A stretch of DNA of 64,000 nucleotides, taken from assembly GCF_016807805.1 (NCBI RefSeq), contig NZ_CP063363.1, forward strand, positions 62,001 through 126,000. Reading direction: 5' to 3'. The DNA is from Xanthobacter dioxanivorans (GTDB lineage: Bacteria; Pseudomonadota; Alphaproteobacteria; Rhizobiales; Xanthobacteraceae). The position numbers and the translations under genes were made by a program. How positions within the stretch are numbered: position 1 is the stretch's first letter; each line of letters opens with the position of its first letter. Of the stretch, positions 1 through 64,000 are shown piece after piece. The notes under the pieces are model-generated. The model was not told where the DNA came from. It saw only the letters and a list, made by a program, of their open reading frames with translations, and searched no databases.

Positions 1-358
1 GAGCCACCAGGCATGCGACGACCGTCGGCAGGAAATAGGGCAGAATAGCCAGCGCCCGGGCAATCGTTTGGCCGGCGAACTTCTGGTGCAGCACCATTGC
101 GATCGCAATGCCGAGGATCACCTGGAGTGAAATTGCCGAAAGGGCAATGACAAGGCCGTTGGTGAGCGATTTCCAGAAAAGCGGCGACTTCAGGGTTATG
201 AGATAGTTGTTCAGTCCCACCCAATGCGGCTTCGCGATGAACGAGTCTGCCGAATAGAAGGAGAGATTGATCGAATAGAGGAGCGGCCCACCTATGATGA
301 TGCCTAGGATCAGCACGCTGCCGACAAATAGGGCAATGATCCGTTTGTCTTGTTTCAT
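1..358 (-). CDS. ABC transporter permease, MalF/UgpA type (3' end outside window)
   Basis: About 119 codons of a membrane permease are visible, starting at the ATG whose complement is at 356-358 and running off the left edge. The N-terminus (MKQDKRIIALFVGSVLILG) is a short basic stretch followed by a hydrophobic helix. A periplasmic stretch containing LNNY and further helices follow, the usual order in MalF/UgpA-type sugar permeases. It is the third gene of a minus-strand operon after the ATPase (1803-2885) and the solute-binding protein (424-1770), 65 bp below the latter. By family knowledge it would form half of the inner-membrane channel; the second permease should lie beyond the edge. The substrate cannot be told from sequence. 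Confidence 0.85.
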   Translation of the reverse strand, partial: MKQDKRIIALFVGSVLILGIIIGGPLLYSINLSFYSADSFIAKPHWVGLNNYLITLKSPLFWKSLTNGLVIALSAISLQVILGIAIAMVLHQKFAGQTIARALAILPYFLPTVVACLVA

Positions 359-423
359 ACCGCCTGCCTTAGATTGAGCTGAGGCGTTGCTGCCAACGCC
401 TCAGCGAGAATGAGATTTGGCAA

Positions 424-1770
424 TCAACCCAAAGAGCGAATTCGTTCCGCTGCCGCCTTGACGCAGTCAGCAGAAGAAGCGCCATTGAGCACCCGATTCT
501 GAAGCATCTCAGGCATGATGTTGGCGTTGAAAATCTTACACGGCCTTATGTCGATAGACGGCCCCGTCGTATCGACGGCGATTAGCTGCATGTCCTTGTC
601 TTCAATGTAGGACTTCATCTTCATCATCGTGTTCCAATGCTTCTTGATCATCGGATGGCTGTTCCAACGCGGGTCCTCGTAGATGTCCAGCCGGGCCGGC
701 TGGAAATTCATCCAGGCCGAGTGGAGCCATTCGATGTAAAAGTCATCGATGAACCACTTGAGGAACTTCAGCGCCTCTTCGCTCTGTGGAGACTTGAAGA
801 CGACGAACCCGTCGAACGCATAGGACAGCGCCTTCTTCCCGGAGTTTCCGGGAGACGGGAAGATGTCGTACTTGTCGGCCAGTTCGGGATTCGTCGCCTC
901 AATCGTTTCGACGAGACGGCCTGAATAGTTGGTGTGCGCAGCCTTGCCAGTGACGAAGAGGCTCATCAACTCGGCATAGCTGACCGTCGCCATGCCGGGT
1001 GGCATCGTCTTGTAGGCTTCCGCATAGAAATCAAGGAAGCTTGCAACCTGCTGCGCGGTCTCGCCCTGGTCGAGAATGACGTTCCAGGAATCGTCGTAGA
1101 ATCGTGGTACGTCTGCAAACAGGCTGCCAAAACTTGCCCAGTTGGTCGCACTGTCGCTGGCAAGAGGCAGGACGCAACCGCCAACATCCACTGATCCGCG
1201 GTTGGTCACCGCAAGCGCGCGGCAGTTCTCCAGATACTGATCTCTCGTCTCAGGGACCTTCAGACCCTTTTGTTCGTAGAGATCCTTGCGATAATAGGTT
1301 GCGACGAGATTGTAGTCATAGGGGTAGTACCAATTCTCGCCGTTGTACTGCCAGGCCGCCCTGTTGCCCCATTCATATTTGCCCACCAGATCGGTCAGCG
1401 GAACCAGGACATCCGCCTGGACATACTGAAGGATGTCGGCGATGTAGCACTGTGTCGCCAGGTCGTAGGGCGTCCCCGCATTGACCGCAGCCAGGATCTT
1501 CTGGCTCGACCCGCTGATTGGCGAAGAGTCTATGATGGTCTTGACGCCGGTTTTGCTTTCGTAGAGTTTGCACGCCTTTTTGAGAACGGCCATGCTGCCT
1601 GCGGACGTCTCGAAACTCAGGAACCGCAACGTCACGCCGGATTGAGCGAATACGGCAGGCGCCGCGATCGTCGCTCCGGCGAAGGCCGCCGATCCCTTCA
1701 GGAAACTTCTTCGGTTGACCCCGAAATTCAGAATACCTGCATTCCAGTGACTTGGCTTATTCTCACTCAC
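424..1770 (-). CDS. ABC transporter extracellular solute-binding protein, family 1
   Basis: The 448-residue protein has a twin-arginine-like leader (NRRSFLKGSAAFAGATIAAP) at about residues 19-38, followed by an Ala-X-Ala-type cleavage region, so it is probably exported folded by Tat. The mature part has the size and layout of family 1 sugar-binding proteins (MalE/UgpB-like). It would capture the substrate in the periplasm for the permease at 1-358 and the ATPase at 1803-2885; the three genes are co-directional with gaps of 32 and 65 bp. The CoA-transferase encoded divergently hints at a carboxylated or acyl substrate, but that is inference. Confidence 0.88.
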   Translation of the reverse strand: MSENKPSHWNAGILNFGVNRRSFLKGSAAFAGATIAAPAVFAQSGVTLRFLSFETSAGSMAVLKKACKLYESKTGVKTIIDSSPISGSSQKILAAVNAGTPYDLATQCYIADILQYVQADVLVPLTDLVGKYEWGNRAAWQYNGENWYYPYDYNLVATYYRKDLYEQKGLKVPETRDQYLENCRALAVTNRGSVDVGGCVLPLASDSATNWASFGSLFADVPRFYDDSWNVILDQGETAQQVASFLDFYAEAYKTMPPGMATVSYAELMSLFVTGKAAHTNYSGRLVETIEATNPELADKYDIFPSPGNSGKKALSYAFDGFVVFKSPQSEEALKFLKWFIDDFYIEWLHSAWMNFQPARLDIYEDPRWNSHPMIKKHWNTMMKMKSYIEDKDMQLIAVDTTGPSIDIRPCKIFNANIMPEMLQNRVLNGASSADCVKAAAERIRSLG

Positions 1771-1802
1771 GGATAACTCCTCCCTTGGTTGTATCCAATC
1801 GA

Positions 1803-2885
1803 TTACGCCAGTCGCAAAGTCCGCCCCGTTGACCGTGTAAAGAGATGAATTCGTTCTTTTGGCAGCATGACGGGAATGGTCTGCCCGGGCACTACGTCGT
1901 CCTTGCGGCTCAGCACTGCGCGGAACTTGTGGCCGGAAATGGTTCCGAGCACGTAGGTCTGCGCACCAATCTGTTCGACCAGGTTGACGTTCATGAGCAC
2001 AGGAGAACTGTCCGCAATGGAGATGTGCTCCGGCCTGATACCGAGCACGACATCCTGCTCGGATTCGGAAAATGCCTTTTCGGGTAGCTGAAGATTTAAC
2101 CCGCCCGCACGGACGGAGAGTTTGCCGCTCTCGCGAACAAGCTGCCCTTCCACGAGGTTCATTTCGGGCGAACCGATAAAGGCGGCGACAAACGTATTGG
2201 CAGGCCGGTCGTAGAGCTCAAGCGGCTTGCCGGCCTGCTGGATCAACCCGTCGCGCATGATAACGATCCGGTCCCCCAGCGTCATCGCCTCGACCTGATC
2301 ATGGGTGACGAAAATCATCGTCGCGTTCAGGCGCGCGTGAAGGGTCGCGATTTCCTCGCGCATCTTGACGCGCAATTTTGCATCGAGATTTGAGAGCGGC
2401 TCATCGAGCAGAAATGCATCCAGGTTGCGCACCAGGGCTCGCCCCAGCGCAACGCGCTGCATCTGACCGCCGGAAAGTTGCCGCGGCTTTCGTTCAAGCA
2501 GGTGGCCTAGATCGAGACTTGCGGCGGCAGCGCGCACACGCCGATCAATTTCGGCCTTACCCTCGCCGCGAACGCGAAGGCCGAAAGCCATATTATGGTA
2601 GACTGTCTTTTGTGGGTAGAGCGCGTAGTTCTGGAACACCATCGCAATGTTCCGGTCCTTCGGAGGCAGTTGGGTCACATCCCTGCCGCCAATCGAAATC
2701 GTTCCCGATGTCGCCTCATCTAACCCGGCGAGCATACGTAAAGTGGTGGACTTTCCGCAACCCGAAGGGCCAACGAATACGACCAGTTCACCATCGTCAA
2801 TATCCAACGAGAAGTCCCGTACGGCCCATGGTCCGGCGTCACCGCCGAATGACTTCGATACGTTCTGGAGCGTTATTCGCGCCAT
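1803..2885 (-). CDS. ABC transporter ATP-binding protein, MalK/UgpC type
   Basis: The 360-residue ATPase shows Walker A GPSGCGKST near residue 38, the Q-loop region VFQNYALYPQ, the signature LSGGQMQRVALGRALV near residue 137, Walker B DAFLLDEPLSNLD and the switch histidine in FVTHDQ. The C-terminal 120 residues form the extra TOBE/OB-type domain of MalK-like proteins (VLGIRPEHI). It energises import with the permease and binding protein downstream in the same operon. Unlike most such operons, the ATPase gene is promoter-proximal here. The start ATG at 2885 begins MARITLQNVSKSFGG, the typical N-terminus. Confidence 0.93.
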   Translation of the reverse strand: MARITLQNVSKSFGGDAGPWAVRDFSLDIDDGELVVFVGPSGCGKSTTLRMLAGLDEATSGTISIGGRDVTQLPPKDRNIAMVFQNYALYPQKTVYHNMAFGLRVRGEGKAEIDRRVRAAAASLDLGHLLERKPRQLSGGQMQRVALGRALVRNLDAFLLDEPLSNLDAKLRVKMREEIATLHARLNATMIFVTHDQVEAMTLGDRIVIMRDGLIQQAGKPLELYDRPANTFVAAFIGSPEMNLVEGQLVRESGKLSVRAGGLNLQLPEKAFSESEQDVVLGIRPEHISIADSSPVLMNVNLVEQIGAQTYVLGTISGHKFRAVLSRKDDVVPGQTIPVMLPKERIHLFTRSTGRTLRLA

Positions 2886-2971
2886 AAAGTTACCGCCTCC
2901 CTGATTGCGCTATCGACCAGCGGGTCGTAGCGCGCGCCATCTCCTCCAGATGGCCTTATTGTAGGCCAAAT

Positions 2972-3063
2972 TGGGTAGACCAGCTTGGAAGCCGAGTCAA
3001 TTGGATTTGGCTCAACAAGTAGTTCTGGTACACACATTTGGATTGACCAATTTGGTATAACCA
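2972..3063. promoter_or_regulatory. divergent promoter region with three GntR/FadR-type operator-like half-palindromes
   Basis: Between the ABC operon and the CoA-transferase lie TGGTATAACCA (3053-3063), an exact match to the FadR-subfamily pattern TNGTNNNACNA, and two close variants, TGGATTGACCA (3039-3049) and TGGGTAGACCA (2972-2982). The FadR-type regulator at 5810-6601 is the obvious candidate ligand. Possible core promoter elements (TTGACC 3043-3048, TATAAG 3064-3069) overlap the two right-hand sites, as expected for repression. The operator assignment is inference from pattern and context. Confidence 0.5.
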
Positions 3064-3121
3064 TATAAGTGATTCTTAACCGCGCCGGGGCGGACAAGGC
3101 GCGAGTGCTATTGGAGGAACT

Positions 3122-4384
3122 ATGGCTGGCCCCTTGGTTGGATATCGCGTTCTGGACCTTTCCCGAATCCTTGCCGGCCCATGGCTCGGGCAGATACTTT
3201 CAGATCTCGGCGCCGACGTCTGGAAAATTGAAAAGCCCCATACCGGAGACGACACCCGCCATTGGGGGCCTCCTTACCTCAAAGGCACGCAAGAAAGCGC
3301 ATATTTCCTCAGCGCCAATCGCGGCAAGCAGTCGATCTGTATCGACCTCGCCACTGAAGAGGGGGCTGACCTCGTACGCTCGCTGGCGCAGCAAGCCGAT
3401 ATCGTGATCGAGAACTACAAGTTTGGCGACATGAAGCGCTACGGCCTCGATTACGAGACCCTGCGATTAATCAAGCCGGACATCATCTACTGCTCGATCA
3501 CCGGCTATGGTCAGACCGGCCCGATGAAAAATGTGGCCGGTTACGACATGGCGATCCAGGCCATCTCCGGCTTGATGAGCATTACCGGAGAGGCCGATGG
3601 CCGGCCGGGTGGCGGCCCGCAGAAAGTGGGAGTGCCAATCTCCGACCTGTTGACAGGCATCTATAGCGCAACTGCGGTGATCTCCGCATTGCTCCACCGT
3701 GAACGAACAGGCGAAGGCCAGAACATTGATATGGCGTTGCTCGACGTCCAAGTCGCCTCGCTGGCCAACCAGAACTTGAATTTCCTCACCACGGGCAATC
3801 CGCCCAGGCGCTACGGCAACGCCCACCCCAATATTGTTCCCTACCAGGTTTTCGAGACTTCGGACGGGGCTTTTGTTCTCGCTGTGGGAAATGACCAGCA
3901 GTTCAGGAAGTTCTGCATGGCCGCCGGTCTGTCGGATTTGGCCGCGGACGAGCGCTTCAAGACCAATACAGACAGGCTCCGGCATCGCGAGGCGCTCATT
4001 CCATTGGTGTCTGACCACCTCAAGCACGCCACGTCAGAACACTGGATTTCTCTGCTTGAGCCGATCGGCGTGCCCTGCGCGCCTATTAACAAGCTTGACC
4101 AGGCTTTCGCCCATCCTCAGGTGGTTCATCGTGGGCTTCGAATCGATTTGCAGCATGCGAGCGGCAATTCAGCGCCGCTGGTCGCCAATCCTATCAAATT
4201 CTCGCGCACCAAGATCGAGTATTCCTCCGCGCCTCCCATGCTTGGCGAGCACACTGATCAAGTGCTCACGGATGCTCTGAACCTCAGCATTGAGGAGATC
4301 CACCGATTGCGTCAGCGAGGCGTCATATATTCGTGGAACGCTGAGGCGGTCGGAGCGACGCAGAATGAAGCTGTCGGCGGATAG
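3122..4384 (+). CDS. CaiB/BaiF family (class III) CoA-transferase
   Basis: The 420-residue protein opens with the family hallmark (LVGYRVLDLSRILAGPWLGQ), continues with DLGADVWKIEKPHTGDDTR and IVIENYKFGDMKRYGLDY, and has the expected catalytic aspartate in GYDMAIQAISG near residue 142. Length is normal for formyl-CoA- or carnitine-CoA-transferase relatives. Such enzymes move CoA from a donor acyl-CoA to a carboxylic acid in the cytoplasm, activating it for catabolism. It starts 237 bp from the divergent ABC operon, with GGAGG-like TGGAGG just before the ATG. Regulation by the nearby GntR protein is likely from the operator-like sites between the two units. The donor and acceptor acids are unknown. 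Confidence 0.9.
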   Translation: MAGPLVGYRVLDLSRILAGPWLGQILSDLGADVWKIEKPHTGDDTRHWGPPYLKGTQESAYFLSANRGKQSICIDLATEEGADLVRSLAQQADIVIENYKFGDMKRYGLDYETLRLIKPDIIYCSITGYGQTGPMKNVAGYDMAIQAISGLMSITGEADGRPGGGPQKVGVPISDLLTGIYSATAVISALLHRERTGEGQNIDMALLDVQVASLANQNLNFLTTGNPPRRYGNAHPNIVPYQVFETSDGAFVLAVGNDQQFRKFCMAAGLSDLAADERFKTNTDRLRHREALIPLVSDHLKHATSEHWISLLEPIGVPCAPINKLDQAFAHPQVVHRGLRIDLQHASGNSAPLVANPIKFSRTKIEYSSAPPMLGEHTDQVLTDALNLSIEEIHRLRQRGVIYSWNAEAVGATQNEAVGG

Positions 4385-4476
4385 CTGGACAACCCGGATT
4401 AAGCGATTCGATTTTGGCCGGTATTCGCTGAGAATGTGGGATTTTGGCAGCTGGCGGGGATTGGGTCGCCTTGGTT

Positions 4477-4494
4477 CCGGCCTTTGAAGGCCGG
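4477..4494 (+). terminator. short perfect hairpin downstream of the CoA-transferase
   Basis: CCGGCCTT and AAGGCCGG flank a 2-nt spacer. No T-run follows, because the IS5-type element starts at about 4500. It may be a terminator interrupted by that insertion. Confidence 0.35.
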
Positions 4495-4499
4495 TCTAA

Positions 4500-5349
4500 G
4501 CTGTAGTGACGATTTAGGGATTCCGTTTTTGGGAGCTTCGTGATTCAAGACTGGCTTTTGGAGGTCAGTCATGGACATGGATGCGCTGAACGATGAGCAG
4601 TGGACCCGGATTGAGCCTTTTGTGCCGGGCGGTCGCAAAGGACGTCGCGGTCCGCGCACCAACAACCGGCGCTTTGTCGATGCCTTGATCTGGATGGCGC
4701 GCTCGGGCGGGCGCTGGCGCGATCTGCCCGAGCGCTATGGCAACTATCAGACCGCCAAGCGGCGCTACTACCGCTGGATCGAGATGGGCGTGCTCGAAAG
4801 ACTGTTCGAGGCGCTGGCCAAGGAAGCAGACCTCGATTGGGTGGCGATCGATTCCACCTCCATCCGCGCTCAGTCGCAAGCCGCTGGAGCGCGGCGAAAA
4901 AGGGGGGAGCGGACGCCCAAGGCCTTGGCCGCTCACGCGGCGGGTTAGGAACCAAGATACATGCCGCCGTCGATGCGCTGGGCCTGCCGGTGCGCTTTGT
5001 GCTCGCACCGGGCCATCGCGGCGACGTGATCTACGGCAAGGACCTGCTGGATGGCCTCAAACCCCGCCACGTCATCGCCGACAGGGCCTACGACGCCGAG
5101 CACTTCCACGACACCATTCTCGACGCCGGAGCTACTCCCGTCATTCCGCCACGGCCCGAACGGCGGCGCCCTCATGCCTGCGACTGGCGCCTCTACAAGG
5201 AGCGCAACCTCATCGAGCGCTTCTTTGCCAAGCTCAAGCAGTTCCGACGCGTCGCCACCAGATACGACAAGCTCCTCGCAAACTTCCGAGGCTTCGTGCT
5301 CATCGCCGCAATAGCAATCTGGCTCAGATAGTTAAATCGTCACTACAGC
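4500..5349 (+). mobile_element. IS5-family insertion sequence (IS427-like group)
   Basis: Perfect 17-bp terminal inverted repeats GCTGTAGTGACGATTTA lie at 4500-4516 and, inverted, at 5333-5349. The bases just outside both ends contain CTA, compatible with the short TNA target duplication of this group. The element is about 850 bp and encodes a two-frame transposase. It separates the CoA-transferase from the GntR regulator and lies directly beside the remnant of another IS5-family element. Confidence 0.88.
4571..5331 (+). CDS. IS5-family transposase made by frameshifting between two frames
   Basis: The upstream frame (4571-4948) encodes the N-terminal domain (LNDEQWTRIEPFVPGG) up to the first catalytic aspartate in VAIDSTSIRAQSQ. 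The second frame (open to 5331) encodes GRSRGGLGTKIHAAVDALG, the second aspartate in VIADRAYDAEHF and the glutamate in ERNLIERFFAKLKQFRRVATRYDK, completing the DDE triad. The frames overlap at a run of five A and six G (4897-4907), the usual slippery site in this IS group. A minus-one shift there joins them. Both frames look intact, so the element may be active. Confidence 0.85.
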
Positions 5350-5362
5350 CTAGGCTGTTTCG

Positions 5363-5587
5363 GGCAGATTCATGCCACACACCGCAAGAAGCCGCCGCGC
5401 CCGACATGCCTGCGCCGACCCGTCGCGCCAATGCCGGAAAGTCGGTCATCCGCTCCCGCGTCGAGCATGTCTTCGCCGCTCTTCATTCGCACCGTCGGCA
5501 TCAAACGTGCGCAGATGAAGATCGGCATGGCCAACCTCGTCTACAAATTCCGCCGCATTATTACCTGTGGCGTATCAACGCCGCATG
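5363..5587 (+). pseudogene. 3' remnant of an IS5-family transposase
   Basis: The translated strip contains RRANAGKSVIRSRVEHVFA and then, in a second frame, FIRTVGIKRAQMKIGMANLV. Together these are the C-terminal region of an IS5-family DDE transposase, with a frameshift between them near 5475. The N-terminal two thirds are missing. The remnant differs in sequence from the complete element that ends at 5349, so it represents an older event. The following 220 bases up to the GntR gene show no convincing gene. Confidence 0.7.
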
Positions 5588-5809
5588 ACCGTAGCATCAG
5601 CCGCCGCAGGCGTCATCACAGCCTCGGCGCAAAACCCGAAAACAGCTTCAGAACCGCGCAAACCGCGAAACTAAACTATCCCGCTCGCCAAACGCCGTTC
5701 TTCGAAACCGTCCAGTTGTTCCGAAAGTCCGAATAGCGTCCGCCGATCCATTGTCCCGTCTCCAAATTGTGACGGACGTGAGAATCATTAAATCCGCAAT
5801 CTCGCGAGG

Positions 5810-6601
5810 TTAACGCGGTTGTCCAGTTGGCAGCTGAGTTACAACAAGCGCGAGCGGCCCTCGATCATCCTTTCGGGGACTAGTCTCGCTAAGCAGGATC
5901 TGCCAGGTCGCCAGGGCCTGTGACAGATGTTGTGTCATTCTTTTCCCGGCATCGGACGCGCGGCGTGCCTCGATCGACTCGAGTATGCCAGTATGGTCTT
6001 CATAGGCGCGCTTGCTTCTCTCATGATCTGAGAAATATATCTCACGGCGGGCCCTGGAGAGCTCGTAGAACGACTTTACAATTCGGACAAGTATCCTGTT
6101 CTTCGTGGCCGAAACGATGGCCATATGAAATTCCTCATCCTCTTTCTGTATGGATTTCTGCTTTTCGAGGAGCTTTTTCGTCTCTTTGAGAATGTTACGC
6201 ATATTCTCAATGTCTTCAGCGGTTCTGTTATCACAGGCAAGCTTGACAGCCTGAACTTCAAGAATTCGCCGCACTTCGAAAACGTTGGTCGCTTCCTCCG
6301 GGGAAAACGGCAACCCGGACGCAGCATGAAGCACCAACGCTTCGATGCTGCTCTCGTCGGAATTCCGCAGAAAGATCCCGGAATTGGGTCGTCTTTCAAT
6401 CACCCGCATCGTTTCAAGGGAGGCAAGGGCTTCGCGCACGGCAGCTCGGCTGGTCCCGAATCGCTCCGCAAAATCCCGCTCGGAGGGGAGCCTCTCGTTG
6501 GGTTCATAGCGACGCTGATAGATGAACGACAGAATCTTCTGAACAGTGTTCGGAGACGTGGCCAGATCTTCGGTTCGACTTTTCATTGCCGCTTTGTCCA
6601 T
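5810..6601 (-). CDS. GntR-family transcriptional regulator, FadR subfamily (FCD domain)
   Basis: The 263-residue protein has an N-terminal winged helix-turn-helix (residues about 15-85: NERLPSERDFAERFGTSRAAVREALASLETMRVIERRPNSGIF) and an all-helical C-terminal half (residues about 95-240) with the EVRRILEVQAVKLA and FHMAIVSATKN segments typical of FCD ligand domains. Family members usually repress catabolic genes until an acid effector binds. Operator-like sites matching the subfamily consensus lie between the ABC operon and the CoA-transferase, so it probably controls that divergent unit. The IS5 insertion now separates it from its presumed targets. Confidence 0.88.
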   Translation of the reverse strand: MDKAAMKSRTEDLATSPNTVQKILSFIYQRRYEPNERLPSERDFAERFGTSRAAVREALASLETMRVIERRPNSGIFLRNSDESSIEALVLHAASGLPFSPEEATNVFEVRRILEVQAVKLACDNRTAEDIENMRNILKETKKLLEKQKSIQKEDEEFHMAIVSATKNRILVRIVKSFYELSRARREIYFSDHERSKRAYEDHTGILESIEARRASDAGKRMTQHLSQALATWQILLSETSPRKDDRGPLALVVTQLPTGQPR

Positions 6602-6847
6602 CGTTCAGGCCTTCTGTCTCTACCCCGAGAGGCGCTCTATAAGCCCCCAAATCACGATATTGTGCAGCTTGGGTCAGAAAAGCTCAATGCTTAACGCAGC
6701 AATACCCGTTAGGAGACTGCTGAAAATGCGCTGGCTTTCGCGAGGGTTGGATCATTCAGTGCCGCTGCGGGCGAGAGGTTGTTGATTTCCGCCGAGGGCG
6801 ACGTCACGGTAACGGGTTGTCAGAGACATTGCGATAGAGGCAGGTGG

Positions 6848-7440
6848 ATGAGCACCTCGCCGATTAGCTACAAGCGCCATCGTTTCCCACCGCAGATCAT
6901 CGCCCATGCTGTTTGGCTCTACTTTCGGTTTCCGCTGAACCTGTGTCTTGTCGAATGAAGTGCTGATGGAACGCGGCATTGTCGTTTCCTGCGAAACGAT
7001 CCGCCGTTGGGCAAAGAAGTTCGGCCCGGACTACGCCCGTCACCTCCAACGCGAGCAGCCCAGCCGGGGCGACGTGTGGCATCTGGACGAGGTGGCTATC
7101 ACCATCGCCGGCAAGAAGCACGGGCTGTGGCAGGCCGTCGATCAAGACGGCTATGTGCTCGACGAGATCGTCCAGAGCGCGCAATACCAAGGCGGCCAAG
7201 CGATTGCTGACCAAGCAAGGCATCATACCAAAGCGGATGATCACCGACAAGTTATGTTCCTAAGGGACCGCTCAGCGGCAGCTCATGCCGAATGTAGAAC
7301 ACCGTTCGCACAAGGGATTTAATAACCGGGCGGAGAATTCGCATGTGTCGCTGCGAAAACGGCAGCGGATGATGCAGTGCTTCCGATCGCAAGGGGCGCT
7401 GCAACACTCAAAGCGGATGTGGACCGCCGAACTTGTAAAC
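6848..7440 (+). pseudogene. decayed IS6-family transposase
   Basis: Segments of an IS6-type DDE transposase can be followed through three frames. The start is STSPISYKRHRFPPQIIAHA, followed by VLMERGIVVSCETIRRWAKK and the first catalytic region WHLDEVAITIAGKKHGLWQAVD. NTKAAKRLLTKQG and MITDKL come next, then NNRAENSH with the final acidic residue. Frameshifts lie near 6950 and near 7190, and a further break precedes 7285. The C-terminal end is degenerate. It is inactive and its terminal repeats were not found. The 246 bases before it (6602-6847) hold nothing recognisable. Confidence 0.75.
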
Positions 7441-7658
7441 CGGTGGTGTTGTCTTGCGTCAGCCAAGCGCGATAAAGTGAGGCGGACTAGGTTCAGCGTA
7501 AAACATCAGGGCCAACGATCATGAAGCACCGCGTCAAAGGCCGGAGGCATGACTGCACCTACCCCCGCTAGGCACAAACGTCATCAAAAAGCAAATTGGC
7601 AAACGAGCGCCATCCAGGCATGACATCGTCCCTCCACCACATCCGGCTACCGAAACCC

Positions 7659-8162
7659 TCAATCTCGCCCGTCAGCGTCAAGAACCAATGCTTCGCGAAC
7701 CGCCGCTTCGACTAAAGCGACATGATCTTGAAACAGCCAATGTCTAATCTGGGCACTTGATCGCTCGGCGCGAGCCAGAACGCCAGACGTTGGGATTTTG
7801 CCCGCACCAACCGGGTAGCGATCACAGGAAGGCACTTTCGCCGGCCCGTCAGACGGCACCTTAGTCAGGTCCACCATATCTGGTCGAGCGACCAACATCA
7901 TCGAGGTCTCAAGCAGGGCTGCATGCTCGAGTTCGGTCCGGGGAAACCCTCCTGGAAAAATCTTGTCCGACGTTTCCTGATGCACCAAGTCCCAGTACTC
8001 AAGCCGGACAACGGTCATGTCGTGCACGCCATCGCGGCGAAGTTCCCGAAGAGCCAAGTCAATGCCTTCGATCGCTGCCCACATATTCTCGAAGTGTCCG
8101 ACGACCACGACGACGCGCTTGATGCCATGGCGACCCAAGCCCGCGATGATGTCACGGATCAC
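7659..8162 (-). pseudogene. creatininase-family amidohydrolase, N-terminus missing
   Basis: The 167 residues match the second half of creatininase-type enzymes. VVVVVGHFENMWAAIEGIDL corresponds to the NGHYEN region, and ELEHAALLETSMMLVARPDMVDL contains the conserved metal-ligand glutamate region. The first hundred or so residues, including the N-terminal metal ligands, are absent. Upstream of 8162 the sequence changes to a TniA-like fragment on the opposite strand. The gene was therefore probably cut by a transposon and should be inactive. The first in-frame ATG at 8162 is an internal methionine of the original gene. Confidence 0.7.
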
Positions 8163-8483
8163 AAGCGACAGAGTGTTGTTTCGACCGTGCGTGAAAGGTT
8201 CGGCATCCCGCGATCAACACTGTTTCGGCTGGCTGCGCGGCTCAGAAAGACACAACTCGCATCAGGTTTGCGCCCCATGAAACGTGGCACGCACGAAGGC
8301 GCGTTGACGCTCGCCCTGAGGACCGAGCGCATCATTGCAGAGCAGGTGGATAGGTTCTGGCTCAAGAAGGAGAAGACAAGCCTTGCTGCGCTGCTGCGGC
8401 GTATCCGGGCAGTCTGCCTCACCGAAGGCATGTCCCCGCCTCACCGCAGCACCGTCCAGATGTCAATCGGCGTTGAACCTTGA
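8163..8483 (+). pseudogene. N-terminal fragment of a TniA-like (Mu/Tn552-type) transposase
   Basis: The plus-strand frame reads VRERFGIPRSTLFRLAARLR, KTQLASGLRPMKRGTHEGAL, then RTERIIAEQVDRFWLKKEKTS and MSPPHRSTV. These match the helix-turn-helix and linker region that precedes the catalytic core in TniA proteins; compare the complete TniA at 49840-51495. No catalytic domain follows, and the frame stops at 8483. It marks a third, older TniABQ-type insertion in this window, lying at the point where the creatininase gene is broken. The junction position is approximate. Confidence 0.6.
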
Positions 8484-8560
8484 TCCTCTATCGGCATCCA
8501 AAATTGAATGCCTATTACCCCTGAAACAGAGTCAAAATTGCGCGCCGAAACACATCAGTG

Positions 8561-10699
8561 CTATTCAGCAGCGACCATATGCTGTTCTTCCTCCTCGTCA
8601 GCCGGGTCGTCCTCGCCATCGCCTGAGAGGAAATCGGGAAGATCGTCGGCTTCCGCCGCAGCGGCCGATGCCGGATCAACGTCGATACCTTCGTCCACCA
8701 TGCGCAGCGGCTCAGGCAGCCAGCCGGACTCGGCCAACAGGCGTTCGGCTTCCTTCGCCATGTCGCCCTTCTTGAGGTGTCCGATCAGATCGGCTGCCCG
8801 GTCTCCAGCTCCTTCGCGCACGGCTTCAAGGATACGCGACTTGGTCACGCGGCCGAGATAATTGCCAACTGTCGGCCGCCAGCCCACTGCCACCATGTCG
8901 AGGCCGGTCGAACGCGCGAGCCGGTCAGCCTGCGACAGGCGGATGTGCAGCCCGTGCTGACTGACGCCCGTGCCGCTGTAGGGATTCGGCTTCTCATAGA
9001 GCGCGTTGACACCGAAGCTGACGCAATGGGCGAGCAGATCCATGCGCGACCCATAGTCCAGATCGGTCAGCCAATCCCAGAGAGCGGCATCGTCTGCCGG
9101 GACATGATCGCCCCAGCGTTCGTGCCGGTCTGCAATGGCCTTGGCGGACGTGCTATCGCGCAGATCTTCGGCCTGTGCGGGCAAATGAACCTCCCGGACC
9201 TGTGCTTCCAAGCAACCGCGACTGGAATGCGGCATGAAGCAATCCATGACCAGCCGGTGCAGCAGTGCCGTCATGGCGACATGCGGGTTCACGGCCACCG
9301 CATCCCGCAGTGCCAGCGTGCGATGCGCGGTCAGCTCGCTGACCAGACGATCGGGCAGCGGCTTGATGGTGTCGGCCTCGTCTTCCTCCTCCGTTTCGAC
9401 CGACTGGGCGCCCAGCGTGATGACTGCACGCATGTGGCTCACCTCCGATTCTGCGCGCTGGATAACCTCGCCGGTTTCCGGGTCAACGATCTCCGCCTCC
9501 GGTTCCGCAGGCGTTTCATCCTCGGCGCGAACATAGCCGCGTTCGATCAGCAATTCGCCATCGGCATCGATGCTGATGAAGACACCCGCCTTGCTGATAT
9601 GGTCCGGCTCGAAGGTCATCGGGCGGCGCTCGAAGGTTTCCAGCGCCTGTTCGATCTCACCGAGGCGGGCGTCGATCTCGTCGGGGAGTTCGTCAGCCTC
9701 GCCATATTCGGCTTCGAGCCTGTCATATTCGTCGCGCAATGCCTCGCGGGCGGCGCGCTCCTCTTCGCTCAGATCGATCGTGGCGCCGACAATCTGGCGA
9801 AGGCCATGATCGTGACCATAGGGAAAGGTGATGGCGACCTCGATCCACTTCCAGCCCTCGGCGGCGATGGCTTCGGCCTCGGACTTGAGTTTTTCGCCGA
9901 CCAGCCGGTCGAGCAGCACCGGATCTTGCAGCCAGCCACCATCGTCCTGCTGGAAGAGATCGCGCAGCACGCAGCCGCCAGCCTCCTCATAGGTGTCGAT
10001 GCCGACGAAGACCGCCCGCTTGTCGGCGGCGCGAACCGTGGTTTCGGTCAGCAGGCGCCGGATGTGGTAGGGTTCTTTCTGCCAGCCATCCTTGATCGCT
10101 TCCCAGACCTGCTCCTGCCGGGCATGGTCAGAACTGACGCTGAAGGCCATGAGCTGCTCCAGCGTCATGCCGTCCTCGGCATAGACGTCGAGCAATGCCG
10201 GTGAGACGGAAACCAGACGCAGGCGCTGCTTCACCACCTTGGTATCCACGAAGAAGGCGGCGGCGATGGCTTCTTCAGTCATGCCCTTTTCGCGCATGGC
10301 CTGGAAGGCGCGGAACTGGTCGAGCGGATGCAGCGGTGCGCGCTCGATGTTCTCGGCGAGCGAAACCTCGTCGATCAGCACATCGTCGCTGGCCTCCGAC
10401 ACGACGCACGGAACCGGCGCGATTTTTGCGAGGCGCTTCTGCTTGACCAGCAGTTCCAGCGCGCGGAACCGGCGGCCGCCGGCGGGCACCTCGAACATGC
10501 CGGTTTCCTTGCCATCGGCATCCACGACCGGGCGGACATGCAGGGACTGAATCAGCCCACGCCGAGCGACGGACTCGGCCAGTTCCTCGACTGAGATCCC
10601 GGCCTTGACACGCCGGACGTTGGACTGGCTGAGCACCAGCTTGTTGAAGGGAATGTCGCGCGAGGACGACAGGGTGATCTTCTGAACGGCAGTGGCCAT
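8561..10699 (-). CDS. large ParB/RepB/Spo0J-family protein
   Basis: The 712-residue protein has an N-terminal ParB domain: PFNKLVLSQSNVRRVKAGIS, EVPAGGRRFRALELL (the CTP-binding GxxR-type motif) and SLAENIERAPLHPLDQFRAF. A central KorB-like helix-turn-helix region follows, then a long acidic C-terminal extension ending EDDPADEEEEQHM. Such long ParB-like proteins are common on alphaproteobacterial plasmids and integrative elements, usually without a ParA beside them, and none is adjacent here. Its role could be partition or regulation of plasmid genes. The start ATG at 10699 lies only 149 bp from the Tn3-family insertion, which may have removed its native upstream region. Confidence 0.85.
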   Translation of the reverse strand: MATAVQKITLSSSRDIPFNKLVLSQSNVRRVKAGISVEELAESVARRGLIQSLHVRPVVDADGKETGMFEVPAGGRRFRALELLVKQKRLAKIAPVPCVVSEASDDVLIDEVSLAENIERAPLHPLDQFRAFQAMREKGMTEEAIAAAFFVDTKVVKQRLRLVSVSPALLDVYAEDGMTLEQLMAFSVSSDHARQEQVWEAIKDGWQKEPYHIRRLLTETTVRAADKRAVFVGIDTYEEAGGCVLRDLFQQDDGGWLQDPVLLDRLVGEKLKSEAEAIAAEGWKWIEVAITFPYGHDHGLRQIVGATIDLSEEERAAREALRDEYDRLEAEYGEADELPDEIDARLGEIEQALETFERRPMTFEPDHISKAGVFISIDADGELLIERGYVRAEDETPAEPEAEIVDPETGEVIQRAESEVSHMRAVITLGAQSVETEEEDEADTIKPLPDRLVSELTAHRTLALRDAVAVNPHVAMTALLHRLVMDCFMPHSSRGCLEAQVREVHLPAQAEDLRDSTSAKAIADRHERWGDHVPADDAALWDWLTDLDYGSRMDLLAHCVSFGVNALYEKPNPYSGTGVSQHGLHIRLSQADRLARSTGLDMVAVGWRPTVGNYLGRVTKSRILEAVREGAGDRAADLIGHLKKGDMAKEAERLLAESGWLPEPLRMVDEGIDVDPASAAAAEADDLPDFLSGDGEDDPADEEEEQHMVAAE

Positions 10700-10847
10700 G
10701 TCAGTTACTCCATGACGGACGCCGGTGAGCCTCTCTCTCCGGCTATCAGCCCGTCACGAAGCGAAGCGCCGCCCTCTTCCTCTGAAGAGAGCGACGCCAG
10801 CCGCAGAACCTGAAACCCGGAAATCAGGCACTCCGGTTTTCTGTATA

Positions 10848-13800
10848 GGGATCAGAACAAGAGCTGTGCAGAATCGTACGCTAAGGTCGAACGAAGCGTG
10901 AACCGAGATTCTTGTGTCTCGCGATTTCCAGGCGCGCCGTCTGATCCCAGTGGAAAACCGTGGCAGTAGGATAGCTGCTGTTTCCACATCCAGTCAGCTC
11001 GGCAACATTGAGCGGGAGTTGGTGTGTGCGGAGTTGAGCAGTGGCCAGGCGCAAGATTCTCAAAGCTCAGGATCGTCGGGAGCTTTTCGATATTCCGGCT
11101 GATGAGGACAGTCTAATCCGACACTATTCATTGTCCGCGTCGGATCGCCTCGAAATTGACCTTCGCAGGCGCGAGCACAATAAGCTCGGCTTCGCTGTTC
11201 AGCTTTGCGTGATGCGACATCCGGGCCGGGTGCTGGCCGCAGGCGAAATTCCGCCGCGTGCGATGCTGAAATATGTGGCCGACCAGATCGGCGCCGATCC
11301 CACTGCGTTTACAATCTATGCCCGCCGGGAAGAGACGCGCCGCGATCACATTGCGCGCCTGATGATCTATCTCGGCGTCAGAAGCGCGACAGCTCAGGAT
11401 CGTCGCGCGGGGCTGTTGTCGGCAATTGAGGCGGCCACGATGTCCGACAGCGGCGCTTCGATTGTGAATGCCATTGTCGCCACGATGCGAGAACGCGGAG
11501 CCCTGTTGCCCGCGGTGGAGATCATCGAGCGAATGGCGCTTGCGGCCCGCGCCATAGCTCGCCGTCGCGCGGAGACAGCGCTTATCGACGGTCTCACACC
11601 TGAGAAGCTGCTGGCTCTCGACAAGCTGCTCGAGGTTGATGCGGCGGTCGGCCAGACTCGCTTCCATTGGTTGCGGTCCGCGCCGGAAGCGCCCGCAGCT
11701 TCAAATCTGGTAGGACTGACTGAACGAATTGCCTTCCTGCGCACGCTCGGGATCGATCCCGGTTTGCGGGCGCGCGTGGCATCCGGGCGGTGGGACCAAA
11801 TGGTCCGTGAGGGCAATGCCACACCGGCGTGGCTGGCCAACGACTTCAATGCCAGCCGTCGCCACGCCCTGATTGTCGCGCAGGTGATCAAGCTCGGCGA
11901 GAAGCTAACCGATGATGCCGTTACGATGTTCATCAAGCTGATCGGGCGGCTGTTCTCCCAGGCGCACAGTCGCAAGAAACGGCGGCACATGGACCAACGG
12001 ACAGACACCTCCAAGGCCCTGCGTATGTTCCTCGATACGATAACAGCGCTGCAATCGGCCAACGATCGGGGTCAGGACGCGCTTGAGGTTCTTGACCAAA
12101 AGGTCGGTTGGCACCGGCTGCTTCGAATGAAGCCTGAGCTTGCAGCAATGGTCGAGGACAACGAGGCATCCCCGCTGGTCCTGGCGGCCGAGCAGTATGG
12201 TGGCGTCCTCAAATACGCGACGGCGTTCCTGGCAACCTTTACGTTCCGTTCAGCGCGCCGCCACGATTCTCTGCTCACAGCTATTGCGATGCTCCGAAGG
12301 CTTCATTCGGAGGGACGGCGCACACTGCCCGAGCGTGTTCCGACCAGCCATCTCAGTCCAACCGATCGGAAACTGATCTTTGGGCAGCAGAAGCCCGATC
12401 GTCGGCTCTATGAGATAGCCACGCTCGCCGCATTGCGCGAGCGCCTTCGCTCGGCGGATATCTGGGTGGAGGGCAGCCGCTCGTTCCGCCCGATCGACGA
12501 CCACCTCATGCCGCGATCTACGTTCACCGCGATGAAGGAAGAGGATCGGCTTGGCCTTGGTGTGGGCAGTGACGGCGCCGCTTGGCTGAACGAAGTAATG
12601 CAGGTGCTGGACTTCAATCTGAAGCGCCTGGCCTATCGCGCTCGCGCTGGTAAGCTCAAGGGTGTTCGTCTCGAAGCGGGAACGCTGATCGTGACGCCGA
12701 CCGTCGGCGACGTTCCTGCGGCAGCCGAAGAACTGAACGCAGAGATCAGCGAGATGTATCCGCTTGTCGAAGTTCCTGATCTCCTTAGGGAAGTGCATGA
12801 TTGGACGGGCTTTGCCGATCACTTCACACATGTCCGCACGGGTGACGCCCCACGGAATGTCTCCGCCATGCTGGCCGGCATCTTGGCCGATGCAACCAAT
12901 CTTGGTCCGAAGCGGATGGCCGGCGCCTCCAAGGGCATCAGCGCCCATCAGATTGGCTGGATGCGCACCTTCCATGCCCGATCAGAAACCTATCGCGCCG
13001 CTCAGGCCTGCATCACCGACGCCCATACCGGTCACCCGCATTCCCGTCTGTGGGGCAACGGAACGACCGCGTCGTCCGACGGACAGTTCTTCCGTGTGAG
13101 CGACCGAGCGGCAAAACGCGGCGACGTCAACCTGCACTATGGCAGCGAGCCGGGATCGAAATTCTACAGCCACCTGTCGGACCAGTACGGCTATTTCAGC
13201 ATTTTGCCGATCAGCCCCACGGAAAGCGAAGCGGCCTATGTGCTCGATGGCCTGTTTGACCAAGATACGATCCTGGATATCCAGGAGCATTTTACTGACA
13301 CTGGTGGCGCGAGCGATCACGTCTTCGGGCTGTTCGCCCTGATCGGCAAACGCTTCGCGCCTCGATTGCGCAATCTCAAAGATCGAAAGTTCCACACATT
13401 CGAGAAGGGCGATGCCTACCCGGCGCTGACGAACCACATCGGGGCTCCGATTAACACCGCGTTGATTCTCGATCGTTGGGACGATCTGCTCCATCTGGCA
13501 GCCTCGATCACGACGCGCTCCGTCGTCCCCTCGACCATCCTCAAAAAGCTCTCGGCGTCTCCGATGGAAAGCCAGCTGGCAAAGGCGCTGCGGGAACTCG
13601 GCCGGATTGAGCGCTCGCTGTTCATGATCGAATGGTATTCGAGCCCAGCCTTGCGCCGACGGTGCCAAGCCGGCCTCAACAAGGGTGAGGCAGCGCATAA
13701 GCTCAAACGCGCGGTGTTCTTCCACGAGCGCGGCGAAATCCGTGACCGTTCATTCGAGAGCCAAGCATTCCGCGCGTCTGGCCTCAATCTTGTCGTCAGC

Positions 13801-14073
13801 GCCATCGTGCACTGGAACACCGTCTATCTCGACCGCGCTGTCACTCATCTGAAGCGAGACGGCAGAAACATTCCCGACACGCTGCTCAAGCACGTCTCGC
13901 CGCTCAGTTGGGAACACATCAACCTGACCGGCATCTACACCTGGGATACTGAGCACCAGATGCCCGAAGGCTTCCGATCGCTTCGCTTGCAAGCCCCAGT
14001 CCGGCGAGTAGCATGATGTTCATGATTCGTTCGGCCTTAGCGTACGATTTTGAGCAGCTCTTGTTCTGACCCC
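10848..14073 (+). mobile_element. Tn3-family element without resolvase, copy 1
   Basis: The element is 3,226 bp with 38-bp terminal inverted repeats (10848-10885 and 14036-14073) that differ at about four positions. They begin GGGATCAGAACAAGAGCTG and GGGGTCAGAACAAGAGCTG and end in ACGCTAAG, the classic Tn3 inner boundary. The only gene is tnpA; no resolvase or res site fits inside. In this it resembles IS1071-like members. The left 5-bp flank GTATA does not match the right flank GAACT, so the copy no longer sits in its original target. Confidence 0.9.
11041..14016 (+). CDS. tnpA: Tn3-family transposase TnpA (copy 1)
   Basis: The 991-residue protein starts with GTG at 11041, preceded by GGAG at 7 nt. 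The N-terminal part (RRELFDIPADEDSLIRHYSL) is the DUF4158-type region of Tn3 transposases. The C-terminal half carries the DDE catalytic domain, with GTTASSDGQFFRVSDRA near residue 675, then HFTDTGGASDHVFGLFALIG. The length is standard for the family. It catalyses replicative transposition through cointegrates; without a resolvase, cointegrates would persist or be resolved by host recombination. The second copy at 36600-39575 encodes the identical protein. Confidence 0.93.
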   Translation: MARRKILKAQDRRELFDIPADEDSLIRHYSLSASDRLEIDLRRREHNKLGFAVQLCVMRHPGRVLAAGEIPPRAMLKYVADQIGADPTAFTIYARREETRRDHIARLMIYLGVRSATAQDRRAGLLSAIEAATMSDSGASIVNAIVATMRERGALLPAVEIIERMALAARAIARRRAETALIDGLTPEKLLALDKLLEVDAAVGQTRFHWLRSAPEAPAASNLVGLTERIAFLRTLGIDPGLRARVASGRWDQMVREGNATPAWLANDFNASRRHALIVAQVIKLGEKLTDDAVTMFIKLIGRLFSQAHSRKKRRHMDQRTDTSKALRMFLDTITALQSANDRGQDALEVLDQKVGWHRLLRMKPELAAMVEDNEASPLVLAAEQYGGVLKYATAFLATFTFRSARRHDSLLTAIAMLRRLHSEGRRTLPERVPTSHLSPTDRKLIFGQQKPDRRLYEIATLAALRERLRSADIWVEGSRSFRPIDDHLMPRSTFTAMKEEDRLGLGVGSDGAAWLNEVMQVLDFNLKRLAYRARAGKLKGVRLEAGTLIVTPTVGDVPAAAEELNAEISEMYPLVEVPDLLREVHDWTGFADHFTHVRTGDAPRNVSAMLAGILADATNLGPKRMAGASKGISAHQIGWMRTFHARSETYRAAQACITDAHTGHPHSRLWGNGTTASSDGQFFRVSDRAAKRGDVNLHYGSEPGSKFYSHLSDQYGYFSILPISPTESEAAYVLDGLFDQDTILDIQEHFTDTGGASDHVFGLFALIGKRFAPRLRNLKDRKFHTFEKGDAYPALTNHIGAPINTALILDRWDDLLHLAASITTRSVVPSTILKKLSASPMESQLAKALRELGRIERSLFMIEWYSSPALRRRCQAGLNKGEAAHKLKRAVFFHERGEIRDRSFESQAFRASGLNLVVSAIVHWNTVYLDRAVTHLKRDGRNIPDTLLKHVSPLSWEHINLTGIYTWDTEHQMPEGFRSLRLQAPVRRVA

Positions 14074-14299
14074 GAACTGGCGTCGGGCATCGCTCGGCCG
14101 GGGGCATGACCAGGCCAAGCCCGGCCTGTCCCGATCCCCGCCACGCCTCGCGGCGCTCATGGGCGAGCGTGGAGAGCTGCCCGGCGTCTTCCTCGGTGAG
14201 CTGGCCGGCGCTGTAGCGCGTCCATACCTCCCGCATGATCTCATCAAGCGCGCTTGCGCGCGCGCAGCCGATCGCGGCCGCGATCTGCATCCTCAACAT
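14074..14299 (-). pseudogene. plasmid replication-type protein, N-terminal part (split by Tn3 element)
   Basis: Seventy-five codons starting at the ATG at 14299 (GGAAGGA eight nt upstream) encode MLRMQIAAAIGCARASALDE through AHERREAWRGSG to PPAERCPTPV. The frame then runs into the transposon end. The remainder of the gene is at 35752-36406. The joined protein would be about 291 residues with a winged-helix segment, resembling DNA-binding replication proteins of small alphaproteobacterial plasmids. The initiator role is my reading of family and context and is not proven. Broken, it should no longer drive independent replication. Confidence 0.65.
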
Positions 14300-14454
14300 G
14301 CCTGTCGTCCTTCCATTTGAAGGACATGACGGCGCGGACGGCAGGCACGGCTTTCCTGTTTCCGCAAGAATCAATCTTGCGGATTGGAGTGCTGTAGCGT
14401 AGATAAGGGGAGAGCTTTGGCCCCGTCTCTACGGTGTGTCTGACGGCCTACAAA

Positions 14455-14486
14455 AACGCTCGACCGTTGGCGCGGTCGGGCGTTTT
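14455..14486. terminator. strong bidirectional intrinsic terminator
   Basis: AACGCTCGACCG and CGGTCGGGCGTT form a 12-bp stem with one G-T pair around a 6-nt loop. TT follows on the plus strand and TTTTT on the minus strand. It sits directly below the ribbon-helix-helix gene (minus strand). Confidence 0.8.
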
Positions 14487-14490
14487 GCCG

Positions 14491-14700
14491 TTATGTCCCT
14501 TGCTTCGCTTCGATATAGAGCCTCAATGCTTCCTCGATGATCGGCGCGCGGCCAAGCACGCCCCGCTGCTCCTTGATCTTGTCGATTTGGGCGAGAAGAT
14601 CAGTCGGAACATACGTGGTCAGCGCGATACGGCCGGCCGCAAGCTGCCGCGCCCGATGGGCGGCAACGTCCTTCCGAATCCTTTCCGAGTCGCGCTTCAT
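14491..14700 (-). CDS. small ribbon-helix-helix (CopG-like) DNA-binding protein
   Basis: From the ATG at 14700 this encodes 69 residues. IALTTYVPTDLLAQIDKIKE gives the beta-strand plus first helix, and LGRAPIIEEALRLYIEAKQG gives the second helix of a ribbon-helix-helix fold. An in-frame TTG at 14736 would add 12 residues, but its AAGGGA lies too close; neither start has an ideal ribosome site. Such proteins usually act as plasmid copy-number, partition or antitoxin-type repressors. It lies between the broken replication gene and the resolvase, so a plasmid-maintenance regulator is likely. The terminator at 14455-14486 ends its transcript. Confidence 0.65.
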   Translation of the reverse strand: MKRDSERIRKDVAAHRARQLAAGRIALTTYVPTDLLAQIDKIKEQRGVLGRAPIIEEALRLYIEAKQGT

Positions 14701-14809
14701 TCTTAGCAGTAAGGACGAACTCGCCCGATTCTGCAATCCCTTGCGGAAGGAACCGCGAAAGGCACTACTTCTAGGGCCGGCAACTAAACGTGGTTACGTC
14801 AATGCGTAT

Positions 14810-15403
14810 TCACGTCAATGCGTTCTCAAGCGCCCGGTAGAGCGTGGCACGATGCACGCCCAAGAGCCGGGCGACTTCCGCCACCGGCTTCTTGTCGTCA
14901 TGGATAAGCTGGCGGGCATGGGCGATCTGCTCGGCCGACAGGGCAGGGGAGGGGCCGAACTTCACGCCTCGGGCTTTCGCCGCGATCCGGCCGGCGCTCG
15001 TGCGCTCCACGATCAAGCTGCGCTCGAAATCCGCGATGCCGGCGAACACGGTCAACACCATGCGCCCCGCCGGCGTCGTGGTATCGGCCCACGGCTCGGC
15101 CAGCGAACGCAGGCCAGCGCCGGCCTCCTTGATCCGCTCCGCGATCGCCAGAAGGTCGCCGGTCGATCGGGCGAGGCGGTCTAGCCTGGTGATCGTCACC
15201 ACGTCGCCGGCACGCAGATGGTCGAGCATCCGCGCCAGCTCGGGCCGATCCCGCTTCGCCCCGGAAGCCTTTTCCTCGAAGATGCGGACGCAGCCGGCCG
15301 CACCCAGGGCGGCCCGCTGCGCATCGAGGTCCTGGCCGCGAGTCGAAACGCGGGCATAGCCGATGAACACGCGGCCGGCGTCGGAATCTGGTCGGCTGCT
15401 CAC
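14810..15403 (-). CDS. serine recombinase, resolvase/invertase family
   Basis: About 197 residues from a GTG at 15403, chosen because GGGGGAAG lies just upstream; the longer frame from ATG 15460 has no ribosome site. The catalytic serine is in VFIGYARVSTRGQDLDAQRA, and the active-site arginines lie in GDVVTITRLDRLARSTGDLL. The C-terminus is a Hin-type helix-turn-helix (KKPVAEVARLLGVHRATLYRAL). It most likely resolves dimers of the captured plasmid. The nested inverted repeats just upstream (15414-15466) are a good candidate for its recombination or operator site. It is not part of the Tn3-family element. Confidence 0.88.
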   Translation of the reverse strand: MSSRPDSDAGRVFIGYARVSTRGQDLDAQRAALGAAGCVRIFEEKASGAKRDRPELARMLDHLRAGDVVTITRLDRLARSTGDLLAIAERIKEAGAGLRSLAEPWADTTTPAGRMVLTVFAGIADFERSLIVERTSAGRIAAKARGVKFGPSPALSAEQIAHARQLIHDDKKPVAEVARLLGVHRATLYRALENALT

Positions 15404-15413
15404 GGCTTCCCCC

Positions 15414-15466
15414 TGTCGCAAATCATGTCGCAAGTTTTCTACCACTTGCGACAAAGACATGCGACA
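15414..15466. promoter_or_regulatory. nested inverted repeats, candidate res site or operator of the resolvase
   Basis: A perfect 10-bp inverted repeat TGTCGCAAGT/ACTTGCGACA (15426-15435 and 15444-15453) is enclosed by a second pair TGTCGCA/TGCGACA (15414-15420 and 15460-15466), almost concentric. A further ACTTGCG-like copy lies near 15516. The position directly before the recombinase start suggests a recombination site, autoregulatory operator or both. Confidence 0.55.
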
Positions 15467-15560
15467 CGAAAAGCCCTGATTTTCCGGGGGCGGCCGATCT
15501 GTTGCAGGTTTTACAACTTGCGCGACAAGGCTATGAAGCGCCGGGATTGTATAGCGTAGC

Positions 15561-15587
15561 TTGACACTATACGTTTAGCTTGATAGT
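15561..15587 (+). promoter_or_regulatory. probable higBA promoter
   Basis: TTGACA (15561-15566) is followed after 15 bp by GATAGT (15582-15587), only 8 bp before the higB start. Repeated TAGCTTGA (two copies) and TATA-containing inverted motifs cover the region and may be the HigA operator. Confidence 0.45.
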
Positions 15588-15595
15588 GACGGCAC

Positions 15596-15886
15596 ATGAG
15601 AATCCGAAACGTGGTCCATAAGGGGTTGCGCCGCTTCATCGAAGATGATGACGCCACCGGCTTGCAGGCGGCCGTAGTGCCGAAAGTCCGTCGCATCGTC
15701 ACCTTCCTGCAAGATATGGAGCGGGAAGACGAGCTGCGCACGGTCCCGAGCTGGAAGGCTCATCAGCTCACCGGCGATCGAAAAGGCACCTGGAGCCTGT
15801 TCGTCACCAAGAACTGGCGGATCACGTTCCGGATCGACCAAACCGAAATCGAGATCATCGACCTCGACTATGAAGATTACCACTAG
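15596..15886 (+). CDS. higB: HigB/RelE-family toxin
   Basis: The 96-residue protein has the compact RelE/HigB fold pattern. HKGLRRFIEDDDATGL opens it, followed by RTVPSWKAHQLTGDRKGTWS and the core strand LFVTKNWRITFRIDQTEI, ending in EIIDLDYEDYH. Related toxins cleave mRNA on the ribosome. The toxin gene comes first and the antitoxin 9 bp downstream, the order typical of higBA rather than relBE. It belongs to the captured plasmid and would stabilise it by post-segregational killing. Confidence 0.9.
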   Translation: MRIRNVVHKGLRRFIEDDDATGLQAAVVPKVRRIVTFLQDMEREDELRTVPSWKAHQLTGDRKGTWSLFVTKNWRITFRIDQTEIEIIDLDYEDYH

Positions 15887-15895
15887 GAGGTGGCT

Positions 15896-16228
15896 ATGAG
15901 TGCGATGCAGGGCATCCGTATGAAAAACCCCGCCCACCCCGGCGGCTTCGTCAAAAGCGAGATCATCGAGCCTCTTGGCCTTTCGGTCACGAGCGCGGCG
16001 CAAGTTCTAGGTGTTACGAGGGCGGCATTGTCGGCCGTGCTGAACGAGCGCGCACATCTTTCGCCGGAAATGGCGCTCCGGGTCGAAAAGGCTTTCGGCG
16101 TGTCAATGGATACGCTCATGCGGATGCAGAACAGCTACGACATTGCCCAGGCCCGCAAGCGGGAAGGGGAGATCAACGTCGCACCCTTCAAGGGAAAGCC
16201 GCTCGATCCGCAAGCGGCGCTGATCTGA
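15896..16228 (+). CDS. higA: HigA-type antitoxin with Xre helix-turn-helix
   Basis: The start ATG at 15896 has AGGAGG five nt upstream; an in-frame GTG at 15890 overlaps that site and is rejected. The 110 residues include HPGGFVKSEIIEPLGLSVTS and AAQVLGVTRAALSAVLNERA, the typical HigA helix-turn-helix, then LSPEMALRVEKAFGVSMDTL. It should neutralise the toxin encoded just upstream and repress the shared promoter. The C-terminal extension (KREGEINVAPFKG) is longer than in the smallest members. Confidence 0.9.
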   Translation: MSAMQGIRMKNPAHPGGFVKSEIIEPLGLSVTSAAQVLGVTRAALSAVLNERAHLSPEMALRVEKAFGVSMDTLMRMQNSYDIAQARKREGEINVAPFKGKPLDPQAALI

Positions 16229-16282
16229 AACAAAGACAACTGGAATGGTGCCGCGTGCGGGACACGGGGCAGGGGGATTTGA

Positions 16283-18187
16283 ATGAAAAGCTTGCTGGAA
16301 CAACTTCCGTCTATCGTCGCAGAGGGCAAAAAAGAGGCTGAACGTGTGATGGAACGGGCCGAGAGCAATTATCGCCTCGGGTTACAGACGCGGGAGCTGG
16401 TGGTTCCGTCGAGGGACAGCAATTGGCAAGATATGTTTCGACAAAAGCCGCAATCGGCAGCTCCCGCCTCCGATCCAAATACACTGATTTATGGTGATAA
16501 CCTACTGGCAATGGCAGCTTTGCTAGCCGGCAGTGATAGTGCACAATCCCTGCGCAGCAAGGTTGATCTGATCTATATAGACCCGCCTTATGACAGCAAG
16601 GCGGACTATCGGACTAAAATCAGCCTGTCCGAATCTCAAATTGAACAGCGCCCAACAACTATTGAGCAGTTTGCATACTCTGACACATGGGTAGAGGGAA
16701 CAGCATCATATTTATCTATGCTTGTTCCCCGCCTTGTTTTGATGCGCGAACTTTTATCTGAAAGAGGATCAATATACGTCCACCTAGACTGGCACGTAAA
16801 TGGTTATGTTCGAGCAATTCTGGACGAGGTTTTTGGGAAGCAAAATTTTAGAAATGAAATTATATGGACATATTTTGGATTTAAGCGATCAACTACAAGA
16901 AAGTTCCCGCAAAAACACGACACAATATATTCCTATTTTAAGAATGAGGATTATTATTGGAAAACACAATACAAGCCGCATAGCGCAGAATACTTGAAAA
17001 GATTCAAACCGGACGAAACGGGACGGCTCTGCCGATCTGACGTTAACCCGACGGGCGGCGGCACCAGAAGAATATACCTCGATGAAGTTGAGGGCGATAT
17101 TATTGACTCGGTTTGGGATGACATTCCGCCAGTTAATCCGGTTGCGAAAGAGCGGGTGGATTATGCCACGCAGAAACCGGAGAAATTGGTAGAGCGGATC
17201 ATTGAATCGTCATGTCCTCCTGGCGGTTCGATTGCTGACTTTTTTGCAGGTTCTGGCACAACGGCTGCTGTGGCCGAACGGCTCGGCCGTCGCTGGATCG
17301 TGTCCGATCTCGGGAAGCCCGCGTGCATGATTACACGCAAGCGTCTGATCGACCAGGACGCCAAGCCGTTCCTCTACCAGCACATTGGCGACTACCAGGT
17401 TGAACAAATGCGCTCCACGATGGGAAGTCGGTTCCGCATCGGCGATCTGGCCGAAATCGTGCTCGGCCTCTATGGCGCGCTGCCGCTGCCCGTAGAGGAA
17501 AACCCGAACAAGAACATGGGCAGGCTTCAGGGGAGCAAAACGCTCGTCCTCGCGGACAGCCCCAACAAGATGACCGGCCTCGCCACGCTGCGCCGTGCAA
17601 TCGAAATCCGCGACAACCTCATGGGCGGGTGGGATAAGGTCGTTATCCTGGGATGGAATTTCTCACCTACGATCGGCCATGACATTGAGGCACTGGGGCA
17701 GGGGGACCGGCTGGAAGTGCTCGTGATCCCGCCCGATCTGCTCGACCGGCTGAAGAAGAAAGGCCACAAGCTCAAGGCCGACGAGGTGCGCTTTTCGTCG
17801 CTGCAATATCTCAAGCTGGGCGCGGTTTCCCGCAAACAGGACGGGGAGGGGGAAGCCTTGTCCGTAGAGATCGCCAATTATGTGTTGCTGTCTCCGGAGG
17901 CGTTGAATCTCGACGAAGCTAACCGCGAAAAACTGCAAAAGGTCATCAATTCCGATCCTTTGGCGCTGATCGAATATTGGAGCGTCGATCCTGACTATGA
18001 CGGCGAGGTGTTCCGCTCCGTCTGGCAGGACTATCGCGGAAACACCGAGAACGATGCCGACGCTTATCGTGTCATCACTACGGCACGGCTCACCGGCCTT
18101 TCTAAGAAAGATGGCCCCCGCCGCGTCTGCGTGCGCGTGGTTGATGTGTTCGGCTTCGAGGCCGAAGCAACTGTCGAGGTGGTATGA
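16283..18187 (+). CDS. mod: type III restriction-modification system methyltransferase (Mod)
   Basis: The 634-residue beta-class N6-adenine methyltransferase has the catalytic motif IV in [19 protein letters not shown] near residue 100 and the AdoMet motif I in [20 protein letters not shown] near residue 320. This order (IV before I) is normal for Mod. The target-recognition segment between them (about 16690-17180) is strikingly AT-rich compared with the rest. The stop overlaps the start of res (ATGA at 18184-18187), showing translational coupling. Mod alone modifies DNA. Because res is broken, it should now act as an orphan methyltransferase. Confidence 0.92.
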
Positions 18188-18767
18188 TGGCGAGCATCAA
18201 CGATCTTTCGCTTGCCAAGGGTTTGACGACCCAGGTCGAAGACGCCTGCGCCGGCTTGGAAAGCGGCGAAGCACCGATCCTAGATCATGTCTCGGAGATC
18301 ACGGCCGAACTGTTGAAATGGTGGTTCCAGACTGAATTTCAGGACGCCCGCACCTTCAATTTCCATCCCGGCCAGCGGCAAGCCCTGCTGAACGTGATCT
18401 ATGCCCATGAGGTTTTGGGCATTGCGTCCCTGCAAGACCTCTACCAAATCGCCGCCCCTGACGTGATGCTGACAAGCACGCGGGATTCCGAGATCATCCG
18501 CGCGCCGAAAAATGCCTATCCGAAATACTGCCTGAAAATGGCGACCGGAACGGGAAAGACCTGGGTTCTGCAAGCCCTCATGGTCTGGCAGATTCTCAAC
18601 GCGAACCGCGCGCCGGATAGCGACCGCTACACCAAAAACTTCCTCGTCGTTGCCCCCGGCCTCATCGTTTACGATCGGCTGCTTGACGCCTTCATGGGGA
18701 AGGAACGAGACGGCAAGCGCGATTTCACGATTTCTGACCTGTCGATATTCCAGGAACTGTTCATCCC
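18184..18767 (+). pseudogene. res: type III restriction enzyme Res, 5' part
   Basis: The frame encodes about 195 residues of the Res N-terminus: TEFQDARTFNFHPGQRQALL, then the Walker A motif KMATGTGKTWVLQALMVWQI near residue 125, LVVAPGLIVYDRLLDAF and DFTISDLSIFQELFIP. It is cut at the codons for FIP (18760-18768) by foreign DNA beginning with the IS1380-type element. The rest of the gene resumes with FIPDSYRDEVFRFVQGA at 23361. Without the downstream helicase motifs this fragment cannot be an active translocase. Confidence 0.88.
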
Positions 18768-20412
18768 ACATTCTCCAAGTAAGTCGCTGATTTCGCTGTC
18801 GTAATCGTGATATTTCGCATATAAATCATGGCGTTGACGGCTGCGAGGGGCGCGTTTCATGGATCACCTGGAGGGTGCGGGCTTGGCGCGGGGAGATCGG
18901 GTTGATTTCGACCGCCGTGTGCGTCTGGAGTTCCGTGGTGCGCAGATCAGTTCAGACGGTGGCCTGCTGGTGATGCGCGAGCTTGATGACGTGCTCGGCC
19001 TGTCCAATCTGGCGTCGGAGGCGCTGCGAGACAGCCGCACCGGGAAGAACACGCTCCATCGGCTTGACGGATTGTTCCGGCAATCGGTGTTCGGACGACT
19101 GGCCGGATACGAGGATGTGAACGATGCCGACCGCTTGGCCCTCGATCCCGTGATGCGTCAGGTCGTTGGCGGCAGGGCCGTCGAGGCGCAAGCTGCTTCG
19201 GCATCGCAGATGGGACGGTTCGAGACCGAGACGCTGGCTCTGGCCGCGAACCGGGCGGCGCTGGCCGATCTGAACGGCCAATGGATCGACCGGTTTCATG
19301 ACCGCAACGGGTTGAAATACATCGTGCTGGACATGGACAGCTCGGTCAGCCCCACCCACGGCGATCAGGAAGGTGCTGCCTGGAACGGGCATTTCGACTG
19401 CACCTGCTATCACCCCATCTTCTTGTTCAACCAGTTTGGCATGCTGGAGCGCTGCGCCCTGCGTAACGGCAATGTCCACAGCGCCGATGGCTGGCGGGAT
19501 GTCCTTGATCCCGTCATTGCCCGATATGCTGGCCGCGACCTTGGTGGACGCTTCTTCCGGGCCGACGCTGCCTACGCGATCCCCGCGATCTATATGCGGC
19601 TGGAAGAAGCCAGGTTCTTCTACGCCATCCGTCTGCCCGCCAACGCCGTCTTGCGCGAGAAGATCGCGCATCGGCTGACACGGCCCGTGGGACGGCCTTC
19701 GCTGACCAAGGTCAAACGGTTCTTCGAGGACTTCGAGTATCAGGCGGCGTCCTGGGACAAGCCGCGCCGCGTCATCGCCAAGATCGAATGGCATCCGGGC
19801 GAGCTGTTCCCCAAAGTCGGCTTCATCGTCACCAACCTGCCGATGGAGCCAGACTGGGTGGTGAGGTTCTACAACCAGCGCGGCACCGCAGAGCAGCACA
19901 TCAAGGAAGGCAAATATGCCTTTCGCTGGACGCGGCTGTCATGCCGGAAGTTCCGGCACAACGAGGTGCGGCTGCAACTGCACGCGCTGGCCTACAACCT
20001 GGCAACCTTCCTGCGCTGCATCGAACTGCCCGAGGCCATGGCGGACTGGTCGTTGACCAGCCTGCAACTCAAGCTGATCAAGATCGGCGCCCGCGTCGTC
20101 CGCCACGCCCGCGCCATTACCTTCCAGTTGGCCGAGGTCGCCGTCACCGGCCCGATGGTGCGGGCCGTCCTTGCCGCCATCCGCCGTCTTCGAACGCCTC
20201 CGTCATGCGCATGACCACGATCCATGCCCAAGCTGAACGAAAGCGGCAGGACAGGTCCGTCTGCCGCGCGGAAAAGCGGCTCTGCCGGGCCAGAATGCTG
20301 CGGGTTCGAGGCTTGATCCACCCGACTTCGGCCGTTTGCGCGACGACAGACACCGCTCGGGGCGAAAAACGCTTGCCCAGCGAGCAAAATCAGGCGATCT
20401 TGAAGTCAAGCG
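18768..20412 (+). mobile_element. IS1380-family insertion sequence (ends approximate)
   Basis: The core is the transposase at 18859-20214. Imperfect inverted similarity exists between AAGTAAGTCGCTGATTTCGC (starting 18777) and the complement of roughly 20385-20412 (AAGATCGCCTGATTTTGC), which would give an element of about 1.6 kb. No exact target duplication could be fixed, so the ends are estimates. It forms the left edge of the 4.6-kb foreign segment inside res. Confidence 0.55.
18859..20214 (+). CDS. IS1380-family transposase
   Basis: The 451-residue protein has the order of IS1380 DDE transposases: RLEFRGAQISSDGGLLVMRE near the start, the first catalytic aspartate in YIVLDMDSSVSPTHGDQEGA near residue 155, and RFFRADAAYAIPAIYMRLEE with the second near residue 235. 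YNQRGTAEQHIKEGKYAFRW holds the glutamate near residue 345, and the WTRLSCRKFRHNEVRLQLHALAYN type tail follows. Length is normal and the frame is intact. It probably brought, or recombined with, the dehydrogenase and lactonase genes that follow. Confidence 0.9.
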   Translation: MDHLEGAGLARGDRVDFDRRVRLEFRGAQISSDGGLLVMRELDDVLGLSNLASEALRDSRTGKNTLHRLDGLFRQSVFGRLAGYEDVNDADRLALDPVMRQVVGGRAVEAQAASASQMGRFETETLALAANRAALADLNGQWIDRFHDRNGLKYIVLDMDSSVSPTHGDQEGAAWNGHFDCTCYHPIFLFNQFGMLERCALRNGNVHSADGWRDVLDPVIARYAGRDLGGRFFRADAAYAIPAIYMRLEEARFFYAIRLPANAVLREKIAHRLTRPVGRPSLTKVKRFFEDFEYQAASWDKPRRVIAKIEWHPGELFPKVGFIVTNLPMEPDWVVRFYNQRGTAEQHIKEGKYAFRWTRLSCRKFRHNEVRLQLHALAYNLATFLRCIELPEAMADWSLTSLQLKLIKIGARVVRHARAITFQLAEVAVTGPMVRAVLAAIRRLRTPPSCA

Positions 20413-20455
20413 GCAGGCCACTTGGGGAATGTCGGTTAAGGGAGAGGAGCCCGCT

Positions 20456-21499
20456 ATGAAAGGTGCCGTCTATGATGCCAAGGGAGGCATTGAATGGAAA
20501 GAAGTGCCAAAACCCAAGATTGAAGATCCCACAGATGCCATAGTGCGCATCACCAAGACGACAGTGTGCGGAACCGACCTGCATATCCTCAGGGGAGACG
20601 TGCCCAGCGTAACCGAAGGCCGGGTGCTGGGCCATGAAGGCGTCGGCGTCGTCGAAGAAGTCGGCAGTTCGGTCACCCGCATAAAGCCGGGCGACCGGGT
20701 TGTGATCTCGGCCATCTCGTCCTGCGGCAGTTGCTATCAATGCAAGAAGGGCCTGGGGTGCCATTGCGAGGCGAAGGATGGCGGTTGGGTGCTGGGCAAT
20801 CTGTTGAACGGCACGCAGGCGCACTATACCCGCGTCCCACATGCCGATAACGGCTTGCACGTCATTCCCGACGGTGTCGATGAAGAGGCCGCGGTAATGC
20901 TGTCCGACATTCTGCCCACAGGCTTCGAGGTCGGCGTATTGGCTGGAAATGTGCAGCCAGGCAGCAATGTGGTGATTGTCGGTGCCGGACCTGTGGGTCT
21001 GGCGGCGCTGGTCACGGCGCAGTTCTATTCGCCCGCTTCGATCATCGTGATCGACACGGACGATCCACGACTTGAGGCGGCCGAACGCCTTGGGGCGACC
21101 CGCACGATCAACCCCTCGAAAGAAGACTATGCCGCCGTGGTCAAAGAACTGACGGACGGATATGGCGCCGATACGGTGATTGAATGCGTCGGTATCCCTG
21201 AAACCTTTGACATGTGCCAGAAACTGGTCGCGAAGGGCGGCAACATCGCCAATATCGGCGTGCATGGCACAGCGGTCGATCTACATCTGCAGGACCTGTG
21301 GAACGCGAACATCGTGATCTCCACGGGCTATGTCACCACCAATTCGACGCAGATGCTGATGAAGACCGTCGCCTCGGGCAAGATCCGTCCCGAGGAGTTC
21401 GTGACCCATCATTTTGCTCTGGACGATATTGAGGAGGCCTACCGCGTCTTTGGCGCAGCCGCCAAGAACAAGGCGCTAAAGCTGATCCTGTCGGCCTGA
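20456..21499 (+). CDS. zinc-dependent alcohol dehydrogenase (MDR superfamily)
   Basis: The ATG at 20456 follows GGAGAGGAG by six nt; an upstream in-frame start at 20336 lies in IS-flanking DNA and is rejected. The 347-residue enzyme has the catalytic zinc ligands in TTVCGTDLHILRG and LGHEGVGVVEEVG. The structural-zinc cysteines lie in CGSCYQCKKGLGCHCE and the NAD-binding motif in VIVGAGPVGLAALV. It oxidises an alcohol in the cytoplasm with NAD(P). The neighbour is an SMP-30-type lactonase, so the pair may oxidise a sugar-like alcohol to a lactone and open the ring, which is inference. A hairpin at 21506-21537 follows. Confidence 0.92.
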   Translation: MKGAVYDAKGGIEWKEVPKPKIEDPTDAIVRITKTTVCGTDLHILRGDVPSVTEGRVLGHEGVGVVEEVGSSVTRIKPGDRVVISAISSCGSCYQCKKGLGCHCEAKDGGWVLGNLLNGTQAHYTRVPHADNGLHVIPDGVDEEAAVMLSDILPTGFEVGVLAGNVQPGSNVVIVGAGPVGLAALVTAQFYSPASIIVIDTDDPRLEAAERLGATRTINPSKEDYAAVVKELTDGYGADTVIECVGIPETFDMCQKLVAKGGNIANIGVHGTAVDLHLQDLWNANIVISTGYVTTNSTQMLMKTVASGKIRPEEFVTHHFALDDIEEAYRVFGAAAKNKALKLILSA

Positions 21500-21505
21500 G
21501 CCGGA

Positions 21506-21537
21506 TGCCCGCCCTTCGCTCTGGTCTTGGGCGGGCA
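21506..21537 (+). terminator. hairpin after the alcohol dehydrogenase
   Basis: TGCCCGCCC and GGGCGGGCA form a perfect 9-bp stem just after the stop codon. An A-run rather than a T-run follows, so it may work as a terminator for the opposite strand or simply protect the transcript end. Confidence 0.45.
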
Positions 21538-21624
21538 AAACCACGTTAGCTGGACTGTGGGCGCATAGATCGCGTTGCCTTTTGGGATGCGGGAACAGTT
21601 GGTTGGTTCTGAGGGAGGAGCCTA

Positions 21625-22518
21625 ATGCCGAGAGAGTTGAAGCCGGTCGTTACCGGCATGTCGTATATGGAAGGTCCGCGCTGGCACGACGGGCGTATGT
21701 GGTTTTCGGACTTCTACACCCACCGCGTCTATTCGGTGAATGAGGATGGCAGCGACCAGCGCGTTGAACTGGAGGTGCCAAATCAGCCATCAGGTATCGG
21801 CTGGCTGCCTGATGGCAGTCTGGTGGCCGTCTCGATGCGCGACCGAAAGATTCTGCGCCGCACACCTAATGGCGAAGTCGTCGTCCATGCCGACTTGTCG
21901 GATCATGTCACGGGGCATCCGAATGATATGGTCGTGGACAACAAGGGCCGCATCTATGTCGGCAATTTCGGCTTCGATCTTATGGGTGGTGCCCCGGTAT
22001 CGCCGACCGTGCTGTTGCGTGTCGATCTGGATGGTTCGGTGCATGAAGTGGCCGATGACCTGTGGTTCCCGAACGGCTCGGTCATCACGCCTGAGGGTGT
22101 GCTGATCGTGAACGAAACGATGGGCAACCGCGCCACCGCTTTTGACATTGCCGAGGATGGTAGCCTGACCAACCGGAGGGAATGGTTCAAATTCGCCGAA
22201 CTTCCGACCGAGACGTACGTCGCGGATGGTATCGACGCCGGGCAATACCCTTGTGGCCCGGATGGCAGTTGTTTGGACGCAGAAGGCGGCTTGTGGATCG
22301 CGGATGCGATGAACGGTCGCGTCTTGCGCGTGTTGGAGGGCGGTGAGGTCACCGAAGAAATCGACCCGGGAACAGGCGTCTTTGCCTGCGGTCTCGGCGG
22401 CGCCGACGGCAAGACGCTTTACCTCTGCACAGCACCGGATTTCTTCGAGGACAAGCGTTCTGCGGCCCGCGAAGCCGTTTTGATGGCCACGAAAGTGGAC
22501 GTGCCCGCTGCCACGTAA
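21625..22518 (+). CDS. SMP-30/gluconolactonase/LRE-family protein
   Basis: The 297-residue beta-propeller protein starts SYMEGPRWHDGRMWFSDF, containing the metal-ligand glutamate of the family. It continues QPSGIGWLPDGSLVAVSMRD, GHPNDMVVDNKGRIYVGNFG (conserved Asn-Asp) and DAEGGLWIADAMNGRVLRVL with another metal-site aspartate. Family members hydrolyse sugar lactones or related esters in a metal-dependent way. It lies 125 bp after the dehydrogenase, with GGAGGAG before its ATG, and a strong hairpin follows at 22581-22611. The pair looks like a small catabolic cassette transferred into the restriction locus. Confidence 0.88.
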   Translation: MPRELKPVVTGMSYMEGPRWHDGRMWFSDFYTHRVYSVNEDGSDQRVELEVPNQPSGIGWLPDGSLVAVSMRDRKILRRTPNGEVVVHADLSDHVTGHPNDMVVDNKGRIYVGNFGFDLMGGAPVSPTVLLRVDLDGSVHEVADDLWFPNGSVITPEGVLIVNETMGNRATAFDIAEDGSLTNRREWFKFAELPTETYVADGIDAGQYPCGPDGSCLDAEGGLWIADAMNGRVLRVLEGGEVTEEIDPGTGVFACGLGGADGKTLYLCTAPDFFEDKRSAAREAVLMATKVDVPAAT

Positions 22519-22580
22519 CGGTTTGTTGCGTGAAGGAATGCGTGCCATTCTATTTTGCAGCTGCGCGATAATATATCCTT

Positions 22581-22611
22581 GGACTTGCCCCTTGCTACGT
22601 GGGGCAAGTCC
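22581..22611. terminator. perfect 11-bp hairpin below the lactonase
   Basis: GGACTTGCCCC and GGGGCAAGTCC flank a 9-nt loop, 62 bp after the lactonase stop. There is no T-run. It is probably the transcript end of the dehydrogenase-lactonase cassette. Confidence 0.6.
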
Positions 22612-22731
22612 ACCGTATCGACCCAGTGGAAATCTGCTCATGCTACAAGAAGTAAAACGTAGCGATGAGTAGACCATTGGAAGACGTCGTCAAACGGTGA
22701 ACGACCAAGCGCAAGTCAGCGCCGGAAATGC

Positions 22732-22882
22732 TTAGTTGTTCAGTCCCGGCATCTGTTGGATCGGGTTCAGGATGAATCTGTTGGGCTCTGCTGTCCAGAT
22801 CTTGCAGATGTATTCGTAGGGTGTGAGGCCGCCTAGGGTCTTCAGCCTGCGCGCAAAGTTGTAGGCTGCGATGAAATCCCCG
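22732..22882 (-). pseudogene. C-terminal remnant of an integrase-core transposase (IS481-like)
   Basis: The minus strand reads DFIAAYNFARRLKTLGGLTP, then YEYICKIWTAEPNRFILNPI and QQMPGLNN before the stop. This is the standard tail of IS481-type transposases. Only about 50 codons remain; upstream (22883 onward) the sequence changes to AT-rich DNA. It shows that a second insertion sequence took part in building the foreign segment. Confidence 0.75.
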
Positions 22883-23074
22883 TTATATAGTCAACGATAC
22901 GCATTATTTCCGCCCCCAATATTCTTCACAAATATCCAGAGCAGGTTTGTTCAGCTTTGCCGCTTCTGAGGACTTGGCGTCCAGTATAGCAATGAACTTC
23001 TCGGCCTCTATGTTCGCCGTAAGAATATTGAACTCGCTTTCTGCTGCATCCCATTTAACGTGGCGCTGCTGAAA

Positions 23075-23278
23075 ATGAAGAAGTTTCTCGATATACTGAC
23101 CTGGTTCATCTTGATCGCATTATGCGGAGGTTCTGTTGTATGGCATTTTATCGATACTGAAAAAGAAACCCAACTAAGTATATTTCTCGGTAGAATGACT
23201 TTTATCTTCGGTGGCATTGGTATCGCCCTGCTCGTGTTTCATCTGATAACCCTTCTATTGTTTCCAACTCGTAAATAA
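23075..23278 (+). CDS. small hydrophobic protein, unknown function
   Basis: Sixty-seven residues from ATG 23075 (an in-frame GTG lies at 23060) contain two clear membrane segments, ILTWFILIALCGGSVVWHFI and FIFGGIGIALLVFHLITLLL, joined by a charged loop (DTEKETQLS). The surrounding 22,883-23,360 stretch is much more AT-rich than its neighbours. On the other strand, an open but start-less frame overlaps its first part. No family was recognised. It could be a real small inner-membrane protein or a leftover of a transferred locus. Confidence 0.4.
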   Translation: MKKFLDILTWFILIALCGGSVVWHFIDTEKETQLSIFLGRMTFIFGGIGIALLVFHLITLLLFPTRK

Positions 23279-23360
23279 TCCGCATCCTTGGAGGAACGCT
23301 TATGAGTATGACAGAAAATCATTACCGCCTTGGGCAAAGCGTTTCAGCTCCGAATCCAAG

Positions 23361-25723
23361 TTCATTCCCGATTCCTACCGGGACGAGGTTTTCCGGTTCG
23401 TGCAAGGGGCGGTCTGCCCGAAAGAAGACATTGGCCGCAAGGTCACGGCCGGCGGCATCATCGCCATTTCCAACTGGCATGTGCTGTCGGAAGAAGGCGA
23501 GCCGCTTGAGGATGAGGAAATCACCGCGCCGGGGGAATCCGCCGATCCGAAAATCGTTGTGCAGAGCGTCCTTCCCCTGACGCCCGGCACCAGCCAAGGC
23601 AACGATTTGAACGTGCTGAACCGTCGCTATGAGCGCGGCGGCATCCTCTCCTACCTGAAAGACCTGCCCGCGCTCATGGTCTTCAATGACGAAGCCCACC
23701 ATATTCACGAGTTCAAGCGGGAAGGCGAGGTGACGGAAGTTGAATGGCAAAAGAGCCTCAACCTGATCGCAGAACCCAAGGGCCGCCGCTTCGTCCAAGT
23801 GGACTTTTCGGCCACGCCCTATAACGAGGTCGGGACTGGCCGGAACAGCCGGAAATCCTACTTCCCGCACATCGCCGTTGATTTCGACCTGAAGACGGCC
23901 ATGCGCACCGGCCTGGTCAAATCCCTTGTTCTCGACAAACGCTCCGAAATCGGGGCGCTGAGCCATGAGGAATTGGATTTCAAGGCCGATCGGGATGAGA
24001 ACGGCAACCCGATGCTGTCAGAGGGGCAGCGCATTATGTTGCGCGCCGGCCTGACCAAGCTCCGGAAGCTGGAAGCCGATTTTGCCGCCCTCGATCCGGA
24101 CAAGCATCCGAAAATGCTGGTGGTCTGCGAAGACACCACGGTTACGCCGCTCGTCGCTGATTTCATGCAGCTCGAAGGGCTGGCCGATGACGAGGTTTTG
24201 CGCGTCGATTCCAACCGCAAGGGCGAGCTGAAGCCCGACGAATGGAAGGTGCTGCGCGAACGCCTGTTCGACGTGGACCGTCACAAATCCCCGCGCGTCA
24301 TAGTGAGCGTGCTCATGCTGCGCGAAGGCTTCGACGTGAATAACATCTGCGTCATTGTCCCGCTGCGCGCATCGAGCGCCGGCATCTTGCTGGAACAGAC
24401 GATCGGGCGCGGCTTGCGTCTGATGTGGCGCGGCAATGAATACGACGACATAAAGCGGGAGAACCGCCAGCTCATTCGCGGCGGAAAGACACCCTCCAAC
24501 ATGATCGACATTCTTTCGATCGTGGAGCATCCGGCGTTCCAGGGCTTCTATGACGAGCTGATTCAGGAAGGCTTGGCGGCTGAAGCAGATGACAACGACG
24601 ACGAGGCGAATGGCAGCTCGACCGGCGACCTGATCTCGGTTGGCCTCCGGCCGGGCTTCGAGGAATACGATTTCGCCATACCCTTCATCCTGCGGGAACA
24701 GGTCGAGGCGCTGGAAGATACCCATATCGACCCTTCGAGCCTCGCGCCGTTCGGATCGTTTTCGCTCCAACAACTCAAGGGGCAGATCGGCCAGGGCGAG
24801 AAGTTCCATTCCGAAGACGTGCAGGCGAAAACGCGCTTTGGCGACTATCGCGTGCATGGCGGCGTGATGACCGCGACGGGATATAATGACTACCTGGCCC
24901 GGATCACGCGCCGGATCACGGAAGCCGTCACCCTGACGGATACCACAAACAGCTCGAAGGCTTTCGCCAACGCCAGCAAGTTCCCCTACATCCAGATAAA
25001 CCGGGCCGAGATGGCCGAGGGCATCGACACCTTCATTCGTCGGCACCTGTTCGGCCAGGAGCTGGACCCTCTCACGGATGAGAACTGGCGCGTCCTGCTG
25101 ATCGACCCGGTGACGGAGCACATTATCAAGGTGTGGGCGCGCGCCATTCTCGAAGCGGAAGACAGCGTGATTGTCGCCAATGCCGAGGTCGCGCATCGGC
25201 GTCTTTCGGAAGTGCCCAAGCTCGCCATGCGGGAAGGATCATCGCTGGCCGTCGAGAAAGCTATCTATCTGCGCCTTCCCTATCCCTCGCGGAACGGCGG
25301 CCTTGAACTGGCATTTATGGAAACCTGCGAGCGTGACGCCAGCGTTGAAGCCTTCTGCAAGATCAACGAGCAGAAACACACCTTCGCGCGCCTGCGATAC
25401 ATCAAGGAAGATGGGCTTCCGGCGTTCTATTCGCCGGATTTCTTCGTGAGAGCAGGCGGAGCGATTTATCTGGTGGAAACAAAGGCACAAGGCCAGCTCA
25501 CCAGCCCGAACGTGCTGCGCAAGCGCAAGGCCGCCGTTTCATGGTGCGACCGGATCAACGCCCTTCCTCCGGAACAGCGTAGCGATTCCGAATGGCACTA
25601 TGTCCTTCTCGGGAAGACACCTTCTATGGCTGGCGGGACAAGGGCGGCTCGATCGCTGATCTTCTTGCCTATGCCCGGCTGCGCCCTGTCGAAGACAAAG
25701 GCCAGGCCAAGTTCGCCTTCTGA
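23361..25723 (+). pseudogene. res: type III restriction enzyme Res, 3' part, also frameshifted near its end
   Basis: In-frame homology resumes with FIPDSYRDEVFRFVQGAVCP and continues through the DEAD-box motif VFNDEAHHIHEFKREGEV, FVQVDFSATPYNEVG, the helicase motif LLEQTIGRGLRLMWRG and the nuclease motif SPDFFVRAGGAIYLVETKAQ (PD-ETK). A GTG at 23400 is the first possible start, so no complete product is expected. Near 25611 a GGG run has apparently lost one base. The original frame would read LGEDTFYGWRDKGGSIADLL and stop at 25721-25723, whereas the present frame runs on to 25784. Res is therefore broken twice. Confidence 0.88.
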
Positions 25724-25744
25724 ACTTCACGCCGGGGCAGCAAT

Positions 25745-26494
25745 CTATTGCCCCGGCGCTTTCACGGTGATGGTGCAACGCTGATCCTCGCCGGCCGTGC
25801 GCGCGGCCTCCCAACAAGCCGCTACCGCCTCCCTGTTCGCCTCAACAAGCTGATCGGCCGACGCCACCCGCTGCCATGCTTCCGGGCTGCCGAACGCCAT
25901 GAGGCTCATGCCGGCCTGCCACGGCCTTTCGCCCATGACGACGCTGGCGACACGCGGCGCGGCCGAGAACGGCAACAGGCGCGGAAGGAACAGCATCACC
26001 AGCGCGCCGGCGAGCAGGCCGACAGCGAAGGCGACGACAAGCCACCAATTTTGCCGATCGCGCTCCCGCGCGCTGGCGACGTGCGCCGAAAGATTGCGGC
26101 CGGCGCGCTCGAGGTCGGACGCCTGCCGCTCGAGCTGCTGCGCGGCGGTGCGTATAAGGGCCTCGCCGCTGCGCTCGAGGACCGCCGCATAGTGCTGCGC
26201 GCCCTGCCGGAGAATGGGTGACTGCTCTACGCCGTGCATCCGCTCCGCAACATTGTCGAGCGCCTGCACGAGCTGGGCGAGCTGGGGCTTGTAGTCCTGC
26301 GCCGGCTCGATCTTTTCGAGCTGGTCGAAAGCCGCTTCCAGCCCGCGCCGCATCACGGTCATTTCCGCGCCGATCTGCGCGCCCTGCGTCTCGATCGTGC
26401 GCCGTAGCGCGTCGAACGCGGCGGCCGGGTCGCCGGCGTCCTCGTCCAGTGCTTCCGGCTCGATTCCTTCCCTGTCGTCGTCCAGCTCCGCCAT
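25745..26494 (-). CDS. membrane-anchored coiled-coil protein beside the relaxase (DUF6118-like)
   Basis: The 249-residue protein has an acidic N-terminus, a long helical stretch with heptad character (residues about 35-140), one membrane helix (WWLVVAFAVGLLAGALVMLF) near residue 155, and a small C-terminal domain with two cysteines (AACWEAARTAGEDQRCTITV). The layout and position directly downstream of a Ti-type relaxase match the DUF6118 proteins of alphaproteobacterial mobilizable plasmids; this assignment is from memory and tentative. It probably supports transfer. It starts 11 bp below the relaxase stop, so co-transcription is likely. Confidence 0.6.
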   Translation of the reverse strand: MAELDDDREGIEPEALDEDAGDPAAAFDALRRTIETQGAQIGAEMTVMRRGLEAAFDQLEKIEPAQDYKPQLAQLVQALDNVAERMHGVEQSPILRQGAQHYAAVLERSGEALIRTAAQQLERQASDLERAGRNLSAHVASARERDRQNWWLVVAFAVGLLAGALVMLFLPRLLPFSAAPRVASVVMGERPWQAGMSLMAFGSPEAWQRVASADQLVEANREAVAACWEAARTAGEDQRCTITVKAPGQ

Positions 26495-26505
26495 GTTCTC
26501 CGTGC

Positions 26506-29500
26506 CTACCTTTCCATGCCGATGCCCCGGCTAAGCCGGTGGCCGCGTGTCATTTCGTCTTGCAGCGCGCGGGCAATGGTCTGCTCGCGGCGAAGCTCCT
26601 GACCGATTCCAAGTTCCTGCCGGCGATTGCGCAGGATGGAATCTACCTGCGGGTCACGCTCAAGGCTCTTGGTCATGCCGTTCATGTGGCTTTCGACCTT
26701 GGCGCGGGCGTCGTCGTGCTGCCAGCCGCGAAGCTCCCGGCGCTGCCCCTGTAGCTCCTGCCAGCGTTCAACGAACCGCTCGGCCCTGATATTCGGGTCT
26801 TGCAGCGCGGCGTTTTCGCGCTTCATCCCGTCGATAACATGGGCGACACGCTCCCGGCCGGAAAGCTCGGTCATGGCGCGCGCCGTCGCCGGGTCGTTTT
26901 CCAGCGTCGAGCGCATCAAATCTTTCATGCCGCCGCGCACCTGGTCGAGCTGCTGGCCGGCATCGCGCATTTCCTGCCGCTGCATGTCGAGAACGGGCAG
27001 GCCCTCGCGCCGGTGCTGGTCGATCGACTGATAGGCCCGCGAATATCGGTCAACGGCCGTCTCAAGCGGCGACGGCCCCCGCGCCCGCTCGGCCAGCCGG
27101 TCGGGCGCCGGCGCCGGCCGCAAGCTCCCTTCCCTTTCCGGCCGCTCGCTGCGCTCCTGAGAGGCGGCAGGACGCGCATTGAGCTTGAGGCCGGCGAACA
27201 TACCGCGCCGCTGCTTCTCGGCCTGCTGCGGCCTGTTCTGGTCGATCTGTGGGCCGTCCTCGCCGGCGCGGTCTGGCTCGCGGCTCTCGGCCGCCGCGCC
27301 GCGCCCGAGTTTCAGGCCCTCGAACGGATTGCGGCGCTGCTGTCGATCGCCGGCGAGATCCTCGCGCGGATCTGCACGGAGATCCTGCGCGAGATCCGCG
27401 CCAACTTTTTGCGAGGATCTGCGATCAAGCGCATGATCCCCGGCCGTCGACTCCCGCTCCGCACGTAGCCCGGCCGCGCGCTCGGCCGGAATCTCGATCT
27501 CGCTGCGGATGCCCATTTGCTCCGCGATCCCGCGCCGCTCGGCAAAGTCGCGGGTATAATCGAGCGTCGTTTCCTTGACGCCCGACCGGGAAAGGCGGCG
27601 CTCTAGCTGGCTATAGGCCAGCTCGCCGGCGTCCTGAACCTTCCATGCGTTCCGGTGCGTCTGCGTCCCATCCGGCAAGGTGACGGGGGTGGAACCCTCA
27701 TGCTGTAGGCCGATCTTCTCCCCGATCTCCGGCGCGGCCTCCTTCATGGCGCGCTCAAGATCGACGCCCCATAGGGTGCGCTGCTCGCCCTTGTCGTTTT
27801 CCAGCGTCACGAAATAGCTGCCGGATTTCTGCGGGTCATGCTCGAACGGGGCGGCCCCATGCTCGACCAGCCGGCCGGCATTGGTGAACTCGTCCTGTGC
27901 GGCGTAGAGCTGCATACCATCACGATGCCGGGTCATGGCGACATAGGTTAGGTGCCGGTCCATCGTCCCCGACGCCATCACATAGGACCGATCGACCGTC
28001 GCACCCTGATTTTTGTGAATCGTCGTCGCATAGCCGTGGTCGATCGCCTGATAGTCGCCCATCGGCACGGAAACGCTACGCTCCCGGCCGCCGTCCAGCG
28101 TGGCGATGATCCGGCCTTCCTCGACATGCTCGACCGTGCCAAGCATCCCGTTTTTCACGCCAAGGTCGCGGTTGTTCTCCAAGAACACGATGCGGTCGCC
28201 GGGCGCGAACTCCCGCTTTCCGTCATTGGTCTGGAAGGTCAGCGCGCCGGCGTCCTCGCCCTGCGCCAGCTCGCCCCGGTCCTGTAGCTCGGTCCTGATC
28301 GCGTCATTGATCGCCCGAACATCGGCCCGGCGATGCGCCATCGCTACGCGGGTGCCGTCCGGGCGCTCGTCGCGGTCGGCAAGATAATCCCGCACGATCT
28401 GGCCGCGCGCGTCCTCGCCCGTCTCGGCAAAGCTGATATTGCCATGATCCCGATAGGCTGCCAGCCCCTCGGCCGTCCGGTGCGTGGCGAAGTCAACCGA
28501 CGCCTCCCGCTGCCAGTCCACGCGCTGCCGGCGTATCTCGGACAGCTCGGCATGGCCGATTTCCTCCGTGATCGCCCGGAACGGTGCGCCGGCCCCGATC
28601 GCCTGTAGCTGCTCATGGTCGCCTACAAGGACGATCTTCGCCCCGCGCGCCTCGGCCTCGCCAACGAAGCGGGCGAGCTGGCGGCTCCCGACCATGCCGG
28701 CCTCGTCGATCACGAACACGTCGCCGCGGCCGATCGTGCCGCGGTCGTTCTCCCAACCGCGGGACCATGACGCGAGGGTGCGGCTCTGGATGCCGGAACT
28801 TTCCTCCAAGCCCTCGGCCGCCTTCCCCGACAAGGCCGCACCGTGGACCTGATAGCCCTCGGCCTCCCATGCCTCGCGCGCCGCCGCGAGCATGGTGGAC
28901 TTGCCAGCGCCGGCATAGCCGACAACGGCCGCGATCCGCTCCGGCCCGGTGATATGCTCGATCGCCCGGCGCTGCTCGTCGGACAACCGGGCGGAAGCAT
29001 CGCCGGCGCTGCGCTGAATGGCGGCGTCCTGCCGCTCTATGGCGCGCTCGACATGCCGGCGATCGACGCCATGACCATGCGCGCCGTGCATCCGCTGCGC
29101 GCTCTCGATCATGCCGGATTCGATCTCGACCATTTCGCGGGTCGAATAGCGGGCAAGCTCGATCTCGCCCGTTGCCGGGTCGGCCCGCTCGGGCTGAAGC
29201 TCGACCAGCGCCGGCGAGGCCATCACCTTGGCGAACGCGCTCTGAAACTCCTGCGGATCGTCGTTGATGTAGCGATGCAGCGCCCGCGCAACGTCGTGCC
29301 GGTCGAACACGCTCTTTTCCCCGGTGATGAGGGTTAGAACCTGCTCGGGCTTCTCCCGGATCAACTCGGCATTGCGCCGGGCCGCTTCCTCGTCCAGCCG
29401 CGCCCGCGATACGTCGAGGCCGCGCCGCTCCATCTGCGTGGCATGGACGCCCATATGTTCGGTTGGCGCGATCTCTAGCCCGCGCTCCATATGCGAACGA

Positions 29501-30111
29501 TGGTCGATGCGAATATCTAGCCCGGCCATCGCAAGCCGCTCGTTGGCGATCCCCTCCCATCGCTGGCGAAGGTCGCGGAGCTGCATATCTGTCGTCGGCA
29601 GGTCGTGCGCCAACAGCCATTTGTTTTCGCGCTCAAGATAGGTCTTGTCGCCTAGCCCGTCCTCCGTCACCTGCCGCGTGGTCATAAGAATGTGGGCATG
29701 GTGATTGCGAACGTCGCTCGCCTCGTGCGGCGCATGAATGGCGAAGTCCACGGCCGCGCCGTAGCGGTCGGCCAGCTCCTGCGCCATCTCCCGCGCCGCC
29801 TCTAGCCGCTGCTCGGCCGATAGCTCATGCGGCAAGGCAATCTCGAACTCCCGCGCAACGCGGGCATCCTTGCGCTTCTCGGCAAACTCGGCGGCGTTCC
29901 ACAAGTCCGACCGATCCCGCGCCCAATCGGCTGAAACGCCTTCGGGCAAGACGATCTCGGCATGTTCAACGCCCTGCTTGCGGCTGAAATCATGCGTGAT
30001 CCCGTCGCGTTCGTTGGTCAGCTTCTCCCCGGCACGATAAGCCATTGAGGCGACGGCGCTACGGCCGCCCGCCCGCGAAACTGGCTTCATGCTCAAATGG
30101 TAGATCGCCAA
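26506..30111 (-). CDS. traA: MOBQ relaxase-helicase, TraA/MobA type
   Basis: I place the start at TTG 30111: GAGG lies seven nt upstream and the product then begins LAIYHLSMKPVSRAGGRSAV, the standard MobA/MobL N-terminus. The longer frame from 30183 would read through oriT. The 1,201-residue protein has the metal-binding histidines in SDVRNHHAHILMTTRQ near residue 130. A helicase region follows with Walker A VVGYAGAGKSTMLAAARE and Walker B DVFVIDEAGMVGSRQLARF. The C-terminal 400 residues are charged. It nicks oriT (30142-30200), unwinds the strand and pilots it to the TraG coupling protein. Confidence 0.9.
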   Translation of the reverse strand: MAIYHLSMKPVSRAGGRSAVASMAYRAGEKLTNERDGITHDFSRKQGVEHAEIVLPEGVSADWARDRSDLWNAAEFAEKRKDARVAREFEIALPHELSAEQRLEAAREMAQELADRYGAAVDFAIHAPHEASDVRNHHAHILMTTRQVTEDGLGDKTYLERENKWLLAHDLPTTDMQLRDLRQRWEGIANERLAMAGLDIRIDHRSHMERGLEIAPTEHMGVHATQMERRGLDVSRARLDEEAARRNAELIREKPEQVLTLITGEKSVFDRHDVARALHRYINDDPQEFQSAFAKVMASPALVELQPERADPATGEIELARYSTREMVEIESGMIESAQRMHGAHGHGVDRRHVERAIERQDAAIQRSAGDASARLSDEQRRAIEHITGPERIAAVVGYAGAGKSTMLAAAREAWEAEGYQVHGAALSGKAAEGLEESSGIQSRTLASWSRGWENDRGTIGRGDVFVIDEAGMVGSRQLARFVGEAEARGAKIVLVGDHEQLQAIGAGAPFRAITEEIGHAELSEIRRQRVDWQREASVDFATHRTAEGLAAYRDHGNISFAETGEDARGQIVRDYLADRDERPDGTRVAMAHRRADVRAINDAIRTELQDRGELAQGEDAGALTFQTNDGKREFAPGDRIVFLENNRDLGVKNGMLGTVEHVEEGRIIATLDGGRERSVSVPMGDYQAIDHGYATTIHKNQGATVDRSYVMASGTMDRHLTYVAMTRHRDGMQLYAAQDEFTNAGRLVEHGAAPFEHDPQKSGSYFVTLENDKGEQRTLWGVDLERAMKEAAPEIGEKIGLQHEGSTPVTLPDGTQTHRNAWKVQDAGELAYSQLERRLSRSGVKETTLDYTRDFAERRGIAEQMGIRSEIEIPAERAAGLRAERESTAGDHALDRRSSQKVGADLAQDLRADPREDLAGDRQQRRNPFEGLKLGRGAAAESREPDRAGEDGPQIDQNRPQQAEKQRRGMFAGLKLNARPAASQERSERPEREGSLRPAPAPDRLAERARGPSPLETAVDRYSRAYQSIDQHRREGLPVLDMQRQEMRDAGQQLDQVRGGMKDLMRSTLENDPATARAMTELSGRERVAHVIDGMKRENAALQDPNIRAERFVERWQELQGQRRELRGWQHDDARAKVESHMNGMTKSLERDPQVDSILRNRRQELGIGQELRREQTIARALQDEMTRGHRLSRGIGMER

Positions 30112-30141
30112 CCCGTTGCCTCGATCTAGTTTCCGCCTTTC

Positions 30142-30200
30142 CCGCCAGCCTCCAAGCTGGCGGCGCGCTGAGTTGCATAGCAACTCGTAAGTGCGCCCTT
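30142..30200. other. origin of transfer, RSF1010/MOBQ-like
   Basis: An inverted repeat GAGTTGC-ATA-GCAACTC (30170-30186) is followed at once by GTAAGTGCGCCCTT (30187-30200), which closely matches the nick region of RSF1010-type origins. A second inverted repeat, CCGCCAGC/GCTGGCGG, lies at 30142-30149 and 30156-30163. The site lies directly upstream of the MOBQ relaxase gene, as expected. Confidence 0.85.
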
Positions 30201-30378
30201 CTCAACTCAATCGCTACGCTATTTCGTCGCTCGGTGTGGCGCTTGCGGCAAGGTCGATGCGATGAACTGAGGCCCTGATTGTGCTGCAAAGCCGCCAAAA
30301 ATTCAAGGTAGCGCATAATCGTGTTTGGTGACGCTGCTTGCATCGGATAGACTTCGGCTCAAATGGGAGTGCAGACCG

Positions 30379-31155
30379 ATGGCAATAGACAGCGCCGGAA
30401 CACTTGCGTTGCTGATCGACGGCGATAATGCCACCCCGAAAATCATAACCGGGCTGCTGGCTGAGATCGCCAACTATGGCACCGCCAGCGTCAAGCGCAT
30501 CTATGGCGATTGGACCAAGCCGAACCTCAACGGCTGGAAAGAGTGCCTGCTGGAACACTCGATTCAGCCGGTCCAGCAATTCGCCTATACGACCGGGAAG
30601 AACGCAACGGACGGCGCGATGATTATCGACGCGATGGACTTGCTCTATACCGGCCGCTTCTCCGGTTTCTGCATCGTCTCAAGTGATAGCGACTTTGCCC
30701 GCCTGGCCGCGCGCATCCGTGAGCAAGGCGTCATCGTCTATGGGTTCGGGGAGCGCAAGACGCCCCGCCCCTTCATCACCGCTTGCGACAAGTTCGTCTA
30801 TTTCGACGTGCTCAACACGGCCGGGGAACAGAAGGAAGCGGAAGCCGTCACCGCGCCTAAAGCGGCCGCCGCCAAGCCTGCACCGGCGAAAGCGGCACTC
30901 GATCGCGCTGCCCTCGACATGCTGGCGAAAGCTGTCACCGCCTCGGCCGACGAAGACGGCCGCGCTAATCTGGCCCGCGTCGGCGCGCACCTGGCGAAAC
31001 AATCGCCGGATTTCGACGCCCGTAACTATGGCTTTCCCCGCCTCTCCGATCTGGTCGAGGCGTCGGGCATTGTCGAGGTCGAGCGCATTGGCGAAAATCC
31101 GAAAATTATCATGGTTCGCCTCAAGGGCGGGCCAACCCCTCGCCCCGCTAGATAG
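30379..31155 (+). CDS. NYN-domain nuclease with C-terminal OST-HTH/LOTUS-like domain
   Basis: The 258-residue protein begins at ATG 30379 (MAIDSAGTLALLIDGDNATP). The acidic residues of the PIN-like NYN active site are visible in LIDGDNA, GKNATDGAMIIDAMDLL and FCIVSSDSDFARLAARIREQ. After an Ala-Lys-Pro-rich linker (about residues 155-178) a second domain (PDFDARNYGFPRLSDLVEAS) has the look of an OST-HTH/LOTUS RNA-binding fold. Such proteins are predicted ribonucleases. It is encoded between oriT and traD-traG and may enter recipients early, or regulate transfer transcripts; that role is inference. Confidence 0.8.
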   Translation: MAIDSAGTLALLIDGDNATPKIITGLLAEIANYGTASVKRIYGDWTKPNLNGWKECLLEHSIQPVQQFAYTTGKNATDGAMIIDAMDLLYTGRFSGFCIVSSDSDFARLAARIREQGVIVYGFGERKTPRPFITACDKFVYFDVLNTAGEQKEAEAVTAPKAAAAKPAPAKAALDRAALDMLAKAVTASADEDGRANLARVGAHLAKQSPDFDARNYGFPRLSDLVEASGIVEVERIGENPKIIMVRLKGGPTPRPAR

Positions 31156-31169
31156 AAGGAAACGACACA

Positions 31170-31479
31170 TGGCGCGCAAGACGATCGAACAGCGGTTGGC
31201 CGAGCTGGATGCGCAGCGCGCCACGCTCAAGGCCCGGCTCGGCTCGGCAAACAGGAGCGCGCCAACGATACCCGCCGCAAGGTGCTGCTCGGCGCGCTCG
31301 TTCTGCATCGCCTCGAAAGCGGCAAGGATGAGGAATTTTCCCGACGCCTCCGCGAATGGCTCAAGCGCGAGCTGCCCGACTTCCTGACGCGCCCTGGCGA
31401 TAAGGAACTCTTTGCCGATCTGATCGCCAACGCGCCGGCCAGGGAGACAACAGACAGCGCCGGGGGGGCCGCCTCATGA
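31170..31479 (+). pseudogene. traD: TraD-type conjugal transfer protein, frameshifted
   Basis: The gene begins RKTIEQRLAELDAQRATLKA and, in another frame, continues RRKVLLGALVLHRLESGKDE and SRRLREWLKRELPDFLTRPG, together a normal small TraD of Ti-type transfer regions. The frames separate at a tandem CGGCT duplication (31235-31244, next to CGGCA). Removing one 5-bp unit restores a continuous frame reading ARLGKQERANDTRRK. The downstream frame overlaps the traG start by four bases. Unless frameshifting occurs, TraD is not made. Confidence 0.75.
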
Positions 31480-33140
31480 ATCAGGCGACGTTAGCCTGGG
31501 CCGCGTTCAAGAACATGATGCGGCAGGCTGCGCGTGATCCGCTATGGGCGTTCCTATCCCTGCTCGCCCTGCCCTTCCGCATCTGGAAACCGCTTCTCGG
31601 GCTTCTGTTCATCCTCATCATAACCCTGTTCGTGGTCGGCTTCGGCGGCCGGTTCTTCCTCGAACAAATGGGCTTCGGCCCCGGCTCGGTTCCCTTCATC
31701 GCGCTCGATCTCGTCACGCTGCTGGTGCTGGCCGCGATCACCTTCCGGCTCGTCACCAATCCGCTGATTATCCATTTCGGGGATATGGACGGCGAAACCC
31801 ACGGCTCGGCCCGCTTCGCCACCGACAAGGAAACCGCCGCCCTTGCCCGCGCCGATTCCGGCCTGCTGATCGGCCGCGACGGCAAAACGGGAAAGCTCCT
31901 GCGCTATGACGGCCCGGCCCACCTGCTGACGATGGCCCCGACGCGCACCGGCAAAGGGGTGGGAACCATCATCCCTAACCTGCTCACGGCCGACCGCTCC
32001 GTGATCTGCATCGACCCCAAGGGCGAAAATGCCAAGATCGCCGGCCACGCCCGCCAGACCTTCGGCCCGGTCCACGTCCTCGACCCCTTCGGCGTCACCG
32101 GCCAGCCCTCGGCCGCCTTCAATCCTCTCGACCAGCTCGACCCGGCCGGCCTCGATGTCGCGGAAGATGCAAGCACCTTGGCCGACGCCCTCGTGTTCGA
32201 TGAACCGGGCATGGCCGGCGAGGCGCATTGGAACGAGGAAGCCAAGGCGCTCATTGCCGGCCTGATCCTCCATATTGCCGCCAGCGAGCCGCGCGACAGG
32301 CGAAACCTCGCTACCCTGCGCGAAGCTCTCACCCTCGCCCCTGAAGCCTTCGCGGCGCTCCTGAAGGACATGCAGGCGTCAACGGCCGCCGGCGGCCTGA
32401 TCGCCCGCGCCGCAAACCGCCACCTCGGCAAATCCGACCGGGAAGCGGCCGGCGTCCTCTCGGCCGCGCAGCGCCATACCCATTTCCTCGACAGCCCCCG
32501 CATGGTCGCGGTCCTCGGCCGATCCGATTTCCGCTTTGCCAATCTCAAGCGCCGCAACGCCTCGGTGTTCCTCGTCCTGCCGCCCGATCGCCTCGCCACC
32601 TATTCCCGCTGGCTGCGTCTGCTCGTCGCGCAAAGCCTGACCGACATGGCGCGCGACCCCGCCAAGCCGGCCGTGCCGGTCCTCTACCTGCTGGATGAGT
32701 TCGCCGCCCTCGGCCACCTCGCCCCCGTCGAGCGCGCAATGGGCCTCATGGCCGGCTATGGCGTCCAGCTCTGGCCGATCCTGCAAGACGTTCACCAGCT
32801 CCGCGCCACCTACGGGCAACGCGCCGGAACCTTCCTGTCAAACGCCGGCGTCCTACAGGTGTTCGGTGTCAACGATCACGACAGCGCCCGCCTCGTCTCC
32901 GATCTGCTCGGGCAGGAAACCGTGGTGTTCCAGACCATGAGCCGGGCGCTCGATTCCGAAAAATCCGGCCTCTCCTATGGCGAGCAACACACGGCCCGGC
33001 CGCTGCTGACCCCCGATGAGGTCCGCAACCTGCCGCAGCATGTCGAATTGCTGTTCCTCGCCGGGCAACGGCCGATCGTCGCCGGCAAGCTCGCCTATTA
33101 CGCCGATGCAGAATTCCGGGGGCTGTTCGACCAAGCATAA
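31476..33140 (+). CDS. traG: type IV coupling protein TraG/VirD4 family
   Basis: The 554-residue protein has two N-terminal membrane helices (LFILIITLFVVGFGGRFFLE and IALDLVTLLVLAAITFRLVT), Walker A APTRTGKGVGTIIPNLLT near residue 150 and Walker B PVLYLLDEFAALGHLAPVER near residue 405. This is the VirD4 pattern. It is an inner-membrane ATPase that hands the relaxase-DNA complex to a type IV secretion channel. No mating-pair formation genes are present in this segment, so the captured plasmid was mobilizable or relied on another channel, such as the trb genes expected after traI. Confidence 0.92.
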   Translation: MNQATLAWAAFKNMMRQAARDPLWAFLSLLALPFRIWKPLLGLLFILIITLFVVGFGGRFFLEQMGFGPGSVPFIALDLVTLLVLAAITFRLVTNPLIIHFGDMDGETHGSARFATDKETAALARADSGLLIGRDGKTGKLLRYDGPAHLLTMAPTRTGKGVGTIIPNLLTADRSVICIDPKGENAKIAGHARQTFGPVHVLDPFGVTGQPSAAFNPLDQLDPAGLDVAEDASTLADALVFDEPGMAGEAHWNEEAKALIAGLILHIAASEPRDRRNLATLREALTLAPEAFAALLKDMQASTAAGGLIARAANRHLGKSDREAAGVLSAAQRHTHFLDSPRMVAVLGRSDFRFANLKRRNASVFLVLPPDRLATYSRWLRLLVAQSLTDMARDPAKPAVPVLYLLDEFAALGHLAPVERAMGLMAGYGVQLWPILQDVHQLRATYGQRAGTFLSNAGVLQVFGVNDHDSARLVSDLLGQETVVFQTMSRALDSEKSGLSYGEQHTARPLLTPDEVRNLPQHVELLFLAGQRPIVAGKLAYYADAEFRGLFDQA

Positions 33141-33151
33141 AGGATGAAACC

Positions 33152-33541
33152 ATGACCGACACCGATGCGCCCGAATGGCCCGATCCCGCCGACAAGGCCC
33201 ATGCCGTTGAACAGGCCAAGCAGCTCCGTGACCAGGCCGCCAAGGGCGGCTTGCGGTTTGAAGCCTATCTGCCGCCGTCGCTGGCCCTGTGGCTGCTCGA
33301 TCTGATCGAACAGGACACGTTCCTTGATCCGTCCGAAGCCGTGTTCGTGATCCTGGGCGAGCATAAGGAGCTGGCACCCCATGCCGATCTGCGCCGGGAA
33401 CTACTCAAGCGCCGCATACAGGTGGCGGCCGATGATTCCCGACCGGGTATTTCGATGGAAGAAATGAAAGCCCTACTGCGCGAAAAGCGCGAAGCCCCCC
33501 TGCCCGAGCCGGCCAGATGGGAAAAGCGGTCCCGGCGCTGA
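33152..33541 (+). CDS. conserved small protein downstream of traG, unknown function
   Basis: The 129-residue protein starts 11 bp after traG, with AAAGGATGAAACC before the ATG, so it is part of that transcript. It is charged and helical. The stretch LRFEAYLPPSLALWLLDLIE, followed by DTFLDPSEAVFVILGEHKEL, resembles a ribbon-helix-helix-like or RHH-derived unit, and the C-terminus is basic (ARWEKRSRR). I do not recognise a named family. A transfer-associated accessory role is suggested only by position. Confidence 0.6.
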   Translation: MTDTDAPEWPDPADKAHAVEQAKQLRDQAAKGGLRFEAYLPPSLALWLLDLIEQDTFLDPSEAVFVILGEHKELAPHADLRRELLKRRIQVAADDSRPGISMEEMKALLREKREAPLPEPARWEKRSRR

Positions 33542-33664
33542 CGCACCGGGGCTTCTCTCTTGCGGCCCTCCGGTCACTTCGGCGCTATGTGGGAGCGCGT
33601 TCCCTCCGGGCCGGGGCCGGCTGCTCGCCGGCATCGCTCAACCAGGCCACACCCGCGACGCTAG

Positions 33665-33714
33665 CCCCCGGCCGTCCCGCTCTCATCATCTAGGGCCGTA
33701 GGGACGGCCGGGGG
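33665..33714. repeat. 14-bp perfect inverted repeat
   Basis: CCCCCGGCCGTCCC (33665-33678) and GGGACGGCCGGGGG (33701-33714) flank a 22-nt spacer in the gap between the traG operon and the convergent toxin-antitoxin operon. No T-run follows. It may be a transcript end shared by both operons or a folded single-strand signal used during plasmid transfer. Confidence 0.6.
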
Positions 33715-33767
33715 CGGGATGCAGGCAGACAACTTGCCAAATTGCTTGTTTGCCAACTTGCCAGCAA

Positions 33768-34085
33768 TCAGGCAATCGCCTCAAGGCCCCTTTTCTGAAT
33801 AACGGTCAGCAGCCGCAGCGCCGGGCCGCCGGGCTTCTTCACCCCACGTTCCCAATCTGACACCAGCCCCTTACTCACGTTGAGATAGCGGGCAAAGACA
33901 GGCTGCGAGATACGCTCACGCTCACGAATAGAACGGATTTCCTCGGGGGTCAGCGGCTCAACGGTTGTCAGACACCCCTCGTCAAATTCGCGCATCGTCT
34001 GCTTGTCGATCGCGCCGGACTCATAGAAGCCTTCCATCATCTCATGGACGGCCGCCAGAGCTTCACTCTTGTAAGTCTTGCTCAT
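33768..34085 (-). CDS. Xre-type antitoxin
   Basis: The 105-residue protein ends in a helix-turn-helix: EIRSIRERERISQPVFARYL followed by NVSKGLVSDWERGVKKPGGP. This is the HigA/NadS-type antitoxin arrangement in which the DNA-binding domain is C-terminal. Its start lies inside the end of the toxin gene (23-bp overlap), so the pair is translationally coupled with the toxin first. It should bind the toxin through its N-terminal part and repress the operon. Confidence 0.87.
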   Translation of the reverse strand: MSKTYKSEALAAVHEMMEGFYESGAIDKQTMREFDEGCLTTVEPLTPEEIRSIRERERISQPVFARYLNVSKGLVSDWERGVKKPGGPALRLLTVIQKRGLEAIA

Positions 34086-34452
34086 CGCAATTCACCTCGA
34101 ACATTCGACCCGCAGCAACTTCCGCGTCCATCTGCGCATCTGCAAACCCCAAGACCAGCTTTGCGGCCTTCTTCAAGTAGGCTTCTTCCGCATCATCAAG
34201 GTTCGCCATATCGCTCTTGGCAAACCCGAACGCGAAAACCGCCCTCGTCTCCGCGCGGAAGAAAACCAGCGTTCGGAAGCCGCCAGACTTTCCAGCGCCG
34301 GGCCGCGCTACTCGTTGCTTGATAAGGCCGGCCCCTAGATCGGCGTCGATCTGGCCGCGCTCAGCCCGCTCTACAGCCTCACAAAGCATCGCGTCAGAGA
34401 TTTTCTCCTTTCGGGCAAACTTGTGAAACCGGCTGTTTTTGAAAACCCTCAC
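34063..34452 (-). CDS. RelE/HigB-like toxin
   Basis: The start is taken as GTG 34452, because GAGGAAG lies just upstream; the ATG at 34482 would put that ribosome site inside the gene. The 129-residue product contains FHKFARKEKISDAMLCEAVE, LIKQRVARPGAGKSGGFRTL and FFRAETRAVFAFGFAKSDMA, the conserved pattern of a RelE-superfamily branch paired with Xre antitoxins. It is the second toxin-antitoxin pair on the captured plasmid after higBA. By family it should be an mRNA interferase. Confidence 0.87.
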   Translation of the reverse strand: MRVFKNSRFHKFARKEKISDAMLCEAVERAERGQIDADLGAGLIKQRVARPGAGKSGGFRTLVFFRAETRAVFAFGFAKSDMANLDDAEEAYLKKAAKLVLGFADAQMDAEVAAGRMFEVNCDEQDLQE

Positions 34453-34530
34453 GCGACTTCCTCGCCCCTGAATGTATGACACATAGCGTTACACTTCAAG
34501 GCCCTTACCGCATCGCCGCTTTGCTGGCAA

Positions 34531-34812
34531 TCAAGCACTATGTTTTGCCAGCAAGTCAGCAAGCGCCTCGCGCATGAGGTCTTCAATGGAGCGGTCGGTG
34601 TCGGCTGACAGCCGCTTAACACGGCGATGTTCCTCCGGCTCGACCACGACTGTCACCCGCTTCATTCCGGCCCGCGTGGCGGCATGGTAACGCTTACCCT
34701 CGGCACGATCCGGGGTCGGCGCGGGGGCGGATTCCGCGATAGGCGCAACAGGCGGCGTGGTCTGCGCGCCCACGGCCTTCATGCTCGCGGCTAAACTCGG
34801 TCTTTTCGACAT
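34531..34812 (-). CDS. ribbon-helix-helix centromere-binding protein partner of ParA
   Basis: The 93-residue protein has a flexible Pro/Ala-rich N-terminus and a C-terminal ribbon-helix-helix (GMKRVTVVVEPEEHRRVKRL followed by DRSIEDLMREALADLLAKHS). It is the second gene of a minus-strand pair with parA, 72 bp below it. This is the type Ib partition layout, in which a small ribbon-helix-helix protein replaces ParB. The TTGCTGGCAA motifs on both sides of the two genes are its likely binding sites. Confidence 0.8.
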   Translation of the reverse strand: MSKRPSLAASMKAVGAQTTPPVAPIAESAPAPTPDRAEGKRYHAATRAGMKRVTVVVEPEEHRRVKRLSADTDRSIEDLMREALADLLAKHSA

Positions 34813-34884
34813 GGTTTTATCCCATCAAACTGCCAGTTTGCCAGCAATACCATTATGCCTTATTGCTGGCAATACAGCTTGCCG

Positions 34885-35508
34885 TCAAATCAGCAATTGG
34901 CCTCTAAGCCAGGTCAGCAATTCGGACACTTCCTCGCTGGCTTTGCCGGCCGGCTCATACTCCGGAGCGGTTTTGCCGGCCGTGAGCGCATGTCCGAAAG
35001 CCGCCCGCTGCTGGAAGGCGACGGGGGCAACCTCCAAGCCGTGAACCTGAACGGCTTCCCGCGCATCGGCCAGAAGCTGCGTGGCACGCGGCGGCACGGC
35101 GTTCAAAACGACAAAGGCCGGCTTTTGGGCGAGTTTCACCAGCTCGGCCGTGCTTCCGATCGCGCGAAGATCGAGGATTCCGGCTCGGCACGGGATCAAC
35201 ACCATGTCGGACGATCGCGTTGCCGCCATTGCGGCCGCTTCCGAGTGCGGCGCGGTGTCGATCACGACCAGCTCGGCCCCGCCATCGGTCGCGGCCTGCA
35301 AGCCTTGCGGCAAACGAGTGTGAGGAAGCGCGACGACAACCGGGGCCTCACCTTGTCGGCTATCGCCCCATCCGGCGGCGCTTGCCTGGGGGTCAAGGTC
35401 GATGATAGCGGCGGGAAGCCCGGCCGCCTCGGCGGCCGTAGCAAGGTGCAAGGCGAGGGTGGTTTTTCCAGCCCCGCCTTTTTGGCTGACTATGGCGATT
35501 GTTTTCAT
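34885..35508 (-). CDS. parA: ParA-family partition ATPase
   Basis: The 207-residue protein begins TIAIVSQKGGAGKTTLALHL, the deviant Walker A motif with the signature lysine. It continues AAIIDLDPQASAAGWGDSRQ and LVVIDTAPHSEAAAMAATRS. The lack of an N-terminal DNA-binding domain and the short length place it in the type Ib group, fitting the ribbon-helix-helix gene downstream. It moves plasmid copies over the nucleoid. Identical 24-bp repeats lie upstream and downstream of it. Confidence 0.92.
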   Translation of the reverse strand: MKTIAIVSQKGGAGKTTLALHLATAAEAAGLPAAIIDLDPQASAAGWGDSRQGEAPVVVALPHTRLPQGLQAATDGGAELVVIDTAPHSEAAAMAATRSSDMVLIPCRAGILDLRAIGSTAELVKLAQKPAFVVLNAVPPRATQLLADAREAVQVHGLEVAPVAFQQRAAFGHALTAGKTAPEYEPAGKASEEVSELLTWLRGQLLI

Positions 35509-35683
35509 ATTGCTGGCATAGCAGCAAACCGCATTGACGGCAAGAATTTTTGCTTAAATGCCTTATTGCTGGCAATACAGCAAATATTAAGCCCCGCCCT
35601 TGCCCCTCGCTCCCTCTCGAAAGCCCGTAGGACGGTTGCCGCCGGCGCGAACGTGGCGGTTTTGCTGTGAGGGTGCCGCCTCC

Positions 35684-35706
35684 CGATCCGCCTTATACGC
35701 GGATCG
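35684..35706. terminator. 8-bp hairpin beyond the replication-type gene
   Basis: CGATCCGC and GCGGATCG surround a 7-nt loop, 46 bp past the stop of the minus-strand gene ending at 35752. No T-run is seen, so termination function is uncertain. Confidence 0.35.
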
Positions 35707-35751
35707 GAACCGCCGCAGGGCTGCGCAAGCAGCCCGAACAGCGGCGACCGC

Positions 35752-36406
35752 TTATGTTTGCCCTCTTAGATAAAGATCAGATGGGGATTCAGTCTGGTTA
35801 TCGGACTCACGTTTCATCACACTCTTTGCCAGCATCACGAGGGCCTTACCGAGCGGGCTATCGCCGGTGTCGAGCTGCGTCCGCTCATCGAGGGGCAGGG
35901 TGGTCTTGTAGGCGTCGATTGCCTCGCTCCATGCCTGCTGATCCTGTCCATGATCAGCAGGCGGGGGCGGGGCCTTGCCGAACCTGCCGAGAAACTGACG
36001 GGCCTTTTCCGGCAAGGACAGGCGATAGGCGTTGCTCGTCTGCTGGACCTGTGGGCCGCGCCCCTCGTTGCCGGTCGGCTCGTAGCGCCGCAGCCAGTCG
36101 ATGAAACCATGCGCCCGCAGGTTCTTCAGCGCCCGCACGATCGTATCGCGCGACCGGCCTAGCCGATCCATGATCGTGGTGATTGACGGCTCTAACCGGC
36201 CGGTGCGGAAGTCTATGAGATTGACGAACAGCCGCAGCACGTCGAGCGCCACCGATCCTAGCGGGCCGCTTCGCTCGCCCTTCTCGTGCAAGCCGGCCTC
36301 ATTGTAGATTTCGGCCGCCTTCAAGATTGCCTGAACGTCCTTGCGCGTCGTCGGCCGCCATATCCGGCCCTCCGATCGGCCCCGGATATGACTATGCCGG
36401 CGAACT
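35752..36406 (-). pseudogene. plasmid replication-type protein, C-terminal part (split by Tn3 element)
   Basis: From the target duplication leftwards the frame reads VRRHSHIRGRSEGRIWRPTT, then GPLGSVALDVLRLFVNLIDF and a winged helix (EPSITTIMDRLGRSRDTIVR, ALKNLRAHGFIDWLRRYEPT). It ends at 35752 after about 218 codons. Its N-terminal 75 codons are at 14074-14299, and both pieces share the valine codon inside GAACT in the same frame. The transposon end supplies an in-frame ATG at 36546 (METAAILLPRFSTG), so a hybrid protein could be made, but it would lack the natural N-terminus. Confidence 0.7.
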
Positions 36407-39400
36407 GGGATCAGAACAAGAGCTGTGCAGAATCGTACGCTAAGGTCGAACGAAGCGTGAACCGAGATTCTTGTGTCTCGCGATTTCCAGGCGCGCCGTC
36501 TGATCCCAGTGGAAAACCGTGGCAGTAGGATAGCTGCTGTTTCCACATCCAGTCAGCTCGGCAACATTGAGCGGGAGTTGGTGTGTGCGGAGTTGAGCAG
36601 TGGCCAGGCGCAAGATTCTCAAAGCTCAGGATCGTCGGGAGCTTTTCGATATTCCGGCTGATGAGGACAGTCTAATCCGACACTATTCATTGTCCGCGTC
36701 GGATCGCCTCGAAATTGACCTTCGCAGGCGCGAGCACAATAAGCTCGGCTTCGCTGTTCAGCTTTGCGTGATGCGACATCCGGGCCGGGTGCTGGCCGCA
36801 GGCGAAATTCCGCCGCGTGCGATGCTGAAATATGTGGCCGACCAGATCGGCGCCGATCCCACTGCGTTTACAATCTATGCCCGCCGGGAAGAGACGCGCC
36901 GCGATCACATTGCGCGCCTGATGATCTATCTCGGCGTCAGAAGCGCGACAGCTCAGGATCGTCGCGCGGGGCTGTTGTCGGCAATTGAGGCGGCCACGAT
37001 GTCCGACAGCGGCGCTTCGATTGTGAATGCCATTGTCGCCACGATGCGAGAACGCGGAGCCCTGTTGCCCGCGGTGGAGATCATCGAGCGAATGGCGCTT
37101 GCGGCCCGCGCCATAGCTCGCCGTCGCGCGGAGACAGCGCTTATCGACGGTCTCACACCTGAGAAGCTGCTGGCTCTCGACAAGCTGCTCGAGGTTGATG
37201 CGGCGGTCGGCCAGACTCGCTTCCATTGGTTGCGGTCCGCGCCGGAAGCGCCCGCAGCTTCAAATCTGGTAGGACTGACTGAACGAATTGCCTTCCTGCG
37301 CACGCTCGGGATCGATCCCGGTTTGCGGGCGCGCGTGGCATCCGGGCGGTGGGACCAAATGGTCCGTGAGGGCAATGCCACACCGGCGTGGCTGGCCAAC
37401 GACTTCAATGCCAGCCGTCGCCACGCCCTGATTGTCGCGCAGGTGATCAAGCTCGGCGAGAAGCTAACCGATGATGCCGTTACGATGTTCATCAAGCTGA
37501 TCGGGCGGCTGTTCTCCCAGGCGCACAGTCGCAAGAAACGGCGGCACATGGACCAACGGACAGACACCTCCAAGGCCCTGCGTATGTTCCTCGATACGAT
37601 AACAGCGCTGCAATCGGCCAACGATCGGGGTCAGGACGCGCTTGAGGTTCTTGACCAAAAGGTCGGTTGGCACCGGCTGCTTCGAATGAAGCCTGAGCTT
37701 GCAGCAATGGTCGAGGACAACGAGGCATCCCCGCTGGTCCTGGCGGCCGAGCAGTATGGTGGCGTCCTCAAATACGCGACGGCGTTCCTGGCAACCTTTA
37801 CGTTCCGTTCAGCGCGCCGCCACGATTCTCTGCTCACAGCTATTGCGATGCTCCGAAGGCTTCATTCGGAGGGACGGCGCACACTGCCCGAGCGTGTTCC
37901 GACCAGCCATCTCAGTCCAACCGATCGGAAACTGATCTTTGGGCAGCAGAAGCCCGATCGTCGGCTCTATGAGATAGCCACGCTCGCCGCATTGCGCGAG
38001 CGCCTTCGCTCGGCGGATATCTGGGTGGAGGGCAGCCGCTCGTTCCGCCCGATCGACGACCACCTCATGCCGCGATCTACGTTCACCGCGATGAAGGAAG
38101 AGGATCGGCTTGGCCTTGGTGTGGGCAGTGACGGCGCCGCTTGGCTGAACGAAGTAATGCAGGTGCTGGACTTCAATCTGAAGCGCCTGGCCTATCGCGC
38201 TCGCGCTGGTAAGCTCAAGGGTGTTCGTCTCGAAGCGGGAACGCTGATCGTGACGCCGACCGTCGGCGACGTTCCTGCGGCAGCCGAAGAACTGAACGCA
38301 GAGATCAGCGAGATGTATCCGCTTGTCGAAGTTCCTGATCTCCTTAGGGAAGTGCATGATTGGACGGGCTTTGCCGATCACTTCACACATGTCCGCACGG
38401 GTGACGCCCCACGGAATGTCTCCGCCATGCTGGCCGGCATCTTGGCCGATGCAACCAATCTTGGTCCGAAGCGGATGGCCGGCGCCTCCAAGGGCATCAG
38501 CGCCCATCAGATTGGCTGGATGCGCACCTTCCATGCCCGATCAGAAACCTATCGCGCCGCTCAGGCCTGCATCACCGACGCCCATACCGGTCACCCGCAT
38601 TCCCGTCTGTGGGGCAACGGAACGACCGCGTCGTCCGACGGACAGTTCTTCCGTGTGAGCGACCGAGCGGCAAAACGCGGCGACGTCAACCTGCACTATG
38701 GCAGCGAGCCGGGATCGAAATTCTACAGCCACCTGTCGGACCAGTACGGCTATTTCAGCATTTTGCCGATCAGCCCCACGGAAAGCGAAGCGGCCTATGT
38801 GCTCGATGGCCTGTTTGACCAAGATACGATCCTGGATATCCAGGAGCATTTTACTGACACTGGTGGCGCGAGCGATCACGTCTTCGGGCTGTTCGCCCTG
38901 ATCGGCAAACGCTTCGCGCCTCGATTGCGCAATCTCAAAGATCGAAAGTTCCACACATTCGAGAAGGGCGATGCCTACCCGGCGCTGACGAACCACATCG
39001 GGGCTCCGATTAACACCGCGTTGATTCTCGATCGTTGGGACGATCTGCTCCATCTGGCAGCCTCGATCACGACGCGCTCCGTCGTCCCCTCGACCATCCT
39101 CAAAAAGCTCTCGGCGTCTCCGATGGAAAGCCAGCTGGCAAAGGCGCTGCGGGAACTCGGCCGGATTGAGCGCTCGCTGTTCATGATCGAATGGTATTCG
39201 AGCCCAGCCTTGCGCCGACGGTGCCAAGCCGGCCTCAACAAGGGTGAGGCAGCGCATAAGCTCAAACGCGCGGTGTTCTTCCACGAGCGCGGCGAAATCC
39301 GTGACCGTTCATTCGAGAGCCAAGCATTCCGCGCGTCTGGCCTCAATCTTGTCGTCAGCGCCATCGTGCACTGGAACACCGTCTATCTCGACCGCGCTGT

Positions 39401-39632
39401 CACTCATCTGAAGCGAGACGGCAGAAACATTCCCGACACGCTGCTCAAGCACGTCTCGCCGCTCAGTTGGGAACACATCAACCTGACCGGCATCTACACC
39501 TGGGATACTGAGCACCAGATGCCCGAAGGCTTCCGATCGCTTCGCTTGCAAGCCCCAGTCCGGCGAGTAGCATGATGTTCATGATTCGTTCGGCCTTAGC
39601 GTACGATTTTGAGCAGCTCTTGTTCTGACCCC
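36407..39632 (+). mobile_element. Tn3-family element without resolvase, copy 2
   Basis: Same length (3,226 bp), same terminal repeats and same single gene as copy 1 at 10848-14073; I noticed no base difference on reading. Its left 5-bp flank is GAACT, equal to the right flank of copy 1, and its right flank (CACAT) does not match GTATA at the left of copy 1. The two copies are direct repeats, so recombination between them could excise the 25.6-kb circle. Confidence 0.9.
36600..39575 (+). CDS. tnpA: Tn3-family transposase TnpA (copy 2)
   Basis: The 991-residue product is identical to that of 11041-14016, with the same GTG start and GGAG ribosome site. The catalytic DDE region (TASSDGQFFRVSDRA; TDTGGASDHVFGLFALIG) is intact. 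Identity of two full copies implies recent duplication or gene conversion. The plus-strand gene reads toward the AbiE block to the right. The outward-facing left end carries an ATG-initiated frame able to fuse to neighbouring genes. Confidence 0.93.
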   Translation: MARRKILKAQDRRELFDIPADEDSLIRHYSLSASDRLEIDLRRREHNKLGFAVQLCVMRHPGRVLAAGEIPPRAMLKYVADQIGADPTAFTIYARREETRRDHIARLMIYLGVRSATAQDRRAGLLSAIEAATMSDSGASIVNAIVATMRERGALLPAVEIIERMALAARAIARRRAETALIDGLTPEKLLALDKLLEVDAAVGQTRFHWLRSAPEAPAASNLVGLTERIAFLRTLGIDPGLRARVASGRWDQMVREGNATPAWLANDFNASRRHALIVAQVIKLGEKLTDDAVTMFIKLIGRLFSQAHSRKKRRHMDQRTDTSKALRMFLDTITALQSANDRGQDALEVLDQKVGWHRLLRMKPELAAMVEDNEASPLVLAAEQYGGVLKYATAFLATFTFRSARRHDSLLTAIAMLRRLHSEGRRTLPERVPTSHLSPTDRKLIFGQQKPDRRLYEIATLAALRERLRSADIWVEGSRSFRPIDDHLMPRSTFTAMKEEDRLGLGVGSDGAAWLNEVMQVLDFNLKRLAYRARAGKLKGVRLEAGTLIVTPTVGDVPAAAEELNAEISEMYPLVEVPDLLREVHDWTGFADHFTHVRTGDAPRNVSAMLAGILADATNLGPKRMAGASKGISAHQIGWMRTFHARSETYRAAQACITDAHTGHPHSRLWGNGTTASSDGQFFRVSDRAAKRGDVNLHYGSEPGSKFYSHLSDQYGYFSILPISPTESEAAYVLDGLFDQDTILDIQEHFTDTGGASDHVFGLFALIGKRFAPRLRNLKDRKFHTFEKGDAYPALTNHIGAPINTALILDRWDDLLHLAASITTRSVVPSTILKKLSASPMESQLAKALRELGRIERSLFMIEWYSSPALRRRCQAGLNKGEAAHKLKRAVFFHERGEIRDRSFESQAFRASGLNLVVSAIVHWNTVYLDRAVTHLKRDGRNIPDTLLKHVSPLSWEHINLTGIYTWDTEHQMPEGFRSLRLQAPVRRVA

Positions 39633-39717
39633 CACATGCGCATCGGCCAATCGCTCCAGGCGCCAGCCAGCAGCAGGTGGCGGAGCCCAGGTCGCACCCC
39701 GCCCTTCTTCGCTGCAG

Positions 39718-39789
39718 TGACCAATTTTTGGATATAATTTTTGGTCGCGCCGTCATTGCCACTGACCAATTTCTGGATATAATTTTCGG
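39718..39789 (+). promoter_or_regulatory. duplicated 27-bp promoter/operator unit upstream of abiEi
   Basis: Two 27-bp direct repeats (39718-39744 and 39763-39789) with a 45-bp period differ at two positions. Each contains TGACCAATTT and GGATATAATTTT, so each carries a TATAAT -10 element. The second lies 18-24 bp before the abiEi ATG. The arrangement suggests autoregulation by AbiEi, or tandem promoters. Confidence 0.6.
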
Positions 39790-39806
39790 ACACAAACGGA
39801 TGCCTG

Positions 39807-40550
39807 ATGCCGGATCCTACGTCCGATACCCTCGACCGCATCCATGACCGGATCGCCAAGGCGGCACCGGCCGGGGTGTGGTCCCGCGCCGACTTCCTCG
39901 ATATCGGGACGCCCAATGCCGTGGAGAAAGCGCTGCAGAGGCTGACCCGGCGGGGCGACATCCGCCGCCCTCACCGTGGCCTCTACGACAAGCCCACAAC
40001 CAGCAAGCTGACCGGCAAGATGGTGTTTCCGCCGCGCGCCGCGTTCATCGACGCCATCGCCCGGCGCGACAAGCTGCGTGTGCTGGTCGACGGCATGACG
40101 GCGGCGAACGATCTCGGCCTGACCACCGCCGTTCCGGCCCGGTCGACGATCCATGCGGACACCTATCCGCGGACGATCGAGATCGAGGCCAACGCCGGCG
40201 ATCCCAAGGCCGCGCAGCCGGTCATTTACAGGCTGGACTTCAAGCGCATTTCGGCCAAGACCGCATTCTGGGCCGGCCGGCCGGCCATGCGCGTGGTCCA
40301 GGCCCTGACGTGGTATCGGGACGAAAAATCGAGCCTCGATGCGGCCGTCAACGGCATCGTGCGGCATCTGTCGCAGGCCCCCAACCGAGGGCAGGTCGCG
40401 CAGGACCTGCGCGACAACATCCAGGCGGTGCCAGCATGGATGTACCCCCTGGCGGAGACGATCGCGCGCAAGCTACTTGGCCAGGAAGGCGGGGCTGATG
40501 AACCCGATCCCGAGCGGCCGAAGGGGGAGCATGCAAGAGACGTTCATTGA
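39807..40550 (+). CDS. abiEi: AbiEi-family antitoxin / transcriptional regulator
   Basis: The 247-residue protein begins with a winged-helix segment (GVWSRADFLDIGTPNAVEKA, LQRLTRRGDIRRPHRGLYDK), followed by the larger AbiEi-type domain (VFPPRAAFIDAIARRDKLRV, DGMTAANDLGLTTAVPARST). AbiEi proteins repress the operon and oppose the AbiEii nucleotidyltransferase by a type IV mechanism. The gene overlaps abiEii by 20 bp. The repeated TATAAT-containing unit upstream is the likely operator. This is the first gene of a four-gene plus-strand block ending at 43412. Confidence 0.85.
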   Translation: MPDPTSDTLDRIHDRIAKAAPAGVWSRADFLDIGTPNAVEKALQRLTRRGDIRRPHRGLYDKPTTSKLTGKMVFPPRAAFIDAIARRDKLRVLVDGMTAANDLGLTTAVPARSTIHADTYPRTIEIEANAGDPKAAQPVIYRLDFKRISAKTAFWAGRPAMRVVQALTWYRDEKSSLDAAVNGIVRHLSQAPNRGQVAQDLRDNIQAVPAWMYPLAETIARKLLGQEGGADEPDPERPKGEHARDVH

Positions 40551-41661
40551 AATCCTCCGCGCGAGCGTCGACGATCGCCGCGCCCTCTTTTCGACCGTCG
40601 CCGCCGGGCTCGAGACCCGCGCGGAGAACGTCGAGAAGGACCTCTATGTCTGCTGGGTGCTCGACTTCCTGTTCAACCGCCGGCCACACGATCCCATCGG
40701 ACTCTATTTCAAGGGTGGCACCAGCCTCAGCAAGGCCTATGGACTGATCCGCCGCTTCTCCGAAGACATCGACATCGGCATCTACAAGGCCGACCTGAAG
40801 GTGCCGCTGGAAGCCGACATCGCCGCCCTGCCCTCGCCGACCCAGCAGCAGAAGGCACTGACCGACCGGGTCGACGAAGCGGCGCGGCAGTATATTTCCG
40901 GCCCGCTCAGAACCCTGCTGAGCGAGGAGATCACCGTCGTCGAAAGGGAGGCCGGGCAGAAGGGACATTTTTCCCTCAGCTTCGGCTTCGATCCCTACCG
41001 GAACAGGGAGGCCCTCGACATCCTGGTGGTCGGCTACAGGAGCGCCTTCGACGCCGGCGACGACTACGTCCAGGCGGCGGTCCGCATCGAGGGCGGCGCG
41101 CGGCCCGATCCCGTGCCCGCGGAGCCGCGAACGATCGTTCCCTATGTCGCCTCGGAAATGCCCGAGGACCGCGATCTCACCGTCGGAAGCATCATGACGG
41201 TCAAACCCGAGCGGACCTTTTGGGAAAAGGTGCTGATCCTGCACGCCATGACCGAGATGACCGTGAAGCGCCGTCTCGACGCCAGGCCGGACCGCCCGGA
41301 ACCCAATCTCGATCGCTACTCGCGCCACTATTACGACGTCCATCAGATCTGGACCCATCCAGACTATGGCGTCGCGACCGCCTCGATGCTCGACCTCGCC
41401 GAAGCCTCCCGCCAACACAAGATGCTGATGTTTCGCGCGCCGGATCATCGGTACGACCGGGCGGTGCCGGGGACCTATCGTCTTGTCCCCACCCCGGAAA
41501 TGCGCGCAAAGCTGGCAGCCGACTATGCGCGCATGTCCGCAATGATCTTCGGGACACCGCCCTCCTTCGAGGAGGTGATGGCGAGCATCGAAACGCTCGA
41601 ACGACACCTCAACTCGCCCTCGGTGTCGCATCCCGATCAGCTGGGCTCGACAGCGCCATGA
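40531..41661 (+). CDS. abiEii: AbiEii-family nucleotidyltransferase toxin
   Basis: From ATG 40531 (GGGGGAGC upstream) the 376-residue protein carries FKGGTSLSKAYGLIRRFSED followed by IDIGIYKADL, the GS...D-x-D signature of AbiEii nucleotidyltransferases, near residues 65-90. VKPERTFWEKVLILHAMTEM and HYYDVHQIWTHPDYGVATAS are further conserved blocks. Family toxins transfer nucleotides to tRNA and arrest growth, giving phage abortive infection. The stop codon overlaps the next start (ATGA at 41658-41661), tying it to the T5orf172-type gene, which is not part of known AbiE systems. Confidence 0.87.
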   Translation: MQETFIEILRASVDDRRALFSTVAAGLETRAENVEKDLYVCWVLDFLFNRRPHDPIGLYFKGGTSLSKAYGLIRRFSEDIDIGIYKADLKVPLEADIAALPSPTQQQKALTDRVDEAARQYISGPLRTLLSEEITVVEREAGQKGHFSLSFGFDPYRNREALDILVVGYRSAFDAGDDYVQAAVRIEGGARPDPVPAEPRTIVPYVASEMPEDRDLTVGSIMTVKPERTFWEKVLILHAMTEMTVKRRLDARPDRPEPNLDRYSRHYYDVHQIWTHPDYGVATASMLDLAEASRQHKMLMFRAPDHRYDRAVPGTYRLVPTPEMRAKLAADYARMSAMIFGTPPSFEEVMASIETLERHLNSPSVSHPDQLGSTAP

Positions 41662-42500
41662 GGATGTTCGCAACCCGCGTCTGGGGCCTGGGATTTGAAC
41701 GTCTGCCGATCGCGACCTTCGGATCGGCAGGCCACCTCAACCGTCTCCTCAGGCTTGCCGAACGCGGTGACCGCCTGCTGTTCGTGGGCACGAAGACGGA
41801 GCGCACACCAGACTCCCTCCAAGGGCGATTGCTGGGAATGGCGGAGATTGGTTTCGAACCGCTACGCACGCTCGAGATCGCCACCCACGCCGACCTCGAT
41901 CCCCGCGACTTCGACGAGCGCGGCAACTACAAATTTCCTCATGCGGTCGCACTGACCCGGGCATGGCGCTTTGTGCCGCAGCCGGTGGTGACGGACACGC
42001 TGTCCGCCCAGCTGACCATGCTCGCGACGCCGGGCGTGGAGGAGCTTGAGGAGGATGATGTAAGGCGCGTCCTGGCCCTCGCTGCCGAGCCGCTCGTGCT
42101 GCCCGAGCTTGCCTCGCTCCAGCGGATGCGACAACTGAACGAGCTTCTTCGGCCGACCACCGGCCCGAGACCCCACGACACAACGTACGGCGTGCAACGC
42201 TCCGCTCAGAACGCCGCCGCGACCTACGCTTTGCGGTTCGGCAAGAGGAACATCTTCAAGATCGGCCACGCCGAGGATGTGAAGGTACGTCTCGCCGCCG
42301 TGAACCAGCACATCCCCGTCGAGGTGCTCAACGAGCAATGGGCGATTTTCCTGACCCAACCCTGGAAGACCTCCATCGAGGCCTACGAGATGGAGCAGCG
42401 CGTCTTGACCCGCATGGAACCGAGCCGGACCGGCTTCGAACGCCTGCAGTGCTCGGAAGCCGAATTGCAATCCGCATGGGCGGCCAGCCTTCTCCCTTGA
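41658..42500 (+). CDS. GIY-YIG/T5orf172-like (MUG113-type) nuclease-domain protein
   Basis: The 280-residue protein starts at ATG 41658, overlapping the abiEii stop. The C-terminal third contains ATYALRFGKRNIFKIGHAED, VKVRLAAVNQHIPVEVLNEQ and YEMEQRVLTRMEP, which match the GIY-YIG-related T5orf172 fold (the YAL...FKIG element, then a conserved Arg and Glu). The N-terminal two thirds are unassigned. Such domains occur in phage and defence-island proteins and are predicted nucleases. Translational coupling to AbiEii suggests functional linkage. Confidence 0.7.
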   Translation: MRMFATRVWGLGFERLPIATFGSAGHLNRLLRLAERGDRLLFVGTKTERTPDSLQGRLLGMAEIGFEPLRTLEIATHADLDPRDFDERGNYKFPHAVALTRAWRFVPQPVVTDTLSAQLTMLATPGVEELEEDDVRRVLALAAEPLVLPELASLQRMRQLNELLRPTTGPRPHDTTYGVQRSAQNAAATYALRFGKRNIFKIGHAEDVKVRLAAVNQHIPVEVLNEQWAIFLTQPWKTSIEAYEMEQRVLTRMEPSRTGFERLQCSEAELQSAWAASLLP

Positions 42501-42518
42501 GACGAGATTCCCCTCGCA

Positions 42519-43412
42519 ATGAACCAACCACCCATCTTCCTTGAGATAGAGCGACAAGCAAAGGTCCGGCGGATCTTCCAATCCGTATTGGAGCCCTGCG
42601 GTGTTTGGGATCAGGTCAAAGACGTCGAATTCACCCTCCGACCGGAAGTGATCGTAGAGCCTACGCATAGCAAGGTGCTTTCTGACGCGATCCTCAACCA
42701 CATGTTTCCGCACGCACCACAGCCAGCGGAACTTTTTCACTACACCAGCATCGATTCACTGAAGGGTATTGCAAAAACCGGGCTCCTGCGCCTCCATTGG
42801 GTCCACAAGCGCATTGATCAGGGTGAGCTCGAACCCTTCGCCATCAAGCATCGGCTGAAAGGTTACCTCGATTCATCGGAGAGTGAGCCCTATTTCAAGA
42901 CCTTGTCCAAGGACCTCTTCTACATTTCGCTGACATGTCCGGGTTGCGGTGACGAATTCGAACTATGGCGCGCCTTTGCGCTGGGCGGCACCAGAGTGCG
43001 GTTGAGGCTCTTGGTGAACCCCTCGCGCGCCGAACTGCGGAAGATTCAGTATGAACCACCCGCGGGCACGCTTCTGATGGAACTGAACAGCACGCTTGCA
43101 GCCGAGGGTGAGCCACCCTTTGTACCGTGGACGGTGTCGAAGATCGGCGCCTTCTATCTGCCGTCGACGCTTCATCGGGAAGATGAGGTCCGGCTACTCA
43201 TAAAGCGATACCCGGGAGGCCGAGACGAGACCGAATTTGACGGCCAGAATCGATACTGGCCGCTGCCGATTGGCCAACACAACGATTTCTGCGGCATCCG
43301 GCTTCTCGAGATCCAGTGCGGTCCCGCTGCACAGAGGAGAGACGTGCTGTCCGCCATTGCGGGCACGCCGTTTGAGACGACCGTGCCGGTCACCTGCGCG
43401 CCTCAGCCGTAA
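42519..43412 (+). CDS. DUF2971-like protein
   Basis: The 297-residue protein contains AELFHYTSIDSLKGIAKTGL followed by LRLHWVHKRIDQGELEPFAI, and later LFYISLTCPGCGDEFELWRA followed by FALGGTRVRLRL. These match the HYTS...GI...LW and WR-x-FA-x-GG-x-x-V-x-L pattern of DUF2971 proteins. That family is uncharacterised and frequent in genomic islands. It lies 18 bp after the T5orf172-type gene with no ribosome site as strong as its neighbours, and completes the plus-strand block. Its stop is only 2 bp from the stop of the convergent minus-strand gene. Confidence 0.6.
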   Translation: MNQPPIFLEIERQAKVRRIFQSVLEPCGVWDQVKDVEFTLRPEVIVEPTHSKVLSDAILNHMFPHAPQPAELFHYTSIDSLKGIAKTGLLRLHWVHKRIDQGELEPFAIKHRLKGYLDSSESEPYFKTLSKDLFYISLTCPGCGDEFELWRAFALGGTRVRLRLLVNPSRAELRKIQYEPPAGTLLMELNSTLAAEGEPPFVPWTVSKIGAFYLPSTLHREDEVRLLIKRYPGGRDETEFDGQNRYWPLPIGQHNDFCGIRLLEIQCGPAAQRRDVLSAIAGTPFETTVPVTCAPQP

Positions 43413-43414
43413 GC

Positions 43415-44263
43415 TTAGCCAGGCGGGAGCGAGGACAGCCGCCCCTGCTGTAGGCGTCGAAGGAACGTCCGCGCGGTCACCAGCACGACGTGGAGCCGGA
43501 ACGTGCAGTGATCCTCGTCGGACAGGCCGGGGTGCGATCCATCGGTGTGGAGCATCTTGAAGAGGCCTTCGATATAGCTCCTGCCATCGGCGGTCCATTC
43601 CTTCCGGTCGATCGCCAGGAACTCGATGGAGTTGTCCGCCAGCATCTGCCGCATGTTGATGCCCTCCTGCAGCCGGGCCGCTCTCGACGGGTCGATAGAG
43701 CGGGCGATGTCGTTGAACAGCCCTTCGAGGAACGTCCGCAGTTGCGCGTTCGCCGCCTCCCAGTCGCCCCGCGTGTGCGCCTCGATCGCCTGATCCAGGT
43801 GTCGCAGCGGCACCGTGAACCCGAATCGCTTCAGCAATTCCCGGACCTCGTCGTCGGCCGCCGGCAGATCAACTTCCTCGGGCAAGGCGGCCCGCAGCTT
43901 GGGCGGCGCGCGCCATTCGCCCCAGACCACGACGTACCCGTCGCGCGCCAGGCCCCGGAGCAGGTCCCTCTGGCGGATGCTCGACGATGATTGCTCGGCG
44001 AGGCTCACCGCCTCGCGGACAAAGGCTTCGGCCAGCGAAAATCTCCCATCGAGGGTTTCCACCGGCACCAAGGCGCGGTCGAGGATGGTTCGACCAAGCC
44101 GATCGCACTTCTTTTCGATGCCGAGCGAAGTGTCGTCCGGGATCTCCGCTTCCAGGCCCAGGCGAAGCACCATCTTGTTGATCTGAGTGTGCGACCTGAT
44201 GGCCTCGGCCAGAAGCTCATTGGCGGCGACAATCGTCGGCCGGGTAAACGGCTGGGCTCTCAT
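43415..44263 (-). CDS. abortive-infection/HEPN-like protein of unknown function
   Basis: From ATG 44263 (MRAQPFTRPTIVAANELLAE) the protein has 282 residues. The N-terminal half resembles the helical front part of Abi-type proteins (LARDGYVVVWGEWRAPPKLR). The C-terminal half (DWEAANAQLRTFLEGLFNDI, IEGLFKMLHTDGSHPGLSDE, CTFRLHVVLVTARTFLRRLQ) looks like the Abi-C or HEPN-type helical domain of abortive-infection proteins. The assignment is by pattern only. It is the last gene of a DUF1403-scpB-abi operon with gaps of 2 and 7 bp. Confidence 0.55.
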   Translation of the reverse strand: MRAQPFTRPTIVAANELLAEAIRSHTQINKMVLRLGLEAEIPDDTSLGIEKKCDRLGRTILDRALVPVETLDGRFSLAEAFVREAVSLAEQSSSSIRQRDLLRGLARDGYVVVWGEWRAPPKLRAALPEEVDLPAADDEVRELLKRFGFTVPLRHLDQAIEAHTRGDWEAANAQLRTFLEGLFNDIARSIDPSRAARLQEGINMRQMLADNSIEFLAIDRKEWTADGRSYIEGLFKMLHTDGSHPGLSDEDHCTFRLHVVLVTARTFLRRLQQGRLSSLPPG

Positions 44264-44270
44264 AGCGGCT

Positions 44271-44954
44271 TCAACCCCCCTCCTCGTCTTCCCCATCCTC
44301 GGGCCCGAGATCATCGTCGTCGGCCGCTGGCGACGGAAACCCGCCGGCATGCAATTGCGCGGCCTCGAGCAGCCCGGCGTCCTCGAGCGCCTCGATGTCG
44401 GGCAGGTCGCGCAGCGTGTCGAGGCCAAAATGGACGAGGAATGCCCGGGTGGTCACATAAGTGTAGGGCGCGCCCGCCTGCGGGCTCCTGGGCCCGGCAA
44501 CGATGAAGTCGCGCGCACGCAGCTCGGCGATGGTGTCGCGGCTGACCGCCTTGCCGATCATCTCGCTCAGGGCGCCCCGGGTCACCGGCTGATGGTAGGC
44601 GATGCAGGCGAGCACGAGCATGCCGGCCTCGGAGAGCGGAACCGGCGCTGGCGCCGAGCCGAACGCCGCGTGGATCGCCTCGGCGTGGCGCGCACGGGTG
44701 CGCAGCTGCCAGCCGCCGGCGACAGACACCAGCTCGTAGGGACGCTCACGCAACGCGTCCCGGATGTCCTCGATGACGAGCTCGATGCTGCAGCCCCATC
44801 CGACGACGCGGCCGAGCAGCTCCCGATCGACAGGACCTGGCGCGGCGAAGATCACCGCCTCGACCCGCGCGACCCATTCCCGCCAGCGCAGCTCCGGCGG
44901 CAGCTCGGCGAGCTCGGTGTCGAGGGTTGCGTCCGCGCGGCGCCGGCGGGCCAT
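44271..44954 (-). CDS. scpB: ScpB-like segregation/condensation protein on a plasmid
   Basis: The 227-residue protein shows two winged-helix domains as in ScpB: RVEAVIFAAPGPVDRELLGR, YELVSVAGGWQLRTRARHAE, LSEAGMLVLACIAYHQPVTR and ELRARDFIVAGPRSPQAGAP. An acidic tail follows. Chromosomal ScpB works with the kleisin ScpA and SMC. Neither partner is encoded nearby, so this copy either serves a host SMC or works with DUF1403, whose gene is 2 bp upstream. Confidence 0.85.
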   Translation of the reverse strand: MARRRRADATLDTELAELPPELRWREWVARVEAVIFAAPGPVDRELLGRVVGWGCSIELVIEDIRDALRERPYELVSVAGGWQLRTRARHAEAIHAAFGSAPAPVPLSEAGMLVLACIAYHQPVTRGALSEMIGKAVSRDTIAELRARDFIVAGPRSPQAGAPYTYVTTRAFLVHFGLDTLRDLPDIEALEDAGLLEAAQLHAGGFPSPAADDDDLGPEDGEDEEGG

Positions 44955-44956
44955 GG

Positions 44957-45907
44957 CTAGAGCCCGTAGAGCCGGAAAGTGGAACGGCCCGAGAGCTCGC
45001 GCACGGCGTCGAGCGCTGCGAGCCGCTCGAACAGTCGGCGCGACGCCCAGCGCGACAGCGCCGCCGTCGTCAGCGCGCCCGACACCGCGTCATCGTCCAG
45101 CAGCAAGGCGATAGCCTCCCCTGCCCCCTTGGCGCGCAGCTTTGGCGCCACGGCCCCGAGCCGCTCGGCGCGGCGGGCGATCTCGCCGGCGAGCCGGCAG
45201 GCCTCCGCGGCGCCGGCGGCCGCGGCAAGACAAAGCGCCGCCTCGCCCCCCTCCCCTCCCGGCCGATAGCGGCGACCACCCGGAGCGGATCGCAGCACGC
45301 GCGCGTGGATCTGGGTGGCGAGCACCGGCACCGGGATCGGCCAGCGCATCCGTCGCGCCAGCGTCAGGTCCGCAATCCACCAGGCGAGTGCTTCGGTTCC
45401 GGGTGCGGCCGCACTGACTGTGCCGACGGCCGACGCGGTGGCGAGCGGCGCCAGCCGACTGGAGGTGGCGGCCGTCTCGACCGCCTCCGGCAGGGCCTCA
45501 AGCGCCGGCGCCCAGGCCAGACCGAGCAGAGTGGCGAGCGAGCGCAGCCCGTCCACGTCGAGCATCGGGGAGCGGGAGGCGAGCCGTCGCCACGCCGCCA
45601 GCAAGTTGCCCGCGGGCCCAGGATCGGCGCCAGGCGGGCGCAGATGCCAGGCGTCGCGCAGCGCCCCCGCGTCCTCGCGATGGCCGAGCAGGCGGGCGAC
45701 GCTCGCCGCCGCGTTCAGGGCCACGCGCTGGCGCCAGGCACCCGCCCAGGGCGGATCGGCGCGGACCAGATTATCCAATGAATTCAATGCTGCGCCGGCC
45801 ATGTAGGCGGCCTCGACCGGGTCCTCCACGGGCGCGCGCGGGATCGCCCACCCCGGCACGGTCGGAGGCGCATATGCGGGCAAGGACGTTGAATCGGTCG
45901 CGGACAT
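44957..45907 (-). CDS. DUF1403-family protein
   Basis: The 316-residue form starts at ATG 45907 (MSATDSTSLPAYAPPTVPGW); an in-frame TTG at 45979 would extend it. The sequence is Ala/Arg-rich and helical, with VEDPVEAAYMAGAALNSLDN and WRQRVALNAAASVARLLGHR near the start and FRLYGL at the end. It matches DUF1403, a family I know from rhizobial plasmids next to scpB; the function is unknown. It heads the DUF1403-scpB-abi operon. The first TniABQ transposon inserted about 130 bp upstream of its start, probably altering expression. Confidence 0.75.
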   Translation of the reverse strand: MSATDSTSLPAYAPPTVPGWAIPRAPVEDPVEAAYMAGAALNSLDNLVRADPPWAGAWRQRVALNAAASVARLLGHREDAGALRDAWHLRPPGADPGPAGNLLAAWRRLASRSPMLDVDGLRSLATLLGLAWAPALEALPEAVETAATSSRLAPLATASAVGTVSAAAPGTEALAWWIADLTLARRMRWPIPVPVLATQIHARVLRSAPGGRRYRPGGEGGEAALCLAAAAGAAEACRLAGEIARRAERLGAVAPKLRAKGAGEAIALLLDDDAVSGALTTAALSRWASRRLFERLAALDAVRELSGRSTFRLYGL

Positions 45908-45989
45908 CGGCCGGAAGGATAACCGAGCGGTGCGCTTTATTCCATATTTTCCGATTGAAACCGCACCACCTGTCGCCAAATAAGAACAT

Positions 45990-46010
45990 CCGATAATCTT
46001 GCATTATCGG
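45990..46010. promoter_or_regulatory. inverted repeat upstream of DUF1403
   Basis: CCGATAAT and ATTATCGG flank a 5-nt spacer. This short AT-rich palindrome sits in the remaining native upstream DNA between the DUF1403 gene and the transposon end at 46042, a plausible operator. From 46011 to 46365 there is no gene, only transposon end sequence. Confidence 0.45.
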
Positions 46011-46395
46011 TCGTTTTTGACATTATATAGAGAATGCGCGCTGTCGCTCGCATTTCACCGCCGGACAGCCCGCAAAAGGCGCCGCAGGCGTCGTTTTTCG
46101 CGTTCATTGAGCGGACTGGGTTCGCGCTTGATTTCCGGACCATGGCGGGGATTGCCAGCTCTAGCGCGCACCCTGACAGAGCCAGGACGCGCCCTATTAA
46201 CTCACCCCGCTCCAACAAGGCCGATAGCTCGTCGCGTTCGCGTTTTATCGACCTCGCCAGAAGACCGTAGAGGCCGATCGGACGTCGCCGACAGGGCAAA
46301 GATCGGAAAACGGCAAATTGCCGCCTACGGGCTCCTGAGTGGCTTTGAGAGGATTCCGGCGTTTTTGGCCTGCTGCCGGTTTTTCGGACACCAGG

Positions 46396-47256
46396 TTAAG
46401 CTAGCATAGCTTTCTCCTCGAACTCGGCGGGGCTCATATAGCCCAGTGTCGAGTGCCGTCGCCGGGGATTGTAGAAGCGCTCGATGTAATCGAACACATC
46501 GGCCCTGGCGTCATCCCTCGTCCTGTAGACCTTGCGGGCTGTCCGCTCGGTTTTCAGCGACGAGAAGAAGCTCTCCATCGCAGCATTGTCCCAGACGTTG
46601 CCCGACCGGCTCATCGAGCAGGTGATGCCGTGATCCGCCATCAGGCGCTGGAACTGTTCGCTCGTATATTGGCTGCCTTGGTCCGAGTGATGCAGCAGGC
46701 TGTCAGGCTTGCCTCTACGCCAGATCGCCATGATGAGGGCGTCGGTGACGAGCTGTGCCGTCATCTCCGCCTTCATCGCCCAGCCAACGACGCGCCTGGA
46801 GAACAGGTCGACGACGGCGGCAACGTAGAGCCAACCTTCGGCGGTCCAGATGTAGGTGAAGTCGGCGATCCACTTCTGGTTCGGGGCCGATGCCTCGAAG
46901 GCGCGATCGAGAAGGTTGTCCGACACTGCCGCTCGCTCGCCGGTGTCCTTCGGCAGTCCACGACGTCGCGGCCGGGCTCGCAGACCGTTCTCCCGCATGA
47001 GCCTCTCGACGCGATGCAAGCCACAGGAGAGCCCCTCCGCCAATACGTCGTGCCAGACGCGGCGGGCGCCATAGGTGCGGTCGCTGCTCTTGAAGCTTCG
47101 GTCGATCCGGGCAACGAGCACCTCGTCGTGCCGGGAGCGAGCGCCGGGGCTGCGGTTGAGCCAGGCATGGAAGCCCGAGCGAGAAACATCCAGCGCGTCG
47201 CACAGCCATGCCACCGGCCAGATGCTCCGGTGCCTCGCGATGAAAGCGAACCTCAT
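46396..47256 (-). CDS. IS3-family transposase OrfB
   Basis: The 286-residue integrase-core protein has the DDE triad in KWIADFTYIWTAEGWLYVAA, LLHHSDQGSQYTSEQFQRLM and WDNAAMESFFSSLKTERTAR, ending with NPRRRHSTLGYMSPAEFEEK. The N-terminal HTH_21-like segment (GLRARPRRRGLPKDTGERAA) is present. It begins in the last codons of OrfA (4-bp overlap), the usual set-up for minus-one frameshifting to the OrfAB fusion. No disruption is visible. Confidence 0.93.
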   Translation of the reverse strand: MRFAFIARHRSIWPVAWLCDALDVSRSGFHAWLNRSPGARSRHDEVLVARIDRSFKSSDRTYGARRVWHDVLAEGLSCGLHRVERLMRENGLRARPRRRGLPKDTGERAAVSDNLLDRAFEASAPNQKWIADFTYIWTAEGWLYVAAVVDLFSRRVVGWAMKAEMTAQLVTDALIMAIWRRGKPDSLLHHSDQGSQYTSEQFQRLMADHGITCSMSRSGNVWDNAAMESFFSSLKTERTARKVYRTRDDARADVFDYIERFYNPRRRHSTLGYMSPAEFEEKAMLA

Positions 47257-47543
47257 ATCGCTTCTCTCGCGAAGAAGGCTGCGGCCTTTTTTAGGATGTC
47301 GCGCTCCGCCTTCAGCTTCGCCACTTCCTTGCGCAGCCGGTCGATCTCCTGCTGCTCAGGCTTCATCTGTCCGTGGCCAGGAAACGCATGCTGCGGATCG
47401 CCGCTAGCCTCCCGAACCCACTTGCGCAACACGTTCTCATGGAGGTCCAGATCGCGAGCGGCTTGAGCCACCGAAACACCCCGATCCTTTATCAGCCTCA
47501 CCGCCTCAAGCTTGAACTCGCGGCTGAACTTCCGTCTCTGCAT
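47253..47543 (-). CDS. IS3-family transposase OrfA
   Basis: The 96-residue protein is an HTH_8-type DNA-binding unit (RKFSREFKLEAVRLIKDRGV, QAARDLDLHENVLRKWVREA) with a C-terminal leucine-zipper-like stretch (IDRLRKEVAKLKAERDILKK). It binds the IS ends and provides the N-terminus of the OrfAB transposase by frameshifting near 47256. Confidence 0.93.
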   Translation of the reverse strand: MQRRKFSREFKLEAVRLIKDRGVSVAQAARDLDLHENVLRKWVREASGDPQHAFPGHGQMKPEQQEIDRLRKEVAKLKAERDILKKAAAFFAREAI

Positions 47544-47807
47544 TCCAACTCTCCAGTTCCGTCAAACACCTTATCTCGGTGTCCACGAAACCGGCAGCAG
47601 GCCATTTTAAGGGCTCTAGCGGCAAATCAAGCCTCCATCGCCCTTCTCCCGCCCTTCCCTCCCGTCCCGGCGCGATCATGATTGAATTCCAGCGTCTTCC
47701 GTGCAGCGCGATGAATCTGATTTGATGAGACGGGCCGCCAAGAGCACGCTGTCTCACGATATCTGAACCCCCAGGCTGGCTTTCGATGGCGCCGACGGCA
47801 CGCTCGC

Positions 47808-48923
47808 TTAGAGGGCTGCCTCCACGGACAGCGCAGCATCGATCAGACGCGCACGCAGGCGCTCCTGCTTTCGGCGGGGCAACACTTCTGCTGCGATCCA
47901 AGCTGGATGAGCCAGAATTTGACGGGCCAGGCGCTCGTACTCGGCCGAGGAACGCTGCTGCGCCTGAATAGGCGGCGATCGGCTTGGAATCTGCCTATGT
48001 CGCGGCGCAGCACGCCGGCTCAGGCGGGCAGCCAATTCCGACAGCGTGCCATCCTTGCGCGGCTCGATGCCGAAAACATCGTCCAGAGCCAGCAAGGTGA
48101 TGAACCGCCACCGTATCGGCAACCGGCCAAGCGGAGCTTCCGCACCGACGGCATGACTGGCGTCATAGGGACACCGCCAGCCGGCGGCTCCGAGCCAGAG
48201 CGCCAGCGCGGGGCGCGCAGCAGCCGGATCGTCGAGAGGCGCCCAGAGCGTCGCGAACGCCCTTTCGTACCGCTCCCGATCATGATCGTCCCGGTCGACA
48301 CCTACCGTGATCCGCTCCTGGAGGACGAGCGCGACACCGACAAGCGCAGAATCCGGAGACCGCCCGCCCTCGCCTCCCCGCTCGGTGAGGGCCCCTTCGC
48401 AATGATTGCAGACGGGCCGGGCGTAACCCGCGCGCATGCGGAAGCCCAGGGACAGAGGCTGATGGCAGCACGTGCAGCGATCGTGAAACAGCCGGCCATG
48501 CCGAGGGCAAACGCAGAGTTCAGCAAGCTGCCAGTGGGCTCGCAGATAGGCGTCCCGCCCGGCGGCATGATCGTCATCGAAGCACGCGGCACAAACCGGC
48601 GGCGATCCGAGCGACGGCGCCCACTCTGGCCCCTGGCTCGCGTACCAGGGTCGAGGGCGCCGCGGATAGCGTTGGTTCAAGGACAGGCGCCGCAGGCGGT
48701 CCGGATCGACACCGCAGGCCGCTGCCCACTCCCCTGTTCGATCTGCCGCTGGCGCACAGTCATCGATCGGCAAAGGCAGTGACGGAGTTTGCCCTGCATT
48801 GAAATGGCCTGCCAGTTCCTCGGCCGAAAGACCATAACGGCACGCCACCCGCGCGAGCCATGATGACAGCAATTCGTCGCGAAAAGGCCGTGGTGCGACC
48901 GGCAAACGGCTCACCACCCTCAC
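47808..48923 (-). CDS. tniQ: TniQ-family transposition protein (transposon 1)
   Basis: The 371-residue protein begins LPVAPRPFRDELLSSWLARV, the conserved TniQ N-terminus. It has zinc-binding cysteine/histidine pairs in VCAACFDDDHAAGRDAYLRA, CVCPRHGRLFHDRCTCCHQP and VCNHCEGAL. TniQ helps choose the target and load the ATPase. The start overlaps the tniB stop (ATGA), so tniA-tniB-tniQ form one coupled operon. The nearest homologue in this window is the TniQ at 52375-53505. Confidence 0.88.
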   Translation of the reverse strand: MRVVSRLPVAPRPFRDELLSSWLARVACRYGLSAEELAGHFNAGQTPSLPLPIDDCAPAADRTGEWAAACGVDPDRLRRLSLNQRYPRRPRPWYASQGPEWAPSLGSPPVCAACFDDDHAAGRDAYLRAHWQLAELCVCPRHGRLFHDRCTCCHQPLSLGFRMRAGYARPVCNHCEGALTERGGEGGRSPDSALVGVALVLQERITVGVDRDDHDRERYERAFATLWAPLDDPAAARPALALWLGAAGWRCPYDASHAVGAEAPLGRLPIRWRFITLLALDDVFGIEPRKDGTLSELAARLSRRAAPRHRQIPSRSPPIQAQQRSSAEYERLARQILAHPAWIAAEVLPRRKQERLRARLIDAALSVEAAL

Positions 48924-49849
48924 CGTGTCGCCGCCTGCGGCGCCCGCCGGCGCGCCGATTGCGTCATCGACACCAGCGGCAGCACCAAATCATCACCGAA
49001 GCTCAGCAGATCGAGCCGTTCCCGTCCCGATCGGACGGCCTCCTCGGCCGCCGTCTCGATCAGCCTGAAAATCCGAGCCGTAACACCGCTGGTAAGCATG
49101 TGGATCCGTGCTCGGACCGCGTCGCTTTCGAGATCCGACGGAGCTCGCAGCGGCAGGATGCCGGCCAGGCTCTTCAAGAGCCGTGCAAAGGCGTGATCAT
49201 TCTTCCAGGGCTTGAGATGGAACGCTTCGAAGCGCTCGGCGAGCTGGGCGTCGGTGAGCAAGGCCTGACGCGCCAGATCCGTACCGGCGCAGACAAGCGG
49301 CACTCTCAGGTCGTTTGCGAGAAACCGCAACGCATTCAGAAAAATCCGTTGTTGCCGATAGGTCCCCGCCAGCATGCCGTTCACCTCATCGAGCACGATC
49401 AACTTGGCGCCGACCGTGCGCAGCAGCGAGCGGCAGATGTCCTTTTCCCGGGCAAGCGCCCCGCCCACGAGCGCAGGAGCCTGCAGGCTGGCCAGCAATT
49501 CGCGGTAGAGATCCCGCTCGACCGGTTCCGAGGGCACCTGCGCCACGACGACCGGCCGGTTGGTGACGCCGGTCGACTGACACAAGGTCGCCGGATTTGC
49601 GCGTTCGAACTTGCGAACGATCTTGGTTTTGCCCATGCCGGTGTCGCCGTAGATCAGCAGGCACGGCATGCGGTCGCGCGGCGGATAGGCCAGCAAGGCC
49701 TCCAGACGGGCCAGCACTGCGGCCGCTTGGTCGAAGCCAATCCAGCGATCGGCCTTAATCCAGGCGATACGCTCTTCATCGGGGAGCGCGGCATAGCGGC
49801 GGTAGCGAGCGTCGAGGTGCTCGTAGGCCCCCTCCCCTCTCACGACCAT
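48920..49849 (-). CDS. tniB: TniB AAA+ ATPase (transposon 1)
   Basis: The 309-residue protein has Walker A CLLIYGDTGMGKTKIVRKFE near residue 65 and Walker B GAKLIVLDEVNGMLAGTYRQ near residue 155, followed by PLVCAGTDLARQALLTDAQL. It acts with TniA in target capture, like MuB or TnsC. The gene overlaps tniA by 10 bp upstream and tniQ by 4 bp downstream. Confidence 0.92.
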   Translation of the reverse strand: MVVRGEGAYEHLDARYRRYAALPDEERIAWIKADRWIGFDQAAAVLARLEALLAYPPRDRMPCLLIYGDTGMGKTKIVRKFERANPATLCQSTGVTNRPVVVAQVPSEPVERDLYRELLASLQAPALVGGALAREKDICRSLLRTVGAKLIVLDEVNGMLAGTYRQQRIFLNALRFLANDLRVPLVCAGTDLARQALLTDAQLAERFEAFHLKPWKNDHAFARLLKSLAGILPLRAPSDLESDAVRARIHMLTSGVTARIFRLIETAAEEAVRSGRERLDLLSFGDDLVLPLVSMTQSARRRAPQAATR

Positions 49850-51495
49850 TCCTCAACGGGAAAGATGGGCACCTTGCTCCAGTCGATCGGTCGATCGTCC
49901 TCGGCTTGCCCTGGCTCGGCCGGCGCCGGGGAGGTGCGCGTTGCAGCGGCGCCGAGCGCGCGGTCGCGCTTTTCGGCCAGCTGACGTGCCGCTTTGGTGC
50001 GCCTGGCGGCCTCATCAACCAATGCTCGTTGAGCCTCGATGGTCTCGAAGATCAATTGCTCGTCGACAAGCGCAAGACCGCGCTCCCGCAGGGCGGTCCG
50101 GGCGCGGCGGTGCTCGCCCAGCGTAATCGGCGGTCGTCGCAAATCGGCAAAGCGGATCGGCCAGCGCGTGCCATCCGGAGCTCTTGCGAAGATTTGCGAG
50201 AGATCGCGTGGATCGTAAGCCACGCGCAAGGGCCGATCGAGCCGCCCGGCCCAGATGCTCAGGATGTCATCCCAGTAGCGGAGGCCGAACAGATGGATGC
50301 CGTCGCGTCGGACCTGCCGGTCAACGGAAGGCAGGAAATCGATCATGAAACCGGCGAGGTCATGGGGCTGACGCACGGGCCTGACACGGCGGCCCAAGGT
50401 TTCACACCAGGCCGCCAGCGGCGGAATTCCCAAGCCTCCATGCCGATCAGCATGGTAGCGCGTGATCTCAAGCGCCATCCACTGCTCGAGCTCATCCAGC
50501 GTCATCATCGCATTGGCGGCTGAGTCATAGTCGCCGCGCTCGTCGATATCGCTGAAGGTCGTGCCCGGCAGAAGGTGGACGGCACCCATCATCGTGCCGA
50601 TGAGCCGTTCGATATGGCCGCCGTAATGGGGCGTCGCGACCGGTCGGTGGATGAGGTCGATGCCATATTCCTCAGCGCCGCGCCGCAGGGCGAGCGACCG
50701 AAACTCCTTGGCGTTATCGACATGGATCGCATCCGGGAAACCGCAGGTCGGCCAATCCGCATCGATGCCCAGTCCAGCAAGCCATGGCTCTTTCGGCTGC
50801 ACGAGGTGCTGAATTGCGAGCGCGACCGAGACCGCTGACGGCGCTTCGAGCGTCAGATAGAAGCCCGCGACCATGCGGCTCGCAACGTCTTTGGCGAGCG
50901 TCAACCACGGCCTTTGCAAGGGCCGTCGGTGCTCACGATCAACGACGATGACGTCGACCAGCGTATGATCGATCTGGACCACCGCAAATGCTTGCCCGGC
51001 TTCGTATTGCCCAGGAACCGGCCGAAAGCGGTCCCGCGCCGCCTTCGGGCCCTCCCGCGCGATGGTGAGTTCGGCAGGATCGAGCACAGTGATCCGTGCG
51101 TTGACGGTATGCCAGGACGGCGCCCGCAGGCCGCGTACACGGCAGAGCCTGCAGATTTCCTTGTGCAGCTGATTGATGCTCGGCTTCTGGCGCGTCTTGT
51201 AGAAGTCCTGCAGCGCCTCGGCGACCACCGTTTCGGTCTCATCCGGCAGTCGGCGGCTGCCTTGTCGCGTGCCCGCGGGGCGCGGCAGCAGCGAGCTCGC
51301 GACGGGAAGCTCGCGATAGGCCCTGATCAACTCATAGAGGCGGGTTCTTCTGACGCCGAGCTCATGGCAGGCGCGGAGGAAGTCGGACCGGCCGGGACGG
51401 TCGAGCGATACCAATCGCCGGATCACGGCCTCCCGAGCAACCGCCTCGCTCCAGGCAGCGTCGTCGACCGTGTTCTTGTCCGGCGTAGGAACCAC
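49840..51495 (-). CDS. tniA: TniA DDE transposase (transposon 1)
   Basis: I place the start at GTG 51495 (GCGAGG five nt upstream). The ATG at 51567 sits one base from the terminal repeat and is unlikely. The roughly 551-residue protein has an N-terminal helix-turn-helix (CHELGVRRTRLYELIRAYRE) and the DDE core: aspartates in FAVVQIDHTLVDVIVVDREH and FPDAIHVDNAKEFRSLALRR, and the glutamate in HYGGHIERLIGTMMGAVHLL. A Mu-type C-terminal beta-barrel follows (GLRYWDDILSIWAGRLDRPL). The frame is intact, so the transposon could be active if resolved. Confidence 0.9.
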   Translation of the reverse strand: MVPTPDKNTVDDAAWSEAVAREAVIRRLVSLDRPGRSDFLRACHELGVRRTRLYELIRAYRELPVASSLLPRPAGTRQGSRRLPDETETVVAEALQDFYKTRQKPSINQLHKEICRLCRVRGLRAPSWHTVNARITVLDPAELTIAREGPKAARDRFRPVPGQYEAGQAFAVVQIDHTLVDVIVVDREHRRPLQRPWLTLAKDVASRMVAGFYLTLEAPSAVSVALAIQHLVQPKEPWLAGLGIDADWPTCGFPDAIHVDNAKEFRSLALRRGAEEYGIDLIHRPVATPHYGGHIERLIGTMMGAVHLLPGTTFSDIDERGDYDSAANAMMTLDELEQWMALEITRYHADRHGGLGIPPLAAWCETLGRRVRPVRQPHDLAGFMIDFLPSVDRQVRRDGIHLFGLRYWDDILSIWAGRLDRPLRVAYDPRDLSQIFARAPDGTRWPIRFADLRRPPITLGEHRRARTALRERGLALVDEQLIFETIEAQRALVDEAARRTKAARQLAEKRDRALGAAATRTSPAPAEPGQAEDDRPIDWSKVPIFPVEEWS

Positions 51496-51992
51496 AGCGA
51501 CCTCGCTGCGAAGTTCGTCCGCCCGAGAACGCGATTCGTGCCAGATCAATGATTTGCCGGCCGCCAATGAAATGCGAACGACACGCGCTGTCGCTCGGCC
51601 GAGATGGCTGGAAAGGCCCGGTCACCCGTCGTTTTTCGCCTCCCCTCTTCCCGGATCGGCGGATTCCTCGCCCTAATTGAGTGGACCGCTCCGCCTGGAT
51701 CGACGGATCATTGCCGCTGCCGAAGCCGTGAAGGCGCGCGCCGGACGCAAAATCAGCCTCCTCGTGCCAAAGGGGCACCGCGCCGGCGTCCCAAAACCCC
51801 TGAAATCACCTGTTTTCCGCTCAGAGCTCCACAGGCGGTCGTTCCGGCCCCTCTTGGCACTCGGACCCATCTACGATGCCCAATCGGTCTCTATGGCCGT
51901 CTGGCGAGGTCGATAAAACACGTCTGCAAAGGTTCGTTTGCTCAAATCTGCATTGATTGTACAAAGGGCCTGGAATCGCCCCTGGAAACGCC

Positions 51993-52340
51993 ATGGCCCG
52001 CCCCGCCTTCTCCCCTCCCCGGCCGGCTCGTCGCCTGATCGGCTATGCGCGGGTCTCGACCGACGAGCAGGCGACCGATGCCCAGGTCGACGAGCTGCGC
52101 GCGGCCGGCTGCCAGATCATCCACCAGGAGCACGGTTCCGGTGCCTCGCGGGCCCGGCCGGTGCTGGCCAGGCTGATGCGCGAGATCGGCGCCGGCGACG
52201 TACTGGTGGTGGTGCGGCTCGACCGTCTCGCCCGCTCGGTCAGTCTGCTCCATTTTGGAGCGCCTGCGCTTGGAGGCGTTGCGGAGGAGCCCATCGAGGA
52301 TTTGATGCATTCGTTCGGAAAATGGGACGAACGCCGATAG
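51993..52340 (+). pseudogene. truncated serine resolvase (TniR-like)
   Basis: The frame carries the catalytic region RRLIGYARVSTDEQATDAQV and the active-site arginines in GDVLVVVRLDRLARSVS, typical of transposon resolvases. After residue about 88 it leaves the family and reads LLHFGAPALGGVAEEPIEDL to the stop. The E-helix and DNA-binding domain are missing. ATG 51993 is used as the start. Without this enzyme cointegrates of transposon 2 cannot be resolved. In related Tn402-like elements the resolvase is the fourth tni gene. Confidence 0.8.
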
Positions 52341-52374
52341 AAAGATTGGCCGCGTCGGAGTGACTGGCCTGACG

Positions 52375-53505
52375 CTAGGATGAGATCCCCTCTGGGTTCC
52401 ACTTCCTCGCCAACGCTCTATCCATCAGCGCGCGCAGCGTACGGCGCTGCACTTGCAGATGTTGATCATGAACAGCGAACCATTCCTTGCTGGTCAGGAT
52501 GGCCTGGGCGAGCGCCAGATAGTCCGCATCCGATTGGCCCGGGGTTTTCGCGCACGAGGAAACCGCCACCGGCGCGGATCGCTCCTTCACCCGCGGGCGC
52601 GGCTCCCCGGTCCAAGCCACCATCTGGTCCAGTGTGAAGGCCAAGCGACCTCTCACTGAGGATCGCCCGAGGTCCAGCAATGCCGCGACGCCGAGCAGCG
52701 TCACCATCCGCCAGCCGATCGGCGCCGTTGCCAGCGGCTCGGTGGGATCGACCCGCGCTTGTGCCGTCGGCGTCAGACGAAGATCCGGCACGACATCTGC
52801 CACGAACGGTGTGCGACGCCCGGTACGCGGCCGCGGTGACTTCCACAGCACCCGGGCGACATAGATCACCCGATCCCGGACCGCAGACTGATCGTCGAGC
52901 GCCGCCGCCACGAGCGCCGACACGGTGGCAAAGAACTCCGCGGAGCCGGCGCGCTGCTTCTGCGGCACCGTTCGGGCGATCCTGCCGCATCGGATACAGG
53001 CGAGCCGGGCCGCCATCTCGTGGACAACGAAGCGAAAACCGGAGCTGTCGAGACAGTGCGGACAGGCTTCGTCGAGAACGCGACAATGGTACTCGCAGAC
53101 CATGGTCTCGACCAAGGCCCATGTCCGGCGGATATGATGGTCACGGCCGGCGGCGGCATCGTCATCAAGACAGGCCAAACAGACCGGCCGCCGGAAAGCA
53201 CCGGCCACTCTCCCCTCCCCCCAGACATACCAGCTGCGCGACCGTAGCCGTGAGGAGAGCGCGAAGGCCTGCACGCGCTCTTCCGGAAGCCGGCATGCCG
53301 CCGCCCAAGCCTGCCCCATCTCGGCCGAGGGCGCGAAGTCCCGCTCAGTGAACCCACAGCAGCGGTCGTCCCGGAGAACGCCAAGCCACCTGGAGAGGTC
53401 ATCGTGGATGAGGTCATAGCGACATGCGACGCGACCTTGCCAAGACGACAGCAGCTCATCGTCTTCCGGCCTCGGCGCGAAGGGAAGCTCGCGCCGCACT
53501 CTCAT
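52375..53505 (-). CDS. tniQ: TniQ-family transposition protein (transposon 2)
   Basis: The 376-residue protein from ATG 53505 begins ELPFAPRPEDDELLSSWQGR and has zinc-type Cys/His groups in PVCLACLDDDAAAGRDHHIR, VCEYHCRVLDEACPHCLDSS and ACIRCGRIA. A much longer open frame extends upstream to 53877 but antisense to tniB, so it is not used. The start overlaps the tniB stop (ATGA at 53502-53505). It is clearly homologous to, but divergent from, the TniQ of transposon 1. Confidence 0.86.
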   Translation of the reverse strand: MRVRRELPFAPRPEDDELLSSWQGRVACRYDLIHDDLSRWLGVLRDDRCCGFTERDFAPSAEMGQAWAAACRLPEERVQAFALSSRLRSRSWYVWGEGRVAGAFRRPVCLACLDDDAAAGRDHHIRRTWALVETMVCEYHCRVLDEACPHCLDSSGFRFVVHEMAARLACIRCGRIARTVPQKQRAGSAEFFATVSALVAAALDDQSAVRDRVIYVARVLWKSPRPRTGRRTPFVADVVPDLRLTPTAQARVDPTEPLATAPIGWRMVTLLGVAALLDLGRSSVRGRLAFTLDQMVAWTGEPRPRVKERSAPVAVSSCAKTPGQSDADYLALAQAILTSKEWFAVHDQHLQVQRRTLRALMDRALARKWNPEGISS

Positions 53506-54425
53506 CGGCCGGCCCGCGGCTGAAGGCGCGCCTCGACCTTGCGCGTCATCGCGACGAGCGGCAGCACCAGTTCCTCGGTCTGGAAACTGTCCACGGTAAT
53601 GCATTCGGCGCCGGAGCGGATCGCCTCGACCGCAACCGTCTCGATCAGGCGGAAGATCCGCACCGTGACGCCATCGGTGAGATCGAGCACGCGCGTACGG
53701 ATCGCCGGCGCCGCCAGGTTCGAGGGCCGGCGCAGCGGCAGGATCGTCGCCAGGCTCGCCAGCAACTGCGCGAGGCGGGCGTCGTTCTTCCAGTGCCGCA
53801 GATGGAAGGCTTCGAACCGCTCTGCCAGCTGCGGATCGGTCAACAGCGCCTGGCGCGCAAGGTCCGTCCCCGCGCAAACCAGAGGAATCCTGAGATCGTT
53901 GGCCAGAAACCGGATGGCGCTCAGAAAAATCCGCTGTTGCCGGAAGCTTCCGGCGAGCATGGCGTGGATCTCATCGATGATCAGCATGCGGGCGCCCATG
54001 CTGCGCAGCAGCCGGCGGCAGACCTCCTTCTGCCGGTGGGTCGCCCCGTCCGCAGGCCCGGGCGCTCCGAGCGCCGTGAGCAGTTCGCTGTAGATGTCCC
54101 GTTCGATCGGCTCGGCCGGCATCTGCATGGCGACCACCGGCATGGAGGTCACGCCCGTGCCCCGGTCGAAACTGGCGGGATGGTCGCGCAGGAACTTGCG
54201 GATGATCTTGGTCTTGCCCATGCCGGTGTCGCCATAGATCAGCAGGCACGGCATGCGGTCGCGAGGCGGATAGACCAGAAGGTCCTCGAGACGTCCGAGC
54301 GCGGCCCGCGCCTGATCGAGGTCGAGCCACCGATCCGCTCGGATCCAGGCGATCCGCTCCGCATCCGTCAGACCGGCCTGGTGGCGGTAGGCCGGCAGGA
54401 GGTGGGCGTAGTCGGTCATGACCAT
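53502..54425 (-). CDS. tniB: TniB AAA+ ATPase (transposon 2)
   Basis: The 307-residue ATPase shows Walker A CLLIYGDTGMGKTKIIRKFL and Walker B GARMLIIDEIHAMLAGSFRQ, then LVCAGTDLARQALLTDPQLA. Large parts are nearly the same as TniB of transposon 1, showing common descent. It overlaps the tniA stop by 10 bp. The frame is intact although tniA upstream is damaged. Confidence 0.92.
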   Translation of the reverse strand: MVMTDYAHLLPAYRHQAGLTDAERIAWIRADRWLDLDQARAALGRLEDLLVYPPRDRMPCLLIYGDTGMGKTKIIRKFLRDHPASFDRGTGVTSMPVVAMQMPAEPIERDIYSELLTALGAPGPADGATHRQKEVCRRLLRSMGARMLIIDEIHAMLAGSFRQQRIFLSAIRFLANDLRIPLVCAGTDLARQALLTDPQLAERFEAFHLRHWKNDARLAQLLASLATILPLRRPSNLAAPAIRTRVLDLTDGVTVRIFRLIETVAVEAIRSGAECITVDSFQTEELVLPLVAMTRKVEARLQPRAGR

Positions 54426-56057
54426 TCCTCGACCGCCAGAACGGACAACGTCTCCGGCTCTTCCTTCGGACCAGGCGTGACGACCTCCGCCACGGCGCCC
54501 TGATCCGCGGCGTTGAGCGATCTCGCCCGCCGCGCGACCTGGCGGCGTGCGGATTTCGTGATCGATGCAGAGGTCTCCAGCAGCTCGCGCTGGGCCTCGA
54601 CCGTGTCGAAGATCAGTTGCTCATCGGTGAGCCGTACGCCACGCTGCCTCAAGGCCGCCTGGGCCAGCCGGTGCTCGCCGAGCGTGATGCGGGGGCGGCG
54701 CAGATCGGCATACCGGATCGGCCAATGGGCGCCGTCAGGGCCCTCAACGAACACACAGGACAGGTCGCGTGGATCGTATTTGACCCGCAGCTGTCGATCA
54801 AGCCGGCCTGCCCAGGGGCTCAGAACGTCATCCCAGTAGCGCAGGCCGAAGATGTGCACGCCATCCCGACGGATGCTGCGCTCCTCGAACGGCAGGAAGT
54901 CGTAGAGGAACTGCTGTTCGTCATGCGGGTGCCGGAACGGCGCGCGGCAACGATCGAGAGCCTCCCGCCAGGCGGCGTTCGGAGGCATCTGCAGGCTGCT
55001 GTGGACCTCGTTGTGGTAACGGCCGACGATTTCGAGCGTCAGCCAGCGTTCGAGCTCTTCGATCGTCATGACGGCGTGACGCTCGGGATCGTAGTCGCCG
55101 CGTTCTGAAATGGAGCTGAAGGTGGTGCCCGGGAGCATATGGACCGCTCCCATCATGGTGCCAATCAGCCGCTCGATGTGGCCGCCATAGTGCGGGGTCG
55201 CCACAAGCCGGTGGACCAGCGAGATGCCGTACTCGGCGGCTCCACGGGCCAGCGCCCGGGCGCGGAATTCGCGCGCAGTGTCGACATGGATGATGTCCGG
55301 CAGGCCCGACACAGGCCAATCGAGCTGGATGCCACGCGCGAGGAGCCACTCCGCCTTCGGCATTACCGCATGATGTATGGCCAGGGCGACCGATGCCGAG
55401 GATGGAGCCTTGAGGCTCAGATAAAAGCCCACCACGATGCGGCTTGCCACGTCGATCGCGAGCGTCAGCCATGGCCGCTGGATCGGCAGGCGGTAGATCG
55501 TGTCCACCACGAAGAGATCGACGCGCGTGTGATCGATCTGGACGATCTGGAGCGCGTGATCGGCACGGTATTCCTCCGGAACCGGTCTGAGCCGATCTCT
55601 TGCGGCCTTGTTGCCTTCACGCTGACGGACAAGCTTGAAGCGATCGATCTGCCCGACACGGGCTCGAACGGCTTTCCAGGGCGGAATGTCCAGCCCGCGT
55701 TCACGACAAATATGCCGGATGTGGTCATGAAGCGTGCTGACGGACGCCTTTTGCCGGGTGAGATACTTGTCGCGGATCCCCTCCTCGATGACCGCCTCGA
55801 CCTCGACCGAGACGCCGGGCTCCTTTCTTCGGGCCAGGCCGCGCCGCGGCGAGCGAAGTCGTCACCGGCGCGTTGCGGTACTGTTCGATCAGCGCGTACA
55901 GCCGGCTGCGGCGCAATCCGAGGATACGGCACGCCGTCGCCACATCGACCGGCGATAGTTGGCCGGCGTTGATCAGAGGCCGGATGACCGCCTCCCGAGC
56001 GACCGCGACCTGCCATCTGGCGTCATCGATCGCGAGCTTGTCCGGGTCGCGCGGCAC
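54416..56057 (-). pseudogene. tniA: TniA DDE transposase (transposon 2), frameshifted
   Basis: The N-terminal frame from ATG 56057 reads DKLAIDDARWQVAVAREAVI and CRILGLRRSRLYALIEQYRN, up to ARPGPKKGARRL. The homologous sequence then continues in another frame (VEVEAVIEEGIRDKYLTRQK, then VQIDHTRVDLFVVDTIYRLP, IIHVDTAREFRARALARGAA, GGHIERLIGTMMGAVHMLPG). The shift lies near 55820-55830. All catalytic residues are downstream of it, so the translated 55510-54416 frame alone lacks the DNA-binding domain. The transposon is probably immobile unless TniA is supplied by transposon 1. Confidence 0.85.
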
Positions 56058-56244
56058 GTGTCGACCTCCGCACTCGCCTTGATCCAGCGATCAGGGCTAA
56101 GATTCCAACGAACAAGGCTGAATCCACCGAATTAGGGTGAGCCGAACATGTTAAAAATCAATCAAATGGAATCCGGGAAAAAGAGCAGTGCGACACCGAG
56201 GAAGCGGCCCAAAATTGCCCCTTGGAAGGCCGGATTTCGCGTCG

Positions 56245-56287
56245 TTGACCCGTCAGAAATCGCGCCTATATAGCTAGACAGTCTAGC
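56245..56287 (+). promoter_or_regulatory. promoter and operator of the Phd-VapC pair
   Basis: TTGACC (56245-56250) and TATATA (56267-56272) are spaced by 16 bp. A perfect inverted repeat GCTAGAC-A-GTCTAGC (56273-56287) begins right at the -10 element, 15 bp before the antitoxin start. This is a classic site for repression by the antitoxin complex. Confidence 0.75.
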
Positions 56288-56302
56288 CAGGAACACGCAG
56301 AT

Positions 56303-56557
56303 ATGGAATGGCCGCTGCAGGACGCCAAGAACCAGTTCTCCCGGGTCGTACAGAAGGCACGCAGCGAAGGTCCACAGATCGTCACGCTGCGCGGCGAGCG
56401 CGCCGCCGTCGTGCTGTCAGTCGCCGACTACGATGCGCTGCGCGCCGGCCGGCCGAGCCTGGTCGACGATCTGCTTTCCGGCCCTGCCTGGGATGACGAG
56501 CTCGCCGAGGCCGTTGCCACCCGCGCGACCACAGCGAGCCGCGATGTGGCGCTCTGA
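56303..56557 (+). CDS. Phd/YefM-type antitoxin
   Basis: The 84-residue protein begins EWPLQDAKNQFSRVVQKARS and continues GPQIVTLRGERAAVVLSVAD, the Phd/YefM DNA-binding fold. The C-terminal part (SLVDDLLSGPAWDDELAEAV) is the flexible toxin-neutralising arm. Its stop overlaps the toxin start. The palindrome at 56273-56287 is the likely binding site. Confidence 0.92.
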   Translation: MEWPLQDAKNQFSRVVQKARSEGPQIVTLRGERAAVVLSVADYDALRAGRPSLVDDLLSGPAWDDELAEAVATRATTASRDVAL

Positions 56558-56964
56558 TGTACCTCGTCGACACCAACATCATCTCCGAGGCCCGGCGCGG
56601 CTCACCACAGGCGACGTCCTGGCTGCGCGGCGTGGATCCGCTCAGCGTCCATCTCAGCACCCTGACGCTCGGCGAGATCATGCGCGGCATCGCGCTGAAG
56701 CAGAGATCCGACCCGAAGACGGCCGGCCACCTCGCCGAGTGGCTGCGCAAGATCCGCTACGATCATGCCGAGCGTATCCTTCCGGTCACCGACCCGATTT
56801 CGGTCGAGTGGGGGCGGATCGCCGGGATCCGGCCGAGTGGCGACATCGACGGGCTGATCGCCGCGACGGCGATCGTCCACGACCTGATCCTCGTCACCCG
56901 CAATGTCGCGGACTTCGAGGATACCGGCGCGTCGGTCGTCAACCCCTGGGAGACCGCGCGCTGA
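56557..56964 (+). CDS. vapC: VapC/FitB-type PIN-domain toxin
   Basis: The 135-residue PIN nuclease shows the acidic active-site residues in MYLVDTNIISEARRG, STLTLGEIMRGIALKQ and GDIDGLIAATAIVHDLILVT RN-type blocks, ending with NVADFEDTGASVVNPWE. PIN toxins of this kind cut tRNA or rRNA when the antitoxin is lost. The start ATG uses the last base of the antitoxin stop (TGATG), giving strict coupling. Confidence 0.93.
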   Translation: MYLVDTNIISEARRGSPQATSWLRGVDPLSVHLSTLTLGEIMRGIALKQRSDPKTAGHLAEWLRKIRYDHAERILPVTDPISVEWGRIAGIRPSGDIDGLIAATAIVHDLILVTRNVADFEDTGASVVNPWETAR

Positions 56965-57005
56965 TGCAGGTGATTGCCGAACATCGCCACATCCCGCGAG
57001 CACCG

Positions 57006-57557
57006 CTACTCCTTGGGAATGAGGCCGCGTTCGATAAAGTGCCCGTACATCTGGGGGTACGGCATCGAGGCCGCGATCGCAGGGTCCATCTGCTTCAGAA
57101 CCACCGGCTCGCTTTGCGGGCCGGGCCAGAGTTGGATCCGATAGTGGTCATCGTCCAGCTCGCCGTCCCCTTCCTCAATTTCCCTCAAGCCGCCGTAGGA
57201 AACGCGGACCCGATAGGTGCCGGGCTCGAGGTCGAAGCGCTTCGCCTCCTTGAACTCGGAGACCCCGTCGCTGCCGAGACGCAAGCCGTCGGTGCCGACG
57301 CGGATCGCAGCTTCGGCAACGTGCTCCCAGCCGTCGAAATCCTCGGATGGCTCGTGCTCGGAGATCTCGACGGTGAACGGGACGTCCCACTCCCGCGCCG
57401 TGAAGATCGTCAGGGCACCGCCGCGAGAGCCGAGCATGCGCAGGCTTTCGGCAGGGGTCAGCTCGGCCGGCAACGCGCCCACTTCGGGCGCTTCGCCCAC
57501 GAGGGAGACGAGGGAGAACTCGGCGTCGAACGCCAAATCATATCGGCGCGTCTCCAT
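57006..57557 (-). CDS. conserved acidic protein of unknown function
   Basis: The start at ATG 57557 has GGGAGGGA seven nt upstream; the longer frame to 57728 overlaps the recombinase and lacks a ribosome site. The 183-residue protein is acidic (TVEISEHEPSEDFDGWEHVA; DLEPGTYRVRVSYGGLREIE) and rich in beta-strand-like segments, with an N-terminus YDLAFDAEFSLVSLVGEAPE. The look is that of small soluble immunity- or ComJ-like proteins, but I cannot name a family. It is divergent from the XerC-like gene (78 bp between the starts). Confidence 0.65.
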   Translation of the reverse strand: METRRYDLAFDAEFSLVSLVGEAPEVGALPAELTPAESLRMLGSRGGALTIFTAREWDVPFTVEISEHEPSEDFDGWEHVAEAAIRVGTDGLRLGSDGVSEFKEAKRFDLEPGTYRVRVSYGGLREIEEGDGELDDDHYRIQLWPGPQSEPVVLKQMDPAIAASMPYPQMYGHFIERGLIPKE

Positions 57558-57634
57558 GTTGCGTCCCTCCCGCAAGCGGATCAGATCATCTCGGCCCGCC
57601 ACCACTAACAGTTGCGCGCCACGGAGGTAAATTG

Positions 57635-58717
57635 ATGACCGCAGACCCAGGCGGGGACGACAACCGGATCGACGGGGACTCCCCCTCCCCTCTCCCGGCT
57701 GTTTCGGACATAGTGTCGTCGTCCGCACTGCCGGCTCATCTCGAGAGGCTCGCCGACCGCGCCCGCGACTATGTCGATGCCGCGAGCTCGGCCAACACCC
57801 GCAAGGCTTACGGTTCCGATTGGCGGCACTTCTCGGGGTGGTGCCGGCGCCAGGGGCTCGAGATGTTCCCGCCCTCCCCTCAGGTCGTCGGCCTCTACAT
57901 CACCGCCTGCGCCTCCGGTGCCGCCACGGCCGACCGCAAGCCGAACGCCGTGGCGACGATCGAACGGCGCTTGTCGGCCCTGGCGTGGAACTACACGCAG
58001 CGCGGCACGCCGCTCGACCGGACCGATCGACACATCGCGACCGTGCTCGCGGGCATCCGCAACACCCATGCCGCCCCGCCCCGCCAGAAGGAGGCGGTTC
58101 TGCCCGAAAACGTCATCGCCATGCTGGAGACGCTCGATCGCGCGTCGCTACGTGGCCTGCGCGACCGCGCCATGCTGTTGCTGGGTTTCGCCGGTGGCCT
58201 GCGCCGATCCGAGGTCGTCGGCCTCGACCTCCATCGCGACGACACCGAGGATGGTGGCGGATGGATCGAGATCCTCAAGAAGGGCATGATCGTCACGCTG
58301 CGCGGCAAGAACGGTTGGCGCGAGGTCGAGATTGGTCGCGGCTCGTCGGACGCGACCTGCCCCGTGGTGGCACTCGAAACCTGGCTGAAGCTGGCGAAGA
58401 TTGGCCACGGCCCCCTCTTTCGGCGCGTGACCAGCCAAGGCAAGAACGTCGGCCCGGACAGGCTGACCGACAAGCAGGTCGCTCGGCTGGTCAAGCGGAC
58501 CGCGCTCGCCGCCGGGGTCCGGGCCGACCTCACCGAGGGCGAGCGAGAGCAGAAATTCGCTGGCCATTCGTTGCGCGCCGGTCTCGCCTCTTCGGCCGAA
58601 GTTGACGAGCGTTACGTCCAGAAGCAGCTCGGTCACGCGAGTGCGGAAATGACCCGCCGCTACCAACGCCGGCGTGACCGCTTCCGGGTGAACCTCACCA
58701 AGGCCGCCGGCCTCTGA
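57635..58717 (+). CDS. tyrosine recombinase, XerC/D-like integrase
   Basis: The start is ATG 57635 (GGAGGT six nt upstream; a TTG lies just before). The 360-residue protein has the SAM-like core-binding domain (ANTRKAYGSDWRHFSGWCRR) and catalytic residues: arginine in GFAGGLRRSEVVGLDL, lysine in LRGKNGW, HSLRAGLASSAEVDE, the second histidine in KQLGHASAEMTRRYQRRRDR and the tyrosine in that same block. It may resolve plasmid dimers at a site near the repABC locus. Alternatively it is an orphan integrase. No attachment site could be identified. Confidence 0.9.
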   Translation: MTADPGGDDNRIDGDSPSPLPAVSDIVSSSALPAHLERLADRARDYVDAASSANTRKAYGSDWRHFSGWCRRQGLEMFPPSPQVVGLYITACASGAATADRKPNAVATIERRLSALAWNYTQRGTPLDRTDRHIATVLAGIRNTHAAPPRQKEAVLPENVIAMLETLDRASLRGLRDRAMLLLGFAGGLRRSEVVGLDLHRDDTEDGGGWIEILKKGMIVTLRGKNGWREVEIGRGSSDATCPVVALETWLKLAKIGHGPLFRRVTSQGKNVGPDRLTDKQVARLVKRTALAAGVRADLTEGEREQKFAGHSLRAGLASSAEVDERYVQKQLGHASAEMTRRYQRRRDRFRVNLTKAAGL

Positions 58718-58732
58718 TCCCGCCCTTCCCGC

Positions 58733-59350
58733 TCAGGAATTCAGCGGCGGCCGTCCGGAGAGCTCCGGCGAAGCACTTGCCTTGCTCATCACGTCGCCGA
58801 TCGCAATACGCAGTTCGTCCTGGGCGTCGTTCGCGCCAATATTCGCGGTGAAGGCCGCCAACGCCGCCAGTTTGAGCGCGGCAACCATGGTGGCTTCGCT
58901 TCCCACGTCTCCTGGCATTCCCGGGTTCAGATTGTCTTTCAGAACGGCCATCGCCGAATGCGTCAGGGTACGGCCGAGTTGATCGATCAAGCTGCCGAAT
59001 TTATCGATCTCGACATCACTTTGTGACCGGCTTGGGCGTTCGACCGGAGGGGCGTTCTTCACCGCGAGCGTCACCTCTCCGACTGCAGCGTCGACCAGGC
59101 CGACCAGCTCGCCCGCGCGGGCGTCCAGCTCGTCCCACGGAATGCACCTCGTTCCGAGCCCGTGCTGCGCGCGGAACTCCTCGGGTGTGTTGGATCTGAT
59201 GCTGGCGTGAACGGTCAAACCCGAGCGATCATCCCCAAAGATCGTCATGATCCGAACGCGAGCCGGGCGATCGCCAAGGCGGCGCAATTGCTCGGCGCGA
59301 TCCAAGGCCGCCGCGATCGCGGCGCCAACCGATGTTGCACTTCCGCTCAA
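58733..59350 (-). CDS. unknown protein downstream of repC
   Basis: The start codon is TTG at 59350, supported by GGGGAGGG just upstream. The 205-residue protein has no recognisable motif. It has an Ala-rich helical N-terminus (SVGAAIAAALDRAEQLRRLG), a mixed middle region (HASIRSNTPEEFRAQHGLGT) and a predicted helical C-terminus (VAALKLAALAAFTANIGAND). It lies 60 bp below the repC stop on the same strand, so it may be transcribed from the repABC promoter. It converges with the XerC-like gene (15 bp between stops). Confidence 0.6.
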   Translation of the reverse strand: MSGSATSVGAAIAAALDRAEQLRRLGDRPARVRIMTIFGDDRSGLTVHASIRSNTPEEFRAQHGLGTRCIPWDELDARAGELVGLVDAAVGEVTLAVKNAPPVERPSRSQSDVEIDKFGSLIDQLGRTLTHSAMAVLKDNLNPGMPGDVGSEATMVAALKLAALAAFTANIGANDAQDELRIAIGDVMSKASASPELSGRPPLNS

Positions 59351-59410
59351 ATCGCCCTCCCCTTTCGCATTCGCCTGAAAAGCCTAGCTGAGTCGTGTCC
59401 GCTGATAGAG

Positions 59411-60760
59411 TCATTCCCACCCACGGCCTGGATCCTTCGGCCGCTTTTCCAGAAGCTTCCGGAGCTCGGGGCTCGCCAGGCCGCCGCCAGTACCACCCTG
59501 TTGTCGCGGCCCGCTTGGCTCGTCGGCGGTTTCCGGCCGTGCCGCCGGCGGTTTCGAGGCATCGAGCTTCGCGCGCAGCAACGCCATGACCATCGGCCAG
59601 GTCGAGAATTTGCCGGCCCGGGCCCGCTCCGTCAGGCTGCGCAGGTAGCCGCCGGCGCTGTTGATCTGGTCGGCGCGCTGATACATCGCCGCCAGCGTGA
59701 TCCCGGCCTGCTGCTCGCCAAGGACCTCGCGGGCCTCCCGCCAGGCGCTCGGACTGATCCCCAGCATCGGCCGGGCAAGCTCCGCGGCGGCCAGGAAATC
59801 GCGCCAGTGGCGGATTTGACCGCCCTGGGCCAGCTCACGCAGGTTCGAGCAGGCGTCCAGCACGATCCCCAATGGCAGGTCACGCTTCGGCAGGCTCCGG
59901 AGCTTGTCGTTTTCCTCGACGTTGCCGTCCGCTTCTTTCTTATCCCGAAAGCCATTTTCAGATTCAGATAGGGAGTCTGGATTTGAATTCTGTATGTGGC
60001 GACCAGAATGGGACTCATTGGCGTCCATATTTTGGGAATCTGCGAATGATTCCAGCACGTCACGGATATCCCGCCAGAGCGCCTCGAGTTCCTCGCAGAC
60101 GCTCTCCACGATCTGTCGTGGGGCCGAACGTGGTAAACGGTTCATTACCGCCTGATAGCTCTGCTGCACCCTGCCCCAATTGCCCGGCACGCTTTCCTCG
60201 ATGCCGGTGTCGATCATCTTGACGATATCCCGGCGCAGGAGCGTCAGCCTCTCCTTGGCGACGCGGAAGGCCCGCTTCTCGGCCTGCACGGCTTCCGCCA
60301 GGTCCTTGAACTCGGCTGCGCGCGCGACGATCGGCGAGAGATCGAAGCCGAACGCCTGCTCGATCTGACCTCCGCGCCCCTTACGGGCGTAGCGCTTCCC
60401 GTTCGGGCTATCCCTTCGAATGATCAGCCCGCACTCGACGAGGACCGCGAGATGCCGGCGAAGGCTCGTCGGCGGCATGCCGTTGGCGCGCGCCATCAGC
60501 TGCTCGTTCGACGGCCACACGACGATATCGCTATCGCCGGTGAGCGCGGTCTCCTGATGGAACGACAACAGGGCACTCAGGATCGCAAGCGCGCGATCCG
60601 TTGCTCCGACGAGGTCACGGGCCTCGCGGATATGTTGGAAGGTCTGCCACTTATGGACGACGGCGTCCTTCGGCGCCGTGCGTGCCTTCACCTGGCTTGC
60701 AATTTGGCCAAGTGTCATCGTTCGGCGCCCGAAGGGCGTCGTCGCAATGTATTCCGTCAT
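59411..60760 (-). CDS. repC: RepC replication initiator
   Basis: The 449-residue protein begins TPFGRRTMTLGQIASQVKAR, the usual RepC start. Its winged-helix region (AILSALLSFHQETALTGDSD, LMARANGMPPTSLRRHLAVL) binds the origin, and the C-terminal domain contains GGYLRSLTERARAGKFSTWP. RepC is the essential initiator of repABC plasmids. AAGGG lies 8 nt before the ATG. The AT-rich middle of the gene (about 59937-60055) is the expected origin. The gap to repB holds the antisense RNA that limits its synthesis. Confidence 0.95.
   Translation of the reverse strand: MTEYIATTPFGRRTMTLGQIASQVKARTAPKDAVVHKWQTFQHIREARDLVGATDRALAILSALLSFHQETALTGDSDIVVWPSNEQLMARANGMPPTSLRRHLAVLVECGLIIRRDSPNGKRYARKGRGGQIEQAFGFDLSPIVARAAEFKDLAEAVQAEKRAFRVAKERLTLLRRDIVKMIDTGIEESVPGNWGRVQQSYQAVMNRLPRSAPRQIVESVCEELEALWRDIRDVLESFADSQNMDANESHSGRHIQNSNPDSLSESENGFRDKKEADGNVEENDKLRSLPKRDLPLGIVLDACSNLRELAQGGQIRHWRDFLAAAELARPMLGISPSAWREAREVLGEQQAGITLAAMYQRADQINSAGGYLRSLTERARAGKFSTWPMVMALLRAKLDASKPPAARPETADEPSGPRQQGGTGGGLASPELRKLLEKRPKDPGRGWE
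59937..60055. other. AT-rich stretch in repC, candidate replication origin
   Basis: Within otherwise GC-rich repC, about 120 bp encoding SHSGRHIQNSNPDSLSESEN are clearly AT-rich (for example ATTTGAATTCTG and GATTCAGATA). In characterised repABC plasmids the origin lies inside repC in such a stretch, so this is the likely oriV here. Confidence 0.55.
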
Positions 60761-60859
60761 GGTTCTGCCCTTCAGCTTTTAGGCAAAGCGAAAGCGCTCA
60801 CCAAAACGGCGCCCAATCTCCTCTCGGAGACTCTTGACTGTGATTCGCGGAAGTGAGAT

Positions 60860-60922
60860 TCTCGTTGTCGCCAAACGAACGAGAGAGGCTTCCGGGACGC
60901 TGTTTCGGGGGCCTTTCTTTTT
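60860..60922 (+). ncRNA. counter-transcribed RNA of the repABC locus (incA/RepE type)
   Basis: Antisense to the repB-repC mRNA, the region holds a stem (TCTCGTT/AACGAGA, 60860-60866 and 60878-60884). A terminator hairpin AGGCTTCCG/CGGGGGCCT (60886-60894 and 60906-60914) with TTCTTTTT follows. TTGACT at 60834-60839 could be its -35 element; the -10 is weak. Position and two-stem structure match the known inhibitor RNAs of repC translation. The 5' end is approximate. Confidence 0.65.
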
Positions 60923-60995
60923 ACCGCATGCTACCTCTTCGTTTGTTGCACCTGTCCGGTGAGGCCGAGGCCGTCACCCTCCCAACGCATCGCTC

Positions 60996-61017
60996 AACCT
61001 TGTCAGCTGACAAGGTT
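60996..61017. promoter_or_regulatory. parS-like partition palindrome, repB-repC gap
   Basis: A perfect 22-bp palindrome has the core CTTGTCAGCTGACAAG, 18 bp past the repB stop. Its TT-N4-GC-N4-AA pattern fits repABC partition sites, differing from GTT...AAC only at the outer bases. A second copy lies in repB. It is the probable RepB-binding centromere. Confidence 0.75.
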
Positions 61018-61034
61018 TTCGCTCCACGCCGAAA

Positions 61035-62063
61035 TCATCCTCCGCCCTCGCGGGCAAAAAATCGCTCCAAAAGCGCCGGCAGCTCCTCCTCGACGAAGTC
61101 GCTGAACGCCGGCGCATACTCCGTCGCGACCGCAAGCTTGATATCGCCCATGGAGAAGGTCGCCTTTCCGACAACCTGTCCTGATGGGGCTTTCATCTCG
61201 ACGTGGGTCCGCGTTCGGCTCGCAGGCTTCTTCAGCGCAGCGAGAGCGTGCTTGAACCTTTCATCCGATGGCTGTCCGGAAACCTTGTCAGCTGACAAGG
61301 TTTCGCGCACCCGAGCCAGCGCCGACGGATCTTCACCAAGGGCCGACGCCAGCGAGATCCACCGTGGCCGGCCGACCTTCGGCGCGCGGCCGATCGCCTC
61401 GATCACGTCCACGGGAATCGCACGGCAAACGGATCTCATGCGCGCCAATTCAGGATCATCAATCGACAACGCCGCCCGGATATCCCGTGCCTTGATGCCA
61501 GCCCCATCCATTCGCCACGCGAACAGCGCGCGCTCGATCCAGCTCAGGTCTTGCCGCGCGGCATTCTCTATGCCTTGCGCCACGACAAGCTCGCTGTCCG
61601 ACAATGACAGAATCGTCGCTTTGACTTTGATGCCAAGCTGCGATGCCGCCCGCCAACGGCGATGCCCATAGACAACCTGGTAGCGCCCTTCGGAGACAGG
61701 ATGCCGTCGAACCTGAATCGGGAGCTTTTGGCCCTCGTCCTGGATCAGCTTCTTTAGAGCCTCGAACGGGGTCTCGTCGTCATCGGGTAGCCTGTCCGGA
61801 AACGGCGATGGATCGATCAAGTTTGGATCGAGTTCAGAGCCTCCACCGGCCTCGACAAGCGCACGCAAATTGTCGCGCTCTTCTCGCAGCTCCGTCAACG
61901 ATCGCTGTGTTGCACCAATTACGCCCGCGCCAACGCGCGCGACCGGTTGCACCGGCGGCGTCGACGGATCCTTCGGTCCAGACGGAGCTGGAGCTTCCGC
62001 GTCCGGCTGCGAGAAGGCTCCAAAGTTCGCGAGAATCGACTTGCCTGCGGGACGTTTCGCCAT
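61035..62063 (-). CDS. repB: RepB partition protein (ParB type)
   Basis: The 342-residue protein contains PFEALKKLIQDEGQKLPIQV, the ParB motif YQVVYGHRRWRAASQLGIKV and VVAQGIENAARQDLSWIERA, followed by a helix-turn-helix region (LSIDDPELARMRSVCRAIPV). It binds parS and couples it to RepA. Its ATG overlaps the repA stop (ATGA at 62063). A perfect parS-like palindrome is encoded within its C-terminal third (61280-61303), where it forms codons for LSADK. Confidence 0.95.
   Translation of the reverse strand: MAKRPAGKSILANFGAFSQPDAEAPAPSGPKDPSTPPVQPVARVGAGVIGATQRSLTELREERDNLRALVEAGGGSELDPNLIDPSPFPDRLPDDDETPFEALKKLIQDEGQKLPIQVRRHPVSEGRYQVVYGHRRWRAASQLGIKVKATILSLSDSELVVAQGIENAARQDLSWIERALFAWRMDGAGIKARDIRAALSIDDPELARMRSVCRAIPVDVIEAIGRAPKVGRPRWISLASALGEDPSALARVRETLSADKVSGQPSDERFKHALAALKKPASRTRTHVEMKAPSGQVVGKATFSMGDIKLAVATEYAPAFSDFVEEELPALLERFFAREGGG
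61280..61303. promoter_or_regulatory. parS-like palindrome inside repB
   Basis: A 24-bp perfect palindrome contains the same 22-bp unit as at 60996-61017 (core CTTGTCAGCTGACAAG). It is encoded in frame within repB. Two parS copies 263 bp apart, one intragenic, may allow cooperative RepB loading. Confidence 0.7.
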
Positions 62064-63280
62064 CAGCTCCGCCCCCAGCTTTGCTTGATAAGACCGAGGA
62101 TCTGGTCGTTGACGGCGTCGATCGACTCACGGGCACGCTTCGCGGTCGTTGCCGAGATGTTGCCGGATTCAAGTTCATAGAGCGTGCGCTTCGCCAAGCC
62201 GGCGGTTTCGATCGCCGCGCTCTCAATGGCCGTCGACGTCAGCACATCCTCGGTGAAGAGATGGCGCAGCATCGAGACAACATGGACCTGTGAATGATCC
62301 ATGGGATCGTGCCTCGTGACGACATAGCGCAGGAAGTCCTGCCTCATCGTCGCGCCGGCATCCCGAACAACCGAAATCAGATCGCCCATCATGAGAAGGA
62401 ACTGGCTCATCGACATGACGTCGAGCATCGCAGGATGGACGGTGACGAGAAGGCCCGTCGCGGCGTAAATCGCGCCGAGCGTCAGAAAGCCGAGGGAAGG
62501 GGGGGTGTCCAAAATGACGACGTCATACCGATCCTCAACGTCCGCCAAGGCGAGACGCAACCGCTCGAAAAAGATGCTGTCATCGCCGTCCCGCCGCTGC
62601 TGCGACAGAAACCGGGGCGTCTCATGCTCATACTCCATGACCTCGATATTCCCCGGGATCAGATCGATACCGGTGAAGTACGTTGGCCTGATTATCTCAG
62701 AGATTGGCCGGCGCTCCTTGTCGTATCTCAGAGCCGCATAAATCGTCTCATTTTGCCGAACGTCCATTTCCGGCTGCGCGCCGAACATTGCGGAGAGCGA
62801 CGCTTGGGGATCGAGATCAATCGCCAGAACGCGATAGCCGTGCAGCGCCAGGTAGTGCGCTAGATGCGCACTCGTTGTCGTCTTGGCGCTGCCACCCTTG
62901 AAATTCGCGACCGCCAGAATTTGTAGGTGTTCGCCCTCGCGGCGATGCGGCAAGAATCTCAAGGCCTCCGCCGGGCGCTGGGCAGCAAAAAGTTCCCGAA
63001 GCTCGTTGATCTGCGCCAGCGTATAGACGCGATGATTGTTTTCCAGGCGGGCAGGGACCGGACCTTTTCCCTCGTTCGACATAAGCTTCAAGGTCGACTC
63101 CGGAATGGACGTCAGCCGAGACACCTCGTGGATCATGAAGGTTCTGAGGCTCTTCTGTGCGTCCGGCGGGTACATCTGCTGGCGCCGCGCCTGCAGGTGC
63201 TCCGAGAGCAAGCCAGCGTGCCGAACGATCTTGTCGGCGGGGTCTTCGCTCTGCATGCTGATTGCGGCTTGCACAGCCAT
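62063..63280 (-). CDS. repA: RepA partition ATPase (ParA type)
   Basis: The 405-residue protein has an N-terminal helical part with a helix-turn-helix (IHEVSRLTSIPESTLKLMSN), the deviant Walker A AVANFKGGSAKTTTSAHLAH near residue 125, and VLAIDLDPQASLSAMFGAQP plus DVVILDTPPSLGFLTLGAIY. It segregates the plasmid and represses the repABC promoter. The start at 63280 has AAGGA 12 nt upstream, a long spacing, so a downstream start at about 63256 is possible. It reads away from traI. Confidence 0.95.
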   Translation of the reverse strand: MAVQAAISMQSEDPADKIVRHAGLLSEHLQARRQQMYPPDAQKSLRTFMIHEVSRLTSIPESTLKLMSNEGKGPVPARLENNHRVYTLAQINELRELFAAQRPAEALRFLPHRREGEHLQILAVANFKGGSAKTTTSAHLAHYLALHGYRVLAIDLDPQASLSAMFGAQPEMDVRQNETIYAALRYDKERRPISEIIRPTYFTGIDLIPGNIEVMEYEHETPRFLSQQRRDGDDSIFFERLRLALADVEDRYDVVILDTPPSLGFLTLGAIYAATGLLVTVHPAMLDVMSMSQFLLMMGDLISVVRDAGATMRQDFLRYVVTRHDPMDHSQVHVVSMLRHLFTEDVLTSTAIESAAIETAGLAKRTLYELESGNISATTAKRARESIDAVNDQILGLIKQSWGRS

Positions 63281-63298
63281 TGTCGATTCCAGTCCTTA

Positions 63299-63396
63299 TT
63301 GTCGGCCTAAGTGCGACTTATCGGCCTTTGCCCGACAACAGCTAGGCCACGATTCTGCGGATGCGTCCAGCGCTTTAAGGTTAACGGCTCGTTAAC
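63299..63396. promoter_or_regulatory. repABC-traI intergenic inverted repeats
   Basis: TTGTCGG/CCGACAA (63299-63305 and 63332-63338) encloses repeated CGGCC motifs. GTTAACG-GCT-CGTTAAC (63380-63396) is a perfect 7-bp-arm palindrome. Both lie just upstream of repA and are candidate RepA/RepB operators. The 384-bp gap to traI otherwise shows no gene and no clear tra-box. Confidence 0.5.
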
Positions 63397-63664
63397 GCGA
63401 GACCTCGTCGGCCTTCCATTCCTGCCACTTTATCGCATTGAATCAGTTATTTAGCCGACCGCACAGCTCCGGCGCCAAGTGTAGCGACTAGTAAATCTAT
63501 TAGTGCTGGAAATCCGATTTCGGACGTTTCTCGGCCTCGATTTCCTCGTTCTTGGCGCGACTCAGCGCAGCTTCCGTCGAGTGGCACTCATAATTTCGCT
63601 AGTCGCGGCCATCAGCGCAAACGTGCCTCCTGTCTCCGAACACACTCGAATCGGAGCAATACTG

Positions 63665-64000
63665 ATGCGGGCACTGGCTATTCCTGCCGATACGCATAAT
63701 GACTTTGCTGATCTCGTCGATTCCATGCATCGACTTCGTGCCCGTGTCTTCAAGGATCGGTTGGGCTGGACGGTCGACGTGCGGGACGGCCGCGAAAGCG
63801 ACCAGTTCGACGGCTTCTCGCCGACCTACATCGTCGCGCTATCCTCCCGGTCGCAGATCGTCGGCTGCGCGAGGCTGCTGCCGGCGACCGGCCCGACCAT
63901 GATGGACGTGCTCTTCCCGGACCTCGGGGCCTCTGGCCTCTACAAGCCAAACGCCTTCATGATCGAGAGTTCCCGCTTTTGCGTCGACACGGCGCTCGAC
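63665..64000 (+). CDS. traI: TraI acyl-homoserine lactone synthase, LuxI family (3' end outside window)
   Basis: The first 112 codons are visible from ATG 63665 (GGAG seven nt upstream). Conserved LuxI residues are present: Arg and Trp in LRARVFKDRLGWTVDVRDGR, the aspartates of ESDQFDGFSPTYIVALSSRS, QIVGCARLLPATGPTMMDVL and the Glu-Ser-Ser-Arg-Phe block in FMIESSRFCVD. It makes the quorum signal that activates conjugation genes. In Ti-type plasmids traI heads the trb (mating channel) operon and is divergent from repABC, exactly as here, so trb genes should follow beyond 64000. Confidence 0.95.
   Translation, partial: MRALAIPADTHNDFADLVDSMHRLRARVFKDRLGWTVDVRDGRESDQFDGFSPTYIVALSSRSQIVGCARLLPATGPTMMDVLFPDLGASGLYKPNAFMIESSRFCVDTALD

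Follow-up and report, generated by a model that had tools for sequence, protein, structure and literature searches.

A small MOBQ plasmid captured whole between two identical Tn3-family insertion sequences on a repABC plasmid of Xanthobacter dioxanivorans

IS1071 is an example of a Tn3-family insertion sequence that carries a transposase only. The existence of such elements is noted in a passage of PMC3281130. The definition and structure of cointegrates given in part of PMC7157771 fit the arrangement reported here, and the 5-bp staggered insertion described in a passage of PMC9579193 is consistent with its junctions. The small MOBQ catabolic plasmids pDC06 (CP021187.1) and pDCA (KU922118), the latter covered by a description cited in a section of PMC11658234, represent the free circular form of a plasmid that we found enclosed in a larger replicon of X. 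dioxanivorans. This fusion was named in none of the titles and abstract openings to which our literature search was limited.

The window analysed here, a stretch of 64,000 nt to which all coordinates refer, contains two copies of a Tn3-family insertion sequence on the plus strand (copy 1, 10848..14073; copy 2, 36407..39632). An earlier note made from these letters had recognised two same-size copies; both measure 3226 bp, have the same orientation and are 100% identical, and as direct repeats they bracket 22,333 bp. Each encodes a 991-aa transposase, TnpA, on the plus strand (11041..14016 and 36600..39575) that matches Pfam DDE_Tnp_Tn3 (E = 1.3e-141) and scores 949 bits against the NCBIfam model transpos_Tn3 (cut-off, 500), as expected of a Tn3-type DDE transposase. 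The terminal inverted repeats are imperfect, with 43 of the first 48 positions matching between the two ends and 88% identity over 56 bp, the yardstick being about 38 bp. Outside tnpA, the element comprises only 193 bp and 57 bp. No resolvase gene was found in it: apart from tnpA nothing matches a family, and Pfam gave no match for six overlapping ORFs of 111-247 aa. A search of the two end stretches, which is a weak test, likewise found no res-like repeats. Because neither a resolvase gene nor a res site was detected, we classify the element as a Tn3-family insertion sequence and not as a unit transposon. It resembles the transposase-only members of the family in its Tn3 DDE transposase, its size of ~3.2 kb and the lack of a detectable resolvase gene, but was not assigned to any named element of ISfinder.

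Across the junctions, the sequence reads GTATA (10843..10847), copy 1, GAACT (14074..14078), then GAACT (36402..36406), copy 2 and CACAT (39633..39637). The pentamers at the inner ends are thus equal while the outer ones are not, as first noticed; by chance alone, such an agreement of 5 bp at one position would arise in about 1 of 1024 cases. Furthermore, when the ends of the bracketed segment were aligned with five intact relatives (pDC06, pDCA, a Roseomonas plasmid and the contigs G011:C15 and G219:C6), they overlapped by exactly these 5 bp; in each relative the ends meet on one GAACT, within a replication-type gene that is unbroken. GAACT therefore has the form of a target duplication, and the segment derives from a circle. 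One could also imagine a composite transposon, in which two copies of the element carried the 22-kb segment as a unit to the large plasmid, as its two direct flanking copies might suggest. We rejected this reading, which we regard as highly improbable: it predicts equal outer and unrelated inner pentamers, the opposite of what was observed, and the segment ends meet exactly in circular relatives.

The interrupted gene, hereafter repA, lies on the minus strand and is split to opposite ends of the segment. Its N-terminal part of 75 codons occupies 14074..14299 (frame from 14299 down to 14075), and its C-terminal part of 217 aa plus stop, with an HTH_36 domain, occupies 35752..36406 (frame from 36405 down to 35752). 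The junction codon reads valine in both frames, and joining 221 and 655 nt gives 876 nt, that is, the 291 codons proposed in the earlier note plus a stop. In pDC06, repA is an unbroken 876-nt gene for 291 aa; read separately, the N part differs from that RepA at 1 of 75 residues and the C part at none of the last 218 positions, stop included. The note had also proposed searching for an intact homologue spanning the junction and for circular plasmids colinear with the segment. Both exist, the homologue in one frame, and we encountered neither a missing homologue nor the same linear order with unsplit neighbours in genomes lacking the element, the observations named as speaking against capture. 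When a second RepA copy was sought in the same genome, the C part was present once.

The 291-aa product is likely a replication initiator, a putative assignment made by homology and elimination. It is annotated 'replication protein A' in pDC06 and contains an HTH_36 domain, and in the 11.8-kb Roseomonas plasmid, which has 11 annotated features, elimination leaves its homologue as the only plausible replication gene. Another homologue (79.5%) occurs in pAMI2, mini-derivatives of which replicate in Alphaproteobacteria according to a part of PMC3925955 that does not name the gene. A search of solved structures with intact pDC06 RepA returned nothing useful (best E, 0.88).

The remaining content of the segment agrees with the proposal that an entire mobilizable plasmid was captured. 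From left to right, it encodes a resolvase-type serine recombinase (14810..15460, minus strand; Pfam Resolvase, 2.1e-42), an N6/N4 DNA methyltransferase (16283..18187, plus strand), an ISPme1-like IS1380-family element (18765..20435, plus strand; transposase at 18859-20214), and a cargo of a zinc-dependent alcohol dehydrogenase and an SMP-30/lactonase-type gene (20456..22518, plus strand; names and coordinates carried over from the annotation of Ancylobacter polymorphus ZM13). These are followed by a MOBQ/TraA-type relaxase-helicase (26506..30183, minus strand; Pfam MobA_MobL, 2.7e-67; NCBIfam TraA_Ti and MobQ), a VirD4/TraG-type coupling protein (31476..33140, plus strand; Pfam T4SS-DNA_transf, 7.5e-79) and a ParA-type partition ATPase (34885..35508, minus strand). 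Homologous repA, TraA relaxase, coupling protein, ParA and recombinase genes are found in conserved order in the pDC06/pDCA family (PLSDB rep_cluster_1420), and the segment represents a complete small MOBQ plasmid of this family. Over shared parts, identity is 99.7-100% with pDC06 and 95.9-99.9% with pDCA, both of which differ in having a whole 291-aa gene, free of any insertion, and other cargo (haloacid dehalogenase and others). Among the 70 of 391 genome matches to window 33700-36406 that were listed, six were substantial, four of them full-length (including this genome) and two partial; the remaining listed matches were short and were left out.

The same capture is present in plasmid pA of A. 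polymorphus ZM13 (NZ_CP083240.1), a separate assembly in which all four junctions recur verbatim as 81-bp strings. This plasmid matches window 2855-16998 at 100% and 16994-46050 at 99.9%, and beyond 46050 only in pieces at 80-92%. It differs in the orientation of the left 14 kb (window 2855-16998), which form an inverted block with an ISPme1-like copy at either end. The two fusions are one event. Long exact repeats are where assemblers fail, and a free plasmid carrying the element might have been misjoined to another replicon through the 3.2-kb repeat; such an artefact is hardly credible and was rejected, since the four junction strings occur in ZM13 pA despite its different arrangement.

A repABC contig of 147.9 kb serves as the host replicon; its repC, repB and repA genes (59411..63280, minus strand) presumably now carry the fusion. 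The outer flanks of the two copies have different origins. On the left, a ParB-domain gene (8561..10699, minus strand) adjoins, in relatives, a DUF2958 gene that is cut off here by copy 1; relatives continue past 10846, into DUF2958 in pYP1 and pMC4. On the right, copy 2 is followed by DUF6088 and AbiEii-type genes (39807..41661, plus strand), and in the relative G219, contig C4, the sequence continues leftwards from the CACAT flank into different DNA, where no insertion sequence is present. Both parental types occur in G219, not fused to each other. A search of the present genome for these continuations found none at an identity comparable to that of the kept outer sides (about 93% and 98.7%), the best matches being 79%, and 73-77%, over parts. 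As no counterpart of similar identity to the DNA beyond the outer flanks of relatives was found here, the donor copy probably lies at the site of an older rearrangement. An inversion was considered as the cause of the outer mismatch and set aside, as continuations of the expected identity were not found in the genome, making a deletion likelier; loss of a partner replicon from the strain is another possible source.

These observations are probably best accounted for by a single replicative transposition from the large repABC plasmid into the repA of a co-resident small MOBQ plasmid, leaving an unresolved cointegrate. The resolvase-less insertion sequence would initially have resided on the large plasmid, with flanks already unequal from an earlier deletion or rearrangement, and would have entered repA of a pDC06/pDCA-family plasmid around codon 75 of 291. 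Replicative transposition would itself fuse donor and target, placing a copy at each junction and the GAACT duplication at the inner ends, and the ends of the enclosed target circle indeed meet at the duplicated 5 bp. The cointegrate would then persist for lack of a resolvase. As repA would be broken in the same step, the small replicon was probably silenced, so that the fusion would be copied by repABC, and any circle released when the 3.2-kb repeats recombine would be expected to disappear.

The earlier note was right about the capture of a circle between two copies, but its argument from the unequal outer flanks, taken to speak for homologous recombination and against a simple cointegrate, does not hold. 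A Tn3-type cointegrate duplicates only the 5 bp of the target and the donor copy keeps its flanks; the outer mismatch is therefore uninformative on the route, and the small circle as target predicts the pattern seen. In the recombination route, the element would first have inserted into repA of the small plasmid with duplication of GAACT, and this copy would then have recombined with a resident, identical copy of already unequal flanks. This is possible, if rather unlikely. It yields exactly the observed letters, which cointegration predicts as well, so that sequence alone does not separate the two, and 3226 bp of identity offer ample homology. However, the element would have to transpose in a step of its own, and the small plasmid would then have to survive although its replication-type gene was broken; the supporting argument from the outer mismatch does not discriminate. 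No small plasmid with the element was found among the 76 matching of 72,556 plasmid records, from which records of this genome were possibly excluded. We prefer one-step cointegration because a prior insertion in repA would probably have disabled the small plasmid, although a repA-minus plasmid could have persisted for a while beside intact sister copies.

Only one of the 76 records, ZM13 pA, the fused form itself, matches the element at 99% or more. The next-closest full copy (90.8%) lies in ZM13 pC; neither this copy nor one of 77-78% in the genome G007 shows a 5-bp duplication. The 5-bp rule for this element therefore rests on one site, and the missing duplications count mildly against its blind use.

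In Rhizobium sp. X9 p.1 (NZ_CP071313.1), a plasmid of the same family lies within a 210.8-kb replicon, and both of its inner ends carry CTATG. The geometry is the same, which we counted for cointegration, but the element is another one, a unit with phosphonate genes whose direct repeats span at least 3,899 bp, and here traA is cut and repA whole. Two separate base-exact fusions by unrelated elements are thus at hand, one with GAACT in repA, which the present plasmid shares with ZM13 pA, and one with CTATG in traA. The 354.9-kb replicon pSA3 of Novosphingobium resinovorum (NZ_CP017078.1) contains related family plasmid genes and three IS6100 copies, one of which cuts repA, and may represent a third fusion; the N part of repA was sought there, in a search run without a positive control, and not found. 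On these cases, the chances are about even that plasmids of this family repeatedly serve as target circles for replicative elements carried by larger plasmids.

Among the 60 of 149 repA records listed, 29 have at least 78% identity, including all 27 at 80% or more. In all 25 of these that lie on replicons no larger than 60 kb, at least 98% of repA is retained (in one of them in two pieces), and two of the four on replicons above 60 kb keep the gene while two do not. It seems doubtful that captures are retained because the passenger's replication gene is broken, an idea weakened by the whole repA of X9 p.1 and of the 126,556-bp contig G192:C5, the latter with 0 differences to RepA of pDC06.

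The fusion described here clearly exemplifies a familiar type of event, replicon fusion, and not a new kind of system; its mechanism is itself textbook. Its record is unusually complete, to the base, as it includes the fused product together with close free relatives of the small plasmid and a counterpart of the large one that lacks the element. The case further sets right a tempting conclusion, since equal inner and unequal outer flanks are no argument against transposition. Finally, it suggests how an element that lacks a resolvase could join two replicons and, in doing so, disable one of them.

Two copies of a Tn3-family element lie in the same orientation at 10848-14073 and 36407-39632. 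Each spans 3226 bp, no base differs between them, and no further full copy was found elsewhere in the genome. The element has one recognizable gene, encoding a Tn3-family transposase of 991 aa, and its ends are related inverted sequences, alike at 43 of the first 48 positions. Outside the transposase gene the element has just 193 bp and 57 bp, and six further ORFs of at least 90 aa within that gene gave no Pfam family match, so no resolvase was found in the element. The 5-mer flanks read GTATA, copy 1 and GAACT on the left and GAACT, copy 2 and CACAT on the right, confirming the earlier note's observation of two copies with GAACT at both inner junctions and unequal outer flanks.

The 22,333 bp between the copies are a complete plasmid, and its capture is established. 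Circular plasmids colinear with the segment, as anticipated in the earlier note, were found, and the segment ends meet on one GAACT in relatives such as pDC06 of Rhizorhabdus wittichii DC-6 (25,502 bp). Window positions 14073-18106 align with pDC06 9958-13991 and 26529-36408 with 91-9965, and the ends abut with an overlap of exactly GAACT once the extra base at either alignment end, a chance match, is excluded. A single GAACT with unchanged neighbors was observed in pDC06, pDCA, a Roseomonas plasmid and contigs G011:C15 and G219:C6, that is, in five of eight relatives by a string comparison of same-strand matches only, which left out L036, L038 and L077 (opposite strand). Alignment revealed the same abutment in L036 and L077; in L038 it ends 23 bases before the joint on one side. 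The captured segment encodes a MOBQ/TraA relaxase and a VirD4-type coupling protein. In PLSDB, pDC06, pDCA and the Roseomonas plasmid are classed as conjugative; however, since no mating-pair channel gene is named among the 22 annotated features of pDC06, "mobilizable" is the better term. We also observed that a restriction-subunit-like gene (23302-25784) apparently differs in frame from its counterparts in pDC06 and in Ancylobacter polymorphus ZM13, the ORF at 23400-25784 extending beyond the stop of the relatives; this appears to reflect an indel, which may be genuine or may stem from a sequencing error.

On pDC06, the joint lies within an unbroken 876-nt gene encoding 291 aa and annotated as "replication protein A" (repA). 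The window holds two pieces, 221 nt (14299 to 14079) and 655 nt (36406 to 35752), which together give the same 876 nt. Compared one at a time with pDC06, the N part has 1 changed residue in 75 and the C part has no change; the shared codon encodes valine in either frame, bearing out the claim that the two frames fuse into one 291-codon gene. The C part contains a helix-turn-helix (HTH_36) and has no second copy in this genome. We infer that the gene encodes a replication initiator from its annotation, from an 11.8-kb Roseomonas plasmid in which a gene of this type is the sole replication candidate among the annotated genes, and from a RepA homologue (79.5%) in the Paracoccus plasmid pAMI2. Mini-derivatives of pAMI2 replicate in Alphaproteobacteria, the gene responsible being unnamed in the available portion of the source (PMC3925955).

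Tn3-type replicative transposition is reported to fuse donor and target circles, with one copy of the element placed wherever donor meets target (PMC7157771), and insertion is reported to involve a 5-bp stagger (PMC9579193). Fusion doubles the target's five bases and leaves the donor flanks unchanged; with the small plasmid as target, the inner flanks would have to match and the outer ones would be free to differ. Inner GAACT match and outer mismatch are thus the pattern predicted for a cointegrate, and the earlier argument that GTATA and CACAT favor homologous recombination does not follow. Recombination between element copies could possibly have joined the circles and yields identical junction letters, but it requires a small plasmid surviving with a broken repA. 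We therefore prefer one-step cointegration, with moderate confidence. Relatives account for the outer mismatch. On the left outer side, plasmids pYP1 and pMC4 continue beyond 10846 with a DUF2958 gene. For the right side, G219:C4 matches from 39632 to about 46017 at 98.7% identity, with other DNA and no element leftwards from CACAT. The genome itself has neither continuation at a similar level of identity, partial matches reaching at best 79% for one and 73-77% for the other; the donor copy was therefore located at a deletion or rearrangement of earlier date. A 90.8% copy on plasmid pC of ZM13 (L014, 3001-6227), flanked by AAAAT and ATCTT without a 5-bp duplication, may also sit at a rearrangement. 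Whether the circles joined by the established cointegrate route or by recombination that mimics it, the fusion is an instance of a familiar type of event.

All four junction strings, 81 bp each, are present in ZM13 plasmid pA (NZ_CP083240.1) despite its different arrangement, ruling out an assembly artefact. In pA (70012-108087, compared with window 2855-20436), the roughly 14 kb corresponding to 2855-16998 are inverted, with ISPme1-like copies at both block ends. A methyltransferase gene that is whole in the window is cut in pA at window positions 16994-16998, its pieces overlapping by 5 bp. Since the junctions are kept in this arrangement, the fusion probably predates the inversion. It is common to genomes of different genus labels (G000, g1; G226, g23). 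Counterparts of both parent replicons occur in one relative: genome G219, which shares its genus label with that of ZM13, has a 15,650-bp contig corresponding to the small plasmid, 88-95% similar in pieces and with the repA joint unsplit. Its 85,873-bp contig carries a repC homologue, is 92% similar to 57004-63996 and 98.7% to 39632-46017, and is missing the element at the joint.

Rhizobium sp. X9 p.1 (L077; 210,847 bp) is a second, separate fusion targeting a plasmid of this family via a different element. There, the family plasmid is bracketed by direct repeats that match each other at 100%; their length, at least 3,899 bp, is a lower bound, as they extend to both ends of the stretch examined. 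CTATG stands at both inner joints (4771 and 24853), inside traA, whereas the corresponding place in the window has this pentamer once. The repeat unit contains phosphonate genes. Contig G192:C5 (L064; 126,556 bp), possibly a further fusion, has an unbroken repA at 9304-10287 identical to that of pDC06 over 291 aa plus stop; this repA adjoins a Tn3-type element (76% similar). As repA is also whole in X9 p.1, both count against capture going with a broken repA. In Novosphingobium pSA3 (L076, 11236-12585), IS6100 interrupts repA at about residue 88, and the N part was not found by a search run without a positive control. RepA at 78% identity or more was found in 29 records (among 60 of 149 records listed, including all 27 at 80% or more). 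Replicons of up to 60 kb account for 25, and in every one the gene is at least 98% complete, in one case split into two pieces; the other four are on larger replicons, and the gene is kept in two of them but not in the other two, these counts being small and some records clones.

The window covers bases 62001-126000 of contig C2, which is 147,892 bp long and belongs to a 6.65-Mb genome. The large plasmid's repA, repB and repC (59411-63280), together with a TrbE/VirB-type ATPase gene shortly beyond the window edge (C2:128499), identify C2 as a repABC replicon that carries one or more conjugation genes. A 22-bp palindrome (AACCTTGTCAGCTGACAAGGTT) is present at 60991-61021, between repC and repB, and at 61277-61307, within repB; this pair probably serves the repABC system as partition sites. 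The consensus for such sites was itself not found in the window. Inverted repeats of 49 nt (84%; 46239-46287 and 51874-51922) enclose 5.7 kb of sequence that includes a gene of the Mu-transposase type, close to a 74% direct repeat (49494-49793 and 54079-54378); these are probably related, adjoining TniA/B/Q-type transposons. Because the likely replication gene of the small replicon is broken, the whole fusion is presumably replicated by repABC. A circle that excised would still carry the element within repA and would be expected to disappear.
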